In this document: piece after piece, positions 1-58,297 of the stretch | Position numbering within the stretch: position 1 is the first letter of the stretch | Layout of the letters: each line of letters opens with the position of its first letter | Assembly (NCBI GenBank): GCA_902800215.1 | Contig: CADCDS010000011.1 | Coordinates: 1 to 58,297, forward strand | Origin: an uncultured Bacteroidales bacterium | Lineage (GTDB): Bacteria > Bacteroidota > Bacteroidia > Bacteroidales > Paludibacteraceae | Length of the DNA stretch: 58,297 nucleotides | Reading direction: 5' to 3' | The notes under the pieces: generated by a model | The model's database searches: none | Told to the model about the DNA's origin: nothing | The model's input: only the letters and a program-made list of their open reading frames with translations | Translations under genes and position numbers: made by a program

Positions 1-68
1 ACATCCATGTTTTCCACGATGTGGAGGTTCGCCTGCTCCTCCGAGATAGAATTAAGATTTTCAATCAT
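1..68 (-). CDS. 5' end of an unidentified protein, cut by the window edge
   Basis: An ATG at 68 opens 22 codons that run off the left edge (reads MIENLNSISEEQANLHIV...). The start is supported by a complete promoter at 114-144 on the same strand, leaving a leader of about 40 bases, and by an AT-rich upstream stretch like that of other genes here. The visible residues are too few to assign a family. The stretch is short, polar and predicted helical, with no signal peptide. Confidence 0.55.
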   Translation of the reverse strand, partial: MIENLNSISEEQANLHIVENMD

Positions 69-113
69 AGTTAAAACGAATTAAATTAAACAATAAAAAA
101 ATGAAATTTTCTG

Positions 114-144
114 CAAAGATACAACAAAAAACGCCCTTTTTCAA
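114..144 (-). promoter_or_regulatory. Bacteroidetes-type promoter for the partial gene at 1-68
   Basis: On the minus strand the -7 element TATCTTTG (114-121) is preceded by TTG (142-144) with exactly 20 bases between. The spacer ends in the T-rich TTTTTTGTTG seen at other promoters of this window. Confidence 0.7.
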
Positions 145-153
145 GGACGAATA

Positions 154-178
154 TAAAAAAAGGACGTCCGGAGACGTC
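154..178 (-). terminator. Intrinsic terminator after the decayed gene
   Basis: On the minus strand GACGTC-TCCG-GACGTC (163-178) forms a six-pair stem with a four-base loop, followed by C and a run of seven T. The stem overlaps the stop codon (177-179) of the relic reading frame, so it once ended that gene. Confidence 0.65.
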
Positions 179-416
179 ACTTTTTCGATTTTTTTCTCAT
201 TCTTTTCCCTAGTGCGTTAGGATCTATAAACCAATCAAATAGGAGTGTTAATTGGTCGCAGAAATCTGTCCTTTTATGTGCTTCGAAATATTTTTGAATT
301 TTTTGTCATAGCGGAGATTTTCATATTCGTTGCAACCAAATAGCCATAAACCGGTCGCAGAAATAATCCTTTCCCGCATATCCAAAAAGGACAAATGGAT
401 TTTGTAATGCACTCAT
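177..416 (-). pseudogene. Relic of an AAA-type ATPase gene, internally deleted and frame-broken
   Basis: A 31-codon frame (416 to 321) begins MSALQNPFVLFGYAGKDYF and continues CDRFMAIWLQRI. The first part matches the N-terminal signature I know from Bacteroidetes AAA ATPases (xNPFxxxGYxGxxYFCDR). The last part resembles the C-terminus of the same family (Y-R-V-x-D-R-F-x-x-x-W-L). The whole nucleotide-binding domain is missing. A second fragment without a start (305 to 177) contains TDFCDQLTLLFDWFIDPNAL and a lysine-rich end, and stops inside the terminator. The two fragments share the 12-mer ATTTCTGCGACC 99 bases apart. The promoter (477-507) and terminator (154-178) are intact. Inference: an ATPase gene that collapsed by recombination. 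The family call rests on short matches. The alternative is a non-coding RNA of about 310 bases. Confidence 0.45.
254..364. repeat. Pair of 12-base direct repeats 99 bases apart
   Basis: GGTCGCAGAAAT occurs at 254-265 and 353-364, and CCTTT follows each within a few bases. On the minus strand both encode F-C-D in the two relic frames, so they may mark a recombination junction. Confidence 0.6.
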
Positions 417-435
417 AATCTATTATTTATACATC

Positions 436-462
436 ACGCAATTTGCGCAGCGCAATTTGCGT
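436..462. repeat. 27-base near-palindrome
   Basis: ACGCAA-T-TTGCGC-A-GCGCAA-T-TTGCGT is symmetric about its central A, with mismatches only at the two T positions. It lies just downstream of the -7 element at 477-484, so a transcript from that promoter would begin with a strong hairpin. Confidence 0.6.
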
Positions 463-476
463 TTCACAATTCGGTG

Positions 477-507
477 CAAAGGTATAATAATTTTTTGAAT
501 TGACCAA
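477..507 (-). promoter_or_regulatory. Bacteroidetes-type promoter of the relic gene
   Basis: On the minus strand TACCTTTG (477-484) is preceded by TTG (505-507) with exactly 20 bases between. It points into the relic at 177-416. The rest of the spacer to the next gene (417-648) shows the near-palindrome at 436-462 and otherwise only AT-rich sequence. Confidence 0.65.
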
Positions 508-648
508 ATAAATTTTGTGTTTTTTGTCCAAATCTATACTTTTCAACCCACATTTGGAAGAAAAACATGCGTTTTTTATGCAATTTCGGAATTGCGCTCC
601 AAAATTACATAAAATATTTGATATACGCAAGGATTTGCACAAAAACAA

Positions 649-1062
649 TCATTTTACACGCTGTCTGATCGAGCGGAAGGCGATATACCCCGCTGCCAGG
701 AGCAGCATCAAGAGCCAGGGCGTGTCGCCTACAGGTGCCGAATTGGGCACTTCACCGATCGCGTTGTCATCATCACTCCAATCCCAAGGGGAAGTTCTCC
801 GAGGTCCGCTCTCTCGAAGCAACGCACTGCCGGATTCGGTATCGCCGAAGGAGTTTCTATAGACCGAAGTGGTACGGAATTGGTACGTCGGTGCGGCAGA
901 TACATAGGAAGTGGTAGCGGTGGATTGATATACGGGCTGATACCCCCAGTTCTCAGACTGCGCATTGGGGGCATATCCGTACGCGAAGGCTGCTGTATGA
1001 CACATGCCACACATCATCCAAAGCATCAGTACACACCGTATTAGAATATTCCGATTTTTCAT
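649..1062 (-). CDS. Small exported protein with a C-terminal membrane anchor
   Basis: Start chosen at 1062 (MKNRNILIRCVLML...), because a GGGAG lies just upstream and because this start gives a clean signal peptide ending AFA before YGYAPNAQ. An upstream ATG at 1086 is possible. The 137 residues form a Tyr/Ser/Thr-rich middle followed by a tripartite tail: PVGDTP, a hydrophobic stretch WLLMLLLAAGYIAF, then basic RSIRQRVK. That layout recalls sorting or anchor tails (motif, helix, positive cluster), but I know no named family for it. It follows the 3390-residue surface protein gene by 28 bases through a degenerate 8-base array, so the two are probably co-transcribed and may act together at the cell surface. 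No function can be assigned. Confidence 0.7.
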   Translation of the reverse strand: MKNRNILIRCVLMLWMMCGMCHTAAFAYGYAPNAQSENWGYQPVYQSTATTSYVSAAPTYQFRTTSVYRNSFGDTESGSALLRESGPRRTSPWDWSDDDNAIGEVPNSAPVGDTPWLLMLLLAAGYIAFRSIRQRVK

Positions 1063-1091
1063 TTTCTCATTCTCCCATTTATTCATTTCAC
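1060..1091 (-). repeat. Degenerate 8-base array at a gene junction
   Basis: On the minus strand four units end in AATG (GTGAAATG, AATAAATG, GGAGAATG, AGAAAATG). They span the stop of the giant gene and the start of the small gene, and the last ATG is the chosen start codon. Confidence 0.5.
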
Positions 1092-4000
1092 TATCGTATT
1101 TTTTGACCAAAGACGGAATATACATGTCCTTCGCGCAGTATCAGCACATGTCCGTTTTTGATAAGTTTATAGGTTACAGGTGAGGGGTTACCGGTTACGG
1201 GATCCGTGCCGGTCGCGATCGGCGGGTCAGTTACCGGCTCGGTGGGATTGTAGCCGGGCCTACGGATGAAATACCGTATCTCATGGCTCACCTCCGGCGT
1301 CTCAATAGACAGGCATATACCGTCCATGATCGGTCGTTCGGTACCGGTCAAGGCATCGTATAGCACCAATTCGCCATCTATCGCATTAACACCCGTGAAC
1401 CATAGATAGGAGACAGGATCATAGGGCAATGCGCTGTTATAGAAGGAGATAGGCACATTCACAATCGCATCCTTCAGGTCAATACTCAGACCGTTGTTAC
1501 CCTCTACGGCGTAGATATTAAACGGCGTTGTCGGAGTGGTGTTCATATTGAAGTTATCAATATTGAGGGTTGTCAATACCGCATCCTCGCCGCGAATGAT
1601 CTCATTGCTGTATCCCTGTCCGAGCAGCAGGCGTGAGATGCAACGCGGAGAAACCGGGTTAACTGCTGTGACGGTCATTATACCTTTATTAATTACCGCG
1701 CCCGCGTATGCGCGCTTGGGTGCGGGGAAAGGCGAAGGCAACGGACGGACGATGGAGTCTGCTTCGGTCACAATACGGTTGGTATTGAGGGTCACATCGA
1801 GCGTAGTAGCCGCAGCTTTACCCTTGAGTACGATCGCATGCATCGGCGGCAGATAGCGGTCCAAAGATGTTATCACGTTGTCACTCGTAAGGCCGGAGAA
1901 GGTAATGGTAGTATATTCGCCGTTGCCATTCATATAACCGATCTCCGCATCAAGGAGCGTTTTGTTGTCGGCAATGAAGCCCCATATGTCGATATATCCC
2001 AATGTCGGGTTACCGAAGACGAACTTGGAGGCAGCCGTACCGTTGGTGAGGGTATAACTCTGGCTTGTAACCAATCTGCCCGGATAGAAGGCCATCTTGC
2101 CTACGTTCTCTGCGCCCCCTGCTTTCTCCGCACGTTTGGCGCGCAGACCGGACTCGTACAGATCCCATACTTTATCTCCCGACTTGGTGTAGTAATAATA
2201 GATATCATCGCTCTTGGGCAGACGTACATCCGCGTCCCTGCCCGATGCCGTACGGGTGAAGACCGCCCATCCTTGTGCCGGCTGGAGTGGAAGCGTAAGG
2301 GCGTTGGTCACTTTCGACCAGGTAGCCGCAGCCGTTTTTACCGTATCAATCTTCTCTACGTCTTCCTGTTGGGGATTATTCAGATGGATCGCATCGCGAC
2401 TGAAAAGCGAGAGCCAGAAGGAAGCGTTACCGGTGGAATAATTACGTCCGGAGGCGTCGAACTCTCCTACTTCCCATATCGGCGTCTCTCCGCTCAGATC
2501 GGCGTTCGACATGAATAGATCGCCGGACAACAAGCCCTCTACCGGCGTTGCACGGAGTGCCCATTTGTCATAGGGCGTACTCAGGTCGGCGATCACGCTG
2601 TCGTATTCCAGACGCTGCTGCTGGCTGAGCGCTCCGCCCGGCAGGAAACGGATCGATTTGCACCTGTTATACTGGAATCCCACTTGCCGGATCGAATCCC
2701 CGGGGGCTACGGGCAAAGCCGGCAATACCGGATAAGGTCTTCCGTCCGTCATCGGCGGAATCAGCACATGGGTGGTGGACAACGGTGCGAAACGCGCTTC
2801 CTCATGGATCAGCGTATTGTGTTGGTCAATACCAATCCAGTTATCGGGGTTATTCCAACGGTTATCTGCCGTCTGCGGATCCCATCGCAGGTAATCCGGC
2901 ACAACGCTTACCGTGAACGGAATCGTTCCTACCGGACAACTGTCGCCGCCTGACGCTTTCCAGCCGGCATCACCCACGTGCGTCATCATCTCAATACCGA
3001 AGGTATAACTGTACCCCCCGCGCATACGGTAGTTCGACTCCGAAGCGGGCACAACAACCAACGTATCGTTACCGTTGGTGTAATAGCCGACATTGGTTTC
3101 ATCCAATTTCCATGTCCTGTCCGGTGCGAGCAAGATATTGTCTATACCCTCGCGGAACTCAGGATCATTGGTGGACATTAAGTGTATTTGCTTTAGCGCT
3201 ACCTCCGGAGCACCACCTCCCGGCTGCATCATCAGCGAGTCTATCGGAATATCCAATTCTTCATTCGCATGTGCTGCATCGGCAAGAACAACAATCGGGT
3301 ACTGCGACTCTTCTTCGGAGCGGTTCAGACCGCCGATGATCAACGGCACTCCGCCTCCGATGCTGGACTCAAGGGTTATATGTACCGGCGTCGGACACAC
3401 ATCGATATTCATATCCTGAAGCACTTCTGATCCCGAACCCGAAATCGGGAAGATCGTATATTTGACGGATTCATTTACCGGCGTGAGAACCGTTACGTTT
3501 GTCTGATAAAGCGTCAACAAACCTCCATTCACCAAATGCTTGAGGATGGTATAAGGCTTCAGATCGCCAGACGAGAGAGACACGCCGTTTGCTTCTTGAA
3601 CACGAGCCATCTCCACACTATCCACTTCTACCAGCGCACGGGCAAACTGGTTGGCATTATCTTCGCCTCCATACTGTCCGTCTGCGCGGAGAATATCACG
3701 GATTACTTTCTCAATATCTTCGTATTTGTAGCCGTAGGTTGTTGCACTGGTGGTTTTTGTGGTATCGCCGTGCAGCAGCCAGTCGTTGTAACACGAACCG
3801 GTCACTTCTACCGGCGCTAAGTTATCGAGGAGCACCGTTCCCTTGACATGCAGCGAGACATCGTATAAGGAATTGGAGCACATCGCTTCTACCTCTTTCT
3901 CCGGTTGCTCATCGCCGTTGAGGGTGAGGATCATTCGGTTACGCACTTTCAACTTACGCGTCAAGCCACACTGGCTTGAGAGCAAGTCATTGTATGAACC

Positions 4001-7000
4001 AGCCATGTGTACGATGTATGTACTATGCGAGGACATCTTCGCCGAATGGATCACATAGAATACCGGACGGATGGAGTCATCGAGATGCTCGAAGACATAT
4101 CCCTTACGGAAGACAGGTACATCCGGTTTGGAAGGATCTTTCTCATAGGCCTCATGCGCTTCCAACGTGGTCTCGAACAAGCTCACCAGATTCTTGAGGT
4201 TCGCGAAAATAGAGTCATTATCTTCGCCCGGTGTGTAGTAGCGAGCCGGCAAGTTAATCTTTCCATAGACGGTATCCTTTCTGGAGGAAGGAGTGGTCCG
4301 TTTGATGTCTTCATTGTCATATCCGTCCACGAGCCGCAGGAAGGTAGTGTCATTGTCTCTGCTTATCTCCTGAATGGTATAATACTCGGAACCCGCTTTA
4401 TACGCCTCGTCGGTGAAGCCCTGATAATCCACGCGGAGCACGATATGGGTGAGCGAGTCGCTTTCGTTCTCGTTCTTACAGGTCGTGTTCGCCTGATAAA
4501 CCATCAACGGCGGTTTGGTCGCGAAAATACACATATCATCGATGATGAAGTCATTTCCATCATCGTTTGCCGCCATATTATATACCCGCACGCGGAAATG
4601 CGAATATTGCTTATTCTGCTCTATCGGGAAATAGATCTGGTACCATTTGTTCGATTGAGGCAGATCGCCGGTCATATACGTTGTGATATCCTCCCAATCC
4701 CTGCCATTCTCCGAACCTTGTACGGAGAACGTGAAGTTCGGGCAGGTCTTGTTAGCTTCGTTGCCGGGATTTCCGACGAAGGCGGAGAAGTACATCTTCT
4801 GTCCTTCGCAAAGGGTGGTATCCACGTGGAGCGCTGCTACCTGACCCGCGGACGACATACCGTCGCAGAAGATCATATATCCGTTTCCGGCGCCGCCGTG
4901 CTGCTCCATCTTATGCCAAAAGTTACCGAAGGACGGGATACGGTTGATGAGGTTGTACTCACCCATGTTCGCCAGGTTCTCCAAGCCGCCTTTATTATGC
5001 GGACGGTTATCGGGCAGGGAAGCCGTCTTCGGATATGCAAAGCCGTACGATGCGTCCGCCCAAGGAAGAGGATGCGGATAAACCGTATATTCCGTACCGG
5101 GTTTGTTGTAGTCGAAATTCAAGCGTTGCATCACGTCAAAGTGTTCCTCTATCTCCGTATTGGTGATGATGGCTTTATCTACACCGTCTATTTTCTCCTC
5201 CAATTTCGGACCAAAACGCTCTTGACTATGGTAAATAATCGTATAGCGGCATATATTGAACCAATAAAGTCCATCCGCAGGTTTTTCAGGATCCGGACCT
5301 GTTATCGAAGATGTTTTACTACGTGCGCGCAAACAATATATTACGGTATCGGCATCCTGTCCGGCAGGCATACTCGTCTTTGCAGGCACATTCAGGAAGT
5401 CATTCGCCTCTGTAACCTTATGAGAACACGAACTATATGTCTTCGTCCTGGGGTTATAAGTGTACCATTTGCATTTGGCATCCCAGCCGCCACACCAAAT
5501 CATCGTATCTTGGCGACTTATGCCGGTTTCGGGATCAGGTTCTGAACTCATAGAAGCCCAGTTATCATCGCGCATATAGTAGCCCAAGAGGGACTCAGAA
5601 TGCTCACCTTTCTTGATATTGTCATAGTTATAACGGTGCTCTGTCCTCAAAAGCAGACGATTACCTATTGGTGCACGGACCACATGATCCTCCAAGTATT
5701 TCAAGTTGCGAGTAGGATGATCTATCGTGTCTTTGTATCCCTCCATGATTTCCGCCATCTCGGTCCAGGGGTGTAATTCGAATATCTCGCGGATCGAGAG
5801 CGTTGGCTCAATGATCTCACGCATCGTATCCAACTTAGCTGTATCCACTTGGTTGACATTCTTCATAGAGAGCGGCAGGTTGTCGTAATAGACACTGAGG
5901 TCCACCGCGTAGGTGACGGTATCTTTGTTCGTCGGCGGATAGACCATCGGCGCCTTGGATGGAGGATCCTTACGGGCGCCATAGTCCTGCGAAGGATAGT
6001 GGAAGACGGTATAACGTCCCTGCGTCACAAGGATCGAATCGCCTTCTCCACCTTCGGGATCATGTACCTTACCACCAATCGTGCGGAACGAGAAGTTCCA
6101 TTTACCTGTATTGGAAGGTGCAGTCTGCCATCTCTCCGCAGGAATATCCGTATCCTCTTCGCCCGGCTGGAGCGAATACCAACGCCACCAGCCGTAGAAG
6201 TTACGCTCACGCAGCGGCAGCTCTACACGCTGGTCGGTAGATTGCGCTACGTTGGAGGGGTTGTAATAATAGAGTATCGTCTTATTCTCATGTACCTGTT
6301 GTACACCATCCTTCAAATCATCACCGGATGCACCTTTCGAGTGTACAAGGTGTTGGTTGCCTTCAAATTGGAAACGGCTGGACTGCGCTACTTGGACGCG
6401 GAAGTTGATATAACGCCATTTCTCATGAACTTGCATCGCATAAGCCAACAAAATGTTGGCTGAGCGCGGCGAACGGATACCGTCTCCTTTACAGTGGACA
6501 GTAATCGTGTTGTCAGTTACTGCGGTAATCTCGCACCAATCCGGCGTACTACCATCCGCTTCTATCAAACGAATCTCAGCCAGTGCCGGATTATCCAAGT
6601 CCATAGAACCGGTATGACTATCTGCTTCACCGGAATAGGATATCACTCGGTTATCTACATCCAGAACGTTCGTTCCATGGCGGTGATCCGTACCGAAGAC
6701 AAAGGTATGGGTATTTGTCTCTGTCTCCTCTGAAACTACCGGCGGGAAGACATAGTTATATTCATCGTCTGCTACCGTACATATCAGCGAGTCGTAGGGT
6801 GCAGAGTGATAGGTCTTACGGATAAGCGGAATCTTGAGATGCGCATCCTCGACAGACTTAAAGTTGCTCCATTTGTCCGCAAATCGGTATTCCGGTGCTC
6901 CGTCTTTCAGCGAGATCTGCACATCGAGGGTATCAACGATATTGACATACTTGCCGCCGTATTGAATATCCGTAGGACTGTCTCCGGACGGAGTCACAGT

Positions 7001-10000
7001 GGTGGTCAGCGTCGAGGCGTTCGTCGATCGGCTCAATCCGCTTGCACCAGGGGTAAAACGGCTGTCAGGAATGAGGGTGAACGTCGTATCCGTCTTCCAA
7101 TCCTTGCTCGAGTTAACAAGATCCGCGATATCGTTCTCGTCTTCACGACCGCAATAGGTAATGGTGTTGTTGAGCAGCATCGAATAGATGCGGTATGCCT
7201 TGTAGCGCGTTTGAACGGAAGCTCCGGTCGTCGTATTATAACCGAACTCCAGTTGGGGCTTGTTCGGATAGTCTCCATTATTGAGGAGTTCATACTCTTG
7301 CTCCAGATAGGTAAATGAGAACACGGTTGCTTCCGTTTCATTCGTTGTCAAAGTGAGCGAAGGAACACCGGCTGTCTCGGTCAGCTTGAGCCACTTGTCA
7401 TTGCCGTATTTGAGTTTTATCTGCTCCTCAAAGTTCTCATTTTCACTCACATAGACATTCACATACTCATACGTCAATGTAGCAGGACCGCTTTCTGCAA
7501 CACCAGGCGTAGCCTCGCCTTCTACAACGAAATATCGGTCTATACTATACTTCGTCTCCATCGTTATTTGCTGAAGATCTTGGTTCACGTAATTGTATTT
7601 CCACGGCGTGATATACTTGGTGTCGCTATTCGCTGCATTGGCAGAACCTTTCACCAACTGGGTCTTACCATCCTCTTTCTTATACAGCGTACTGCCCTTG
7701 AGCTCGTACTGACGGAAGATGAGTCCGCCGGAGCCCGCCATGATGAAATAGCGCTTCCCGTTCACTACCGCAGACCATACCAACTCCTCGCTCTCCAAGG
7801 TAGTTTGTACCAAAGGTACTCGGCAGCTAACCGGAGAAGTAATAGCATTGATTGTAACCTCGGTGTTGACGAGCAGCGTATCGTGATTCAGACCGGATGC
7901 ATTATTCGCCTTTGTAATCAACGCTACGTGATCGTCAAGGGTCCTTGCATCTACGATATTGAAATAGCTGGAAGAAGCACCACCGGTGGTAAAGGTACAC
8001 TGAGCGGTAGTAATGTGCAACAAAGAAGTGGTATCACTGGAGGACAATATTTCCTCCTCAAGCACATTGCCCTCTGTATCCAACAGTTGGCGGAATCGCT
8101 CCTTCGCGAGGGTGAAATGCAGTATCTTCTCGGCATCCTTCATCGGGCTGAACATATAGGAAGGAACTTCCGGAGAGAGCACCAGTCTCTCCTCCGGTTC
8201 GCTGTGATGCACCGTCTTGGTACGGACGATGATATCGCGGTAACGCGAGCCGTCGGGACGGATATGCAGTCCCGGTGCTCCCTCCTTCCAGCGGCCGTAG
8301 TACTCTTTGATTTTATTGGGACCTAAGGGGCGGAGCGTGATACGGATGGTGTCGATGATATCGATTGCTTTACCCCCGTAGAACACATCCACCGGTGTAT
8401 TCAAACCGCTGGTGACGAGACGTCCGAAATAGTCCTTTTCCAAGCGGTCGTTTATGAAGGGTTTGTCCTCTGCCAAAACAGCCTCTCCTAACGATTCCAC
8501 GCGCGCATCGCGGATATATTCAAAGGTCTCATCCAAACGGTAGTTACCGTTAAGACGCAGTTGTGTATATTCGGTAATGATCTTATCGTTATTCGGATGG
8601 AAATACGTAATCTTGTCGCCTACCATCATCTGCAGCATCAGTTGCTTGCCGATGAGTTTGGACCACACACCTTTTTGTATCGCTTCGTCCCGGTGGATGC
8701 CAAACGTGATGGTATCCGTCCATTCCACCGTTGTGTCGGGCAGAACCACATAATGCTCATCTACTATGCCCACACCGGAAATGGTGAAGTTTGTCACGGG
8801 GCTTTTCGAACCGTCAAAATAACCTGTCGAGGGATTATAATAGACCGTATCTCCGCATTCATTGGGAAAGACATTTTTTCTAATCTTTCCTTCTCCATCT
8901 CTATCTAAATAGTGGGTTGTGAAGAGTTTGGTACTATCAATACAGGGGCTCATCGGATCCGGCCAGCCTTTGGTAGATTTGAAAAGACCTGCCCAGGTAT
9001 TATTGGCAAGGATTTTATTAAATTCGCCTGCCACATAATACAGACCGATATACTCCTCTACGTCAGGCGCGAAATGCTCATAGAACATCAGCGAATCAAC
9101 AGCACCGTGTACCATCTCACGTTTCGGATCCAGTACATATTCACTGTCCGCACATTCCTCACATACGGTGTTATTTCCGATTAACAGATACGTACTCAGG
9201 TAACGCGAGTCGGTATTATCAGCGTCCGACATACCTTGGTAGGTATCGGTCCAATCCTTGAAATGCCGGGCTTTCGCATAACGAGGTGCGGAGGTATTCG
9301 GGTGGGTCAGGAAATAGCGTTTGCCATCCTCTTTGAAGAAGGAGATCGCTACACCGATACCTCCTGTGTATTTGGCTTGCGCATAAAGGATCAGGGAGTC
9401 TTTGCCGTCTCCGTCCGAATCGGTAAAAGTGAACACATCGCCCGGTTTATACTTTGTAAAGCCTCCTACTGTGGTATCCGCTAAGGTGTACCAGCCAAGG
9501 AACTCATATCCGTCCAACAAACGCGGTTCGCTCAGTACGACCTTCGTTTCTCCCGCCTTGGCATGTGTGTTCGGAAGCGTTGCTCCGAAATGGCCGTTGT
9601 TATCGTAGCGGACATACTTGTCTTTCTCCGCGCGTACGAACTCCAAACCGCCGTTCTTGGAACTCTTATTGGTATAGACACGCGCCCAACCGGTCATGCC
9701 TCCGGTAACTGTCTTGCTCGGGTCATCGGCTAAGGGCACCGTATTACCTACCACGTACTCGCTCCATCCGTCGATATCGAAACCCTCATCCGTTTCGCTG
9801 AACTCCGCACCGGAGTAAAGCGTCGCTTTGATAGTATGCGCTAAGTATGCGTCGTCGATCGTCCACATCTCGTTACATATCCATGAGTTATCTCCCGGCT
9901 CGGGGTGCATCTCGATGTTACGATACCTGTCTTCATCCACCTTCACTTTAAGAAACACACCCGCGGGACGGAATTCCACACCGAGGTTCGGCTTGCTCGT

Positions 10001-11263
10001 CTGCGTCACGTCCACGATCATACGTCCGAAAGCACCTCGCGGAGCTTGCTTATCCATATGTTGGAGCTTCAAGGTATCAATTTGCTTGAACTGCGAGTTA
10101 AACGCGTCACCTTGGTCCGTATGGCAATACTTGTTCTTATATCCCACATAATAATACGTACTATCGGACGTCGGCACATTCATATAATCGCTTACATAGT
10201 ACTCGGTTTCCCCAAGACGCTCCATGCACACCAGACGGTCGATGGTGTATATCTTCTTTGCTTCTGTAAAATCCGTCCAAGTCTTACCTTTGTTATCCTT
10301 ATCATTACCCGGTCCCATGCGGTATCCCTTGAAATCCTGCTCGTCGTAGGCAAAGTAATACGAATCCGGGCAAGACGATACCAGCGGGTCATCCAATATA
10401 TAGAGTCGGAAGATAGTACGTTTGGTTTTAACATAATTTTCTCCCTCACCAGTACGATCATTATACGCAAACAATGCCTGACCGGGTTTGGCAGCATTAC
10501 CACATTGGTGGTATGAATAATTGGACTTAGTGGTATTGAAGCCGACCAGCGCGGCATTACCATATACAATAGGTGCGTTAGTTCGAGGGATAACCATCAT
10601 ATACACTTCGCGATAAGGAAGTCCCAAGAAGCCGAAACCTTTCTTACCATCAATACGTCCTTGCTCATCTGCATCGTCCCTTCCTAATGTCTTTTTCGGA
10701 TCAAACGAAGTAACAGAAGAGCGCTTTGTCGGCGCGACAAAGATTACATCGCAAGCATTTGCGTTGTTTTTATCATTCGTCAAGTCACCCTGGTACTTCC
10801 AACCATTTCCTGAAGACGTAAGTAGGGTATAACTGGGATCGTTCGAACTCCACATTGTATAGCTTATGCCTCCCAATGCATAGTCATTACCATCCTTGAT
10901 ACGCGTCAATGCGGTATCGATGCTCCAAACGGTAACCGGAGACGGCTCCGTAGCAGTGGGGTCTTGAGGGAATAGCTTAAGGATGTTTCCTTTCGTATCC
11001 CAACTGTAATTGAAATACGCACCAGTGGGGGCTTGAGCTTGGGGGTAATGAGACACGAAAAATTCCTCACCATCATCCTCATCGCCGTCACCATTTACGT
11101 CAACCCACGTGGACAGCAAAATCGTCTGGCCCGGCTCAAGATTCACCACCAAACCACCATCCGTCGGTGTGTAGCCGAGTCCATACATTCCTACAGAGAC
11201 AAATAATACCGAAATCAACAATAGAAATCGTACCTTACAATTCATATAACAGACTTTATTCAT
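1091..11263 (-). CDS. Giant secreted surface protein, 3390 residues
   Basis: The N-terminus has a signal peptide (basic MNCKVR, then LLLISVLFVSVGMYG). Recognisable parts in order: an InlB B-repeat-like unit near residues 585-635 (GYEFLGWY ... KYKPGD ... LILYAQAKY); two related modules near 1000-1090 and 1500-1590 (YGGKAIDIIDTI and YGGKYVNIVDTL, each followed by a [VT]HHSEP or YHSAP segment); a jelly-roll domain near 2100-2250 ending NDFIIDDMCIF; and a W-x-NPDNW segment near 2800 typical of large Bacteroidetes surface proteins. The last 25 residues (KLIKNGHVLILREGHVYSVF, then GQKIR) look like a C-terminal secretion tail. No catalytic motif is visible, so an adhesin or structural role is inference. 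It has its own promoter at 11289-11319 with three upstream repeats that may be operator sites for the adjacent AraC-type regulators. A 7-base array (1171-1201) lies inside the tail region. Confidence 0.85.
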   Translation of the reverse strand: MNKVCYMNCKVRFLLLISVLFVSVGMYGLGYTPTDGGLVVNLEPGQTILLSTWVDVNGDGDEDDGEEFFVSHYPQAQAPTGAYFNYSWDTKGNILKLFPQDPTATEPSPVTVWSIDTALTRIKDGNDYALGGISYTMWSSNDPSYTLLTSSGNGWKYQGDLTNDKNNANACDVIFVAPTKRSSVTSFDPKKTLGRDDADEQGRIDGKKGFGFLGLPYREVYMMVIPRTNAPIVYGNAALVGFNTTKSNYSYHQCGNAAKPGQALFAYNDRTGEGENYVKTKRTIFRLYILDDPLVSSCPDSYYFAYDEQDFKGYRMGPGNDKDNKGKTWTDFTEAKKIYTIDRLVCMERLGETEYYVSDYMNVPTSDSTYYYVGYKNKYCHTDQGDAFNSQFKQIDTLKLQHMDKQAPRGAFGRMIVDVTQTSKPNLGVEFRPAGVFLKVKVDEDRYRNIEMHPEPGDNSWICNEMWTIDDAYLAHTIKATLYSGAEFSETDEGFDIDGWSEYVVGNTVPLADDPSKTVTGGMTGWARVYTNKSSKNGGLEFVRAEKDKYVRYDNNGHFGATLPNTHAKAGETKVVLSEPRLLDGYEFLGWYTLADTTVGGFTKYKPGDVFTFTDSDGDGKDSLILYAQAKYTGGIGVAISFFKEDGKRYFLTHPNTSAPRYAKARHFKDWTDTYQGMSDADNTDSRYLSTYLLIGNNTVCEECADSEYVLDPKREMVHGAVDSLMFYEHFAPDVEEYIGLYYVAGEFNKILANNTWAGLFKSTKGWPDPMSPCIDSTKLFTTHYLDRDGEGKIRKNVFPNECGDTVYYNPSTGYFDGSKSPVTNFTISGVGIVDEHYVVLPDTTVEWTDTITFGIHRDEAIQKGVWSKLIGKQLMLQMMVGDKITYFHPNNDKIITEYTQLRLNGNYRLDETFEYIRDARVESLGEAVLAEDKPFINDRLEKDYFGRLVTSGLNTPVDVFYGGKAIDIIDTIRITLRPLGPNKIKEYYGRWKEGAPGLHIRPDGSRYRDIIVRTKTVHHSEPEERLVLSPEVPSYMFSPMKDAEKILHFTLAKERFRQLLDTEGNVLEEEILSSSDTTSLLHITTAQCTFTTGGASSSYFNIVDARTLDDHVALITKANNASGLNHDTLLVNTEVTINAITSPVSCRVPLVQTTLESEELVWSAVVNGKRYFIMAGSGGLIFRQYELKGSTLYKKEDGKTQLVKGSANAANSDTKYITPWKYNYVNQDLQQITMETKYSIDRYFVVEGEATPGVAESGPATLTYEYVNVYVSENENFEEQIKLKYGNDKWLKLTETAGVPSLTLTTNETEATVFSFTYLEQEYELLNNGDYPNKPQLEFGYNTTTGASVQTRYKAYRIYSMLLNNTITYCGREDENDIADLVNSSKDWKTDTTFTLIPDSRFTPGASGLSRSTNASTLTTTVTPSGDSPTDIQYGGKYVNIVDTLDVQISLKDGAPEYRFADKWSNFKSVEDAHLKIPLIRKTYHSAPYDSLICTVADDEYNYVFPPVVSEETETNTHTFVFGTDHRHGTNVLDVDNRVISYSGEADSHTGSMDLDNPALAEIRLIEADGSTPDWCEITAVTDNTITVHCKGDGIRSPRSANILLAYAMQVHEKWRYINFRVQVAQSSRFQFEGNQHLVHSKGASGDDLKDGVQQVHENKTILYYYNPSNVAQSTDQRVELPLRERNFYGWWRWYSLQPGEEDTDIPAERWQTAPSNTGKWNFSFRTIGGKVHDPEGGEGDSILVTQGRYTVFHYPSQDYGARKDPPSKAPMVYPPTNKDTVTYAVDLSVYYDNLPLSMKNVNQVDTAKLDTMREIIEPTLSIREIFELHPWTEMAEIMEGYKDTIDHPTRNLKYLEDHVVRAPIGNRLLLRTEHRYNYDNIKKGEHSESLLGYYMRDDNWASMSSEPDPETGISRQDTMIWCGGWDAKCKWYTYNPRTKTYSSCSHKVTEANDFLNVPAKTSMPAGQDADTVIYCLRARSKTSSITGPDPEKPADGLYWFNICRYTIIYHSQERFGPKLEEKIDGVDKAIITNTEIEEHFDVMQRLNFDYNKPGTEYTVYPHPLPWADASYGFAYPKTASLPDNRPHNKGGLENLANMGEYNLINRIPSFGNFWHKMEQHGGAGNGYMIFCDGMSSAGQVAALHVDTTLCEGQKMYFSAFVGNPGNEANKTCPNFTFSVQGSENGRDWEDITTYMTGDLPQSNKWYQIYFPIEQNKQYSHFRVRVYNMAANDDGNDFIIDDMCIFATKPPLMVYQANTTCKNENESDSLTHIVLRVDYQGFTDEAYKAGSEYYTIQEISRDNDTTFLRLVDGYDNEDIKRTTPSSRKDTVYGKINLPARYYTPGEDNDSIFANLKNLVSLFETTLEAHEAYEKDPSKPDVPVFRKGYVFEHLDDSIRPVFYVIHSAKMSSHSTYIVHMAGSYNDLLSSQCGLTRKLKVRNRMILTLNGDEQPEKEVEAMCSNSLYDVSLHVKGTVLLDNLAPVEVTGSCYNDWLLHGDTTKTTSATTYGYKYEDIEKVIRDILRADGQYGGEDNANQFARALVEVDSVEMARVQEANGVSLSSGDLKPYTILKHLVNGGLLTLYQTNVTVLTPVNESVKYTIFPISGSGSEVLQDMNIDVCPTPVHITLESSIGGGVPLIIGGLNRSEEESQYPIVVLADAAHANEELDIPIDSLMMQPGGGAPEVALKQIHLMSTNDPEFREGIDNILLAPDRTWKLDETNVGYYTNGNDTLVVVPASESNYRMRGGYSYTFGIEMMTHVGDAGWKASGGDSCPVGTIPFTVSVVPDYLRWDPQTADNRWNNPDNWIGIDQHNTLIHEEARFAPLSTTHVLIPPMTDGRPYPVLPALPVAPGDSIRQVGFQYNRCKSIRFLPGGALSQQQRLEYDSVIADLSTPYDKWALRATPVEGLLSGDLFMSNADLSGETPIWEVGEFDASGRNYSTGNASFWLSLFSRDAIHLNNPQQEDVEKIDTVKTAAATWSKVTNALTLPLQPAQGWAVFTRTASGRDADVRLPKSDDIYYYYTKSGDKVWDLYESGLRAKRAEKAGGAENVGKMAFYPGRLVTSQSYTLTNGTAASKFVFGNPTLGYIDIWGFIADNKTLLDAEIGYMNGNGEYTTITFSGLTSDNVITSLDRYLPPMHAIVLKGKAAATTLDVTLNTNRIVTEADSIVRPLPSPFPAPKRAYAGAVINKGIMTVTAVNPVSPRCISRLLLGQGYSNEIIRGEDAVLTTLNIDNFNMNTTPTTPFNIYAVEGNNGLSIDLKDAIVNVPISFYNSALPYDPVSYLWFTGVNAIDGELVLYDALTGTERPIMDGICLSIETPEVSHEIRYFIRRPGYNPTEPVTDPPIATGTDPVTGNPSPVTYKLIKNGHVLILREGHVYSVFGQKIR
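1171..1201. repeat. 7-base array inside the giant gene
   Basis: Units AGGTTAC, AGGTGAG, GGGTTAC, CGGTTAC, then GGG. It lies just before the codons for the terminal tail. It is the same unit family as the array at 14686-14730. Confidence 0.7.
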
Positions 11264-11288
11264 ATTTAAATTTTTCGTAAAAATCTTG

Positions 11289-11319
11289 CAAAATTACAAA
11301 AATACCCGCACGTATGCAA
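11289..11319 (-). promoter_or_regulatory. Promoter of the giant surface protein gene
   Basis: On the minus strand TTG (11317-11319) and TAATTTTG (11289-11296) are separated by exactly 20 bases. The -7 element lies 25 bases before the ATG. An imperfect palindrome (CCCGCACGT / ACGCACGGG) overlaps the -33 region. Confidence 0.75.
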
Positions 11320-11338
11320 TACGCACGGGCAAATTTTA

Positions 11339-11430
11339 ACGAATTGTCAACGCTCAAAGGAAATTTTTTACGAACGATACAGAAAGACAGACTGCATTTT
11401 TACGAATTGTCCCTAATTGTACGAATTGTC
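11339..11430. promoter_or_regulatory. Three copies of ACGAATTGTC, candidate operator
   Basis: Exact copies lie at 11339-11348, 11402-11411 and 11421-11430, all in the same direction, with a partial copy (ACGAACGAT) near 11370. The last two are 19 bases apart, close to two helical turns. They lie upstream of the giant gene's -33 element and downstream of an AraC-type regulator. That they bind this regulator is inference. Confidence 0.5.
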
Positions 11431-12616
11431 ACTCCGATTGAGTTGCCATCCATTCCTTAGGAGTCATCTCCACCTCGCGGTCGAAAGCGCGATAGAACGA
11501 ACGGGCGGAAGAAAAGCCGCATTGTTTGGCAACATCCTCCATCGTCATCTCCGGATGCTCGGTCATGAGGCGCTTCGCCTCCTCGATACGGTAGTTGGTG
11601 ACGAACTGATAGAAATTGCAGCCATACTCGGCATTGATGAGTTGGCTCAAGTAGGTTCGGTTGAGCGGCAGCACTTGACGCAAATCCAGCAAGCGGAACT
11701 CCGGATTCAGATACGTTTTGTCCGTCTTCATCCACTGCTCTAACATCGCACGGTAATCTGCATTGGATTCGATTTTCGCTTCTTCTTCTTCTTCTTCTTC
11801 TTCTTCTTCTTCTTCTGCATTTTCTATCCAAGGTTTGGAATGGAAGATGATCCGGTCATTGGTATAGATGATAACGAAGAGCATCAACCATTGTTGGGTA
11901 AAAAGTCGCGTGGGTTCGTTGGAGAAACAAAGATAGATATACGATATGCTTAATATCAGCACCATCGTCAGGTAGCGAATGATCCATTTCTCATCAGTCT
12001 GCTCCACCGAGCCGTAGTTCTCCTCGGCGTATCGACGGTAGTAATGCACGTGCCTGAACAACAGTGCCACCCATACCACCGGAACAAGCGCCAAGAGCCA
12101 CCTTAGGTCCCATGGAACGAACATGTCAATAGCTCCGAGCACGACCACCGGCAGAATACGTGTCAGACTGTTCTTCATCGTCAACCATCCGGGGTTCAAG
12201 AGCTCAGACGGATAGGCCAGTATGAGCCACGCGAGCAGATCACCGCCCACCATCTCCCAGCCATCAAAAGCAAAGGTGCCCTCTGCCGGCAGCAATTCGG
12301 CGTTAACGAACATACGATAAGTGACACCTGCAATCATTATGGCCGAAATCGTACCCATAATCCATGCTTGTACATTCCGCACGCGGATGCCATCCGAATG
12401 ACGTATCATCGCCCAAGTACAAATCAGCGTCACCGTAATGATAGCAGTGTCCAGCACGGGAGAAATGATCTCGTAAAACACTTTGTGCGGGATAAGCGGC
12501 GCAAGCCCATAACTCAACCCAACCAATGTTAGCAGTACCAACCCAAACGAGTACTCTTCTTTGTATTCTACAAGAAATTTACGAATAGCAGATAATGTGC
12601 TTTTATCACTTTTCAT
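11429..12616 (-). CDS. Membrane-bound AraC-family transcription regulator (first of a tandem pair)
   Basis: The 395-residue protein has an N-terminal half of about seven hydrophobic segments (for example residues 23-40, ILPVVVLGAIDMFV near 160, and MVLILSISYIYLCF near 225). A charged linker follows, then a C-terminal AraC/XylS helix-turn-helix domain from about residue 300 (LPLNRTYLSQLINAEYGC, then DVAKQCGFSSARSFYRAF). This architecture suggests a regulator that senses a membrane or envelope signal and stays membrane-tethered. The linker contains twelve consecutive Glu, all GAA codons. It follows its paralogue by 24 bases and is probably in the same transcript. The giant surface gene downstream, with repeated motifs in its promoter region, is a plausible target (inference). 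Confidence 0.85.
   Translation of the reverse strand: MKSDKSTLSAIRKFLVEYKEEYSFGLVLLTLVGLSYGLAPLIPHKVFYEIISPVLDTAIITVTLICTWAMIRHSDGIRVRNVQAWIMGTISAIMIAGVTYRMFVNAELLPAEGTFAFDGWEMVGGDLLAWLILAYPSELLNPGWLTMKNSLTRILPVVVLGAIDMFVPWDLRWLLALVPVVWVALLFRHVHYYRRYAEENYGSVEQTDEKWIIRYLTMVLILSISYIYLCFSNEPTRLFTQQWLMLFVIIYTNDRIIFHSKPWIENAEEEEEEEEEEEEAKIESNADYRAMLEQWMKTDKTYLNPEFRLLDLRQVLPLNRTYLSQLINAEYGCNFYQFVTNYRIEEAKRLMTEHPEMTMEDVAKQCGFSSARSFYRAFDREVEMTPKEWMATQSE
11779..11816. repeat. Pure trinucleotide microsatellite (GAA)12 in the regulator linker
   Basis: The plus strand shows 38 bases of uninterrupted CTT repeats, giving twelve GAA codons on the coding strand. Copy-number change keeps the frame and only alters the poly-Glu linker between membrane and DNA-binding domains. 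Confidence 0.9.
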
Positions 12617-12640
12617 AATTAGGTCATTTTTTTACGCAAA

Positions 12641-13786
12641 CTACCCTTTTTTGCTCCAGTCTCTGGGTGTCATGCCGGTCTCACGGGTGAAGATCTGGGT
12701 GAAGAGACGGCGTGAAGAGAAGCCGCAATGTTTGGATACTTCTTCCAAGGTCATCTGAGGCTGTTCGGTTATTAATCGTTTCGCTTCCTTGATACGCAGT
12801 GTGTTCACCCATTGGTAGAACGAACAGCCGTACTCGGCATTGATGAGTTGGCTGAGATAGGTGCGGTTAAGCGGCAGCACCTGCCGCAAGTCCTGCAACT
12901 GAAAATCGGGATTACGATAGGGTTTCTCCTTTTCGAGCCATGCATCCAAGATCTCCCGGTACGCAGTATAGGCAGGATCGGGTTCATCCTTCTTCTCTTC
13001 CTCCACCGCCGTGCTACGCAGGCACTCCCAGGGATCGGGACGGTGCAGGACCTGGTCGGTAGTGTACCCGAGGACGAACATGAGGTACCATTGTTGGGTG
13101 AAGGCACGCGCGGGGTCGTCGCTCAGACAGAGGTAAAAGAACACCAAGCCTGCCAATATGACCATCATGATATATCGTACGATCCACTGCGCGTCGATAT
13201 CGTCCAAGGAGGAGAAGTTCTCCTCACACCATTGCCGGTACCTGTGTACTCTCCTAAAGCCGACATATATGAGCCAGACCGGATACAGCGCAATAAGGAT
13301 ACGTAAGTCAAGGGGAAGGATATAATCGATGACTCCGAGGACGACCACCGGCAATAAGAACAGCGCAGAACGTGACCAGTTAAACTTCCCCGGACGCATG
13401 GAGATACAGGGGTAGATAAACAGCAACCATGCGAACGCACAAGCCGCCAGCATCGAGGTGCTCTCCATGAGTTCATTGCCGACCCGGAAAGGATTATTCG
13501 CCGTCTTGAACATAGCTACCAATACCGATTCACAGAGTCCCCAAAGGATGAGGATGACGGTCCACACTTTGCGGATGCGGTTGTTCTCCAGATGCCTCAA
13601 GCACTGCGCTGCGCCGAAGAAACAAAGCACTGCAAAAGCAAGACTGAGCGCGGGGTTGAGGAAGGTGTCGAAGAAATCCGCCGGGATAAGCCGCGAGAGG
13701 AAGGTGCTGGCGATGAGCACCGGCAACAGAACCAAACCGAAGATTATTTCCGACTTATAGTTATACCACAGATAACGAAATTCCAT
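12641..13786 (-). CDS. Membrane-bound AraC-family transcription regulator (second of a tandem pair)
   Basis: A 381-residue paralogue of the downstream gene with the same design: about seven N-terminal membrane segments (IIFGLVLLPVLIASTFL, ALFLLPVVVLGVIDYIL, IMMVILAGLVFFYLCL), an acidic/lysine linker (AVEEEKKDEPDP) without the long Glu run, and a C-terminal AraC domain (EVSKHCGFSSRRLFTQIF). Both proteins share an identical block DLRQVLPLNRTYLSQLINAE in the DNA-binding domain while the membrane halves have diverged. That fits shared DNA targets with different input signals. A -7 element (TATCTTTG, 13865-13872) lies 78 bases upstream, but I find no -33 match at 20 bases. Confidence 0.85.
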   Translation of the reverse strand: MEFRYLWYNYKSEIIFGLVLLPVLIASTFLSRLIPADFFDTFLNPALSLAFAVLCFFGAAQCLRHLENNRIRKVWTVILILWGLCESVLVAMFKTANNPFRVGNELMESTSMLAACAFAWLLFIYPCISMRPGKFNWSRSALFLLPVVVLGVIDYILPLDLRILIALYPVWLIYVGFRRVHRYRQWCEENFSSLDDIDAQWIVRYIMMVILAGLVFFYLCLSDDPARAFTQQWYLMFVLGYTTDQVLHRPDPWECLRSTAVEEEKKDEPDPAYTAYREILDAWLEKEKPYRNPDFQLQDLRQVLPLNRTYLSQLINAEYGCSFYQWVNTLRIKEAKRLITEQPQMTLEEVSKHCGFSSRRLFTQIFTRETGMTPRDWSKKG

Positions 13787-13794
13787 ACTTTTTT

Positions 13795-13848
13795 AAAAAT
13801 GAAAAATGAAAAATGAAAAATGAAAATTTTTAAAATGAAAAATGAAAT
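13795..13848. repeat. 7-base array, unit AAATGAA, intergenic
   Basis: AAAAATG is repeated four times at 13795-13826, with two more copies to 13848. It lies between the AraC-type start and its -7 element, so it forms part of the 5' leader. Confidence 0.75.
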
Positions 13849-13864
13849 TTTTAAAAAACGAGTG

Positions 13865-13872
13865 CAAAGATA
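13865..13872 (-). promoter_or_regulatory. -7 element of the AraC pair, -33 not recognisable
   Basis: TATCTTTG on the minus strand. The position 20 bases upstream falls inside the AGGTGAA array and has no TTG, so the promoter may be weak or activator-dependent. Confidence 0.45.
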
Positions 13873-13880
13873 CGAAAAAA

Positions 13881-13911
13881 AGGTGAAAGGTGAAAGGTGA
13901 AAGATGAAAGG
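13881..13911. repeat. 7-base array, unit AGGTGAA
   Basis: AGGTGAA three times, then AGATGAA and AGG. It occupies the upstream promoter region of the AraC pair. Confidence 0.75.
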
Positions 13912-13963
13912 AACGTTTTTTTTGACAAAAAAAGTGTTTTTTTATAAAAAAAATCACGTGTGC

Positions 13964-13994
13964 TTGCGTATGTCAGAATTTTTTTGTATTTTTG
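13964..13994 (+). promoter_or_regulatory. Promoter of the redox/dnaE operon
   Basis: TTG (13964-13966) and TATTTTTG (13987-13994) are 20 bases apart. The extended -33 reads TTGCGTATGTCA. The ATG at 14017 follows 22 bases after the -7 element. Confidence 0.75.
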
Positions 13995-14016
13995 CAGTCG
14001 CTATCAGTACACGCGT

Positions 14017-14490
14017 ATGAAAAGAATAGGAATCATGCTATTGTTGACCCTGTGTGGGGTATGGCAAATACAGGCGGCGCTGCCGGAAGTGACGTTGCAG
14101 GACATAGACGGAAACTCGGTGCACATAGCCGGTTTGGGAAAGACCGGTCATCCGGTGATTCTCTCGTTTTTTGCGACCTGGTGCAAACCGTGCATGCAGG
14201 AGTTGGAGGCGATCAATGAGTTGTATCCGGACTGGCAGGACGAATACGGCGTGACGGTGTATGTTGTATCTACGGACCGTGCGCAGGACGCGCATAAGGT
14301 GGCACCGCTGGTAAGGGGGAACGGATGGGATTTTACGGTGCTTCTGGATCCCAACGGTACGCTGCAACGGGCGCTGAACGTGAAGAACGTGCCGCACTTG
14401 TTTGTGATCGACAGCAAAGGGGAGATTGTATATCAACATAATGCCTATTTACCCGGCGATGAAGAGAAGATACCGGGGTATCTTCATTGA
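14017..14490 (+). CDS. TlpA/ResA-like exported thioredoxin
   Basis: Start at 14017, because earlier in-frame starts would translate the promoter. The 157-residue protein has a signal peptide (MKRIGIMLLLTLCGVWQIQA) and a thioredoxin fold with the active site WCKPC (C56, C59). The cis-Pro segment is NVPHLFVID. Family members reduce or exchange disulfides of secreted proteins in the periplasm. It is the first gene of an operon with a DUF6029-like barrel and two lipoproteins that also carry C-x-x-C, which points to a joint envelope-redox role (inference). Its TGA lies at the edge of a 7-base array. Confidence 0.88.
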   Translation: MKRIGIMLLLTLCGVWQIQAALPEVTLQDIDGNSVHIAGLGKTGHPVILSFFATWCKPCMQELEAINELYPDWQDEYGVTVYVVSTDRAQDAHKVAPLVRGNGWDFTVLLDPNGTLQRALNVKNVPHLFVIDSKGEIVYQHNAYLPGDEEKIPGYLH

Positions 14491-14520
14491 AAATGAAAAA
14501 TGAAAAATGAAAAATGAAAG
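14486..14520. repeat. 7-base array, unit AAATGAA, at a gene junction
   Basis: Four full units plus partial units begin at the stop of the TlpA-like gene and fill the gap to the next start. Each unit contains an ATG in a rotating frame. Confidence 0.75.
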
Positions 14521-14528
14521 ATTAAAAA

Positions 14529-16163
14529 TTGAGATTTAGGGTTTTCATATTATTGTTGCTCATGAGCCTCAGCGTTGCGGCGAAGGACACGGTGGTGGTA
14601 CGGGGAGCGATCCAGCACGACGGACTGTTAGACTGGACGCCGGTGATGTATCATAGTAACAGTTATCTCGACCTGGGGGTGAGCTGGGTGAGGGGTGACG
14701 GGTTACCGGTTACGGGTTACGGGTTACGGGAACTACGGGCGGATACGCGGTTGGAGTTGACCCAATGGCCGCTGCCGGGATATGAGAAGGATTTCGGAGG
14801 TCACGGTATAGGTCGGTTAAGTATAGCTGCTGCGTTCACGTGGGGTGAGATCACGGTGGGCGATGTGTACGGTCAGTTCGGTTCGGGTTTGATCTTGAAC
14901 CTGTATGAAGACCGCGCGATGGGGATCGACGGTGCGCTGCGAGGCGGAAAAGTGGAGTTGAATCCGTATAAGGGTATTCGTTTCACGGCTTTGGGCGGTA
15001 AACAAAAAAGGTATTGGAGTTGTTACAAAGACCATGCCTGGGGTTGGAACTACGGTCGGGATGCGGCCTTGGGTGCAGACTTGGAGTTATCGATCGACCA
15101 ATGGAGCGAACGAATGCGGGAAAGAGAGATGGGTCTGACGATCGGCGGCAGTTGGGTGAGCAAATACGAGGCGTTTGACACGATCTTGACGCAGATAGGC
15201 GGACAGAGTTATATGTATAATCTTCCCCGTTGGGTTGGTGCCGGAGACATCCGGGCACAGTTGCGGGTGAAAGGGTTTGAGTTATTAGTCGAATATGCAC
15301 GAAAAGCGAATGACCCGTGTACGGAGAACGGTTTTGATTACCGCCCGGGTCAGGCATACTTGGCGAGTGCGGGTTACAGTCGAAAGGGTCTGTCGGTGTT
15401 AGTACAAGCCAAATACACGGACAACATGTCTTTTCGTTCGGAGCGGCAACGGACCGGTATCGCCGGACGGTTAAATCACTTACCGGCGTTTACGCAGCAA
15501 CATACCTACGCTTTGGCGGCGTTGTATCCGTATGCGACGAACTACAGCGATAAGGAGTTGGCGGTGCAAGGCGAGATCCGTTACACGGCACCGAGGAAGA
15601 GTAAGATGGGCGGTAAGTACGGCACGACGCTGACGTTAACGGGTAGTCATGTGCGGTTGGTAGGCAGCGAGCCGAGAAAGGGCGAGGCGTACACGGACAT
15701 CCATCTGGCGATGCATAAGCGGCTGAGTAAGAACTGGTGGCTGAACGCGATGGTGATGTATCAGGCGTACAACGAGTTGTTTGTGGAAGGTCACGGTGGC
15801 ATGATGCGGTCGGGTATCGCGGTAGTGGACGCCCGGGTGCAGGTGAATCCCAACATCTCGATGCGGGGTGAGATCCAATACCTGTATTCGCCTCATCACG
15901 AAGGACAATGGTGCTTTGCGCTGTATGAGTTGAATCTGTACCAACACTGGTCCCTGAGCGGACAATGGATGTACAATATCGGTTACGCACCGGACGCGAC
16001 GAATGCACATTATTACACGGCAGGGCTGACGTTCACTTACGGAGCTCACCGCGCCAATATAGGCTATACGAAGACACGGGAAGGGTTTAACTGTTCCGGC
16101 GGTGTTTGTAGATATGTACCACAGATGAAAGGCGTATGCGTGAACTATTCGTTCACTTTTTAA
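14529..16163 (+). CDS. DUF6029-like outer-membrane beta-barrel protein
   Basis: The 544-residue protein has a signal peptide (MRFRVFILLLLMSLSVAA) and alternating strands throughout, ending in an aromatic residue (VNYSFTF), as outer-membrane barrels do. The conserved block near residues 95-150 (GDVYGQFGSGLILNLYEDRA) matches what I recall of DUF6029 proteins of Bacteroidales. The start is TTG: an in-frame TAA lies two codons upstream and the first downstream ATG would remove the signal peptide. Residues about 53-67 are encoded by a 7-base array (14686-14730). It lies between a TlpA-like and an Omp28-like gene. The substrate or role of the barrel is unknown. Confidence 0.75.
   Translation: MRFRVFILLLLMSLSVAAKDTVVVRGAIQHDGLLDWTPVMYHSNSYLDLGVSWVRGDGLPVTGYGLRELRADTRLELTQWPLPGYEKDFGGHGIGRLSIAAAFTWGEITVGDVYGQFGSGLILNLYEDRAMGIDGALRGGKVELNPYKGIRFTALGGKQKRYWSCYKDHAWGWNYGRDAALGADLELSIDQWSERMREREMGLTIGGSWVSKYEAFDTILTQIGGQSYMYNLPRWVGAGDIRAQLRVKGFELLVEYARKANDPCTENGFDYRPGQAYLASAGYSRKGLSVLVQAKYTDNMSFRSERQRTGIAGRLNHLPAFTQQHTYALAALYPYATNYSDKELAVQGEIRYTAPRKSKMGGKYGTTLTLTGSHVRLVGSEPRKGEAYTDIHLAMHKRLSKNWWLNAMVMYQAYNELFVEGHGGMMRSGIAVVDARVQVNPNISMRGEIQYLYSPHHEGQWCFALYELNLYQHWSLSGQWMYNIGYAPDATNAHYYTAGLTFTYGAHRANIGYTKTREGFNCSGGVCRYVPQMKGVCVNYSFTF
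14686..14730. repeat. 7-base array, unit GGGTTAC, inside a barrel gene
   Basis: Units GGGTGAG, GGGTGAC, GGGTTAC, CGGTTAC, GGGTTAC, GGGTTAC, then GGG: six units, 42 bases, 14 codons in frame. Confidence 0.85.
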
Positions 16164-16190
16164 TGAAAAATGAAAAATGAAAAATGAAAA
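16162..16190. repeat. 7-base array, unit AAATGAA, carrying a start codon
   Basis: Four ATGAAAA units fill the 20 bases between the TAA of the barrel gene and the next gene. The last ATG (16184) is that gene's start. Confidence 0.75.
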
Positions 16191-16888
16191 ATTTTTTATA
16201 CATAGTATTGGCGGCGCTGGGGTTAGCAGGCTGTGAGGTGATCGGGCCGGAGGATCAGTTGATTCCGGTGGAGGACGTGACGGGAGGGCGGAAGCATGTG
16301 CTGATCGAGTTCACGGGTTTCCGTTGCGTGAACTGTCCGACGGCGGCTGAGTTGGCGCAGGACCTGGAAGCGATGTACAAGGGTCGGTTAATCGTGGTAT
16401 CACTCCACCCTGCTTCGAACCCGTTTACGCAAGGCAAATACGACTACACCTGTGCCGCAGCGGATAGTATATACCAATGGATGGGTGGCGATGCCTCCAC
16501 ATCGTTCCCGGCAGGAAACGTGGACTGCAAGCCGTTCGAAGGGGAGTGGTTTAATGACATGAGTGCCTGGCCGACGATGGTGTATGAGGCGATGCAGGAC
16601 AAGGAGGAAACGCAAAACGAGATACCGTTGGAGACGGTATATTGGTTGATAGAAGACAGTGTACCGGGAGCACAAGCGATGCCGGACGGAACGGTGAACA
16701 GCCATTATTACCACCGGCATGTGCTGCGCGACGTGAAAGGGAGCATCTCCCAACTGGAGGAGAAAGCGGGTTATAACCCGGAGCAGTTGTATATTTTGAC
16801 GATCTATCAAAACCCACAAGACAAATCAATTTATCATGCATATGAAGAGAAATATCTGGATATTTTTAGGACTTTTTTGGACGATTAA
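16184..16888 (+). CDS. Omp28-like thioredoxin-fold lipoprotein
   Basis: A 234-residue protein with a lipoprotein signal (MKNFLYIVLAALGLAGC, lipid Cys17) and a thioredoxin-like segment VLIEFTGFRCVNCPTA with C48 and C51 as a C-x-x-C pair. The spacing IEFTG-x-x-C-x-x-C-P is typical of Omp28-related outer-membrane proteins. It is probably a lipid-anchored redox or adhesin-type protein of the outer membrane. The 3' end overlaps the next gene by 47 bases. The paralogue at 17375 suggests duplication within the operon. Confidence 0.78.
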   Translation: MKNFLYIVLAALGLAGCEVIGPEDQLIPVEDVTGGRKHVLIEFTGFRCVNCPTAAELAQDLEAMYKGRLIVVSLHPASNPFTQGKYDYTCAAADSIYQWMGGDASTSFPAGNVDCKPFEGEWFNDMSAWPTMVYEAMQDKEETQNEIPLETVYWLIEDSVPGAQAMPDGTVNSHYYHRHVLRDVKGSISQLEEKAGYNPEQLYILTIYQNPQDKSIYHAYEEKYLDIFRTFLDD

Positions 16889-17378
16889 TGCGCAGGCGCT
16901 GACCGTGAACATTGACGGCAAAGGAGAAATTCCGGCAGGCGGGATGGAGTTGACGATCAACGAAGCGGAGGAAGACATCCTATCCGGCGAGATGACGATG
17001 AAGTTAGAAGGTACGTTAGTGTGCGAGAATGCGCTGACGGTGACGATTCACCGTTCTGCTACGGAATTGGCGGATGAGTTCTGCTGCGCCGGTCTGTGTA
17101 AGGCAGGAAACGAGGAGTTGGAAGAGACCCTGCAATTTACGCCTAACGGCGAGGCATCTTGGTTCATCCATTATACGCCCGAAGCAGGATCGAAAGAGAC
17201 GATGACCTACACCTTCAGCGACGGTCAAGAGAGTCGGACGCTGACGGTGGTGTTTGATTATTCCCTTCAAGGAATCGAAACGGTTAGCGGTGAGCGGTTA
17301 GAGGTTAGCGGACAGAAAATCTTGCGTGGCGGGATCATTTATATTATTAAGGACAATAAAACATATACGATACAATGA
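16842..17378 (+). CDS. Small secreted protein with a Bacteroidales C-terminal tail
   Basis: A 178-residue protein. Start at 16842 gives a signal peptide MKRNIWIFLGLFWTINAQA; an ATG six bases earlier is also possible. The body contains clustered cysteines (FCCAGLC near residues 80-86), unusual in an exported protein and in keeping with the redox neighbours. The C-terminus KILRGGIIYIIKDNKTYTIQ resembles the end of the giant surface protein at 1091 and may be an export or anchoring tail. A 7-base array encodes the stretch just before it (17281-17311). It overlaps both neighbours (47 bases upstream, 4 downstream). Function unknown. Confidence 0.7.
   Translation: MKRNIWIFLGLFWTINAQALTVNIDGKGEIPAGGMELTINEAEEDILSGEMTMKLEGTLVCENALTVTIHRSATELADEFCCAGLCKAGNEELEETLQFTPNGEASWFIHYTPEAGSKETMTYTFSDGQESRTLTVVFDYSLQGIETVSGERLEVSGQKILRGGIIYIIKDNKTYTIQ
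17281..17311. repeat. 7-base array, unit CGGTTAG, just before a C-terminal tail
   Basis: Units CGGTTAG, CGGTGAG, CGGTTAG, AGGTTAG, CGG. As in the giant gene (1171-1201), the array lies directly ahead of the tail codons. Confidence 0.75.
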
Positions 17379-18247
17379 AATTCAAATTTCAAGTTTCAAA
17401 TTCCAAATTTCAAATTTTTGATTTCAAATTTTTGATTTTGGCTGCTTTGGCAGCTATGTGTTTCACGGGTTGTGAGCCGAATGAACCGGAACGACCGATT
17501 CTGGATTCGTATCCGAGGAAACATCTGATTGAAGAGTTCACGGGTCAGGACTGCGGTTATTGTCCGTATGGCATGGATTGTATTCATAGTTTCATGGAAA
17601 ACGACTCGAACTTCATATTGATCCTGCACCATTACGGTTATAAGAAAGATCATTTCTCGGTAGCCGGTAGCAAGACGATCACCAATGCGTTGAACGTGGA
17701 CGGAGCGCCGAGTGTAGCCATTGACCGTGCGAAAGTCAATTACGGTAGCGGTAAAGGGGTGGTCTTCTATCCGGGTTATCTGGAAGCGACGAAGAAATCG
17801 CAGTTCGACACGGCGACCTATGCGTCTATCTTCATCACCAATGAGTATAAGGCAAGCAGCAGGAAATTAACGATCAAGGTGTCGGGTGAGATCTCGGAAC
17901 CGTGGGCGGAGGACCTGCACTTGACGGTGCTGGTTAAAGAGTCCGGCATGATCGATTACCAAGCGGACTACTATGAGACCAAAAACGGATGGAAGGAGTT
18001 CTGTCACGCCAATGCGGTGCGTGCTTTCTTAACCGATCCGAAGGGAGACGAGATGGACGTGAGAGAGCGTCGGTACAAAGAAAAATACACCATCGAGTTG
18101 GATGAAAGCTGGGTGCCGGAGAACTGTATGGTGGTAGCCTTCATCACGGAAGGTTTCCAACCGGTAGTGCAAGCAGAGCAAGCGCCGGTGATCGCCGGTA
18201 CGTCCGGTGGAGCGGATATCGAACACGGAGGAATAACAAAGAGATAA
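17375..18247 (+). CDS. Omp28-like thioredoxin-fold lipoprotein, paralogue
   Basis: A 290-residue protein starting with ATG overlapping the upstream TGA (ATGA). The N-terminus MKFKFQVSNSKFQIFDFKF is encoded by a 7-base array and precedes the hydrophobic LILAALAAMCFTGC. Cys33 is the likely lipid site, though Phe at -3 is unusual. The redox segment HLIEEFTGQDCGYCPYG carries C60 and C63. The C-terminal half (residues 150-280) looks like a beta-rich domain. The signal peptide n-region is far longer than usual and repetitive, which I read as array expansion into a signal peptide. dnaE follows after 3 bases. Confidence 0.78.
   Translation: MKFKFQVSNSKFQIFDFKFLILAALAAMCFTGCEPNEPERPILDSYPRKHLIEEFTGQDCGYCPYGMDCIHSFMENDSNFILILHHYGYKKDHFSVAGSKTITNALNVDGAPSVAIDRAKVNYGSGKGVVFYPGYLEATKKSQFDTATYASIFITNEYKASSRKLTIKVSGEISEPWAEDLHLTVLVKESGMIDYQADYYETKNGWKEFCHANAVRAFLTDPKGDEMDVRERRYKEKYTIELDESWVPENCMVVAFITEGFQPVVQAEQAPVIAGTSGGADIEHGGITKR
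17378..17440. repeat. 7-base array, unit AATTTCA, encoding a signal peptide n-region
   Basis: Nine consecutive 7-base units (AAATTCA, AATTTCA, AGTTTCA, AATTCCA, AATTTCA, AATTTTT, GATTTCA, AATTTTT, GATTTTG): 63 bases, 21 codons, starting in the codon after ATG. Confidence 0.85.
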
Positions 18248-18250
18248 GGT

Positions 18251-21200
18251 ATGGCAACTTTTACCCATCTGCATGTACACAGCCATTACTCGCTGCTGGA
18301 CGGTTTGAGTAAGGTGGAGGAGATCGTGGACAAATGTATCGCTACGGGAATGAATTCCGTGGCGCTGACCGACCACGGGAACATGTACGGCATCAAGGAT
18401 CTGCTGGATTACTGCAAGAAGAAAGAGGGGTTCAAACCCATTGTCGGCTCGGAGGTCTATTGTGCGCGTCGGGGACGGCATTCGATGAGAGATGACAAGG
18501 CCGTCAACGGGGAAGGTCGTACATACGTCATTGACCGTTCGGGATGGCACCTAATCTTACTGGCCAAGAACATGGTCGGATACCATAACTTATGCCGACT
18601 GGTATCCCACGGATATATGTCCGACGCGTTCTATCACACGCCGCGTATTGATAAGGAGTTGTTGGAGAAATGGCACGAAGGGATTATTTGTTGCTCGGCT
18701 TGCTTAGGAGGAGAACTTCCACAAAAGATATTGGACGGCATCGCCAAGGGTGGCGATTTTGCAGAGGCGGAAGAGACGGTAAAATGGTTCAAGAACCTGT
18801 TCGGGGACGATTACTACATCGAGATCCAGCGGCACGAGACGCAGAAACCCGGTGGAGACCAGGAAGTCTATGAACGGCAGAAACAGGTGAATCCGGTGCT
18901 GATTGCGTTAGCACGGAAGTATGCCGTCAAGATCATTGCCACCAATGACTCCCATTTCGTGAACGAAGAGGATGCAGAGGCGCATGACCGCTTGATCTGC
19001 TTGAGCACGAACCACTACGTGAACGACATCAACCGCATGCATTACACCAAGCAGGAGTGGTTGAAGACGCCGGAGGAGATGGAGGCCATCTTCAGCGATA
19101 TACCGGAGGCCTTGGCGAACACGCAGGAGATCGTGGACAAAGTGGAAGTGTACGATATCGACCATGGACCGATCATGCCTAAGTTCGACATCCCGGCCAG
19201 TTTCGGTAAGGAAGAGGACTATCCTGACCGTCTGGCGTTTGAGAGTGCGTACCTGCGTCACCTGACGATGGAGGGTGCGTTGCAACGATACGGCAAGGAA
19301 CGACTGGAGACGGATGAGGTGCTCAAAGAGCGGATTGAGTTTGAGTTGAACACCATCATCTCGATGGGTTTCCCGGGTTATTTCCTGATCGTGATGGATT
19401 TCATCCGTGCGGCACGGGAAGAGTTGGATGTGTCGGTAGGACCGGGTCGTGGTAGTGCAGCCGGTAGTGTGGTAGCTTACTGTCTGAAGATCACGGACCT
19501 GGATCCGTTGACCTATGACTTGCTGTTTGAGCGTTTCCTCAATCCGGACCGTATCTCGTTACCGGATATCGATACCGACTTTGAGGATTGCGGTCGCGGA
19601 AAGGTGCTGGATTACGTAAGCCGTAAGTACGGCGAGACCCACGTGGCACATATCGTGACATACGGAAAGATGGCGACGAAGAGTGCGCTGGCGGATGTAG
19701 GTAGAGTTCAACAGGTGCCGTTAGCGTTCGTCAATGAACTGAAAGGATATGTGCCGGATCGGGATTTTCCGGACAGCGTGATGAAACTGTTGCCGGAAGG
19801 AGCGAAGAAACCGAAGGTGAACCTCAAGAACTGCTATAAGTACGTCGAGGAACTGAAAAGGGAGTACGAGCAGGGAGATCCCAACACGCGGTCGATGCTC
19901 GAATACGCGGCACGACTGGAAGGTACGATTAGGCAAGTGGGTGTACACGCCTGCGGCGTGATCATCGGTGCCGATGACCTGACGAATTTTGCACCGCTGA
20001 GTTCGGTGGAAGACAAGAACAGCAAGAAACGGGTGCTGGTGACGGAATACGACGGACACGTGGTGGAGTCTGTGGGTTTGATCAAGATGGACTTCTTGGG
20101 TCTCATCACCCTGACGATTATCAAAGAGTGTCTGCGCAATATCAAAAAAGCGCACGGCATCGATATTGACATCGATCATATACCGATTGACGATGAGTTG
20201 ACGTATAAGTTATTCCAGGAAGGCCGCACGGTAGCGGTGTTCCAGTTTGAGTCGGCGGGTATGCAGAAATACCTGCGGGAACTGAAACCGACGGTCATCG
20301 GTGACCTCATCGCGATGAACGCCTTGTACCGTCCGGGACCGATGGATTATATTCCGCAGTTCATCAAGCGCAAACAAGGTATCGAGCCGGTGAGTTACGA
20401 TATCCCCGTCATGGAGAAATACCTCAAGGACACCTATGGAGTGACCGTCTATCAGGAGCAAGTGATGTTACTGAGTCGTCTGTTAGCGAACTTCACACGT
20501 GGCGAGAGCGACAAGTTGCGTAAGGCGATGGGAAAGAAGCAGATGGCAGTGCTGGAGTCCTTGCAGGTGAAGTTCATGGAAGGCGGAAAGGCAAACGGTC
20601 ATGATCCGAAGATATTGAATAAGATCTGGGAAGACTGGAAGAAGTTTGCATCCTATGCGTTCAACAAATCGCACGCGGCATGTTACTCCTGGGTGGCGTA
20701 CCAGACGGGATACCTGAAAGCGCACTACCCGGCGGAGTTTATGGCAGCGAACCTTACCGTCCACAAGGACGATATCAAAGAGGTGACCAAGCTGATGGAT
20801 GAGTGCCGGGCATTGGGACTGAGTGTGCTGGAGCCGGACGTGAACGAGTCGGAGTTGAGTTTTACGGTGAACAGCAAAGGCGATATCCGCTTTGGTTTAG
20901 GCGGTATCAAGGGTGTCGGCGAAGGTGCAGCGGAAGCGATCATCAGCGAACGGGAGAAAAACGGTAAGTACACCGGTATCTTTGATTTCTTAGAGCGCGT
21001 CAACCTGCAGAGTTGTAACCGTAAGACAATCGAGAACTTAGCACAAGCCGGTGCTTTCGAATGTTTCGACGATATCTACCGAGAGCAGTTCTTCGGCATG
21101 GATGAGAACGGTCAGTCGGGTCTGGATCTGCTGATGAGCTACGGAAACAAATGGCAGGCGGACAAGCAGAATAACTCGTTTTCGCTGTTCGGTGACCTGA

Positions 21201-22054
21201 ACGATGCGATCGAAGTGAAGCATCCTGATCTACCGCAAGTTCCGCGTTGGGACACCATCGAGCGGTTGAATAAAGAGAAATACCTGATCGGTATATACTT
21301 GTCGGCGCACCCCTTGGATGAGTTTGAGTTTGAGATTCGGGAGCTGTGCAACTGCACGGCGAATGAACTGACGCAGTTTGAGCGTTGGCGTAAACCCGAA
21401 GAGCGTACCGAAGCGGAGAAACGGATTCGGGTGGAGATAGCCGAGAACGGGGAGGAACCGGAAGAGAAACCCATCATCCCGTCGGAGTTCATCGCATCGC
21501 ATAAGAACCAACCGTGCCTGCTTGGCGGTCTGATCACGAGTGCCGAACAACGCATCAGTCAGAAAGGCAATCCTTACGGCAGATACGTATTAGAGGACTA
21601 CACCGGCAGTTATGATTTTGCCCTGTTTGGTCAGGCGTATAATAACTTCGGTCACCTGATGTTAAAGGATCTTTATGTGCTCGTGTCGGGTGTGATCCAG
21701 CAGAAAGGAACGGGTCAACCGTGGTACCGGGAGAAGAAAGACGAGGCGGCGGAGTTTGAGTTCGTAGTGCAGAACGTAGAGATGCTTAATGAGAGTCAAA
21801 CCAAACGCACCGAGGGTATCAATATCCGCATGGATATCGAGGCCGTGACAACGGATCTGATTGATGAGTTACTGGATAAGGTGAAAGAAAATCCGGGACA
21901 AGGACGCCTGCATGTGACGATCTTCAACAACCGTCAACAGGTGGCACTCACCAGTCGGTCGATGCCGATACGCGTGACACCGCGGTTCTATAAATGGCTC
22001 AGTCAGAAACGTCTCGAAGGTATACTCGACTTCAAAATTGTTGAAAAAAGTTGA
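18251..22054 (+). CDS. dnaE: DNA polymerase III alpha subunit
   Basis: 1267 residues, the usual length in this phylum. The N-terminal PHP domain begins THLHVHSHYSLLDG with metal-type His residues. The palm motif PDIDTDFED lies at residues 438-446 and carries catalytic Asp pairs. GPGRGSAAGSVVAYC precedes it, and KMDFLGL carries the later acidic residue. Fingers, tandem HhH (GGIKGVGEGAAEAI near 885) and an OB-fold (about 1085-1150) follow. It is the main replicative polymerase. It sits third-last in an operon that starts with envelope redox genes, 3 bases after a lipoprotein gene, so its expression may depend partly on the promoter at 13964. The TGA overlaps the folC ATG by one base. Confidence 0.97.
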   Translation: MATFTHLHVHSHYSLLDGLSKVEEIVDKCIATGMNSVALTDHGNMYGIKDLLDYCKKKEGFKPIVGSEVYCARRGRHSMRDDKAVNGEGRTYVIDRSGWHLILLAKNMVGYHNLCRLVSHGYMSDAFYHTPRIDKELLEKWHEGIICCSACLGGELPQKILDGIAKGGDFAEAEETVKWFKNLFGDDYYIEIQRHETQKPGGDQEVYERQKQVNPVLIALARKYAVKIIATNDSHFVNEEDAEAHDRLICLSTNHYVNDINRMHYTKQEWLKTPEEMEAIFSDIPEALANTQEIVDKVEVYDIDHGPIMPKFDIPASFGKEEDYPDRLAFESAYLRHLTMEGALQRYGKERLETDEVLKERIEFELNTIISMGFPGYFLIVMDFIRAAREELDVSVGPGRGSAAGSVVAYCLKITDLDPLTYDLLFERFLNPDRISLPDIDTDFEDCGRGKVLDYVSRKYGETHVAHIVTYGKMATKSALADVGRVQQVPLAFVNELKGYVPDRDFPDSVMKLLPEGAKKPKVNLKNCYKYVEELKREYEQGDPNTRSMLEYAARLEGTIRQVGVHACGVIIGADDLTNFAPLSSVEDKNSKKRVLVTEYDGHVVESVGLIKMDFLGLITLTIIKECLRNIKKAHGIDIDIDHIPIDDELTYKLFQEGRTVAVFQFESAGMQKYLRELKPTVIGDLIAMNALYRPGPMDYIPQFIKRKQGIEPVSYDIPVMEKYLKDTYGVTVYQEQVMLLSRLLANFTRGESDKLRKAMGKKQMAVLESLQVKFMEGGKANGHDPKILNKIWEDWKKFASYAFNKSHAACYSWVAYQTGYLKAHYPAEFMAANLTVHKDDIKEVTKLMDECRALGLSVLEPDVNESELSFTVNSKGDIRFGLGGIKGVGEGAAEAIISEREKNGKYTGIFDFLERVNLQSCNRKTIENLAQAGAFECFDDIYREQFFGMDENGQSGLDLLMSYGNKWQADKQNNSFSLFGDLNDAIEVKHPDLPQVPRWDTIERLNKEKYLIGIYLSAHPLDEFEFEIRELCNCTANELTQFERWRKPEERTEAEKRIRVEIAENGEEPEEKPIIPSEFIASHKNQPCLLGGLITSAEQRISQKGNPYGRYVLEDYTGSYDFALFGQAYNNFGHLMLKDLYVLVSGVIQQKGTGQPWYREKKDEAAEFEFVVQNVEMLNESQTKRTEGINIRMDIEAVTTDLIDELLDKVKENPGQGRLHVTIFNNRQQVALTSRSMPIRVTPRFYKWLSQKRLEGILDFKIVEKS

Positions 22055-23307
22055 TGACTTATAGCGAAGCGATAGCATATCTGTATGCGTCAAGGCCACC
22101 GTTTCACATAGTCGGAGCCGCAGCGTACAAGCCGGGGTTGGAGAAGACCCTGCAGTTACTGGCAGAGGTAGGTGATCCGCATCGGACGTTCCAAGCGATC
22201 CATGTAGCCGGCACGAACGGAAAGGGTTCGACGAGTCACCTGATAGCCGCTGCCTTGCAGGCATCGGGACGCAAAGTAGGACTTTTCACAAGTCCCCATT
22301 TAGTGAGTCTGACCGAACGGATACGGGTGAACGGTGCACCGATACCGGAAGAAGTGGTAGCCGCTTTTGTGACGGAACACAAGGACTTTTTGGACGCTGT
22401 GCAGCCTTCGTTCTTCGAGACGATGACGATGTTGGGTTTCTGGTGGTTCGCTCACGAGAAAGTAGATATCGCCGTGGTGGAAGTGGGTTTAGGCGGTCGG
22501 TTAGACAGCACAAACGTGCTGACACCCATCCTATCCGTGATCACGAATATCGGTCTCGACCATACAGAGTTCTTAGGCAACACGCTGACGCAAATCGCCA
22601 AGGAGAAAGCCGGCATCATCAAACCGCATGTTCCGGTGGTGATCGGGGAAAGTCATCCGCAGACGATGAATGTGTTTCTGAGTAAAGCGCAGGAATGCGA
22701 TGCTGAAATCTATTTTGCCGACCAATGTGAGTACTTACGCCGCACGAGACTGAAGGTAGCACCGGAATGTGAACTGAAGGGTAACTATCAGGAACATAAT
22801 CTACAGACGGCGTTTGTGGCGCTGAGAGCATTAATTCAAAATTCAAAATTCAAAATTCAAAATTCCGAGATAGCCGAGGGTTTTGCGAAAGTAAGTACGA
22901 TGACAGGTCTGCGCGGTAGATGGGAGACCTTGTCAAATCGACCGTTAGTGATCTGTGACACGGGTCATAACAGTCATGGCATTCAGTACGTAGCGCGGCA
23001 GCTGAAGGAGTTGCCGAATCCCAACATCTGGATCGTCTTTGGCATGGTGAATGACAAGGACACGGATGTCGTGATGCGTCTGTTGCCGAAGGAGGCAAAG
23101 TATCATTATATCTTCACGAGGCCCGATACCCAACGGGCACGCACAGCGGAGGAAATGTTGGCGCTGTGGGGTAAGGAAGGTATGGCGATGGAAAATCCGG
23201 AAGAAGCCATCCGTTATGCGGAGCAGCACGCTTCGGAAGAGGATGCGATTTTTATCGGAGGATCTAATTATTTAGTAGGGTATGCGTTATCACGTTTTAC
23301 ACATTGA
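22054..23307 (+). CDS. folC: Folylpolyglutamate synthase / dihydrofolate synthase
   Basis: 417 residues from the ATG at 22054 (a TTG one codon earlier is less likely). Mur-ligase fold with P-loop GTNGKGST near residues 51-58 and the folate-type segment FTSPHLVSLTERIRVNG. The C-terminal domain includes CDTGHNSHG. It adds glutamate to dihydropteroate or folates. The start overlaps dnaE's stop (TGATG), indicating translational coupling. An insertion NSKFKIQNS near residue 265 is encoded by a 7-base array in a linker that is variable in the family. Confidence 0.94.
   Translation: MTYSEAIAYLYASRPPFHIVGAAAYKPGLEKTLQLLAEVGDPHRTFQAIHVAGTNGKGSTSHLIAAALQASGRKVGLFTSPHLVSLTERIRVNGAPIPEEVVAAFVTEHKDFLDAVQPSFFETMTMLGFWWFAHEKVDIAVVEVGLGGRLDSTNVLTPILSVITNIGLDHTEFLGNTLTQIAKEKAGIIKPHVPVVIGESHPQTMNVFLSKAQECDAEIYFADQCEYLRRTRLKVAPECELKGNYQEHNLQTAFVALRALIQNSKFKIQNSEIAEGFAKVSTMTGLRGRWETLSNRPLVICDTGHNSHGIQYVARQLKELPNPNIWIVFGMVNDKDTDVVMRLLPKEAKYHYIFTRPDTQRARTAEEMLALWGKEGMAMENPEEAIRYAEQHASEEDAIFIGGSNYLVGYALSRFTH
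22833..22866. repeat. 7-base array, unit AATTCAA, inside folC
   Basis: Four perfect AATTCAA units and a partial one. The encoded peptide repeats with a 7-residue period (NSKFKIQ NS). Confidence 0.85.
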
Positions 23308-24055
23308 AACTCATTTTGCCGAGGAATGGCAACGCGATGTGTTTGACCAACAGATCGGTGAGTTAGGAGTGGACACCATCGACGGGCAGGATTATTATAT
23401 TCCGTCCGAAATTCTTGAAGTCCAAATCTCCAATATCCAATCTCAAATATCCAATACTCCGGGTGCCACCCTTCTGGGTATCGATGCTTGTCCGGATGAG
23501 AACTGGAATGCAACTTGGGAAGCGGAACATCCGGTGATGGAGTTACCCTTAGGTATCACGATTGTGCCCCATTGTGCCTTCGGTGCCGGACATCATGAGA
23601 CGACGTCAATGATGATCGAGAACCTGATGCAGGCGGATTTGAAGAACAAGACGGTGCTCGACCACGGTACCGGAACGGGTGTACTGGCGATCTTCGCTAA
23701 ACGGTTAGGAGCAAGTGAGGTAATAGCCGTTGACATTGATGAGAAGAGTGTGGAGAATGCGAAAGAGAATGCGGCTCTCAATAACGAAGAAATTGAGGTG
23801 CTTTTAGGTGATACCGTTCCGAAAGGTACCTACGATCTTATCCTCGCTAACATACACCGAAATATTCTTTTGGCGAATATGACCGCTTATGCCACCCACC
23901 TCAATGAAAACGGTGAGCTATGGTTAAGCGGATTTTACGAGTCCGACGTGCCTATCTTACAAGCCGCTGCAGAACAAGAAGGTCTCACCCTCATTGACGT
24001 CCTTGCGAACGGCGAATGGAGGTGGATGAGATGTCGAAAAGCGGTGCGTCTTTGA
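23282..24055 (+). CDS. prmA: Ribosomal protein L11 methyltransferase
   Basis: 257 residues. Class I SAM fold with motif I LDHGTGTGVLAIFA, acidic VIAVDID, and the catalytic-loop motif LILANIHRN. PrmA trimethylates L11. The start overlaps folC by 26 bases. The N-terminal domain contains QISNIQSQISN encoded by a 7-base array (23421-23462). The C-terminus overlaps the convergent nadD by 65 bases. Confidence 0.92.
   Translation: MRYHVLHIETHFAEEWQRDVFDQQIGELGVDTIDGQDYYIPSEILEVQISNIQSQISNTPGATLLGIDACPDENWNATWEAEHPVMELPLGITIVPHCAFGAGHHETTSMMIENLMQADLKNKTVLDHGTGTGVLAIFAKRLGASEVIAVDIDEKSVENAKENAALNNEEIEVLLGDTVPKGTYDLILANIHRNILLANMTAYATHLNENGELWLSGFYESDVPILQAAAEQEGLTLIDVLANGEWRWMRCRKAVRL
23421..23462. 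repeat. 7-base array, unit ATCCAAT, inside prmA
   Basis: Units TCCAAAT, CTCCAAT, ATCCAAT, CTCAAAT, ATCCAAT, ACTCCGG: 42 bases, 14 codons. Encodes QISNIQS QISN. Confidence 0.8.
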
Positions 24056-24518
24056 GATAAACCAAAGAAAGAAAATCTTCAATCTTCAATCTACAATCTT
24101 CAATCTTCGAACTTCCTTTTCTCGGATACACGAAAACGCGGAAGTTCGATGCGATATATTCATATTCCCGCCATTGGTCAAAGATGGCTAAATTATCTTC
24201 ACCAATCACCAAGGTAAACTCATGTTGCGGATACGCTTTCTGCAGTTCCCGTAAGGTATTAGCGGTATAAGAGGGTCGCGGTAGATGAAACTCAAAATCA
24301 GAGGCTTTGACCTGCGGGATGTCCTTGACCGCTTCGCTTACAGCCGCCAAGCGTTCTTCTTCAGGAGCCAGTATTCCGGTCGGTTTGAGCGGGTTATTGG
24401 GAGTGACCAATAACCACAACTCATCCAAGTCGGTGTGTTCGATCACCCACTTCGCCAATCCCACATGCCCGAAATGGACAGGATTGAAACTACCGCCGTA
24501 TATACCTACTTTAGCCAT
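23991..24518 (-). CDS. nadD: Nicotinate-mononucleotide adenylyltransferase, C-terminally short
   Basis: 175 residues. Nucleotidyltransferase motif GGSFNPVHFGHVGL (H-x-G-H) at the N-terminus and ISSTSIR at the C-terminus are diagnostic. It converts NaMN to deamido-NAD. After ISSTSIRRS only QGRQ remains, whereas family members usually continue another 20 or so residues. The missing part would lie antisense to the prmA end. Residues near 137-150 (KIEDCRLKIED) come from a 7-base array (24075-24116) inserted before the conserved DAPLF. It is the last gene of the minus-strand operon that starts at the histidine kinase. Confidence 0.88.
   Translation of the reverse strand: MAKVGIYGGSFNPVHFGHVGLAKWVIEHTDLDELWLLVTPNNPLKPTGILAPEEERLAAVSEAVKDIPQVKASDFEFHLPRPSYTANTLRELQKAYPQHEFTLVIGEDNLAIFDQWREYEYIASNFRVFVYPRKGSSKIEDCRLKIEDFLSLVYLKDAPLFDISSTSIRRSQGRQ
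24075..24116. repeat. 7-base array, unit ATCTTCA, inside nadD
   Basis: Units ATCTTCA, ATCTTCA, ATCTACA, ATCTTCA, ATCTTCG, AACTTCC: 42 bases. The product repeats KIEDCRL KIED. Confidence 0.85.
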
Positions 24519-24537
24519 TAGCTATTAGCTGTTAGCA
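24513..24537. repeat. 7-base array, unit TAGCTAT, spanning the gmk-nadD junction
   Basis: TAGCCAT, TAGCTAT, TAGCTGT, TAGC. On the minus strand it supplies the stop TAA of gmk and the start ATG of nadD. Confidence 0.75.
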
Positions 24538-25079
24538 TCAATAATGGCGTCTAATTGTTCGAACGCATGATTGAGGTCGTCGTTGATGACGACACGGTCA
24601 AAATAGGGCTTGTCCGCCATCTCGATCTCCGCCTTTGCCAGTCTTTTCTCGATCATCTCAGGACTTGTGTCTCCGCGACCTTCCAGACGACGTCTCAACT
24701 CCTCAATGGACGGAGGACAGATGAAGATCGACGTTGCCTTGTCGCCTAAGATACGTTTGAGGTTCAAACCGCCCTTTACATCCACGTCAAAGAGCACTTG
24801 TCTGCCTGCCGCTTCGATACGATCGATCTCCTCTTTGAGGGTACCGTAATAAAGACCTTCATACACCTGCTCGAACTCAATAAAATCATTGTGTTCGATG
24901 CGTTTCTGAAACTCCTCCACCGTGATGAAATAGTACTCCTTACCATGTACTTCCTGACCACGCGGTGGACGGGTGGTACAAGATACCGACAACTCAAAAA
25001 GATCCGGATACTTGGTCAACAGATGTTTGACCATAGTCGATTTACCGCTACCGCTGGGAGCGCAGAATATATATATCAT
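24525..25079 (-). CDS. gmk: Guanylate kinase
   Basis: 184 residues. P-loop APSGSGKST at residues 7-15, GMP-binding SCTTRPPRGQEVHGKEYYF, and FDVDVKGG. It phosphorylates GMP to GDP. It lies 29 bases after yicC across an 8-base array, and is followed by nadD after 6 bases. The order yicC-gmk-nadD is common in Bacteroidetes. Confidence 0.95.
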   Translation of the reverse strand: MIYIFCAPSGSGKSTMVKHLLTKYPDLFELSVSCTTRPPRGQEVHGKEYYFITVEEFQKRIEHNDFIEFEQVYEGLYYGTLKEEIDRIEAAGRQVLFDVDVKGGLNLKRILGDKATSIFICPPSIEELRRRLEGRGDTSPEMIEKRLAKAEIEMADKPYFDRVVINDDLNHAFEQLDAIIDANS

Positions 25080-25082
25080 AAC

Positions 25083-25114
25083 AATTTAACGGTTTAACAG
25101 TTTAACGCTTAAAG
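25083..25114. repeat. 8-base array, unit RRTTTAAC, between yicC and gmk
   Basis: AATTTAAC, GGTTTAAC, AGTTTAAC, then GCTTAAAG. It covers most of the intergenic gap and reaches the end of yicC. Confidence 0.75.
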
Positions 25115-25993
25115 CACATTGAGTACCTGTTCTTTAATTTGTTCGAGGATATCTTTCATCTTCACCACGATGATCTGCATCTCGCTTTGGTTGGATTTGG
25201 AGCCTAAGGTGTTGATCTCCCGTCCCATCTCCTGAGCGATGAAACCAAGTTTCTTCCCCACTCCGTTTCCTTCGGAATCCATCACCTCTCTAAAATAACG
25301 AATGTGGTTCGTCAGCCGCACTTTTTCTTCCGTAATATCGAGTTTCTCGAGGTAGTAAATCATCTCCTGTTCCAGTCTGTTGCGATCGATCTGCGCCTGG
25401 GTGGATTCACTGAGTTGTGCCAAGTTGGCTTCCAGCCGCTCTTTGATCTTTCCCACTCTCCCCTTCTCAAACGGTTCTACCTGCGCCAACAGATCGGCGA
25501 TACCGTCCAGTTTCTCATTGAACATCGCCTGCAGTGCCGCGCCTTCCTGGGTACGGAACGCGATGAAGGCATCGATGGCTTCATTGAGTAACGCCTGCAC
25601 GTCCTTCCATTCTTCCTCCGTCAGATCGGAATTGTCTTCCTGCTGCTTGAGCACATCGGGAAAACGCATAATGGCTGCCATCACTTCCGCCGGTACGTCA
25701 CCAAACTGTTCCTTGTACTGCCGCGCATATTCCTTGGCAGCAGACCAGTTGATGGCTGTCAACTCTTGGCTATTAGCCATTGGCTCTTGGCAATACATTA
25801 ACAGATCCACTTTTCCTCTCTCTAAACGTTGTGCGACGATGGTTCGAAGATCCAGTTCATGCGCACGAATCTGCGGTGCCAGACGCACGGACAGATCCAT
25901 GGATTTGGAGTTCAACGAACGAATCTCGCAGATGAGTTTGTTTCCTCTTAATTGGCTTTCGGCTTTGCCATAACCCGTCATCGATAAAATCAT
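25109..25993 (-). CDS. yicC: YicC-family endoribonuclease
   Basis: 294 residues from MILSMTGYG, whose ATG overlaps the mnmE stop (ATGA). The family start MTGYG-x-A, EIRSLNSKSMDLSVRL and the C-terminal MGREINTLGSKSN are all present. Members in other bacteria are RNA-cleaving proteins. A 7-base array near residues 68-80 (QEPMANSQELT) sits in a variable region. Confidence 0.9.
   Translation of the reverse strand: MILSMTGYGKAESQLRGNKLICEIRSLNSKSMDLSVRLAPQIRAHELDLRTIVAQRLERGKVDLLMYCQEPMANSQELTAINWSAAKEYARQYKEQFGDVPAEVMAAIMRFPDVLKQQEDNSDLTEEEWKDVQALLNEAIDAFIAFRTQEGAALQAMFNEKLDGIADLLAQVEPFEKGRVGKIKERLEANLAQLSESTQAQIDRNRLEQEMIYYLEKLDITEEKVRLTNHIRYFREVMDSEGNGVGKKLGFIAQEMGREINTLGSKSNQSEMQIIVVKMKDILEQIKEQVLNVL
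25755..25796. repeat. 7-base array, unit GGCTNTT, inside yicC
   Basis: Units GGCTGTC, AACTCTT, GGCTATT, AGCCATT, GGCTCTT, GGCAATA: 42 bases if the degenerate first unit is counted. Confidence 0.65.
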
Positions 25994-27300
25994 TTCCCTA
26001 TACAAAATTTACTGAATATATTTGCTAATACTTCCTGGTTGGTGATCTGTCCCGTCACCTCTCCCAAGGCAGAGAGGCAATCCTGCAAATCGAGTGACAG
26101 CAGTTCTCCGGACAGGTCGTCTTCCAAGCCCTGTTGCACCCGTTCTATCGCCTCATGGGCACGGGTAATGGCTTCATAGTGGCGGGCGTTACTGAGCATC
26201 ACCGCACTCGTCTGCATCGACTGTTTCGCCACACGTACCAACTCGTTTTTGAGCGGTTCTATGTTGCCGTTCTTGGCAGATATAGCTATTAGCTCTTGGC
26301 TCTTAGCTTTTGGCTGCAAATCAGCTTTATTGAGCACGTTAATAATCGTTCCCGAATGTCCAATATCCAATGTCCATTGTCCATTGTCGCTCAGATAAAT
26401 GATGATCTGTGCTTTCTCTGCCGCTTGACGGGAACGCTCGATGCCCATATTCTCGATGGTATCGTTGGTTTCTCTGAGACCGGCGGTGTCGATGAGGCGG
26501 AACAGGATGCCGTCTAAGATGAGTGTATCTTCGATGGTGTCACGGGTGGTACCTTGGATATCACTGACAATGGCCCGTTGTTCGCCTAACAAGGCATTGA
26601 GCAAGGTCGATTTGCCTACGTTCGGTGCCCCGATGATTGCCACCGGAATACCATGCCGGATCGCGTTTCCGGTTCGGAAAGATGCCAACAAAGCCGCTAA
26701 CTTGCTTTCTATCTCGTTGGCCAACGCGTTCAGTTCAGAACGGTCCGCGAACTCCAGTTCCTCATGATCGGCAAAGTCCAATTCCAGTTCAACAAGTGAA
26801 GTGAAATGCAGCAGTCGATCCCGCAAGACACCTAACTCATTGGACACGGCACCACGCAATTGACTGAGCGCCAAGTCTTTCTCCGCCTTACTCTGCGCAG
26901 CGATGAGGTCTGCCACTGCTTCCGCCTGCGTCAGATCCATCTTACCGTTCAAGAACGCCCTTCTCGTGAACTCACCCGGTTCAGCGGCTTTGCATCCCGC
27001 ATCGATGAGCCAACGCAGCAGTTCCTGCTGAATGAACAGACTACCGTGACAAGCGATCTCGACGGTGTCCTCTCCGGTAAAGGAATGCGGTGCCTTAAAG
27101 ACAGAACACAGCACCTCGTCTAACACCTCGTCAGCACGTTGGATACGACCGAAATGCACAGTATTGGGAGCAGCTTCCGCTAATTGTTTTCGTCCCACGA
27201 AGATACGATCGACGATGGGTATCGCCTGTTCGCCGGACACACGGATGACCGCTATTCCGCCGGCACCGTAAGGAGTGGATATTGCACAAATCGTTGACAT
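25990..27300 (-). CDS. mnmE: tRNA uridine-5-carboxymethylaminomethyl modification GTPase
   Basis: Start at 27300 (MSTICAISTPYG) matches the family N-terminus; an ATG at 27312 would add four residues. It has an N-terminal formyl-THF-binding domain, a helical domain, and an inserted G domain with GAPNVGKST, DTAGL and NKAD. The C-terminal FCIGK carries the modification-site Cys. With MnmG it modifies wobble U34. Two separate 7-base arrays are inserted in the G domain, before and after the NKAD motif (encoding NGQWTLDIGHS and KAKSQELIA). The stop overlaps the yicC start. Confidence 0.95.
   Translation of the reverse strand: MSTICAISTPYGAGGIAVIRVSGEQAIPIVDRIFVGRKQLAEAAPNTVHFGRIQRADEVLDEVLCSVFKAPHSFTGEDTVEIACHGSLFIQQELLRWLIDAGCKAAEPGEFTRRAFLNGKMDLTQAEAVADLIAAQSKAEKDLALSQLRGAVSNELGVLRDRLLHFTSLVELELDFADHEELEFADRSELNALANEIESKLAALLASFRTGNAIRHGIPVAIIGAPNVGKSTLLNALLGEQRAIVSDIQGTTRDTIEDTLILDGILFRLIDTAGLRETNDTIENMGIERSRQAAEKAQIIIYLSDNGQWTLDIGHSGTIINVLNKADLQPKAKSQELIAISAKNGNIEPLKNELVRVAKQSMQTSAVMLSNARHYEAITRAHEAIERVQQGLEDDLSGELLSLDLQDCLSALGEVTGQITNQEVLANIFSKFCIGK
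26284..26318. repeat. 7-base array, unit AGCTNTT, inside mnmE
   Basis: AGCTATT, AGCTCTT, GGCTCTT, AGCTTTT, GGCTGCA. Lies after the NKAD codons on the coding strand. Confidence 0.75.
26355..26389. repeat. 7-base array, unit AATGTCC, inside mnmE
   Basis: AATGTCC, AATATCC, AATGTCC, ATTGTCC, ATTGTCG. Lies before the NKAD codons on the coding strand, only 36 bases from the other mnmE array. Confidence 0.75.
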
Positions 27301-27314
27301 GTTTTTTCTCATAT

Positions 27315-28235
27315 TTACCTACAATGACACTTGCGTGCACTGCGACTAAACGGATTATAAGGTGAAAAAGTATAAGCAATTTTTATTCCCACATCAAACA
27401 AGGACGCATGGGAGACCAGATGGGTTTGCTGATGAGAGGATGTCAGTACCGGAGACAACACCCTGTGCAAAGGCATTCCATCCCGGGTGTCAGTAAGCAT
27501 GATCAAGGACTCGACATCGTTATGCTCGATCGGCTGAGCGGAGAAACAATAGTCGGCATAGATTCCTAACGTAAGGAAGGAGTGCATGTTTCGCGTATAG
27601 GTATTCAACGGCAGATCATAGGTCAACTCCGTGGCCAACCAATACTGAATCTTCGGTAAGGTCAGTGTACCCTTCTCTTCCATCTCAAAATCCTGCGAAG
27701 CCGCTAAGGGATATGACTCATAGACACGGTTGTCATAATCCGGATAATAGACCGATAACGCCGCATGGTTCACTGTCTCATGCCATGAAGCGGAGAAGGG
27801 GAAGACGAACTTGGGACCCACCGAAAAGTTAAACTGCTCCCACGTAAAGGACAGTTGTACCGGCACGCCGACGGACCAAAAGGCATAGGTCTCTCTTAAG
27901 TGGCCTATCGTGTAGTCGATCTGCATGAGTTGGTTATCCACATCGATGGTTTGATACGTATCGATATAGTTCTTTTTACCAAAAGCAGTCTGGTGGCGGT
28001 CCAAGGTGATAGCAGTTCTAAAACCGATCACCTGGGGCGAATGATATGAATAGGCTATCTCCAAACCGGCATGCATATGCGGTAAGGCGGAGACATAGTG
28101 CGTCTGACTGCTCCATGCGGCGACGCCTCCTCGCACACCTATCTCAAAAGCGTGTTGTGCCATCACCATCAACGGCACGAAAAGGATCCATATGCAGCAT
28201 ATCTTTCTCAAGGCACAAATCGTTTTTCGGTCCAT
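27315..28235 (-). CDS. Predicted outer-membrane beta-barrel protein
   Basis: 306 residues with a signal region (CCIWILFVPLMVMAQ) and alternating strand pattern (FEIGVRGGVAAW, LSFTWEQFNFSVGPKFVF, LFDVGIKIAYTFSPY). This is typical of small Bacteroidetes barrels of the PorT/OMP_b-brl type, but I cannot fix the family. It overlaps the upstream IgGFc-binding-like gene by 28 bases, so it may help place or hold that protein at the surface (inference). The C-terminal extension RSARKCHCR after the last strand is unusual. Confidence 0.65.
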   Translation of the reverse strand: MDRKTICALRKICCIWILFVPLMVMAQHAFEIGVRGGVAAWSSQTHYVSALPHMHAGLEIAYSYHSPQVIGFRTAITLDRHQTAFGKKNYIDTYQTIDVDNQLMQIDYTIGHLRETYAFWSVGVPVQLSFTWEQFNFSVGPKFVFPFSASWHETVNHAALSVYYPDYDNRVYESYPLAASQDFEMEEKGTLTLPKIQYWLATELTYDLPLNTYTRNMHSFLTLGIYADYCFSAQPIEHNDVESLIMLTDTRDGMPLHRVLSPVLTSSHQQTHLVSHASLFDVGIKIAYTFSPYNPFSRSARKCHCR

Positions 28236-31200
28236 ATACGGTCTCCCTGCTGATAGACGATGAGATAAACACCATGGGTCAGTTGGTCATCGGAAACCGG
28301 AAGACCTTGCGCATTATAGATACGGTGGGTGACCGGTTTCGGTGCAGGCGTATCACTCAAATCGATCACATTCGACCACGCATGCTCACCCTGATCGAGT
28401 TCCACATACAATTGGAAATGACCGTGCAGTTCATTCCGCTCGGCATAGTCATCTTCCGTTGCACCAGGGATGGCAATCGAGTCACAATACCATTGGTAAC
28501 GGAGCGGTGTGTAACCGGGGAAGAAACGTCTCAACGATACATGATCGAGCAGTAACTGCCAGTTGTACTTATTGACGATGATCGGGTACAGACGCTCACA
28601 ATGGAAGGTATCCAATACCAACGTGTGAATTTCACCCGTACATTTAATCCATTTATAGTGCGTATATTCGATTTCCTGTGCACCGATATCATTGAATAGT
28701 ACCATCGTGTCCTGATAGAACCACAGGAACGGCATCAGGGTGTCACAGACGGCAGAATCAACCCGTACATGCACAATTTCCGGGCAGCAGGTGACGGTGT
28801 CCAAATGCAGATGAACATAGATACTATCATCCACATCGATATCCCGAATGGTGTCGATGCGTGTTCCTGTTTCCGGCCAAGAGTGACCTCGCCAAGCAAG
28901 CGGTAACAAGGTATCACAAGCGACGGTGTCGATAAACCGGTCGGTAGCGGTGTTACAATACATCGTGTTCAAACGGAAGGGTGCACTCTCCGCACGGCAG
29001 TTCGTCTGATCGATGTTTCCGCTGTCTGCCACTTGTACCGCATACCATCCTTCATGGGCACGGTGCACCGTATCTATAGTGTAGGTCTTTTCAAAACCGG
29101 TTTGCAGGGTATCCCAAGCCATCTGATCCGTGGAGAAGAGCCATTGATATTGCGGATTCTGCAGGATATCGTAGTTTTCATAAACGGCACGGAAGGTGAC
29201 CGGATACTTCCGGCACACAGGCGTATCCGCTTCAATAGAGATCGGTTCGATACAAAGCCTCAGCTCTATGTTATCGATCGGTAAAGGATCACCACTGCCG
29301 ACACCGCTGTTATCCTGAATGGTCCATTTCAAACTGCTTACACCTTCCGGCACCGTCAACGAGGTACCTACTTGTATCGAGTCAGACGGCACATCGCCCG
29401 TATCATAGATTCGTACCTCCGCCTCCGTGTCGGCATCGATCAGATGCAGTAACAGACGGGTCGGCGCATGGTTAGGCAACAGATTCACGATAAACGACAA
29501 GTCCATGTTCGCACAAAGACCGTCTGATGTCTCCAACAATTTTCCCTCCGGACAAAGGATCGGCGGGCAGTCTTCGATGACGTAGAACCGGAACGGTTCA
29601 CTCGTCATATGACAATAGACCTCAGGAGTACCACCGTTCGGATAAACCGTCACGCGGTACCAACCGGTGTGACGCGGTTTGGCTTTCAGTTTGAGTTGCT
29701 GTTCATTGCCTTCCTGCATGGGTGTCCAAGTGATACTATCGGATGAGAATTCCCAGAAATACTGCAGCGGTTCATCCATTCCCCCGCCGTTCTCAAACAG
29801 CGCCGTGAAGATATTCTTCGTATCGACGCACACCGTGTCCGGCGCTTGAATCGTCACAGGCGGAAGACACAGTTTTACCTCCACCCGAACGGGTTCACTG
29901 TTCGAACGGCAGTTCTCCGAACCTACCCGATCCTCTGTACCCATGGACACCCGGTACCAACCGGCATTCGTTTCCTGGAAACGATTGAATGTCAACACAT
30001 CCGACATGCTATTCTGCACCGTTGTCCACGTGATACTGTCCGTAGAGAACTCCCATAGATAAAAGAGCGGTTCATACACCATGTACGGATAGGCTTGTTC
30101 GGCTTGCAGTTGCACCGTGTCTCCCCAGCACACCGTATCGGGTGCCGTGATGCTTACCGGCGGCATACACAGCCTTACTTCGATATCGTCTAACGCAAAA
30201 TCGTTACCCGTAGATCCGTAGGCGTTGTTCTGAATGGTTAATTTCACGCGACTAATTCCGTCCGGCACTTTGAACTTCATACCTACCTGCTGCCAGTTAG
30301 CCGTTTGTTTCCATGCATTGGGAACACCAAACAGACTCCAGTCGTGGGCTATCGTATCGGTGTTGTACCGTGCTATCTCAGTGCCCGTCATGGGATCGGA
30401 GATTAGGAAGGTCAGTTGAGGATGCACATATCCTCTACCCGTTCGCCAAGCGTTATACTGCCCTGCTGTCGTCACGTTCGCTACATAGGTAGAGAAAGAT
30501 AATTCCATACCGGAACAAAGGCCATCCATCGTGGTACTGAAGAACGGATCTTTGTCCGTCTCACGGCCGTCGATCTCCAGGAAATAACCCGTTGTCGTGT
30601 CCCCGAAAGAGGTATGGTCGTCCATGATATGCCAAACAGAATAAGTAGGAATCGACGAGTTACGGAATCCGTGTTTAGCCACCAGATACCTACCCGATCC
30701 CATACCTACGCACCCGGTACCGGAGCCTCTGCAGGTAGCTGTGTCGTAGATCTGCGTAAAATGATTGCTCATACCCGATACCGGTCTATGACTGACTACC
30801 GGATCAGACGGATCATTTCCGCCGAAATCCTCTTTGAACAGCAATGCACCGTCCGGACAGAAATCCGGCGGCGGCATCTTAAACGGCATGGAGATGTTGA
30901 ACGATGACGCCTCTGCGAGATTTCCAATACGCAGGATATACGCACTGAATCCCGCTCCGTCCTCCGCTACCAGCTTACTGGCCATATACGCAGAGATACC
31001 CATCTCGTACGTCACAAAACCGTCTGTCACCGTACGATATACGGAGTTTCCGTCCGGTTGGTAAGAAGATAAAGGCGTATTATTGTATTTCACTTTCGAC
31101 TCATCTTCCTGCCGCGTCGTGACGAGAAGCGAGAATTTCCAAGGCGTATTATCATCCACCTGTTCCAACATCCACCGCGTCTCGGTAGCCATATGATCGA

Positions 31201-32239
31201 CCGGAATGATCTCCGTCATCGACGGGTCACCGATGTCGTCATTCGTTTCTCCACTTTTGGTGTACAGGTAACAACAGATCGGTTGATTTGCTTCAAAATG
31301 CTCTACCGGTAACATGGACGTTCTATCAACACTCTCACCGGCTGATAAATTTTTAAGTAAGTGTTTATTGCCGGCTATGTAATAATACACCTCCGTATTA
31401 TCATACAAGGCCGTCAAACGACATAACGCATTTGGCGTTCGTGTACTCTTGGCCACTATAAACTCCTTGCCCCAACTGTCCGTCGGACGTGCCTGTTCCC
31501 AGATGAAATCTCCGCCATAAACACTTTGGATATTGGTGAATGTATTGCCTTGAAAAACGGCCACTACTTTGTCGGATTCGATCCATGTACCGGATATATC
31601 CTTGGTATAGTCATCGGGTTGAAACAGCAGCACCTCGTTCTCTTGGATGAACAAACCCGTCTGCCGACCGGCCGGAATGATGGCATTATCACGGCTGACA
31701 CACCGTAATTGCACTTTCGGCGTCACCACCACATTCGTGTAGTTTTCCGTGCCTACCACCGCAAATTGCGAATAGGTAGGGATGTTGTTCGGTTCTACAT
31801 AATAGAGTGCTCCCGGTACGCCTTGTACCATATATTGCGTGCCCAACAGGTGTTTGGGCAAGATCATCGTCTCATCTCCTGCGTTCTGTCCATGTGCCCA
31901 TACATGCAGGTAACATGCCGCAGTGGAATGAAAATGCACACCTTGCAGCACAGCATTGCTGACATTTTTCAAACTCGCCGCAAGATAGTTATACGCGTCG
32001 AAATGGAGGAACTTATCCCCTGTCTTAGTGGGAACAGAGAGCGTCATATCTCCGGTTTCCGTCGCACAGACAGTGAAACCGCAGTACTTCGTCTGCTCAT
32101 CGCTGTTTCCGCCCCATCCCCAGTGGTCAAAAAGCGTGAAATAGAAGTCATATCCGGCGGCTGAGCTCGGTTCATTCGTCTGCGCCATCATCGACAGTAC
32201 AGACAAACACAAACACCCTATGAGCAGCCGTTTTCTCAT
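28208..32239 (-). CDS. IgGFc-binding-like surface protein with Ig-like repeats and T9SS-like tail
   Basis: 1343 residues: signal peptide (LLIGCLCLSVLSMMAQ), then an IgGFc-binding-type N-terminal domain to about residue 450 (VVAVFQGN, DSWGKEFIVAKS, MTEIIPVDHM). A jelly-roll segment at about 480-700 ends NDFALDDIEVRLC, like the domain in the giant protein at 1091. Three Ig-like repeats at about 700-1060 each have WEFS[TS]DSITW or WLFSTDQMAW and GWY. A shorter second jelly-roll sits before the third repeat. The C-terminus (IYNAQGLPVSD ... THGVYLIVYQQG) fits a type A T9SS sorting domain. A role in adhesion or host-factor binding is plausible from the family, not shown. It is ATGA-coupled to the histidine kinase gene. 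Confidence 0.8.
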   Translation of the reverse strand: MRKRLLIGCLCLSVLSMMAQTNEPSSAAGYDFYFTLFDHWGWGGNSDEQTKYCGFTVCATETGDMTLSVPTKTGDKFLHFDAYNYLAASLKNVSNAVLQGVHFHSTAACYLHVWAHGQNAGDETMILPKHLLGTQYMVQGVPGALYYVEPNNIPTYSQFAVVGTENYTNVVVTPKVQLRCVSRDNAIIPAGRQTGLFIQENEVLLFQPDDYTKDISGTWIESDKVVAVFQGNTFTNIQSVYGGDFIWEQARPTDSWGKEFIVAKSTRTPNALCRLTALYDNTEVYYYIAGNKHLLKNLSAGESVDRTSMLPVEHFEANQPICCYLYTKSGETNDDIGDPSMTEIIPVDHMATETRWMLEQVDDNTPWKFSLLVTTRQEDESKVKYNNTPLSSYQPDGNSVYRTVTDGFVTYEMGISAYMASKLVAEDGAGFSAYILRIGNLAEASSFNISMPFKMPPPDFCPDGALLFKEDFGGNDPSDPVVSHRPVSGMSNHFTQIYDTATCRGSGTGCVGMGSGRYLVAKHGFRNSSIPTYSVWHIMDDHTSFGDTTTGYFLEIDGRETDKDPFFSTTMDGLCSGMELSFSTYVANVTTAGQYNAWRTGRGYVHPQLTFLISDPMTGTEIARYNTDTIAHDWSLFGVPNAWKQTANWQQVGMKFKVPDGISRVKLTIQNNAYGSTGNDFALDDIEVRLCMPPVSITAPDTVCWGDTVQLQAEQAYPYMVYEPLFYLWEFSTDSITWTTVQNSMSDVLTFNRFQETNAGWYRVSMGTEDRVGSENCRSNSEPVRVEVKLCLPPVTIQAPDTVCVDTKNIFTALFENGGGMDEPLQYFWEFSSDSITWTPMQEGNEQQLKLKAKPRHTGWYRVTVYPNGGTPEVYCHMTSEPFRFYVIEDCPPILCPEGKLLETSDGLCANMDLSFIVNLLPNHAPTRLLLHLIDADTEAEVRIYDTGDVPSDSIQVGTSLTVPEGVSSLKWTIQDNSGVGSGDPLPIDNIELRLCIEPISIEADTPVCRKYPVTFRAVYENYDILQNPQYQWLFSTDQMAWDTLQTGFEKTYTIDTVHRAHEGWYAVQVADSGNIDQTNCRAESAPFRLNTMYCNTATDRFIDTVACDTLLPLAWRGHSWPETGTRIDTIRDIDVDDSIYVHLHLDTVTCCPEIVHVRVDSAVCDTLMPFLWFYQDTMVLFNDIGAQEIEYTHYKWIKCTGEIHTLVLDTFHCERLYPIIVNKYNWQLLLDHVSLRRFFPGYTPLRYQWYCDSIAIPGATEDDYAERNELHGHFQLYVELDQGEHAWSNVIDLSDTPAPKPVTHRIYNAQGLPVSDDQLTHGVYLIVYQQGDRIWTEKRFVP

Positions 32240-34293
32240 CTCTTGCGGAAATAGATAAAGAAGGTCGTGCCTCTGGGCGAGGATTCGAACGTAATTCGTC
32301 CGCCCGTTCCTTCTACGATATGTTTGGATATAGCCAGACCCAGACCGTTGCCGTTGGACTTGGTCGTGAAATTCGGCTGGAAGATCTTCGCTTGTATCTC
32401 TTCGGGGATACCACCACCGTCATCAGAGATAGTAATTTGCACCTCTTTATCTGAATAAGCAGTATTGAGCACAACGATGATGTCGGTCGGCGATGCTTGG
32501 ATGGCGTTACGTAAGATGTTCACGAACACCTGCGGCACTTGTTCCGGATCAGCGAGCACTTTCACACCGGAATCGGCACCGATATAGCGAATCGGTATCT
32601 GCTCGTCGTTGGCGCGTTGAAGCGTGATGACTTGCGAAAGTTTAGCAGCGATATCGACCTCATCGGTCGTCACTTCCGGCTGTTTGGCAAACGCGGAGAA
32701 AGACTGTGCGATATGCGCCAGATTATCGATCTCGGAAATCAACATCGGTGTCGCTTTCTCGAAATACGCATCGAAATTCTCCGTGCCGCGTAAGCGTTGT
32801 AACTTCTGCACCGACAACTTCATCGGCGTCAACGGGTTATTGATCTCATGGGCGATCTGACGCGCCATCGTACGCCAGGCACCTTCCCGTTCCGCACGAG
32901 CCAGCTGCGCCGCCGATTCTTCCACTTTATCCACCAGCAGGTTATACCGTTCCACCAACGCACCGAGTTCATCGTGGTACGGATAGTCGATATGATTATC
33001 TTTTCCGCCGATCTCAAAACGCTTCATCTTATCCGTCAGTAAGAGAATCGGTTTGGTCATCGACCGTGCCGCCCATACGGAGAACAGCAGCGCTAAGATC
33101 AGCACGATGATATAAGGAATCAGCAGTTTGGCCAATAACGCATCCACCTCCGCATTCCGTTTCTGTTCGCTCATGAAATACGGCACACTGATATACGCCA
33201 ACGCTTCGGAATACTCGTTGCGCAACGGAAGATACGTCACCAGGTACGAATGAGATCCGATATACTCGTAACATACCACAGGTCGGTTCTTCTCTTCCGG
33301 CACCGACGATTCTTCCTGCCGGATCAGTTGGTACAAGGCTTCCGGAGACATTCGCCGATACAGCACATTGCCGTCAAACAAGGCAGGAGAAGAGGAAGCT
33401 AACAATTCACCGAACAACGAATAGACATGTACATCCTGTTGGATCGAATGACCCAGATCCCGTAACTCCGACTCCAACGCGTCCGCATTCTCCTCTTTCA
33501 GATAGCCGAAGAAAAGCGAGTAGTTGGATTTCATGAAGGCCTGGATATATTCCGAACGGGTACGCATGCCACGGCGCTGACGTTCCTCAAAATTCGTATG
33601 CACATACTGCACCGACATCACAAACAGATAGATGAACACCGCTAACACACACGCCAGAATGATATACATAATCCGCGTACTCAGACGCATGTTACGAATG
33701 CCGCGGTGACGAATCAGGCCATAGACTCCTACCAGACCGATCAGCACAAACAGCGCGATGATGATGTAATAATACGGATTCGTCGTGAAGTTCGAATGGG
33801 TATGGGGGGTGTTCAGCACTTCTCGAAACGAGAAAGTCTCCTCTGCGATATCCTCAATCCCCGGTGTGTTCTCCGGCTCCGTATATTCCGTCGGGATAAC
33901 CGTAAGAATACTGAGCCAGTTCACGTAACCGATCGTGGTACGGCGTGCCAACGCCTTGGCATTACCGTACGTCACCGGAATCCAGGCACCATATGGATAA
34001 TTATCCATAACCGTATCGTTCATCACCAAGCGGTTCGACGACCAATACACCATCTCGTTTTCATAGAAAATATAAAAGAAGATGTCGTCATCGGCCTGCG
34101 TGATAGCGTTGATGTGATCGATCAGATGCTCTGCATCTTCATCCGTCTCCATCAACTCACCCACTGCCTTCGCTTGCTCCTCCGCATGCACTTTCCGTTG
34201 CTCCAAACGCTGCGTTTCCGACGTGCAGGCACTCATCGCAAGAAGGACACACATCCCCATCACGAAGAACATATAATGACGTATCTTTTTCAT
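32236..34293 (-). CDS. NtrY-like sensor histidine kinase
   Basis: 685 residues from the ATG at 34293; longer frames would translate the promoter. The N-terminal hydrophobic segment ends LLAMSAC, lipobox-like but with Met at -3. A first extracytoplasmic region lies to about 165, then two membrane helices near 180 and 205. A second extracytoplasmic domain (about 220-400) is followed by a fourth helix and HAMP. The HisKA His lies in [15 protein letters not shown] near residue 478, and the ATPase boxes are [17 protein letters not shown] and [12 protein letters not shown]. No response regulator is encoded nearby. Its stop overlaps the surface-protein start (ATGA), so the sensor may control or monitor that surface system (inference). 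Confidence 0.88.
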
Positions 34294-34299
34294 AGGCTC

Positions 34300-34319
34300 A
34301 CTTTTGCGACTGCAAAAGT
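34300..34319. promoter_or_regulatory. Perfect palindrome over the kinase transcription start
   Basis: ACTTTTGC-GACT-GCAAAAGT, eight-base arms and four-base spacer, overlaps the -7 element and start site of the histidine kinase. The same palindrome occurs at 34683-34702. Confidence 0.6.
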
Positions 34320-34343
34320 ACAAAAAATATTTGAAATAAGCAA
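34313..34343 (-). promoter_or_regulatory. Promoter of the histidine kinase operon
   Basis: On the minus strand TTG (34341-34343) and TACTTTTG (34313-34320) are 20 bases apart, and the ATG follows after 19 bases. Confidence 0.75.
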
Positions 34344-34420
34344 GATTTTCTTGGAAAATAATCGTTTTTTTTTTAAAATAAGAAGATTTTCCAAAGAAAA
34401 TAATAATCGTTTTTTTTAAA

Positions 34421-34519
34421 TCACCTCCTTATCGCCACCTGGTCTCCACCTGGTTTCAATGGATGCTCAATGGATGCTGAAAGGGTGCTCAATGGATGCT
34501 CAAACCTTGCTTCATCCAT
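34421..34519 (-). CDS. Possible 32-residue small ORF over the 11-base array
   Basis: ATG at 34519 preceded by GAAGGGTGACA, stop TGA at 34421. The product begins MDEARFEHPLSTLS and contains EHPL twice because the 11-base units recur every 33 bases in the same frame. A promoter with perfect spacing (34591-34621) points at it. There is no homologue I recognise, and the frame may be a by-product of the repeat. Confidence 0.2.
   Translation of the reverse strand: MDEARFEHPLSTLSASIEHPLKPGGDQVAIRR
34435..34511. repeat. 11-base array, seven units
   Basis: CCACCTGGTCT, CCACCTGGTTT, CAATGGATGCT twice, GAAAGGGTGCT, CAATGGATGCT, CAAACCTTGCT: 77 bases in perfect 11-base phase with two sub-families. The array is the main content of the 424-base spacer 34294-34717, together with three promoters. 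Confidence 0.85.
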
Positions 34520-34590
34520 TGTCACCCTTCTATAAAGCATATGTCTGCTTAAGAAAATTTGTGACTGATTTGTCTCTTCGAAATCTTTTG

Positions 34591-34621
34591 CAAAGATACA
34601 ACTTTTTTTTCATATTTCCAA
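34591..34621 (-). promoter_or_regulatory. Extra minus-strand promoter in the kinase upstream region
   Basis: On the minus strand TTG (34619-34621) and TATCTTTG (34591-34598) are 20 bases apart. It would transcribe the 11-base array and the small ORF at 34421-34519, then run into the kinase promoter region. Confidence 0.55.
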
Positions 34622-34658
34622 ATTTTATGCCACAAAATGATCATTTTTCGTCATTTTC

Positions 34659-34689
34659 TTGCATATGTCATTTTTTTGTTGTACTTTTG
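34659..34689 (+). promoter_or_regulatory. Promoter of the ArsG-like gene
   Basis: TTG (34659-34661) with extended TTGCATATGTCA, 20-base spacer, and TACTTTTG (34682-34689). The palindrome ACTTTTGC-AGTC-GCAAAAGT at 34683-34702 overlaps the start site. Confidence 0.78.
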
Positions 34690-34702
34690 CAGTCGCAAAA
34701 GT
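34683..34702. promoter_or_regulatory. Perfect palindrome over the ArsG-like gene's transcription start
   Basis: ACTTTTGC-AGTC-GCAAAAGT, identical arms to the site at 34300-34319. The RNA would begin inside the palindrome. Confidence 0.6.
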
Positions 34703-34717
34703 GAAAACAGAGAAAAA

Positions 34718-35455
34718 ATGATACAGATTTTGGGGGCATTTGTGCTGGGATTGCTGACGATTTTGGATCCCTGCACGCTGATGACAAGCATTACCGCGAT
34801 CGGATATATCGATAAGGAAATCAACAACCGCAAGAAGGTGTTGATGAACGGACTGATGTTCGTGTTAGGTAAATTAGTGACGTACGTGCTGCTGAGTATT
34901 CCGTTCCTTGTGGGTGCGCAGACGGACGGTATTCAGCATTTCTTAGGCCATTACGGCGAACCGATATTAGCAGGCTTCATGTTGATCTGCGGTGTGCTGC
35001 TGTTATACAGCGGTCATCATCACCATGAGCATGACCACGGACTGAGTAAGTTCTTGAAGAACGCCGATTCGAATGCCAGTTGGTTATGGTCGTTTATCCT
35101 CGGTATCTTCTTTGCTATCGCTTTCTGTCCCCACCGCCTGGTGTATTTCGTGGATATGATCGCCTTGACGCAGGAGTTAGGCTCCTGGAGTTGGGTCGCA
35201 CCGATCTTCTTCGGTTTAGGTACGGGCCTGCCGATTATGCTGATTGCCTGGTTAGTAAGTTACAGTGCCGTCAACATCGCTAAGTTACGCAATAAGATGG
35301 AGACCTTCGCCAAATGGTTCAGGCACATCTGCGCCGTGCTGTTCCTGATTCTCGGTGTCTATCTGACGATTCACTGCATCTTAGAAGCCAACGGTCATGA
35401 CCACTGCTGCGGTCACGATCACTGCGACCACGAGCATTATGAGCTTTCGCTTTAA
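34718..35455 (+). CDS. CcdA/DsbD-superfamily membrane protein (ArsG-like), histidine-rich
   Basis: 245 residues from the ATG at 34718. Six predicted membrane segments. LGLLTILDPCTLMTSITAIG and FAIAFCPHRLVYFVDM hold the two conserved Cys-Pro motifs (DPC, CPH) of the CcdA-like fold. A loop near residues 105-116 is HHHHEHDHG, and the C-terminus ends HDHCCGHDHCDHEHYELSL. The family includes thiol-disulfide electron carriers and ArsG-type exporters annotated for organoarsenicals. The His/Cys ends suggest metal binding. Which one this is cannot be told from sequence alone. The 3' end overlaps the methyltransferase gene by 17 bases. Confidence 0.75.
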   Translation: MIQILGAFVLGLLTILDPCTLMTSITAIGYIDKEINNRKKVLMNGLMFVLGKLVTYVLLSIPFLVGAQTDGIQHFLGHYGEPILAGFMLICGVLLLYSGHHHHEHDHGLSKFLKNADSNASWLWSFILGIFFAIAFCPHRLVYFVDMIALTQELGSWSWVAPIFFGLGTGLPIMLIAWLVSYSAVNIAKLRNKMETFAKWFRHICAVLFLILGVYLTIHCILEANGHDHCCGHDHCDHEHYELSL

Positions 35456-36131
35456 ACAATTTTCCATACAAGATGACCGCTGTGCGATGAAAGTCGGCAC
35501 AGATGGGGTTTTATTAGGATGTTGGGCGCCAAAAGGCAGCCGTATTTTGGACATCGGTACAGGAAGCGGATTAATTGCGCGTATGTTAATGCAGCGTTGT
35601 CCGGAAGCAGAAGTAGAAGGCATCGATATCGATGCCGCAGCCGTAGAACAAGCGAAAGAAAACGGAGTATGTGCCTATTGTTCCTCGTTGCAGGATTGGA
35701 AAAATGACCAATCACAAATCACCAATCACAAATACGATTTAATCGTCTCCAACCCACCCTATTTTCAGAACAGTCTGAAGAATCCCGATAAGGGACGGCA
35801 GGCAGCGCGGCATACAGATACGCTTTCCTACGAGGAACTGATTGCACACAGTGTCCGGTTATTGACAGAAGATGGATGCTTAGCGTTAATCCTACCGGCG
35901 GAAGCCGAAGCAGAGATCCGGCAGTTGGCGGGTGCCGCAGGACTATACCTCACGCACATTACGCGCGTATATAGTAAGGAGACAAAGCCGGTGAGAAGGG
36001 TAATGATGGCTTTTTCTCGGGATAACGGGATAACGGGATACCGGGATACCGAAGATGTCTTGGTTTTAGAAGACGAAAAAGGAGGCCGAAGCCTCCCTTA
36101 TCAAAATCTTGCGAAAGATTTTTACCTATAA
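35439..36131 (+). CDS. trmN6: tRNA1(Val) (adenine-37-N6)-methyltransferase family
   Basis: 230 residues from the ATG at 35439 (MSFRFKQFSIQDDRCAMKVG). Class I SAM fold with RILDIGTGSGLIARML, acidic VEGIDIDA, and the adenine-N6 motif SNPPYF. Family members (YfiC) methylate A37 of tRNA1Val. Two arrays lie inside: a 7-base array encoding NDQSQITNHK ahead of the NPPY strand, and an 8-base array near the C-terminus encoding RDNGITGYRDTED. The stop codon lies within a 7-base array shared with the convergent rny. Confidence 0.87.
   Translation: MSFRFKQFSIQDDRCAMKVGTDGVLLGCWAPKGSRILDIGTGSGLIARMLMQRCPEAEVEGIDIDAAAVEQAKENGVCAYCSSLQDWKNDQSQITNHKYDLIVSNPPYFQNSLKNPDKGRQAARHTDTLSYEELIAHSVRLLTEDGCLALILPAEAEAEIRQLAGAAGLYLTHITRVYSKETKPVRRVMMAFSRDNGITGYRDTEDVLVLEDEKGGRSLPYQNLAKDFYL
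35706..35733. repeat. 7-base array, unit CACAAAT, inside the methyltransferase
   Basis: GACCAAT, CACAAAT, CACCAAT, CACAAAT. Lies in the variable loop between motif III and SNPPYF. Confidence 0.8.
36018..36049. repeat. 8-base array, unit CGGGATAM, inside the methyltransferase
   Basis: CGGGATAA twice, CGGGATAC twice, then CGAAGATG. Encodes part of a C-terminal beta-hairpin region. Confidence 0.8.
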
Positions 36132-36158
36132 CCTTTCACCTATAACCTATCACCTTTA
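36124..36158. repeat. 7-base array spanning two convergent stop codons
   Basis: ACCTATA, ACCTTTC, ACCTATA, ACCTATC, ACCTTTA: 35 bases. It contains the TAA of the methyltransferase (36129-36131) and the TAA of rny (36156-36158), and fills the entire gap. Confidence 0.8.
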
Positions 36159-37679
36159 CTTCGCTACATTGACTGCTCTTACCTCACGGATGACGGTCAC
36201 TTTGATCTGACCCGGATAGGTCATCTCATCCTGGATCCGTTTCGCCAGATCGAAGGAGAGGAGTTCGGTATCCTTATCGGAGATCTTATCGGCTCCTACG
36301 ATAACACGCAGTTCACGACCTGCTTGCAGCGCATAGGTCTTCACTACACCCGGGAAGGACATTGCGAGGTTCTCCAGATCATTGAGACGTTTCACATAAC
36401 TCTCCACGATCTCACGACGGGCACCCGGACGGGCACCGGAGATAGCATCGCAGGCCTGTACGATCGGTGCAATCAGACTCTTCATCTCACACTCATCGTG
36501 GTGCGCACCTACGGCATTGCAGATATCAGGTTTCTCTCCGTATTTCTCACACAGCTTCATACCGAGTTCTGCGTGCGGCAGTTCGACATCATCATCTGCC
36601 ACCTTACCCAGGTCATGAAGCAGACCGGCACGCTTAGCGGCCTTGACGTTCAGTCCTAACTCACCTGCCATCGCGGCACAGAGGTTTGCGGTTTCACGGC
36701 TGTGCTGTAACAAGTTCTGACCGTACGACGAACGGTATTTCATCTTACCTACCAAACGCACGAGTTCCGGATGCAAACCGTGGATACCGAGGTCGATGGT
36801 GGTTCGTTTACCCACTTCGACAATCTCATCCTCCACTTGTTTCTTCACTTTCGCTACCACTTCCTCGATGCGTGCCGGGTGGATACGGCCGTCCTGAACC
36901 AGTTGGTGCAGCGCCAGACGGGCAATTTCCCGACGGACGGGATCGAAAGCAGAGAGGGTGATTGCTTCCGGCGTATCATCAACAACGATCTCCACACCGG
37001 TAGCGGCTTCCAGCGCACGGATGTTTCGTCCTTCACGACCGATGATACGACCTTTGACTTCATCGTTCTCAATATGGAAGACAGAGACGGTAGCTTCTGC
37101 TGCGGTCTCGGAAGAGACACGCTGAATAGTCTGAATAATGATTTTCTTGGCTTCTTTGTTGGCTTCCAGACGGGCATTATCCATGATCTCATTGACATAA
37201 GACATCGCTGCCGTCTTGGCTTCATCTTTCAGTGTCTCGACCAACTGTTTCTTGGCTTCCTCAGCCGACATTCCGGAGAGTTGTTCCAGTTGTTTCTCGG
37301 CCTGCTGATGCATCTTCTCTACTTCCTGCTGACGATAGTCGATCGCCTGCTGGCGTTGCTCGATGTTCTGCAGTTTTTGGTTCACTTCATTGAGACTGCG
37401 TTGCACATCTCCCTGACGTTGGTTGAGTTGTTGTTCGCGTTGATTCAAACGTTGTTCCTGCTGTTGGATGCGTTTGTCTTGTTCCCGAACAGTATTGTCG
37501 TGCTCTAACTTAAGGGCGATAAATTTCTCCTTAGCCTCAACCACCTTGTTCTTCTTAATCACCTCTGCTTCTTCCTCCGCTTTCTTGATGATATTCGCGG
37601 CGGAGATGCGGGAGATGAGGTAGTAGACACCGGCACCGACGAGGATGCCGCCTACTGCACAAATAATTGCAATAATCAT
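36156..37679 (-). CDS. rny: Ribonuclease Y
   Basis: 507 residues. N-terminal membrane anchor ([20 protein letters not shown]), a long Gln/Arg/Glu-rich coiled coil (about 25-180), a KH domain ([15 protein letters not shown]), and an HD domain with LLHDLGK near residue 350 and GAHHDE. It is the membrane endoribonuclease that initiates mRNA decay. The ATG overlaps the zapA stop. The order coiled-coil protein, zapA, rny is typical of Bacteroidetes. Confidence 0.97.
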
Positions 37680-37969
37680 TTATTTATCGTGTTTTTAATT
37701 AATTGGTTTATCTCATTGACTTGTTTTTCGACGGGTTCGAGCGATTTCTCTCGTGCGTCGGATTGGAGTGCAACCGCCACTTCGAGTGCGGTGTACATCC
37801 ATAGTTGTTCTGCGGACGCATTAGGCCGCAGTTTAAGGTAATACTGATAGCGCCGATTCAGCAAAGCGGCCGCATTGCGGTAGTTCGCTTCCTGATCACG
37901 CGGTACATCTAATCCTACCGAGTGGGCATCCAGATGCAAGTTTATATGTTGCTTATCTATTGAGGACAT
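37676..37969 (-). CDS. zapA: Cell division protein ZapA
   Basis: 97 residues from ATG 37969 (a TTG directly before it is less likely). The N-terminal beta part [20 protein letters not shown] and helical [17 protein letters not shown] are followed by a C-terminal coiled coil. ZapA stabilises FtsZ bundles at the division ring. It overlaps the upstream coiled-coil gene by 17 bases and rny by 4. Confidence 0.85.
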
Positions 37970-38228
37970 CAATGGCTCTATCTACTTGCGCTATCAGCGC
38001 ATTGATGCGTTTCGTGGCTTCTTCGTTGGTTTCTGCGTTGGTCATAGCATTAGCGGTGGCTAAACGACGGTTTTGTTTCTGCAATTCCATCAACTCCCCG
38101 TGGGTACGGATGAGTTCCTGCCGTTGTCGTTCCGACTCCAGTCGCAGAGACGCGTTCTCCTGCTGCAACGCCTCATAGCGCTGCAGCAGGATTTGCACGT
38201 TTTGCGAAAGTTCGGAAAGCGCCTGCAT
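37953..38228 (-). CDS. Small coiled-coil protein, ZapB-like
   Basis: 91 residues, almost entirely heptad-rich helix (LSQNVQILLQRYEALQQENA, LRLESERQRQEL) with no signal peptide. Its position directly before zapA and its form fit a ZapB-type division partner, but sequence alone does not prove it. The ATG lies 1 base after the stop of the DUF3078 gene. Confidence 0.75.
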   Translation of the reverse strand: MQALSELSQNVQILLQRYEALQQENASLRLESERQRQELIRTHGELMELQKQNRRLATANAMTNAETNEEATKRINALIAQVDRAIDVLNR

Positions 38229-38229
38229 G

Positions 38230-39330
38230 TTAGAAGCTATATCCGATACCGAGACCGAGGATACCTTTGAACTGTACGCGCTCTTTCTCTACACCGTTGG
38301 CATCAGCAATAAGGGTACCCGGGTAGTACTTGAGGTTCGTTTGCAGGGAGATCTGCAGACATTTGAGGAATTGATAACTCAGCGCTACATCCCAATCTAC
38401 ATCAAACTGACCGAAGTGACGGTTCATGTTCGAATATTGGAAATACGGATCAGCGATGGGGTTACCTTTGCCTGCATAAGGGGTAAAGAGTGCCAACGTC
38501 GTACCAATCTTAAAATCCTTGTACGCATAAGCGATCGAACCTTTGAAACTCAAACCGAACTCAGCACGAGCATTGCGGTCATACTGCTTGATACCGTTGG
38601 CATCGAAGTAAGCTACACCGTATTTGTCTTTTAGATCGGTACGGAGGTCATAACCTACTACACCCATCGCAGCATCGTACTCTTCGCTGTACTTTTTGTT
38701 CCATGCATCGCCTACATAAGCGGTCGTTACACGACCGGCGATCGGAGAGAGATAGATGGAGAAGTCAGCACCCTTGTAACTCTTCTTCCAGTCGATACCG
38801 ACGGATATATCGGTATAAGAAGGAGCCAGCCATTTGGAGATGATGGGGTTATAACCCGTCTCATAACTGCGACCCAGCGCATATTGGCTCTGGAACGAAC
38901 CGAGAACGGTGAGGTACCAAGTCTCTTTGAACTCCCAACCGAATTTGGTGGCCAACTTGATGTTATCGCTGGATTTCTGCAGCGGATCTTCGTCCTGCTG
39001 GATCCAAGTCATTCCGAAATCGGTATCAAAATTGGTTTCCCAAGCGATGGCATTCTTATGATAGAGAAGGTGCAACTTGGCATACACAATACCGTTGACG
39101 TTGTTCTTACCTCCGGCAGCCCAGTTTACGAGACCCGTTGCAGCCGCATTGAGACCAATCGTTCCGTCAAACTTCCATGCCTTTTCGCCATTCTCCAAAC
39201 CCTTAAGAGACTCACCGGCTTTCGCTGCCGCTTCTGCATTGGTGGTAACTTTTGCTTTATCGACCGTTTGTGCGGTCATTGTGAGCGCAGCTACAAGCGC
39301 TAACGCTACAGAAAAAATCTTTTTACTCAT
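38230..39330 (-). CDS. DUF3078-family outer-membrane protein
   Basis: 366 residues. Signal peptide MSKKIFSVALALVAALTMTA. The LNAAATGLVNWAAGGKNNVNG segment is the DUF3078 hallmark (L-N-W-x-x-G-G-x-x-x). Regular barrel strands follow, ending LGLGIGYSF with a terminal Phe. It is likely an outer-membrane barrel of unknown role. First gene of the operon that includes zapA and rny, with its own promoter at 39366-39396. A second family member is at 52090. Confidence 0.85.
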   Translation of the reverse strand: MSKKIFSVALALVAALTMTAQTVDKAKVTTNAEAAAKAGESLKGLENGEKAWKFDGTIGLNAAATGLVNWAAGGKNNVNGIVYAKLHLLYHKNAIAWETNFDTDFGMTWIQQDEDPLQKSSDNIKLATKFGWEFKETWYLTVLGSFQSQYALGRSYETGYNPIISKWLAPSYTDISVGIDWKKSYKGADFSIYLSPIAGRVTTAYVGDAWNKKYSEEYDAAMGVVGYDLRTDLKDKYGVAYFDANGIKQYDRNARAEFGLSFKGSIAYAYKDFKIGTTLALFTPYAGKGNPIADPYFQYSNMNRHFGQFDVDWDVALSYQFLKCLQISLQTNLKYYPGTLIADANGVEKERVQFKGILGLGIGYSF

Positions 39331-39365
39331 ATCATCTAATTGTTTGTTAATTTCAAAAACGGGTA

Positions 39366-39396
39366 CAAAATTACAAAAAAAATCTCATATACGCAA
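39366..39396 (-). promoter_or_regulatory. Promoter of the DUF3078-zapA-rny operon
   Basis: On the minus strand TTG (39394-39396, extended TTGCGTATAT), 20-base spacer, TAATTTTG (39366-39373). Confidence 0.78.
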
Positions 39397-39464
39397 ATAA
39401 AAAGGTACACGCGCGAGATTTTTTTGCAGAAAGTGTCAATTTTTCCACATTTTTTTTGAATAAG

Positions 39465-39480
39465 TGCACATAGATGTGCA
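39465..39480. promoter_or_regulatory. Inverted repeat TGCACA-TAGA-TGTGCA where a -33 element would be
   Basis: Perfect six-base arms separated by four bases, centred 22 bases upstream of the -7 element at 39491. Candidate regulator site. Confidence 0.5.
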
Positions 39481-39490
39481 AAAAAAGTAG

Positions 39491-39498
39491 TAATTTTG
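39491..39498 (+). promoter_or_regulatory. -7 element of the cadherin-like gene, lacking a -33 match
   Basis: TAATTTTG lies 62 bases before the ATG. At the usual 20-base distance there is no TTG; the inverted repeat 39465-39480 occupies the place. Confidence 0.5.
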
Positions 39499-39560
39499 CA
39501 GCGTGAATTAATATCGGGTATTGTGGACCTATAAAAACGAACATAAACGAAAACAAAAAT

Positions 39561-42500
39561 ATGAAAAACATTCGATTCATTATTTTGACATTCCTTGCGG
39601 CATTGAGCACAAGTGTTTGGGCACAAAAGACGTACACGTTCGATGATGGCGTTGCTTTGGCAACCGATTGGACGGTAACGAAAAATGTTCCAAGCGGAGG
39701 AAACGGAGACTGCGTTATTGCATCCCCCAGCAAGTTTACAGCCAAGAACGGCAATTACCTTTTGTTTAGTTTTGAAAACAAAAGTAAAATTACCATCACA
39801 ATTACAAGTACGGCATCGTTCAATAACATCACAAACATCGCGTTTGATGCTATTGCCAACGATAACAGCAAGCCGGATTTCACGTTAAACATCGTGGATG
39901 ATAACGGCAACGTAGTTAAGAATATATATAGCAACAAGGCCACTAAAACGGATTTCAACACGGGAGGTACCAACAAATGGGGTGTATCCAATAGTGCTAT
40001 CAGTCCTGCTACAAGCGGACATATCCAGATTGTTTTGTATGCTTCTTCTTCCGGTAAATATGCAGCTATCGACAATATCGCTGTTACTTATTCGGCTGGT
40101 CCGTCGGACGATGCCACTTTGAGTGCATTGACCTATAACGGCACGAGTGTACCGAATTTCTCATCTGACGTGCTGAGTTATGAGGTAGAGCTACCCGCCG
40201 GTACGACAACTGTTCCGACGGTGGTAGCCACAAAGAACGAGAGCCATGCCACAGTGAATGTAACACCTGCAACGGCTCTGCCGGGTACCACAACGATCGA
40301 TGTGACCGCACAGGACGGCACAACCACCAAGCAATATACGATCACGTTTACCTTGGCTTCTGCCGCACCGAAAGTGCTGACGGCCACTTGGAACAATATC
40401 CAAGGCACAGCGACGGTAGATAATGTAAACATGACGATCACCGGTCAAGTGAAGAACGGTACGGGTCTGACGGCCATCACACCGAGTTTTACAGGTAATA
40501 ATATTGCAGGTTGGACTCCGGACGGAGCGCAGAACTTCACCAACGGAGCTGTGGAGTATATTTTCAGTGCACAAACGGGTGAAGTAACATCCTATACGAT
40601 AACGATCACGGAAGCGCCGGCAATGTCCACAGATGCTACTTTAAGTAGTCTAAAATACGGCAACAAGGCCGTACCGGGATTTGCCGCATCAACCTATTCG
40701 TATAACATTGAGTTAGATGCCGGCACGACCACGGCACCTACCTTATCGGCTACGCAGAACGAGAGTCATGCTACAATCGAATATACACAGGCAAGCGGTG
40801 TTCCGGGTGTAGGAAAAGTGAAAGTGACGGCTGAAGACGGCACCACGACCTTAACCTATACCGTTAATTTCACCGTCGCCGTTCCGCAAAGCGGTTTGAC
40901 GATTCACGTGCCGGAAATCTACGAAGCCAAGGACATCGCAGGCGGTTACAACGGTACGTTGGCTGTTTTCAACAGTCGGGAATACGAAGTGTACTACGCC
41001 GGCAAGACGACGGACAGTTACATGACGGTGGATGTCAAGCCGTGCCAGAAGCAACCGGGTATTACCAATACCAGTTCTGCAACGGCTTGTAAGGCCAAGG
41101 ACGGTTGGTTTGAAGCGACAGGAAACAGCATCAGCAACTACTCCTTCCCGGATATCGATGAATTCAGTGCCGGTGATGGTTGTATGCATAAAATCTACAA
41201 CAACAACGCCTATAAGTTCCACATTCAGGGATACGACCAGTTCAGTTTCTACGGCAAGGACAACAGTACGACCATTGATCCGAATAATGCTTCGAAGAAC
41301 AAACGTTTCCAAGTATATATCGACAATGTGCTGCAGCCGGAGAATCCGAGCAACACGGCCTCGATCCGCCGTTACGACATCTCAACGGGGGAGCATGTGA
41401 TCGAAGTGCGTGGTATCGGAGGAAGTAATAATGAGTTCTACGGTTGGTCACTGCGTGTAGGTCAAGAACCGAGAACGAAATGGTTAAAAGGTAACGACTC
41501 GACGCAGGTAGTAATGCAGACGGCAGCTCTCCGACCGATCACGTATGTGACGAAGTACAATAATATACCGGGTGCACAGACGCGTCTGATTTGGAACAGT
41601 GCTGAAGCGACGGGTATCGGAATGAGTATCGTAGAGGGCACACTGACCGACACGATCCTCGTAAGCGGTACCGCTAACTGCGCAACAGGTGTGTATAACT
41701 ATGCCGTGGTAGCTTATTACAACGGCATCGAGACTAGCCGTGCTACAGGTAAGTTCACTGTTAAATCCGATATTCAGGCTACTTCCGAGATTAACGTGGA
41801 TGTCTATGCCGGTGAGGAAATGGATCAGATCACGTTTAAGTATTTTGCTTTGTCAGCAGACGATGTGCAGTTAACCTGGGATAATAATCAACCGACGGGT
41901 GTGACGGGCAGCGGCAGTAACGGCAAATATATCATCGGCGGTACACCTACCGTGACGGGTACATTCCCGTATGCCATCACTGTGACAGGTGCCGATACCG
42001 TTATTCACGGCACTATCACCGTGAACACATTGGACTACGGTGACAACGCCGTGCTGTATCTGTACAAGAACCACTTGGCCTATGAGCATGACGGTGTTTA
42101 CCAATACATCAAAGGAACCCATAATTGGAATCTCATCGCCCGGAAGCAGAAAGAAGACGGACTTCGTCCTGCCGATCAGTATGCGAACTATAAGTGGATC
42201 CTGATCTCGGAAGATGTAGATGCCGATAACACGGAGGTGTTAGCTGTTATCCGTGGTGATGCGAACTTACCGGTATTGAATCTGAAAGGTTTTGCTTACT
42301 CTTCCGACCGTCTGGGATGGGGAGAACCGGATAACGGAGCGATCGACTCGACGGCAGTAAAGAACAACGGATGCAAACTATATGTACAGCATCCGAATCA
42401 CCCGATTTATACGGCGAAGATGAACTACCTGAAGACCGGTGATTCGATTCAGGTGTTATCGGATTATACCGTCAAAGGACTCATGCCGATTAATATCGAT

Positions 42501-43163
42501 GTTCCGGAATCCTATTGTCTGGGTACGGCTTACACCCGTAATATCGACGACTACTATAGTAGAGGAGAGAAACAGACGGCATTGCATGAAATACCGGCAG
42601 CTAAGCATAACGGAAAGAAATATATCTGCTTGCCTTTGGCAAAAGAGGTGACGCTTGCATCGCAAGGTCAGCAACTGATCGAAGGTATCATCCGTTATCT
42701 GATGAGTGCCGATGCTTCGGGTGTCACACTACCGGAATTGAAGATCAATACCTTCTCTGTAGCTGGTGTGAATGCAGAGATCGACCAAATTGAGAACACG
42801 ATTCTGCTGTCCATTCCGGAGGAACTGTACGACAGTTTGAAGACCGCAGAGCCGGTGATCACCTTAGCCGATCCGAATACGCATGTGAATACTTCTTCAA
42901 CGGCACTGGAATATGCCGTTTATCTGCCGAAGACCTATGTGGTTACCGATTACATCAACCGCCGTGCGTACAGTCTGACCATTGAGATCTACGATCCTCA
43001 GGGTATTGACGAGGTATATGAAGCCGGTATGTGGGTGAATGTATTCGACATCTACGGTCGCAAGGTAACGACGACAAACGAGGACATCTATACGATGGAT
43101 CTGCCGAAGGGTATGTATATCATCGTGACGGAAAGCGGTCAAACCCTTAAGATTATGCGCTAA
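39561..43163 (+). CDS. Secreted multidomain protein with cadherin-like repeats and T9SS type A tail
   Basis: 1200 residues. Signal peptide ends ALSTSVWA. An N-terminal jelly-roll-like domain spans about 22-180. Two cadherin-like beta-sandwich repeats lie near 185-265 and 356-440 ([18 protein letters not shown] and [18 protein letters not shown]). Further beta-rich domains follow, with a region near 950-1060 holding [12 protein letters not shown]. The C-terminal sorting domain is [26 protein letters not shown], which fits type A T9SS signals. No catalytic residues are recognised; cell-surface carbohydrate binding is possible. Its TAA overlaps the queF ATG by one base, an odd partnership. Confidence 0.82.
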
Positions 43164-43639
43164 TGAGAACGGAACAAGAATTGGAAGGCGTTAGTCTGCT
43201 GGGAAACCAGCATGTACAATACAGCGATCAGTATAGTCCGAAGGTATTGGAGACATTTCCCAATAAGCACCCGGAGAATGAGTATCTGGTGACGTTTAAC
43301 TGTCCGGAGTTCACGACGCTCTGTCCGAAAACCGGTCAACCGGATTTTGGTCACTTGTACATCAGTTATATTCCACGGGAACGGATGGTAGAGAGTAAGA
43401 GTTTGAAACTATACCTATTCTCATTCCGCAACCACGGAGATTTTCATGAAGACTGCGTGAACATCATCATGAAGGATCTGGTAAAACTGATGGATCCCAA
43501 GTATTTGGAAGTGACGGGATGGTTCATGCCTCGAGGCGGCATCAGCATCTATCCGTTTGCCAACTATGCGGATGCAGAGCATCAGGAGTTAAAGAAACAA
43601 CGGTTGAGCGAACAGTTCGGTAAGGTATATGAAAGATAG
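43163..43639 (+). CDS. queF: NADPH-dependent preQ0 reductase
   Basis: 158 residues, unimodular size. The nucleophile Cys54 lies in [12 protein letters not shown] with Asp61 close by, and the QueF motif ESKSLKLY is present. It reduces preQ0 to preQ1 for queuosine in tRNA. The start overlaps the stop of the secreted protein (TAATG), and its end overlaps queC by 11 bases. Confidence 0.95.
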
Positions 43640-44267
43640 TTTGATTGTTCTGTCGGGCGGTTTGGACTCCACGACCATGTTGTATGAGTATCAAGACCGC
43701 ATTGCTTTGGCGGTTTCCTTCCATTATGGTTCGAACCATAATGACAAAGAGATTGCTTTTGCTCAACTGCATTGCAAGCGATTGGATATACCCCATATGA
43801 CGATCCGTCTGCCGTTCATCAAGGAGTTTTTTAAATCGTCCTTATTGGAAGGCGCTGATGCGATTCCGGAAGGGAACTACGATGAAGAGAATATGAAATC
43901 GACGGTGGTGCCGTTCCGCAACGGGATCATGCTATCGATAGCTGCCGGTATAGCAGAGAATAACAAGTTACAATTCGTGATGTTAGCGAACCATGCCGGA
44001 GACCATACCATCTATCCCGACTGCCGACCTGCGTTTGTGGATGCGATGAGCAATGCTATGCAAGCCGGTACATGGAACGGTGTGCAGTTGTTGACACCCT
44101 ATACGAATATTACCAAGACGGATATCGTTCGGCACGGTATAAAGTTAGGTATCAACTACGATGAGACCTGGTCTTGTTACAAAGGAGGAGATACACCCTG
44201 CGGTGTATGCGGTACGTGCAGGGAAAGGGAAGAAGCCCTGCACGATGCCGGCTACTACGAGCGTTAA
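43629..44267 (+). CDS. queC: 7-cyano-7-deazaguanine synthase
   Basis: 212 residues. PP-loop SGGLDSTT at 9-16. Zinc-site cysteines near the C-terminus lie in [15 protein letters not shown]. It converts CDG to preQ0 using ATP and ammonia. Its stop codon lies in the first unit of an 8-base array. Confidence 0.95.
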
Positions 44268-44300
44268 ATTGTTAAATGGTTAAAACGTTAAATTGTTAGG
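44263..44300. repeat. 8-base array, unit GTTAAATT, between queC and queD
   Basis: GTTAAATT, GTTAAATG, GTTAAAAC, GTTAAATT, GTTAGG. It starts with the queC stop and ends at the queD ATG. The reverse complement is RRTTTAAC-like, the same family as 25083-25114. Confidence 0.82.
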
Positions 44301-44633
44301 ATGTACTACGTACAAAAGACTATAGAGATTTCGGCAGCGCATAACTTAACATTAAGTTATGAGAGTAAGTGTGAGAACCTGCATGGTCATAACTGGATCA
44401 TTGTGGTGTATTGCAGAGCAAAGGAGTTGAACCAAGACGGGATGGTGACTGATTTCACCCACATTAAGAAAGTGGTGAAAGACACGTTTGACCATAAGTA
44501 TATCAATGAGATCATGGATGTTAATCCGTCCGCTGAGAACATCGCCAAATGGATCTGCGACCATGTAGAAAACTGCTATAAGGTCTCCGTTCAGGAATCC
44601 GAAGGAAACGTCGCTATCTACGAGCGCGACTAA
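44301..44633 (+). CDS. queD: 6-carboxy-tetrahydropterin synthase
   Basis: 110 residues. Zinc ligands H14, H28 and H30 (SAAHNLT, CENLHGHNW) and catalytic C24 are visible, with DHKYIN further on. It makes 6-carboxytetrahydropterin from dihydroneopterin triphosphate. Confidence 0.94.
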   Translation: MYYVQKTIEISAAHNLTLSYESKCENLHGHNWIIVVYCRAKELNQDGMVTDFTHIKKVVKDTFDHKYINEIMDVNPSAENIAKWICDHVENCYKVSVQESEGNVAIYERD

Positions 44634-44656
44634 AGGCTAATGGCTAAAGGCCAATG
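44630..44656. repeat. 7-base array, unit CTAAAGG, spanning the queD-queE junction
   Basis: CTAAAGG, CTAATGG, CTAAAGG, CCAATG. It contains the TAA of queD and the ATG of queE (44654). Confidence 0.8.
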
Positions 44657-45277
44657 TACAAAGTAAACGAAATATTCTTTACCCTTCAAGGTGAGGGAGC
44701 ACACAGCGGGATTCCTGCTGTGTTTGTTCGTTTCAGCGGTTGTAATCTCAAATGTCCGTGGTGTGACACAGAGTTTTCGGAATATACCGAGATGCGTGCA
44801 GAGGATATCGTGAAGGAGATGCTTACGCTGTACGATACACCCAATGAACGCAGGAAGATGTGCGTGTTGACAGGCGGTGAACCGAGTCTACAGGTGGATG
44901 AAGCGCTAATAGATGCCTTACACGAAGCAGGATTCTATATCTGCATCGAGACGAATGGTACCCGTGCGTTGCCGCAGGGCATCGACTGGATCACGTGTTC
45001 ACCGAAAGAAGGCACCAAATTGGCATTGAAAAAGGCCAATGAGGTGAAAGTAGTGTTTACCAACACGTACAATCCGGAAGTTTGGCGCACAAAAATAGAG
45101 GCTGAGCATTGGATGCTTCAACCTCTACGGTATAACGGCGAATGGTTATTGATGAGCGGTATCGATGATTTCGAGATCGATAGTAACGATAATCTCGACG
45201 ACACGGTTCGCTATATTCTCTCCCACCCTTTCTGGCGTCTGAGTGTACAATTACACAAGATCGCCGGACTCCGTTAA
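44654..45277 (+). CDS. queE: 7-carboxy-7-deazaguanine synthase (radical SAM)
   Basis: 207 residues. Iron-sulfur Cys C30, C34 and C37 lie in SGCNLKCPWCDTEF, with N-terminal TLQGEGAHSG and TGGEPSLQ. It makes CDG from carboxytetrahydropterin. Last gene of the que set; folE, the first pathway step, is not in the window. It ends 4 bases before a convergent lipoprotein gene with no obvious terminator between. Confidence 0.95.
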   Translation: MYKVNEIFFTLQGEGAHSGIPAVFVRFSGCNLKCPWCDTEFSEYTEMRAEDIVKEMLTLYDTPNERRKMCVLTGGEPSLQVDEALIDALHEAGFYICIETNGTRALPQGIDWITCSPKEGTKLALKKANEVKVVFTNTYNPEVWRTKIEAEHWMLQPLRYNGEWLLMSGIDDFEIDSNDNLDDTVRYILSHPFWRLSVQLHKIAGLR

Positions 45278-45281
45278 AGTC

Positions 45282-45512
45282 TTATTGCGCCGCCTCAAAA
45301 CGGTAATACTGATCGTCAGTTAACTGATCTTCCAGTTCCATCAGTTTGTCGTATAACTTCTGCGCCTTTTCCTGATCGCCTTCTTCCTGATACAGGATAT
45401 AGTCATCGATCATCGCATCCACGTTATAATGTTTAGCGAAAAGACGGTCACAAGACGTCATCATGACGATGATAGCCACGAAGGCAGATAATGTCACTAT
45501 TCTCTTTCTCAT
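45282..45512 (-). CDS. Small lipoprotein
   Basis: 76 residues from the ATG at 45512 (MRKRIVTLSAFVAIIVMMTSC), with a lipobox-like end at Cys21. The rest is a charged helical segment (EEGDQEKAQKLYDKLMELED) resembling a single TPR-like helix pair. It follows the DJ-1 gene by 16 bases. Function unknown. Confidence 0.7.
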   Translation of the reverse strand: MRKRIVTLSAFVAIIVMMTSCDRLFAKHYNVDAMIDDYILYQEEGDQEKAQKLYDKLMELEDQLTDDQYYRFEAAQ

Positions 45513-45528
45513 TTCTTCGTAAATTGGA

Positions 45529-46056
45529 TTAATATTGTGCTGCATCATAGACGGCATCCGCGGCATCGGAACCTTTGAGCCGTTCGATGATACAGAAAGC
45601 GAAATCAGCACTCAGTCCGGGACCTTTAGCCGTGATAATATTCTTGGATTCTACCACCAGACCTCCTACATAACTCTCACCGAGCGCATCTTGGAAACCG
45701 GGATAGCAGGTAGCTTGTTTGCCTTCAAGGATACCGAGTTTACCCAGTACCGCCGGCGCTGCGCAGATAGCGGCAATCAGTTTGTCGGCTTTGTTATGCT
45801 CAACCAGCAGTTCGCAAAGCGCAGAACACTCACCGAGTTTCGTCTGTCCACCGGGAAGGATCAGCATCTCCGCATCGGAGAAGTCAAGCCGCTCGATTTG
45901 ACCGTCTGCTTCCACCGCGATGTTATGGGCTCCCAGCACCATGGGATTACCGGTGATAGAGACTGTTGTTACCGCGATGTTCGCACGTCTCAGCAAATCG
46001 ATAGTCGTGATTGCCTCGATTTCCTCAAAACCATTGTCTAAAAACAAATAATTCAT
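45529..46056 (-). CDS. DJ-1/PfpI-family protein
   Basis: 175 residues. Nucleophile C98 in AAICAAPAVLG, with the supporting Glu14 in GFEEIEA. The PGG turn is at 68-70. Family members act as deglycase, chaperone or oxidative-stress sensors (YajL/ThiJ-like). It lies after the TonB gene in the same direction, with a 21-base AT-rich gap. Confidence 0.9.
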   Translation of the reverse strand: MNYLFLDNGFEEIEAITTIDLLRRANIAVTTVSITGNPMVLGAHNIAVEADGQIERLDFSDAEMLILPGGQTKLGECSALCELLVEHNKADKLIAAICAAPAVLGKLGILEGKQATCYPGFQDALGESYVGGLVVESKNIITAKGPGLSADFAFCIIERLKGSDAADAVYDAAQY

Positions 46057-46077
46057 ACAGTAATTGACAATTAACGT

Positions 46078-46815
46078 TTAATTAAATTTAAATGTATATG
46101 TAATTGTTCCTACTTGCTTGATATTCTTATCGGAAGTGAACTTGGCTTTCTTTGCCGCATCCACCGCCAATTGAATCGTTGCCTTATCGGATATATTTCC
46201 TCCGACGACCACTGCTTCCGTCACGTTTCCGGCAGCATCCACACTGATCTGTACCACCACTTTGCCGGCCTGATTGAAGGTGTTGGCCGGTCGAGGAAGC
46301 GATCCTACTAACCCACGGCCTTTAAGTGACCATTTGTTCTCGCCGTCCGATCCTTCGCCTTTGTGCGCAGAACCCCTTCCGCCTTGGTCGGTTTTCGTTT
46401 CTGCCACCCCATTCTCTTCTACCACACCGAAGTTCAATCCACCGATCACATTCTCCGCTTTCTTCTTGGCTTGCCGGTTCGCTTCCGCTATACTGTCCGC
46501 AATGGCCTGTTGCCGAATGGCCAGCAGTTCTTCTTCCGACACGATCTGCTCCGCAGACTGCTGGGTCGGTTGCGGTGTCGGTTCAGATTGCGCCGGTGAA
46601 GCAGCACCCGGATCGGCACCCGGCCGAACCGGTGTCTTCGGTTGCGGTTTCGGCACTTCCGGTTCTTCCGGCTCCTCCATGACCACCTCTACATAATCCG
46701 GTTGTTCCGGTTTATGAACCGTCAAAGAGAGGAACAACAGCAGCAGCAGTACCAAGCCCATGAAGACCACTGTTCCAATGGACGCAATGATATTTCTTTC
46801 TTGCTTACGGGTCAT
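46078..46815 (-). CDS. TonB-like energy transducer
   Basis: 245 residues. One N-terminal membrane helix (SIGTVVFMGLVLLLLLFLSL) is followed by a Glu/Pro-rich spacer (about 40-85) and a Gln/Ala helix. The C-terminal TonB domain (KVVVQISVDAAGNVTEAVVV ... ITYTFKFN) is complete. It transmits proton-motive force to outer-membrane transporters with the adjacent ExbB and ExbD. Confidence 0.92.
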   Translation of the reverse strand: MTRKQERNIIASIGTVVFMGLVLLLLLFLSLTVHKPEQPDYVEVVMEEPEEPEVPKPQPKTPVRPGADPGAASPAQSEPTPQPTQQSAEQIVSEEELLAIRQQAIADSIAEANRQAKKKAENVIGGLNFGVVEENGVAETKTDQGGRGSAHKGEGSDGENKWSLKGRGLVGSLPRPANTFNQAGKVVVQISVDAAGNVTEAVVVGGNISDKATIQLAVDAAKKAKFTSDKNIKQVGTITYTFKFN

Positions 46816-46824
46816 GTAATTTCG

Positions 46825-47235
46825 TTACGGCTTTTTCGTAGCCACCACCAATTTCATATGATGCTCATTCACAATATCGAGCACATGTACCACCTTGCTA
46901 TACGCTACGTCACCGTCCGCATGTAAAGCCACGGACATCGTCGAGTCCTGCGCCTGAATCTGCGCCAGATAGTCGTCCAAGGCTTCCGGCAGGATTGCCT
47001 GCGGTTTTCCGTTACCGATCGCCACGGAGTAGTCACCGATCGCATCGATGAACACCTTCGCTACCAGCGGTCGCGTTGCATGCTGCGAACGGGAAGTAGG
47101 CAGGTTGATCTTGATATCATTGGGGGACGACATCGTAGATGCCATGACGAAGAAAAGGAGTAAGAGGAACACCAAATCCGTCATGGAGCTCATCGCAAAC
47201 GTCGCTTCTACCCTATTTCGTCTCTTTAATGCCAT
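46825..47235 (-). CDS. exbD: ExbD/TolR-family biopolymer transport protein
   Basis: 136 residues. N-terminal MTDLVFLLLLFFVMAST holds the membrane-embedded Asp typical of ExbD/TolR, followed by a periplasmic domain. It works with ExbB and TonB. It ends 9 bases before tonB, and exbB ends 2 bases upstream. Confidence 0.92.
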   Translation of the reverse strand: MALKRRNRVEATFAMSSMTDLVFLLLLFFVMASTMSSPNDIKINLPTSRSQHATRPLVAKVFIDAIGDYSVAIGNGKPQAILPEALDDYLAQIQAQDSTMSVALHADGDVAYSKVVHVLDIVNEHHMKLVVATKKP

Positions 47236-47237
47236 GA

Positions 47238-47939
47238 TTAAGCCGGTTCGTTAAGCAAATCCATAAACTCCATCGTACGGCTCTCCAGCAGACGTACCAC
47301 CCGATCTACACGGGATACGAGGTAGTTATACGCAAACATTGCCAATATACCTACGATCAAACCACCGATAGTCGTCACCATGGCCTGGTACATACCGGAA
47401 GAGAGTGCCGAAATCTCGATGACACCACCGGAAGTCTGCGCCATGTTATAGAACGTCTGGACCATACCGAGCACAGTACCCAAGAATCCGAGCATCGGTG
47501 CGCCGGCAGCGATCGTAGCAATGATGACCAGACCTTTCTCCAAACGGCCTACTTCGAGGTTGCCTACATTCTCCACAGCTACCTGCACATCCTGCATCGG
47601 ACGACCGATACGGGTGATACCGGTCTCGATCATATGAGCAGACGGTGTGTCGGTTTTCTTACACAGATTCAAAGCGGAATCGATATCTCCGTCATGGATA
47701 AAATCACGAATATGCGCCATGAACTGCTTGTCTTCCTGGGTAGCTTTTTTCATCGCCATCAAACGTTCGATGAAGATATAACATGCGCCGGCCAGGAGAA
47801 CCGCCAGAATGATCATGATCCAGCCGCCGTATTGCGCCATTTCGAACAAGTTAATCGACTGCGTTGCTTCCTCCGCAGCATCGTTTACCAAAGCTGCAGG
47901 ACCTGCAGCAAGCGTGTCATTAATGATTTGTAATAACAT
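47238..47939 (-). CDS. exbB: MotA/TolQ/ExbB-family proton channel protein
   Basis: 233 residues. Three membrane helices: residues 39-58 (GGWIMIILAVLLAGACYIFI), GFLGTVLGMVQTFYNMA, and the last one GGLIVGILAMFAYNYLV. The conserved GTVLGM and TTIGGL segments are present. First gene of the exbB-exbD-tonB set. It is separated from pdxJ by a short array, so it probably uses the pdxJ promoter. Confidence 0.93.
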   Translation of the reverse strand: MLLQIINDTLAAGPAALVNDAAEEATQSINLFEMAQYGGWIMIILAVLLAGACYIFIERLMAMKKATQEDKQFMAHIRDFIHDGDIDSALNLCKKTDTPSAHMIETGITRIGRPMQDVQVAVENVGNLEVGRLEKGLVIIATIAAGAPMLGFLGTVLGMVQTFYNMAQTSGGVIEISALSSGMYQAMVTTIGGLIVGILAMFAYNYLVSRVDRVVRLLESRTMEFMDLLNEPA

Positions 47940-47945
47940 AAAGAT

Positions 47946-47974
47946 TATTTACGATTTAACGATTTACGATTTAT
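47946..47974. repeat. Mixed 7/8-base array between pdxJ and exbB
   Basis: TATTTAC, GATTTAAC, GATTTAC, GATTTAT. It fills the gap and reaches the pdxJ stop. Confidence 0.65.
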
Positions 47975-48687
47975 TTCTTCAAGCACTCCAGATACTCTTG
48001 AATCGTTTCCTGGATGCCTAAATAGAGGGCGTCACAAACAATCGCATGACCGATCGATACCTCCGCCGTCCAAGGGAAGGCCTGGATAAACGGTTTGAGG
48101 TTCTTGAGGTTCAGATCATGGCCTGCGTTCATACCCAGACCCAACTCATGTGCCTTCATCGCTGCCGGACGGTATTTCTCGATCGCCCGCTTGGGATCGG
48201 TGCGGAAGAGCTCGGCATACGGACCCGTATAGAGTTCCACACGGTCAGCACCTGTACGCAACGCATATTCCACCATCACCGGATCCGGATCCACAAAGAT
48301 GCTGACACGGATACGGTACGCATGCAGTTGGTTCACTACGCCTTTGAGGAAATCCAGGTTCCGACGGGTATCCCATCCGTGGTTAGACGTTAACTGACCG
48401 GGATCGTCGGGCACCAGCGTCACCTGCGTCGGACGGACATCCGCTACCAATGCCAGGAACTCCTCCGTCGGATTTCCCTCTACATTCAGTTCGGTGGTCA
48501 CCATCGACTTCAACTGATAGACATCTTCCTTGCGGATATGCCGCTCATCGGGACGCGGATGAACCGTAATTCCCTGCGCACCAAACAACTCGCAGTCCAC
48601 TGCAAAACGCTGAACATCAGGCAGATTTCCCCCACGCGCATTACGCAACGTAGCTACCTTGTTGATATTAACACTAAGCTTTGTCAT
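47971..48687 (-). CDS. pdxJ: Pyridoxine 5'-phosphate synthase
   Basis: 238 residues from the ATG at 48687. Family motifs [37 protein letters not shown] and GMNAGHDLN supply the active-site His, Arg and Glu. It condenses aminoacetone phosphate with deoxyxylulose phosphate to PNP. The divergent nadK and downstream exbB-exbD-tonB form an arrangement common in Bacteroidales. Confidence 0.96.
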
Positions 48688-48709
48688 CGTTGTATGATCA
48701 AAAACGCTG

Positions 48710-48740
48710 CAAAGATACGAAAAAAAATTCACATACGCAA
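48710..48740 (-). promoter_or_regulatory. Promoter of the pdxJ-exbBD-tonB operon
   Basis: On the minus strand TTG (48738-48740, extended TTGCGTATGTGA), 20-base spacer, TATCTTTG (48710-48717). Confidence 0.8.
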
Positions 48741-48775
48741 ATAAATAGCTGCTTTTTTTGAATTTTGCAAATAAA

Positions 48776-48807
48776 TTTGCATATATCAAAATTTTGTTGT
48801 ACCTTTG
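48776..48807 (+). promoter_or_regulatory. Promoter of the nadK operon
   Basis: TTTG (48776-48779, extended TTGCATATATCA), 20-base spacer, TACCTTTG (48800-48807). It is divergent from the pdxJ promoter, and the two -33 elements are 36 bases apart. Confidence 0.8.
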
Positions 48808-48828
48808 CACACAAATTTTATTTTTATC

Positions 48829-49722
48829 ATGACAATAGCTGTTTTTGGAAATGCGATGAAGTCCGATACCTTACGGGAAGTAAGGCATATTTTGGAGTTT
48901 ATGTCCACTCAGGGCGTTCATGTGATCTTGTCGCATGAATTGCGTCAGGAGTTGGATCTGCGCGAATATCCGGTTTTCAACGACGGGTTTATCAACGAAG
49001 AAGGAGCCAAGCAGTCAAACGATGAACCGGTGGACTTTGCGTTATCGGTAGGTGGTGACGGAACGTTCCTCACGAGCGCCGCAGCGATAGGCAGAAAGAA
49101 CATACCTATTTTGGGTATCAACTGCGGTCATCTGGGTTTTCTGGCGGAAGTGCAGGCAGAGGATGTAGATGGGATATTACAAAAACTGGTAGCCGGCGAA
49201 TACACCATTGAGCAGCGCAGTCTGTTGGCGTTGAGCGTGTTTGACAAAGAGGGCAATAAACGCGACGGACTGATCATGGCGCCGAATGCGTTGAACGAGA
49301 TAGCGATTCTCAAGGAAGGTTTGAGTAGTATGTTGCAGATCGAGTTGAAGGTGAACGGAGAGTTGCTGCACACCTACCATTCCGACGGTTTGGTTATTGC
49401 CACGCCGACGGGAAGTACGGCGTATAACCTGTCGATCGGTGGACCGCTGATGGTGCCGCAGAGTCGGGGTATCATCTTAACACCTATTGCACCGCACAGC
49501 CTGACTGTCAAGCCCTTAGTAGTGCCGGACGACTGGAAGTTCGACCTCAAAGTAAGCAGCCGTTACGATGCATTCATGGTGTCGGTGGACGGCAGAAGTC
49601 AGAGTTTGAGTACCGACACCAGTCTGCATATCGAACGTGCGCCGTACACCGTCAAAGTGGTGCAGATCGGCGATAACAGTTTTCTGAAAAGTCTGAGAGC
49701 CAAACTCAATTGGGGAAAATAA
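48829..49722 (+). CDS. nadK: NAD kinase
   Basis: 297 residues from the ATG at 48829. GGDGTFL at 75-81, the NE motif in [10 protein letters not shown], and the nucleotide-site [15 protein letters not shown] are present. It phosphorylates NAD to NADP. Its TAA is followed directly by a 7-base array leading into lgt. Confidence 0.96.
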
Positions 49723-49755
49723 ATCACAAATCATAAATCAAAAATCATAAATGTT
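49721..49755. repeat. 7-base array, unit AAATCAT, between nadK and lgt
   Basis: AAATCAC, AAATCAT, AAATCAA, AAATCAT, AAATGTT. It begins at the nadK stop, and the last unit holds the lgt ATG (49751). Confidence 0.85.
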
Positions 49756-50683
49756 ATCTGCGATAACTTGGAATGTAGATCCGGTGCTGATACACCTGGG
49801 AGGTCTGGAGATACGCTGGTACGGTTTGTTATGGGCGATCGGTTTGTACGTATGCTGGGTGATGAACAAGCGCATGTACAAACGGGAGAATTGTCCTCCC
49901 GAATGGATTGATCAGTTGTTTATCTGGATTGCCGCCGGCGCTATCATAGGTGCCCGGTTGGGACACTGTCTGTTCTATGAATGGCATAACGATTTGGGAG
50001 AACTGAGTATCTTCGGTTGGGACATCACTTACCGCAATCCGTATATTGAGAATCCCTTGTTGATTCTTAAGATCTGGGAAGGCGGTTTAGCCAGTCATGG
50101 TGGTGCGATCGGTATTATCTTAGCGGCTTGGCTGTTGAACAAGAAGAAGTTCAGCCGTTATCCGCAGTTCAAGACCAGTTGGTTATGGATATTGGATCGT
50201 CTTTGTATCGGTGTCTGCGTGACGGGTGCATTGATCCGTTTAGGCAACCTGATGAACAGTGAGATATACGGCGGTCCGACGAGTCTGCCGTGGGGATTCA
50301 TCTTCGTGAACGGTGATGTAAACAAGGATATCCCGTGTCACCCGACGCAGATCTACGAGATCATGTATCTGATGGTTGCATTAGCGGTGACGATGCCTTT
50401 GTACTGGAAGACACAAGCCAGAAGAAGGGAAGGTCTGTTGTTAGGTATCTTCCTGCTGATTGTGTTCGGTACCCGTTTCGGTTTGGAATTCATCAAGAAC
50501 GATCAGGAAGCGTTTGAAGCCAACCATCTGCTTAACATGGGACAAATCCTCAGCATTCCGTTTGTGATCCTGAGTATATACCTTATTATACGCGCGTATA
50601 GGAGACCGCTGTTACCTGTAGTGGACAAACAGCCGGAGAGTTTGGAGAAAAAATACAAGAAGAATGACAAAAAAAGATCTTAG
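49751..50683 (+). CDS. lgt: Prolipoprotein diacylglyceryl transferase
   Basis: 310 residues, multi-pass membrane protein. The Lgt signature is visible as RLGNLMNSEIYGGPTSLPWG, with HGGAIG before it and HPTQIYE after it. It adds diacylglycerol to lipobox Cys residues of lipoproteins such as those at 16184 and 17375. The Lys-rich end overlaps fmt by 20 bases. Confidence 0.95.
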   Translation: MLSAITWNVDPVLIHLGGLEIRWYGLLWAIGLYVCWVMNKRMYKRENCPPEWIDQLFIWIAAGAIIGARLGHCLFYEWHNDLGELSIFGWDITYRNPYIENPLLILKIWEGGLASHGGAIGIILAAWLLNKKKFSRYPQFKTSWLWILDRLCIGVCVTGALIRLGNLMNSEIYGGPTSLPWGFIFVNGDVNKDIPCHPTQIYEIMYLMVALAVTMPLYWKTQARRREGLLLGIFLLIVFGTRFGLEFIKNDQEAFEANHLLNMGQILSIPFVILSIYLIIRAYRRPLLPVVDKQPESLEKKYKKNDKKRS

Positions 50684-51575
50684 AATCGTTTATTTAGGTA
50701 CACCGGAGTTTGCGGTAGCCAGTCTGCGCACTTTGGTGGAAGGCGGATATAACGTAGTTGCTGTGGTGACGATGCCGGACAAACCTGCCGGTCGTGGTCA
50801 CCAGATGCAGTATTCGGACGTGAAGAAATACGCATTGGAGGTTGGTTTACCGGTGTTACAGCCGGAGAAACTGAAAGACGAAGCGTTCATTGAAGAGTTG
50901 CGTTCCTACCAAGCGGATCTGCAGATTGTGGTAGCTTTCCGCATGTTACCGGAAGTGGTATGGACCATGCCGCGCTTGGGCACCTTCAATATTCACGGTT
51001 CGTTACTGCCTCAGTACCGCGGTGCAGCACCGATCAACTGGGCGGTGATGAACGGAGAGAAAGAAACGGGTCTGACCACGTTCATGTTAAAACATGAGAT
51101 CGACACGGGAAACATGATTCTGCAGGAACGGATTCCGATTGGAGAAGATGAGAACGTAGGATCGGTGCATGACCGGTTGATGGAGTTAAGCAAAAGCATG
51201 GTACTGCGCACGGTGGACTTGATCATCGATTGCGAAAACAAAGGTATCGAAGTGCCGACCACTCCTCAACCGCAGATAGCGGAATTGAAACCGGCACCGA
51301 AGATCTTTAAAGAAGACTGCGAGATCAAGTTTGCCGAGAAGACGGCGCAAGAAGTGAAGAATTTTGTGCGTGGTCTGAGTCCCTACCCTGCTGCCTGGGC
51401 AAACCTTACGATTAAAGGCCAGACGTTTGAGAACGTGAAGATTTTTAAGGTCGAGATAGCGGACAAAGGCGATATCGTTGTACCGTGCAAAGAAGGAAGC
51501 GTCAGTATTCTTGAGTTGCAGGTACCGGGCAAGAAACGCATGGACGCAAAGAGTTTTTTGAATGGATTACATTAA
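50664..51575 (+). CDS. fmt: Methionyl-tRNA formyltransferase
   Basis: 303 residues. Catalytic Asn and His in FNIHGSLLPQYRGAAPIN and Asp in EIDTGNMI, with N-terminal IVYLGTPEFAV. It formylates initiator Met-tRNA. It overlaps lgt and the HD gene. Confidence 0.96.
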   Translation: MTKKDLRIVYLGTPEFAVASLRTLVEGGYNVVAVVTMPDKPAGRGHQMQYSDVKKYALEVGLPVLQPEKLKDEAFIEELRSYQADLQIVVAFRMLPEVVWTMPRLGTFNIHGSLLPQYRGAAPINWAVMNGEKETGLTTFMLKHEIDTGNMILQERIPIGEDENVGSVHDRLMELSKSMVLRTVDLIIDCENKGIEVPTTPQPQIAELKPAPKIFKEDCEIKFAEKTAQEVKNFVRGLSPYPAAWANLTIKGQTFENVKIFKVEIADKGDIVVPCKEGSVSILELQVPGKKRMDAKSFLNGLH

Positions 51576-52122
51576 GCTGATCGATAAATATTACGGAAAC
51601 TACCCGGCATTACGGGAAGTACTTATGACCCATAGTCGTCAGGTGGCGGATCGTGCACTGAAGATTGTGGATGCGCATCCTGAGTGGACGGAACAGGGCT
51701 TGGTGGATCGGCAGTTTATCGAAGAAGCGGCGATGTTACACGATATCGGCATCATCTTCTGCGATGCGCCGAAAATTCACTGTAGAGGATCGCACAAGTA
51801 TATCGAACATGGTTTTTTAGGTGCTGAACTGCTGCGGGCAGAAGGCTATCCAAAGCATGCCTTGGTAGCGGAACGGCATACCGGAACGGGTATCACAATG
51901 GAACAAGTGGAACGGGAAGAGTTACCGATTCCGGAACGCGACTATTGTCCGCAGAGTCTGGAAGAGAAGATCATCTGCTATGCGGATAAGTTCTATTCCA
52001 AATCGCATTTAGGCGAAGAGGTGAGTATCGATAAGATCAAGTATAATATCTGGAAGTATGGCCACGCCGCTTTCGTGCGTTGGCAGGAATTAGTGGAACT
52101 TATGGGCGAAGCCGATCGATAG
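51562..52122 (+). CDS. HD-domain phosphohydrolase
   Basis: 186 residues. Metal-binding His and HD residues in THSRQVADRAL, MLHDIGI, EHGFLGAELL and ERHTGTG match an HDIG-type domain. The substrate is unknown. It overlaps fmt by 14 bases and the convergent DUF3078 gene by 33 bases. Confidence 0.87.
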   Translation: MDYIKLIDKYYGNYPALREVLMTHSRQVADRALKIVDAHPEWTEQGLVDRQFIEEAAMLHDIGIIFCDAPKIHCRGSHKYIEHGFLGAELLRAEGYPKHALVAERHTGTGITMEQVEREELPIPERDYCPQSLEEKIICYADKFYSKSHLGEEVSIDKIKYNIWKYGHAAFVRWQELVELMGEADR

Positions 52123-53256
52123 CAGTTCCCGGAACTGTATCTTGGCATGCGTATCCCCATTCATGACCACAGACGAGTCGTAACGGGGGTGTAACATCAG
52201 CCGCGCAGACATGAAGCGGTTGATGATAAAATCGCAGTTTACTTCCAGATCTATCTCCACGTGGTGATAGTTGGTGTAGAAATAGAATTTTGACTCCAGC
52301 GACACTTCACGAACGGGTTTCCATGTATATTCAACACGAACAGACGAACCGATATTATGCTGGGTTCGTTGTCCTTCATCCAGTCCGTATTCCGTCACCG
52401 TCACACGTGCCGTATCGGCCACATGAATCACCTTGTAGGACACCGGAGAAACGGAGATAGACAGGTCTTTGACGGGCTTATAATCAATACCGAATGCGGC
52501 ATTAAAACGGAAGGGCGAGAACGGTGCTGACTTCAGTTCCATTGAGTTGGATTTGAACGTCGGCAGCAGGCGTGTCTCAATTTCCGCAGAAATAGAAGTA
52601 AAGACCTTAGGAACGATCCTCAGGTTCGCTTTGGAGTAGATCCGGAAGAGGTCATCGGTGGTGTTGATCTTATGCAGACTATCCGCCGAGACAGTAGAAC
52701 CGCCCATACGCCATTCGCCGGTGTTCTCCCAGGTGAAACGATCAGTGATATAACTGACTTGTCCTTTAGCGATACCGAGTGCCGCAAAAGAGGATGAACC
52801 GCCTTGGTACCAGTTGGGCGTAACATAGTTCTGGGTGATCTGCAACATCAGTGTCGCTTCCCGTCTCCACGGCGACTTCATCTCCCGAATGGCACGTAAC
52901 ACATCGTTCCGGTCTTCTTCCGCATCCTTGATCCAGGATTTCTCGACGGTGATGGCCGGCATCTTCTCGATCTTCTGCAAGGCCAACGAGGCATTAACGG
53001 TGCGTAACGAATCGATCTCACGCAGTTCCCGAGCAATCGAATCCAACCGCATCATCTCCGCTGCTACCATGACGGAATCCAGCGAATCGGCCGCTAACTT
53101 TTCCATCGTCTGCGCCGAAACGATATCCAGCAGGTAAGCATCCGACTCCACGGCTTCGTTCTGTTCCGCCAGTTTGAAGGTGTCGGTATATAGTTGTTGC
53201 GCTGCCAGATGAGTGACAGCGCAAACAACGAATAATATCAGAAGTCTAAATCTCAA
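52090..53256 (-). CDS. DUF3078-family outer-membrane protein
   Basis: 388 residues. Signal peptide MRFRLLILFVVCAVTHLAA, then an extra helical region (about 20-110) before the barrel. The DUF3078 hallmark appears as TPNWYQGGSSSFAALG. The last strand ends GFAHKFH. The start is TTG, because an in-frame TGA lies two codons upstream; the same TTG-AGA-TTT start occurs at 14529. It follows secA by 25 bases through a 7-base array. Confidence 0.8.
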   Translation of the reverse strand: MRFRLLILFVVCAVTHLAAQQLYTDTFKLAEQNEAVESDAYLLDIVSAQTMEKLAADSLDSVMVAAEMMRLDSIARELREIDSLRTVNASLALQKIEKMPAITVEKSWIKDAEEDRNDVLRAIREMKSPWRREATLMLQITQNYVTPNWYQGGSSSFAALGIAKGQVSYITDRFTWENTGEWRMGGSTVSADSLHKINTTDDLFRIYSKANLRIVPKVFTSISAEIETRLLPTFKSNSMELKSAPFSPFRFNAAFGIDYKPVKDLSISVSPVSYKVIHVADTARVTVTEYGLDEGQRTQHNIGSSVRVEYTWKPVREVSLESKFYFYTNYHHVEIDLEVNCDFIINRFMSARLMLHPRYDSSVVMNGDTHAKIQFRELLSIGFAHKFH

Positions 53257-53280
53257 ATTTCAAATTTCCAATATCCAATG
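53251..53280. repeat. 7-base array, unit TTTCAAA/TATCCAA, between secA and the DUF3078 gene
   Basis: TCTCAAA, TTTCAAA, TTTCCAA, TATCCAA. It ends next to the secA stop and overlaps the TTG start of the DUF3078 gene. Confidence 0.75.
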
Positions 53281-53281
53281 G

Positions 53282-56200
53282 TTAAATGCCCGCATTTAAC
53301 CTTCCATGACATTGTTTGTACTTCTTACCTGAACCGCACGGACACGGGTCATTCGGACGCGGTTTCTTATCCACACGCATCGGTTCCGGGCGTTGCTGTT
53401 CCCGGGTGTCGCGACCGGCAGCTGCCGCAGCACCGGACGCTTGAGCGGCCTGTTGTACGGCATCTTTCTGCGTGCGGTAACGGCTGTAGTCCATACGGCG
53501 TTGCTGTTGCGCCTGTTGCACGTTATCCGGTGCCGTCTGATGGATCTGACCACGCAGCAGGATAGCGATAGCACGGCGGTTGAGGGTGTCCAGCATACCT
53601 TTGAAGATATTGAAGGACTCGAGTTTATAGATCAACAGCGGATCTTTCTGTTCGTACGACGCGTTCTGAACCGACTGCTTAAGGTCATCCAACTGACGGA
53701 GATGCTCTTTCCACTCATCATCGATGACGTACAGCAGCATCCGTTTCTCAAACTCTTTGACCACCTCTTTGCAGTGACTCTCCGCAGCGTTCTTGAGGTT
53801 GACGGAGATGTTATAGACGCGCTTACCGTCCGAAATCGGGATAAGGATATTCTCATACTGCTGACCCTTCTCTTCATAGACACGCTGGATGACCGGATCA
53901 GCGATGAGCATCAGTTTGTCCATACGGCGTTTGAAACTGTCCAAAGCCGCTTCGGCTACCTGCGCACTCAGTTCATCGACACGGGTACGATGGAACGTAT
54001 CCTCGTCGAACGGCAGTTCGATAGCAAACGCCTGCAGCACATCCATCTTCAGGCCTTCGTAATCAGCAGCCTGACGAGCGTCTGCGGTCATCGCTTCCGA
54101 TAACTCATAGATCATGTTCGTGATATCAACACCGATACGCTCACCCATCAAAGCGTGACGACGCTTGGAGTAGATGAGGTTACGTTGTTGGTTCATGACG
54201 TCATCGTATTCGATGAGGCGTTTACGGATACCGAAGTTGTTCTCCTCCACTTTCTTCTGCGCCCGTTCGATGGAGTTGGAGATCATTCGGTGCTCGATCA
54301 TCTCGCCTTCTTTGAAGCCCAGACGGTCCATGATGCCGGCGATACGTTCGGAACCGAACATACGCATCAAGTCATCTTCCAGCGATACGTAGAACACCGA
54401 ACTACCCGGATCACCTTGACGACCGGCACGACCACGCAACTGACGGTCCACACGACGGGACTCGTGACGCTCGGTACCGATGATGGCGAGACCTCCGGCT
54501 TCTTTCACTTCCGGTGTCAACTTGATATCCGTACCACGACCGGCCATGTTCGTTGCGATGGTTACAACACCTGCACGACCTGCTTCCGCAACGACCTGTG
54601 CCTCCTGTTGGTGCAACTTGGCGTTGAGGACGTTATGCTTGATCTTACGAATGGTAAGCAGTTTACTGAGCAGCTCAGAGATCTCGACACTCGTAGTACC
54701 CACCAGCACCGGACGACCTTGGTTCACCATCAACTCGATCTCATCGATGACGGCATTGTATTTCTCACGCTTGGTGCGGTAGATACGGTCGTTCATATCG
54801 ATACGTGCGATCGGTTTGTTGGTCGGGATAACGACTACATCCAGTTTGTAGATATTCCAGAACTCACCTGCTTCCGTCTCGGCAGTACCTGTCATACCGG
54901 CGAGCTTGTTATACATACGGAAGTAGTTCTGCAGGGTGATCGTCGCAAAAGTCTGCGTAGCTGCTTCGACCTTCACGTTCTCCTTCGCTTCCACTGCCTG
55001 GTGCAAACCGTCGGACCAACGACGACCTTCCATGATACGGCCCGTCTGCTCATCAACGATCTTCACCTCGCCGCCGTCAATGATATAATCGACGTCTTTC
55101 TCAAAGAGCGTGTAGGCCTTGAGCAGCTGGTGAACCGTGTGTACGCGTTCTGCCTTAATCGAATAGTTGGTATAGATATCGTCTTTGCGTTGCTGACGCT
55201 CTTCGGGGGTTATATCCGTCACATGCTCGAGTTCCGCCATCTCCGAACCTACGTCCGGCAGCACGAAGAAATGGGGATCGTCGGTCGAACCGGTGAGTGC
55301 ATCGATACCTTTATCGGTGAGTTCGATAGACTTGTTCTTCTCGTCAATGACGAAATAGAGTTCGTCGGTCGCGATATGCATGTTCTTCTCATTCTCCTGC
55401 AGATAGAACTCTTCGGTCTTCTGCATGCGCACTTTGACACCCGGTTCACTGAGGAACTTGATGAGTGCTTTGGATTTCGGCAGACCTTTGAAGGAACGGA
55501 AGAGTGCCAATTCACCTTCTTCACGCACCTTGCTGTCCTCGGAACCCATCTTCGCTTTGGCTTCGGCCAGAAGCTTGGTGGTTAAGGTCGTCTGCTGACG
55601 CACGAGGTTAGCGACACGGTCTTTGTATTCATCGAACATCTGATCGTCACCTTTCGGCACCGGACCGGAGATGATCAACGGGGTACGCGCGTCATCGATC
55701 AGGACGGAGTCCACCTCATCGACGATCGCGTAGTTATGACCGCGTTGCACGAGATCCAGCGGTGACGTGGCCATGTTATCACGCAGGTAGTCAAAACCGA
55801 ACTCGTTGTTGGTACCGAAGGTGATATCGCAGGCGTAAGCCTTACGGCGCTCGTCGCTGTTGGGACGATGCTTATCGATACAATCGACGGTGAGACCGAG
55901 GAACATATAGATCGGTCCGTTCCACTCCGAGTCACGTTTAGCGAGGTAATCGTTGACCGTGACTACGTGTACACCTTCGTGCGTCAAGGCGTTGAGGTAC
56001 ACCGGCAGCGTAGCTACCAGGGTCTTACCTTCACCGGTCGCCATCTCGGCGATCTTTCCTTGATGCAGGACGACACCACCGAAGAGTTGGACATCATAAT
56101 GGATCATATCCCATTTGATCTCGTTACCTCCGGCCATCCAATGGTTAACATAGATCGCCTTGTCGCCATCTATCTCAACAAAGTCGAAACGCTCGTCAGC

Positions 56201-56617
56201 GGCCAGGTCACGATCCATTTGGGTAGCAGTCACTACCACCTCTTCGTTCTGAGCAAAACGACGAGCAGTGGATTTCACGATCGCATAAGCTTCCGGCAGG
56301 ATCTCGGTCAGTTTCTTCTCATAAACCTCCTTGATCTCCTTCTCGATTTTGTCCACCTCGTTATATACTTTCTCACGTTTGTCGATCTCGAGACCTTCGA
56401 TGGAGGCCTTGAGTTCGGCGATGCGGTCTTTGTGCGGTTTGACGGCTTCCTGCAGCGTATCCATCAACGCCCAGGAACGGGCACGCAGGTCGTCATTGGA
56501 CAACTTGTCAATGGACGCATAAGCTGCCTTAATCTGCTCTACTACCGGCTGAATGGCACGCATATCTTTCTGTGCCTTGTTGCCGAATAGTTTGGTAATA
56601 ACTTCTAAAAAATTCAT
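53282..56617 (-). CDS. secA: Protein translocase ATPase SecA
   Basis: 1111 residues, the long form seen in Bacteroidetes. Walker [29 protein letters not shown], and the helicase-like [14 protein letters not shown] are present. The C-terminal zinc/SecB site is [13 protein letters not shown]. It drives Sec export, the first step for the many signal-peptide proteins in this window. It has its own promoter and no downstream terminator before the DUF3078 gene. Confidence 0.98.
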
Positions 56618-56649
56618 ATGTTGTTTCAGTATTTACACAAAATGCGCTG

Positions 56650-56680
56650 CAAAATTACAAAAAAAAATCCATATATGCAA
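56650..56680 (-). promoter_or_regulatory. Promoter of secA
   Basis: On the minus strand TTG (56678-56680, extended TTGCATATAT), 20-base spacer, TAATTTTG (56650-56657). Confidence 0.8.
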
Positions 56681-56742
56681 GAACAAAATGCATGCCACGT
56701 CATTTTTCCTGTCATTTTGGCATATTTTCACCTGACATGATC

Positions 56743-56786
56743 GGTCCAATCCCGATCCATTCCCGGTCCATTCCCGATGCATTATC
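56743..56786. repeat. 11-base array, four units
   Basis: GGTCCAATCCC, GATCCATTCCC, GGTCCATTCCC, GATGCATTATC. It lies upstream of the secA promoter in the 331-base spacer 56618-56948. Confidence 0.8.
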
Positions 56787-56804
56787 GGGAGATATCTTAT
56801 CCTG

Positions 56805-56889
56805 AATTTAGTGCAAATTAGTACAAAAATACGGATAAGTAGCATCTAAAACCGCAATTTAGTGCAAATTAGTACAAAAATACGGATAA
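56805..56889. repeat. 34-base perfect direct repeat upstream of the ATPase gene
   Basis: Identical 34-base copies at 56805-56838 and 56856-56889, period 51. Each holds the internal 10-base doublet TTAGTGCAAA, TTAGTACAAA followed by AATACGGATAA. The second copy ends 3 bases before the -33 element of the ATPase gene, so they look like operator or activator sites. Confidence 0.8.
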
Positions 56890-56892
56890 ATA

Positions 56893-56924
56893 TTTGCACA
56901 ATTCAAAAAAATGTACTAACTTTG
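56893..56924 (+). promoter_or_regulatory. Promoter of the DUF4143-type ATPase gene
   Basis: TTTG (56893-56896), 20-base spacer, TAACTTTG (56917-56924). The ATG lies 24 bases on. Confidence 0.78.
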
Positions 56925-56948
56925 CAGCGAATTTAAAAATATGCAGGT

Positions 56949-58214
56949 ATGAACTACATCAAACGTGAGATCTATCTCAACAAACTGATCGCTCGTCGGG
57001 ATAATGGCGAAGTGAAGGTGATAACCGGTCCAAGACGAAGTGGCAAGTCTTGGATGCTTTCGCACGTGTATATGGATTATTTACTGGAACAAGGAGTGCC
57101 GGCAGATCATATCATCGCTCTGTCTTTTGACCAAGACGATGAGAATATGCGTGACGACTTGTTGGGTGTAAAGGCGCTTAAAGCATATTTATATGAACGG
57201 ATCAAAGATGAAGGAAACTACTACCTCATATTGGATGAAATACAAGAAGTAGAAGGATTTGAGCGTTTGATTAATGGTCTGAATGCAAAGCCGAATGTAG
57301 ATGTCTATGTCACCGGCAGTAACAGTCATTTGCTTAGTTCAGACATCAATACTCTTTTCCGTGGACGAGGAGATGAGGTGCATGTTTATCCGCTTTCATT
57401 TGGTGAGTTCTGTACTGATAGAACCGAGCCGATTAATGAACTTTGGAAGGAATATTACACTTATGGAGGACTTCCCGGATTACGGAACCATGCGTCTGCC
57501 GAGCAGAAAGTAAATTATTTGCAGCGCTTATGGAAAAAGACTTATCTGGCAGATGTAATAGAGCGGCATAATATCCGGAATACCGAACTACTTGAGAACT
57601 TGGCAGATGTTCTTTGTTCTGCCGTAGGATCGCTCAACAATCCGACTAAGTTAGCGAACACCATCCAATCCGTCAAGCAGATGAAAGCCGATCGAGAGAC
57701 TGTTGATAAGTATATCGGATATTTAGAAGACGCGTTCTTGTTTGAATCCGCTAAGCGATATGACATCAAAGGGAAACGGTATTTTGAGTCCATTAAGAAG
57801 TATTACTCCGTGGATATCGGTTTGCGGAATGCACGTCTGAACTTCCGCCAGCAAGAGCCGACTCATATTATGGAGAATATCGTCTATAATCATTTGCGGA
57901 TCTTCGGATATTTGGTAGATGTTGGTGTGGTGGAAGTGCGTGAAATGAAGGATGGTAAGCAGCAGAAAGTGCAGTATGAGGTGGATTTTATCGCGACTAA
58001 CGGACAAGAGAAATACTACATCCAATCGGCATACCGAATGGACGATGAGTCCAAACGTGAACAGGAACTTAATTCGCTCAAACGTATAGACGATAGTTTC
58101 CGCAAGATCGTCATCGTGGACGATGACATAGTTCCCTGGACTGACGAAAAGGGGATATCCTATATGGGATTATTCCAATTCCTCAAAGAGGGACTAATGG
58201 TAACCATCCATTAA
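56949..58214 (+). CDS. AAA ATPase with DUF4143-type C-terminus
   Basis: 421 residues. Walker A GPRRSGKS at 27-34, Walker B YYLILDEIQ near 92-100, and the sensor VYVTGSNSHLLSS. The winged-helix/DUF4143 region includes YGGLPGL. A C-terminal nuclease-like fold is suggested by YEVDFIATNGQEKYYIQSAY (E/D-x-D...Q-x-A). Such ATPases are common and patchy in Bacteroidales, with unclear function; mobile or toxin-like roles have been proposed. It is single, flanked by its own direct repeats and hairpin. The relic at 177-416 may belong to a related family. Confidence 0.88.
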   Translation: MNYIKREIYLNKLIARRDNGEVKVITGPRRSGKSWMLSHVYMDYLLEQGVPADHIIALSFDQDDENMRDDLLGVKALKAYLYERIKDEGNYYLILDEIQEVEGFERLINGLNAKPNVDVYVTGSNSHLLSSDINTLFRGRGDEVHVYPLSFGEFCTDRTEPINELWKEYYTYGGLPGLRNHASAEQKVNYLQRLWKKTYLADVIERHNIRNTELLENLADVLCSAVGSLNNPTKLANTIQSVKQMKADRETVDKYIGYLEDAFLFESAKRYDIKGKRYFESIKKYYSVDIGLRNARLNFRQQEPTHIMENIVYNHLRIFGYLVDVGVVEVREMKDGKQQKVQYEVDFIATNGQEKYYIQSAYRMDDESKREQELNSLKRIDDSFRKIVIVDDDIVPWTDEKGISYMGLFQFLKEGLMVTIH

Positions 58215-58235
58215 AGTACAGATAGATGTAAAAAG

Positions 58236-58267
58236 TTAGGGCTGCAACGTTGATGTTGCAGCCCTAA
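58236..58267 (-). terminator. Strong hairpin, likely bidirectional terminator
   Basis: A 13-pair perfect stem (TTAGGGCTGCAAC and its complement) with a six-base loop. On the minus strand it is followed by CTTTTT, so it should end transcription arriving from the right. On the plus strand it lies 21 bases after the ATPase stop but lacks a T-run. 58268-58297 shows nothing further. Confidence 0.65.
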
Positions 58268-58297
58268 TGGTATAGTTGGAGTAGTGGATTATTGATT

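What the first reader, a model, noticed from the sequence alone, without database searches (positions are those of the whole stretch)
1060..56786. A family of short-unit (7, 8 or 11 base) imperfect tandem arrays spread through the window
Seen directly: about 27 arrays of 3-9 units. The unit length is constant within an array (7 in most, 8 in five, 11 in two), while unit sequence varies between arrays (GGGTTAC, AATTCAA, ATCCAAT, ATCTTCA, AAATCAT, RRTTTAAC and others). Many units fit a loose pattern such as NATTNGN on one strand. They occur between genes and inside genes. Unit lengths are not multiples of three, so they are not ordinary codon repeats. Style matches the heptanucleotide STRR repeats known from filamentous cyanobacteria. 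I know of no description for Bacteroidales. Inference: a copying or slippage process specific to this lineage that generates or spreads fixed-length units.
Basis: partly seen in the sequence, partly recalled or inferred. Interest (0 to 1): 0.82.

Follow-up and report, generated by a model that had tools for sequence, protein, structure and literature searches.

The report
Self-replacing seven-base DNA repeat arrays
A group of uncultured gut bacteria carries many short DNA patches made of a 7-, 8- or 11-base word repeated about four times, even inside essential genes, and between close relatives the same patch is often written with a different word, so these repeats are not ordinary slipping microsatellites.

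Summary
In 850 kb of this genome, arrays peak at periods 7 (170), 8 (52) and 11 (25); shuffles of 458 kb give at most 0.6 per period; six genomes of other families in the order give 1, 0 and 1 in 396 kb, eight genus relatives 55, 25 and 26 in 718 kb. Half of the 7-mer arrays are 30-35 bases long. 7-mer units share a phase-locked motif, about AWWGGHK. Genic arrays use both strands and all codon phases. Against a relative at about 92% DNA identity, of 40 arrays with matched flanks 20 keep the unit, 13 show another unit (11-12 after inspection), 7 none; 21 of 21 genic sites keep length modulo 3. A DnaE loop carries arrays of three different words in five of 110 loci. This resembles known bacterial heptanucleotide repeats, but the many words, the frequent genic location and the word replacement at fixed sites look new. 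Likely mechanism: strand-biased local duplication bursts in replication or repair at tolerated sites, then loss or replacement. A dedicated enzyme is not excluded.

The parts
13795..13847 (+). 7-mer array AAAAATG (strand = G-rich strand, here and below); divergent gap between an AraC-type regulator and a ResA-like gene
   Evidence: same unit in L001, length changed
13879..13911 (+). 7-mer array AAAGGTG, same divergent gap
   Evidence: same unit in G041
14490..14530 (+). 7-mer array AAAATGA filling the gap from stop 14490 to the next ORF (14529)
   Evidence: 13 bases shorter in L001
14686..14730 (+). 7-mer array GGGTTAC inside ORF 14529-16163
   Evidence: no array at the orthologous site in L001
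16162..16192 (+). 7-mer array AATGAAA between stop 16163 and an Omp28-type gene
   Evidence: absent from L001
17281..17311 (+). 7-mer array CGGTTAG near the end of ORF 16836-17378
   Evidence: a TCAGCAT array stands there in L001
17378..17439 (-). 7/14-mer array TTCAAAT at the start of Omp28-type gene 17375-18247
   Evidence: an 8-mer TCATTTTC array stands there in L001
22833..22865 (-). 7-mer array AATTCAA inside folC
23425..23456 (-). 7-mer array AATCTCC/AATATCC inside prmA
   Evidence: same unit in G041
24074..24115 (-). 7-mer array AATCTTC inside nadD
   Evidence: same unit in G041
24511..24536 (.). 7-mer array TTAGCTA at the nadD/guanylate kinase junction
   Evidence: same unit, longer, in G041
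25079..25106 (.). 8-mer array TTTAACGG filling the gap between guanylate kinase and YicC-type genes
   Evidence: same unit in G041
26283..26315 (.). 7-mer array TAGCTCT inside mnmE
   Evidence: an ACCCTTC-type array stands there in G041, and the peptide differs while MnmE is 95% identical overall
26355..26388 (-). 7-mer array AATGTCC inside mnmE
   Evidence: same unit in G041
34456..34503 (+). 11-mer array TCAATGGATGC in a divergent intergenic region; the same unit recurs at L119:5504-5547
35703..35733 (-). 7-mer array AATCACC inside the TrmN-type ORF 35397-36131
36018..36051 (+). 8-mer array CGGGATAA inside the TrmN-type ORF 35397-36131
36124..36155 (-). 7-mer array ACCTATA between the TrmN-type ORF and the RNase Y gene (convergent)
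44263..44298 (+). 8-mer array GTTAAATT between queC and queD
44630..44665 (+). 7-mer array CTAAAGG between queD and queE
47947..47973 (.). 7-mer array ATTTACG between a TolQ-type gene and pdxJ
49719..49752 (-). 7-mer array ATAAATC filling the gap from the NAD kinase stop to the lgt start
53248..53279 (-). 7-mer array AAATTTC next to secA
56742..56783 (-). 11-mer array TCCATTCCCGA in the divergent region upstream of secA

Best explanation
The arrays are products of a lineage-enriched mutational process at DNA level: bursts of local tandem duplication with unit lengths 7, 8 and 11, made during replication or repair synthesis by misalignment or template switching, in which each unit is largely copied from its neighbour with errors. 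For 7-mers and 8-mers a burst ends at about 30-35 bases (11-mers are longer and more spread). Finished arrays then behave as fairly stable sequence, not as hypervariable microsatellites, until a new event deletes the array or replaces it with another word. Selection decides where they survive: gaps between genes, and protein loops where the length change keeps the frame and no stop is made. Shown: period spectrum, lineage enrichment, shared motif and recurring words, length mode, a neighbour-copy gradient, local strand domains that track GC3 skew, both strands and all codon phases in genes, frame-keeping, and different units at the same site in close relatives. Inferred: that slippage or template switching is the cause, that mismatch repair clears small loops and so leaves 7-11, and that sites are set by tolerance and not by a target sequence.
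For: Periods 7, 8, 11: 170, 52, 25 in 850 kb; shuffles at most 0.4 at these periods in 458 kb; outgroups 1, 0, 1 in 396 kb of six genomes, eight genus relatives 55, 25, 26 in 718 kb. 99 of 198 7-mer arrays are 30-35 bases long, although the detector's power is already 0.78 at 21 and 0.88 at 24 bases. Adjacent units are more alike than distant ones (mean differences 1.00 at lag 1, 2.02 at lag 5, in 442 arrays of own genome, G041 and named relatives); this exceeds a star model run through the same detector and falls short of a pure copy chain. The G-rich strand agrees in 60 of 70 pairs under 1 kb apart and in 55 of 68 pairs under 5 kb apart at oppositely transcribed genes; it tracks gene-corrected GC3 skew (Spearman 0.45 over 65 bins, 0 of 64 circular shifts as high). 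Genic arrays use both strands and all codon phases; 21 of 21 orthologous genic sites keep length modulo 3. MutS is present. One orthologous pair at 96% identity (L034/L035 near 3030; identity) shows one word giving way to another unit by unit.
Against: Ordinary slippage does not predict a length mode, mostly unchanged copy number (41 of 54) or a motif shared between arrays (4.77 bits against 3.18 +/- 0.04 in ten controls). 8-mers and 11-mers avoid genes (7 of 52 and 0 of 25 genic) far more than 7-mers (99 of 170), and stop codons do not explain this for the 11-mers, of which 21 of 25 have a stop-free strand; one process may not cover all three. Some sites that hold an array in one relative hold an unrelated palindromic insert in another, which could point to insertion instead of expansion. 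No gene that causes the process was found, and gain was not told from loss at any site.
Confidence: 0.5

Rival explanations
1. Arrays are written by a dedicated enzyme from a small set of templates (telomerase-like, retron-like or another template-repeating polymerase), each time laying down a patch of about 32 bases at a break or gap.
For: Recurring words across loci (identical units in 3.5% of pairs of 170 arrays against 0.24% with letters shuffled); length mode near 31-33; different words at the same site in close relatives; common phase-locked motif.
Against: No RVT_1 in the 85%-complete own genome and in only 35 of 178 genus genomes; no Ku in the own genome; neighbour-copy gradient inside arrays; many words per genome (43 distinct units in 92 arrays).
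Confidence: 0.17
2. Arrays are functional binding sites (DNA or RNA) kept by selection, as proposed for TAACTGA repeats upstream of start codons in Beggiatoaceae.
For: Shared motif; 8-mers and 11-mers are mostly or wholly outside called genes; by my count of the list, 25 of 73 intergenic arrays lie within 16 bases of, or overlap, both neighbouring genes.
Against: 99 of 170 7-mer arrays lie inside genes, on either strand: the G-rich strand equals the coding strand in 48 of 96; 13 of 40 sites hold another unit and 7 of 40 none in a close relative.
Confidence: 0.13
3. Ordinary phase-variable simple sequence repeats: unit-by-unit replication slippage giving on/off switching.
For: Tandem structure; 13 of 54 same-unit arrays differ in length, some by 7, 8 or 14 bases.
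Against: 41 of 54 unchanged in length in pairs of 88-97% identity; genic length differences always multiples of 3 (21 of 21); located in housekeeping genes such as mnmE, nadD, folC and dnaE of relatives.
Confidence: 0.08
4. Small mobile cassettes: whole arrays are copied from other arrays by ectopic recombination.
For: Nearby arrays share units more often (18 of 73 pairs under 1 kb match at 6 or 7 of 7 bases, against about 11% between contigs); different words at conserved sites; a slight excess of long exact matches between arrays (24 of 170 at 24 bases or more against 18 expected in own, 8 of 82 against 4 in G041).
Against: Unit-order-shuffled arrays match other arrays almost as well on average (18.0 against 18.0 bases in own genome, 16.5 against 15.7 in G041).
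Confidence: 0.09
5. Artefact of metagenome assembly, or a side effect of protein repeats.
Against: 66 of 80 separately assembled named loci have a period-7 array; length modulo 3 kept at all 21 matched genic sites; all codon phases used, so not peptide repeats.
Confidence: 0.03

Closest known systems
Heptanucleotide long simple sequence repeats (LSSR, 5-11 nt class; Mrazek 2007, seen only as described in passages of PMC4679880; the paper itself is not held)
   Same: Units of 5-11 bases with 7 the commonest; sporadic taxonomic spread; slippage suggested, with 7 bases as a polymerase contact length
   Different: Here 8 and 11 also stand out, arrays have a length mode, share a motif and differ in word at fixed sites between close relatives; 99 of 170 7-mer arrays are inside genes
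TAACTGA direct repeats of Beggiatoaceae, cyanobacteria and five Bacteroidetes (MacGregor 2015, PMC4679880, passages read)
   Same: Dispersed heptamer arrays in Bacteroidetes and others, also some inside ORFs
   Different: One conserved unit there, related heptamers rarely or never repeated, mostly just upstream of start codons; here many units, in and between genes
GGGAATC (Xanthomonas) and GGGGAYT (Nostoc) heptamer arrays (Rehm 2015, PMC4692102, passages read)
   Same: Heptamer arrays over the whole chromosome; repeats of prominent length not associated with the same genes in two related xanthomonads
   Different: Those are 89-93% intergenic in the two xanthomonads, G-quadruplex forming, without leading/lagging preference there; here most units have no GGG run and the G-rich strand follows local skew
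STRR heptamers of heterocystous cyanobacteria, including variable STRR in rnpB (recalled; paper not held)
   Same: 7-base units at many loci, also in a gene's loops (recalled)
   Different: Not compared directly here
Borg tandem repeats (PMC9879509, passages read)
   Same: Many independent arrays, genic and intergenic, fast evolving, making new peptide segments
   Different: Borg units are described as perfect and their genic unit lengths as all divisible by three; here units are imperfect and 7 bases even in genes

Membership tests
LSSR / heptanucleotide repeats (5-11 nt class) | Tandem arrays of 5-11-base units beyond chance, 7 commonest | tested here: met
LSSR / heptanucleotide repeats (5-11 nt class) | Units divisible by three are the likeliest to lie in coding regions (as described in PMC4679880) | tested here: inconclusive
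   Periods 3, 6, 9, 12: 34 of 48 genic; period 7: 99 of 170; 8: 7 of 52; 11: 0 of 25. By share the rule holds, but by number the 7-mers dominate inside genes
TAACTGA repeats (Beggiatoaceae type) | One dominant unit; related units rarely repeated | tested here: not met
   43 distinct canonical 7-mer units among 92 arrays
TAACTGA repeats (Beggiatoaceae type) | Located mainly just upstream of start codons | tested here: not met
   99 of 170 7-mer arrays inside called genes
G-quadruplex heptamers (Xanthomonas/Nostoc) | GGG or GGGG run in each unit | tested here: not met
   Of the 22 commonest units printed for 92 own arrays, only AACCCGT (9 arrays) and AACCCAT (2) hold a run of three
G-quadruplex heptamers (Xanthomonas/Nostoc) | No leading/lagging strand preference (reported for Xanthomonas) | tested here: inconclusive
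   G-rich strand tracks GC3 skew, but replication direction was not determined
Phase-variable SSR (contingency loci) | Copy number varies between close relatives | tested here: not met
   41 of 54 same-unit arrays unchanged in length; variation within a population not testable here
Borg-type tandem repeats | Perfect units; genic unit lengths divisible by three | tested here: not met
   25 of 442 arrays of four or more units perfect; 99 genic arrays with 7-base units
STRR of cyanobacteria | Unit families shared with cyanobacterial STRR (CCCCAGT type, recalled) | not tested
   no cyanobacterial genome was compared

The most novel reading that the evidence does not exclude
These bacteria possess an unknown, active system that writes patches of about 32 bases made of a short word repeated four to five times, from a species-specific vocabulary, into tolerated places of the genome, including loops of essential proteins, and later overwrites a patch with another word: a continual generator of new loop peptides and spacers.
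Probability: 0.15. Interest if true: 0.92.

Novelty: new variant of a known kind. Interest (0 to 1): 0.68.

Why it matters
Why heptanucleotide arrays dominate among 5-11-base repeats in scattered bacteria has, to my knowledge, stayed open. Here is a genus with 178 held species genomes and some hundreds of arrays per genome (extrapolated from 170 period-7 arrays in 850 kb) in which presence, absence and change of word can be read at orthologous sites. It separates word, unit length and site as independent variables, argues against plain microsatellite slippage, and shows how repeat DNA can become loop peptide in essential enzymes (DnaE, MnmE) without breaking the frame.

Tried and rejected
Plain SSR slippage: rejected as sufficient because of mostly unchanged lengths and different units at the same sites. 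Peptide repeats: rejected because all codon phases and both strands are used. Orientation with transcription: none for genic arrays (48 of 96). A single-replichore strand rule: the sign switches every tens of kb in contigs C1 and C2, so only a local, skew-linked rule is claimed. Array-to-array copying: little support. Obvious enzyme causes: RVT_1 0 in own and 35 of 178 in genus, Ku 0 in own, Y-family polymerase (IMS) in 26 of 31 genomes, outgroups included.

Cautions. A first classifier undercounted swaps because it missed weak arrays; the second was used. By eye one of its 13 own/G041 swaps (C1 105521) is really the same array and one (C1 93207) is weak; L027/L037 at L027:14242 is also the same array; in the other direction, of its 7 'no array' sites at least C2 57359 looks like an array of another word. 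The 14 close pairs share some genomes and are not independent; three of them gave no site in the direction counted. The random-site control drew 3,000 positions, of which 509 had matched flanks and 8 an array (3 of period 7). The consensus RRNKAWN, tried first, is not enriched in relatives (112 of 296 against 109 expected; GGNKAWN 32 against 16). The mirror control, (GAGGTTA)x3, matched in nearly as many genus genomes as ATTGGAG x3 did (30 of 178): the mirrored unit is itself a word of this kind, so ATTGGAG is not special in the genus; the mirror of GGGTTAC matched nowhere. The gene caller is home-made and misses some genes (for example the TrmN-type ORF 35397-36131 with a 7-mer and an 8-mer array), so genic counts are lower bounds. 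Named relatives were read only around dnaE. One 50-kb E. coli stretch was the only control outside the order (one period-6 array, nothing else). Six outgroup genomes were sampled at 20-100 kb each, of 16 listed.
Full report
What is there. Tandem Repeats Finder lists 19 period-7, 3 period-8 and 2 period-11 loci of about three or more copies in the window. An independent scan finds 18, 3 and 3 segments against none at these periods in five shuffles. In 458,297 bases of the same genome the histogram is 92 at period 7, 26 at 8, 11 at 11 and 7 at 9; every other period from 1 to 24 is at 8 or less, and shuffles give at most 0.6. In 850,178 bases (43% of the held 1.96 Mb) it is 170, 52, 25 and 19.

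Whose genome. The closest named dnaE relatives are uncultured Bacteroidales and Paludibacteraceae, many of them metagenome assemblies from ruminant guts. The genus has 178 held species genomes. Of 80 named dnaE-centred loci, 66 carry at least one period-7 array; the 80 loci hold 296, 49 and 47 arrays of period 7, 8 and 11. Eight genus relatives sampled at 32-100 kb each give 55, 25 and 26 in 718 kb; single genomes range from 0 (in 32 kb) to 19 period-7 arrays per 100 kb, against 20 in the window's genome. Six genomes of other families in the order give 1, 0 and 1 in 396 kb. The perfect triple ATTGGAG occurs in 30 of 178 genus genomes and in 1 of 393 genomes drawn from the order, that one being the window's own; the triple GGGTTAC in 24 of 178. 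The mirror control (GAGGTTA)x3 matched in many genus genomes too and in four genomes of three other families, so it is no neutral control and heptamer arrays are not confined to this genus.

The words. In 92 own arrays there are 43 distinct units, a few of them frequent. Identical units make up 3.5% of all pairs of 170 arrays against 0.24% when letters are shuffled inside units. Rotating and flipping every array to a common phase gives A-W-W-G-G-H-K, 4.77 bits against 3.18 +/- 0.04 for permuted units; the 8-mers give about T-W-T-R-A-C-R-N, 6.02 against 3.62; the 11-mers only 4.78 against 4.16. Relatives use other words: RRNKAWN is not enriched in them and GGNKAWN only twofold.

The length. Of 198 own 7-mer arrays found at a looser threshold, 99 are 30-35 bases long; 8-mers have a median of 34, 11-mers of 42 with a broad spread. 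Simulated 7-mer arrays of 21 bases are already found in 78% of trials and of 24 bases in 88%, so the deficit of short arrays is real. A memoryless growth process would have decayed from the shortest lengths. Genic and intergenic 7-mer arrays share the mode.

Where. 99 of 170 7-mer, 7 of 52 8-mer and 0 of 25 11-mer arrays lie wholly inside called genes; the gene caller misses some genes, so these are lower bounds. Per base, 7-mer arrays are still about five times denser outside genes, since 88% of the sample is called coding. Genic 7-mer arrays use both strands and all three codon phases, and the G-rich strand equals the coding strand in 48 of 96. This is DNA-level origin, filtered by reading frame. 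Of 73 intergenic arrays with neighbours listed, I count 25 within 16 bases of, or overlapping, both neighbouring genes. Window arrays sit in folC, prmA, nadD, mnmE and a TrmN-type gene.

Strand domains. Neighbouring arrays agree in G-rich strand: 60 of 70 pairs under 1 kb, 55 of 68 pairs under 5 kb at oppositely transcribed genes, 91 of 162 at 10-20 kb and 160 of 384 at 20-50 kb. The sign follows GC3 skew after correction for gene direction (Spearman 0.45 in 65 bins, none of 64 circular shifts as high). This points to a process tied to the DNA strand, as replication is, but replication direction itself was not established.

Turnover. Own against G041 (91.8% identical over the 10 kb): 40 own arrays have both flanks matched; 20 keep the unit, 12 have another unit of the same period, 1 another period, 7 none. 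By eye one of the 12 is really the same array and one is weak. At 509 random matched non-array sites only 8 showed an array. Examples with flanks at 91-97%: ATTGGAG against GGGTTAC at equal length, AGTCGAA against TCAGCCA, AAAGTTG against ATATTGG at equal length; and, with flanks at 83-88%, a 7-mer against an 8-mer array at window 17381. At all 21 genic sites the length difference is a multiple of 3; at 19 intergenic sites in 11. Over 14 close pairs of 88-97% identity taken in one direction (91 sites), 54 keep the unit, 19 have another unit (at least two of these are the same array on inspection), 1 another period, 17 none; of the 54, 41 have unchanged length. MnmE is 95% identical between the two species while an array-coded segment differs. 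In DnaE a loop near residues 160-170 carries heptamer arrays in five of the 110 loci searched, in three words (TCAGCCG type in L021 and L054, AAAGGCG type in L045 and L049, GGGTTAC in L047); the aligned stretch runs from 93 bases, also the length in two outgroup loci, to 228. Gain was not told from loss.

How it may work. Adjacent units are more alike than distant ones, beyond what the same detector gives for independently mutated copies, though less than a pure copy chain. Unit order matches other arrays little better than chance. One pair at 96% identity shows a word displaced unit by unit (L034/L035 near 3030). I therefore favour local duplication bursts in replication or repair synthesis, with mismatch repair (MutS present) removing small loops; this last step rests on general knowledge of MutS and is inference. 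Against it stand the length mode, the shared motif and the avoidance of genes by 8- and 11-mers, which leave room for a dedicated activity. RVT_1 is not found in the own genome and is in 35 of 178 genus genomes; Ku is not found in the own genome; Y-family polymerases are common in and out of the genus (26 of 31). The own genome is 85% complete, so an absence there is weak evidence.

What is known. MacGregor 2015 (PMC4679880; passages read), Rehm 2015 (PMC4692102; passages read) and the Borg paper (PMC9879509; passages read) are the nearest that I saw. Mrazek 2007 was seen only as cited in PMC4679880; the cyanobacterial rnpB work is recalled; neither is held. In the rows listed by searches no title or abstract opening describes such arrays in Paludibacteraceae or rumen Bacteroidales, nor unit replacement at conserved sites; the lists were capped and subscription papers are mostly not in that library.

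Noticed in passing
window 34298-34359 and 34589-34712: Divergent regions that share an inverted 26-base identity (TTTTGCGACTGCAAAAGTAC beside a TACTTTTG box) and account for more than 30 of the 49 matches of window 23000-37000 in the related genome G041; it looks like a recurrent Bacteroidetes promoter and leader element (promoter motif recalled).
   Followed up: partly
L025:14754, L026, L027, L037:13789; also own C2 141761 in G041: Sites that hold an array in one relative hold in another an imperfect palindrome (AACCCTTCC..GGAAGGGAG) or elements with GACCGCTTCGCTCAAAGA: a second class of small repeats in the same tolerated places.
   Followed up: no
window 1091-11263 (-): A 3390-aa open reading frame without any Pfam match at E 1e-4.
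   Followed up: partly
window 28208-32239 (-): A 1343-aa protein with a match to the IgGFc-binding domain family PF17517.
   Followed up: no
dnaE of L004, L011, L042 and L030, L040, L046: The DnaE loop carries LPSREGL or PxPEGK-type peptides in several species, suggesting a separate palindromic insert that codes for peptide, in the manner of Rickettsia palindromic elements (recalled).
   Followed up: no
G367 (another family of the order): Twelve matches to (GAGGTTA)x3 in one genome outside the genus, found through the mirror control; perhaps a second heptamer-rich lineage in the order.
   Followed up: no
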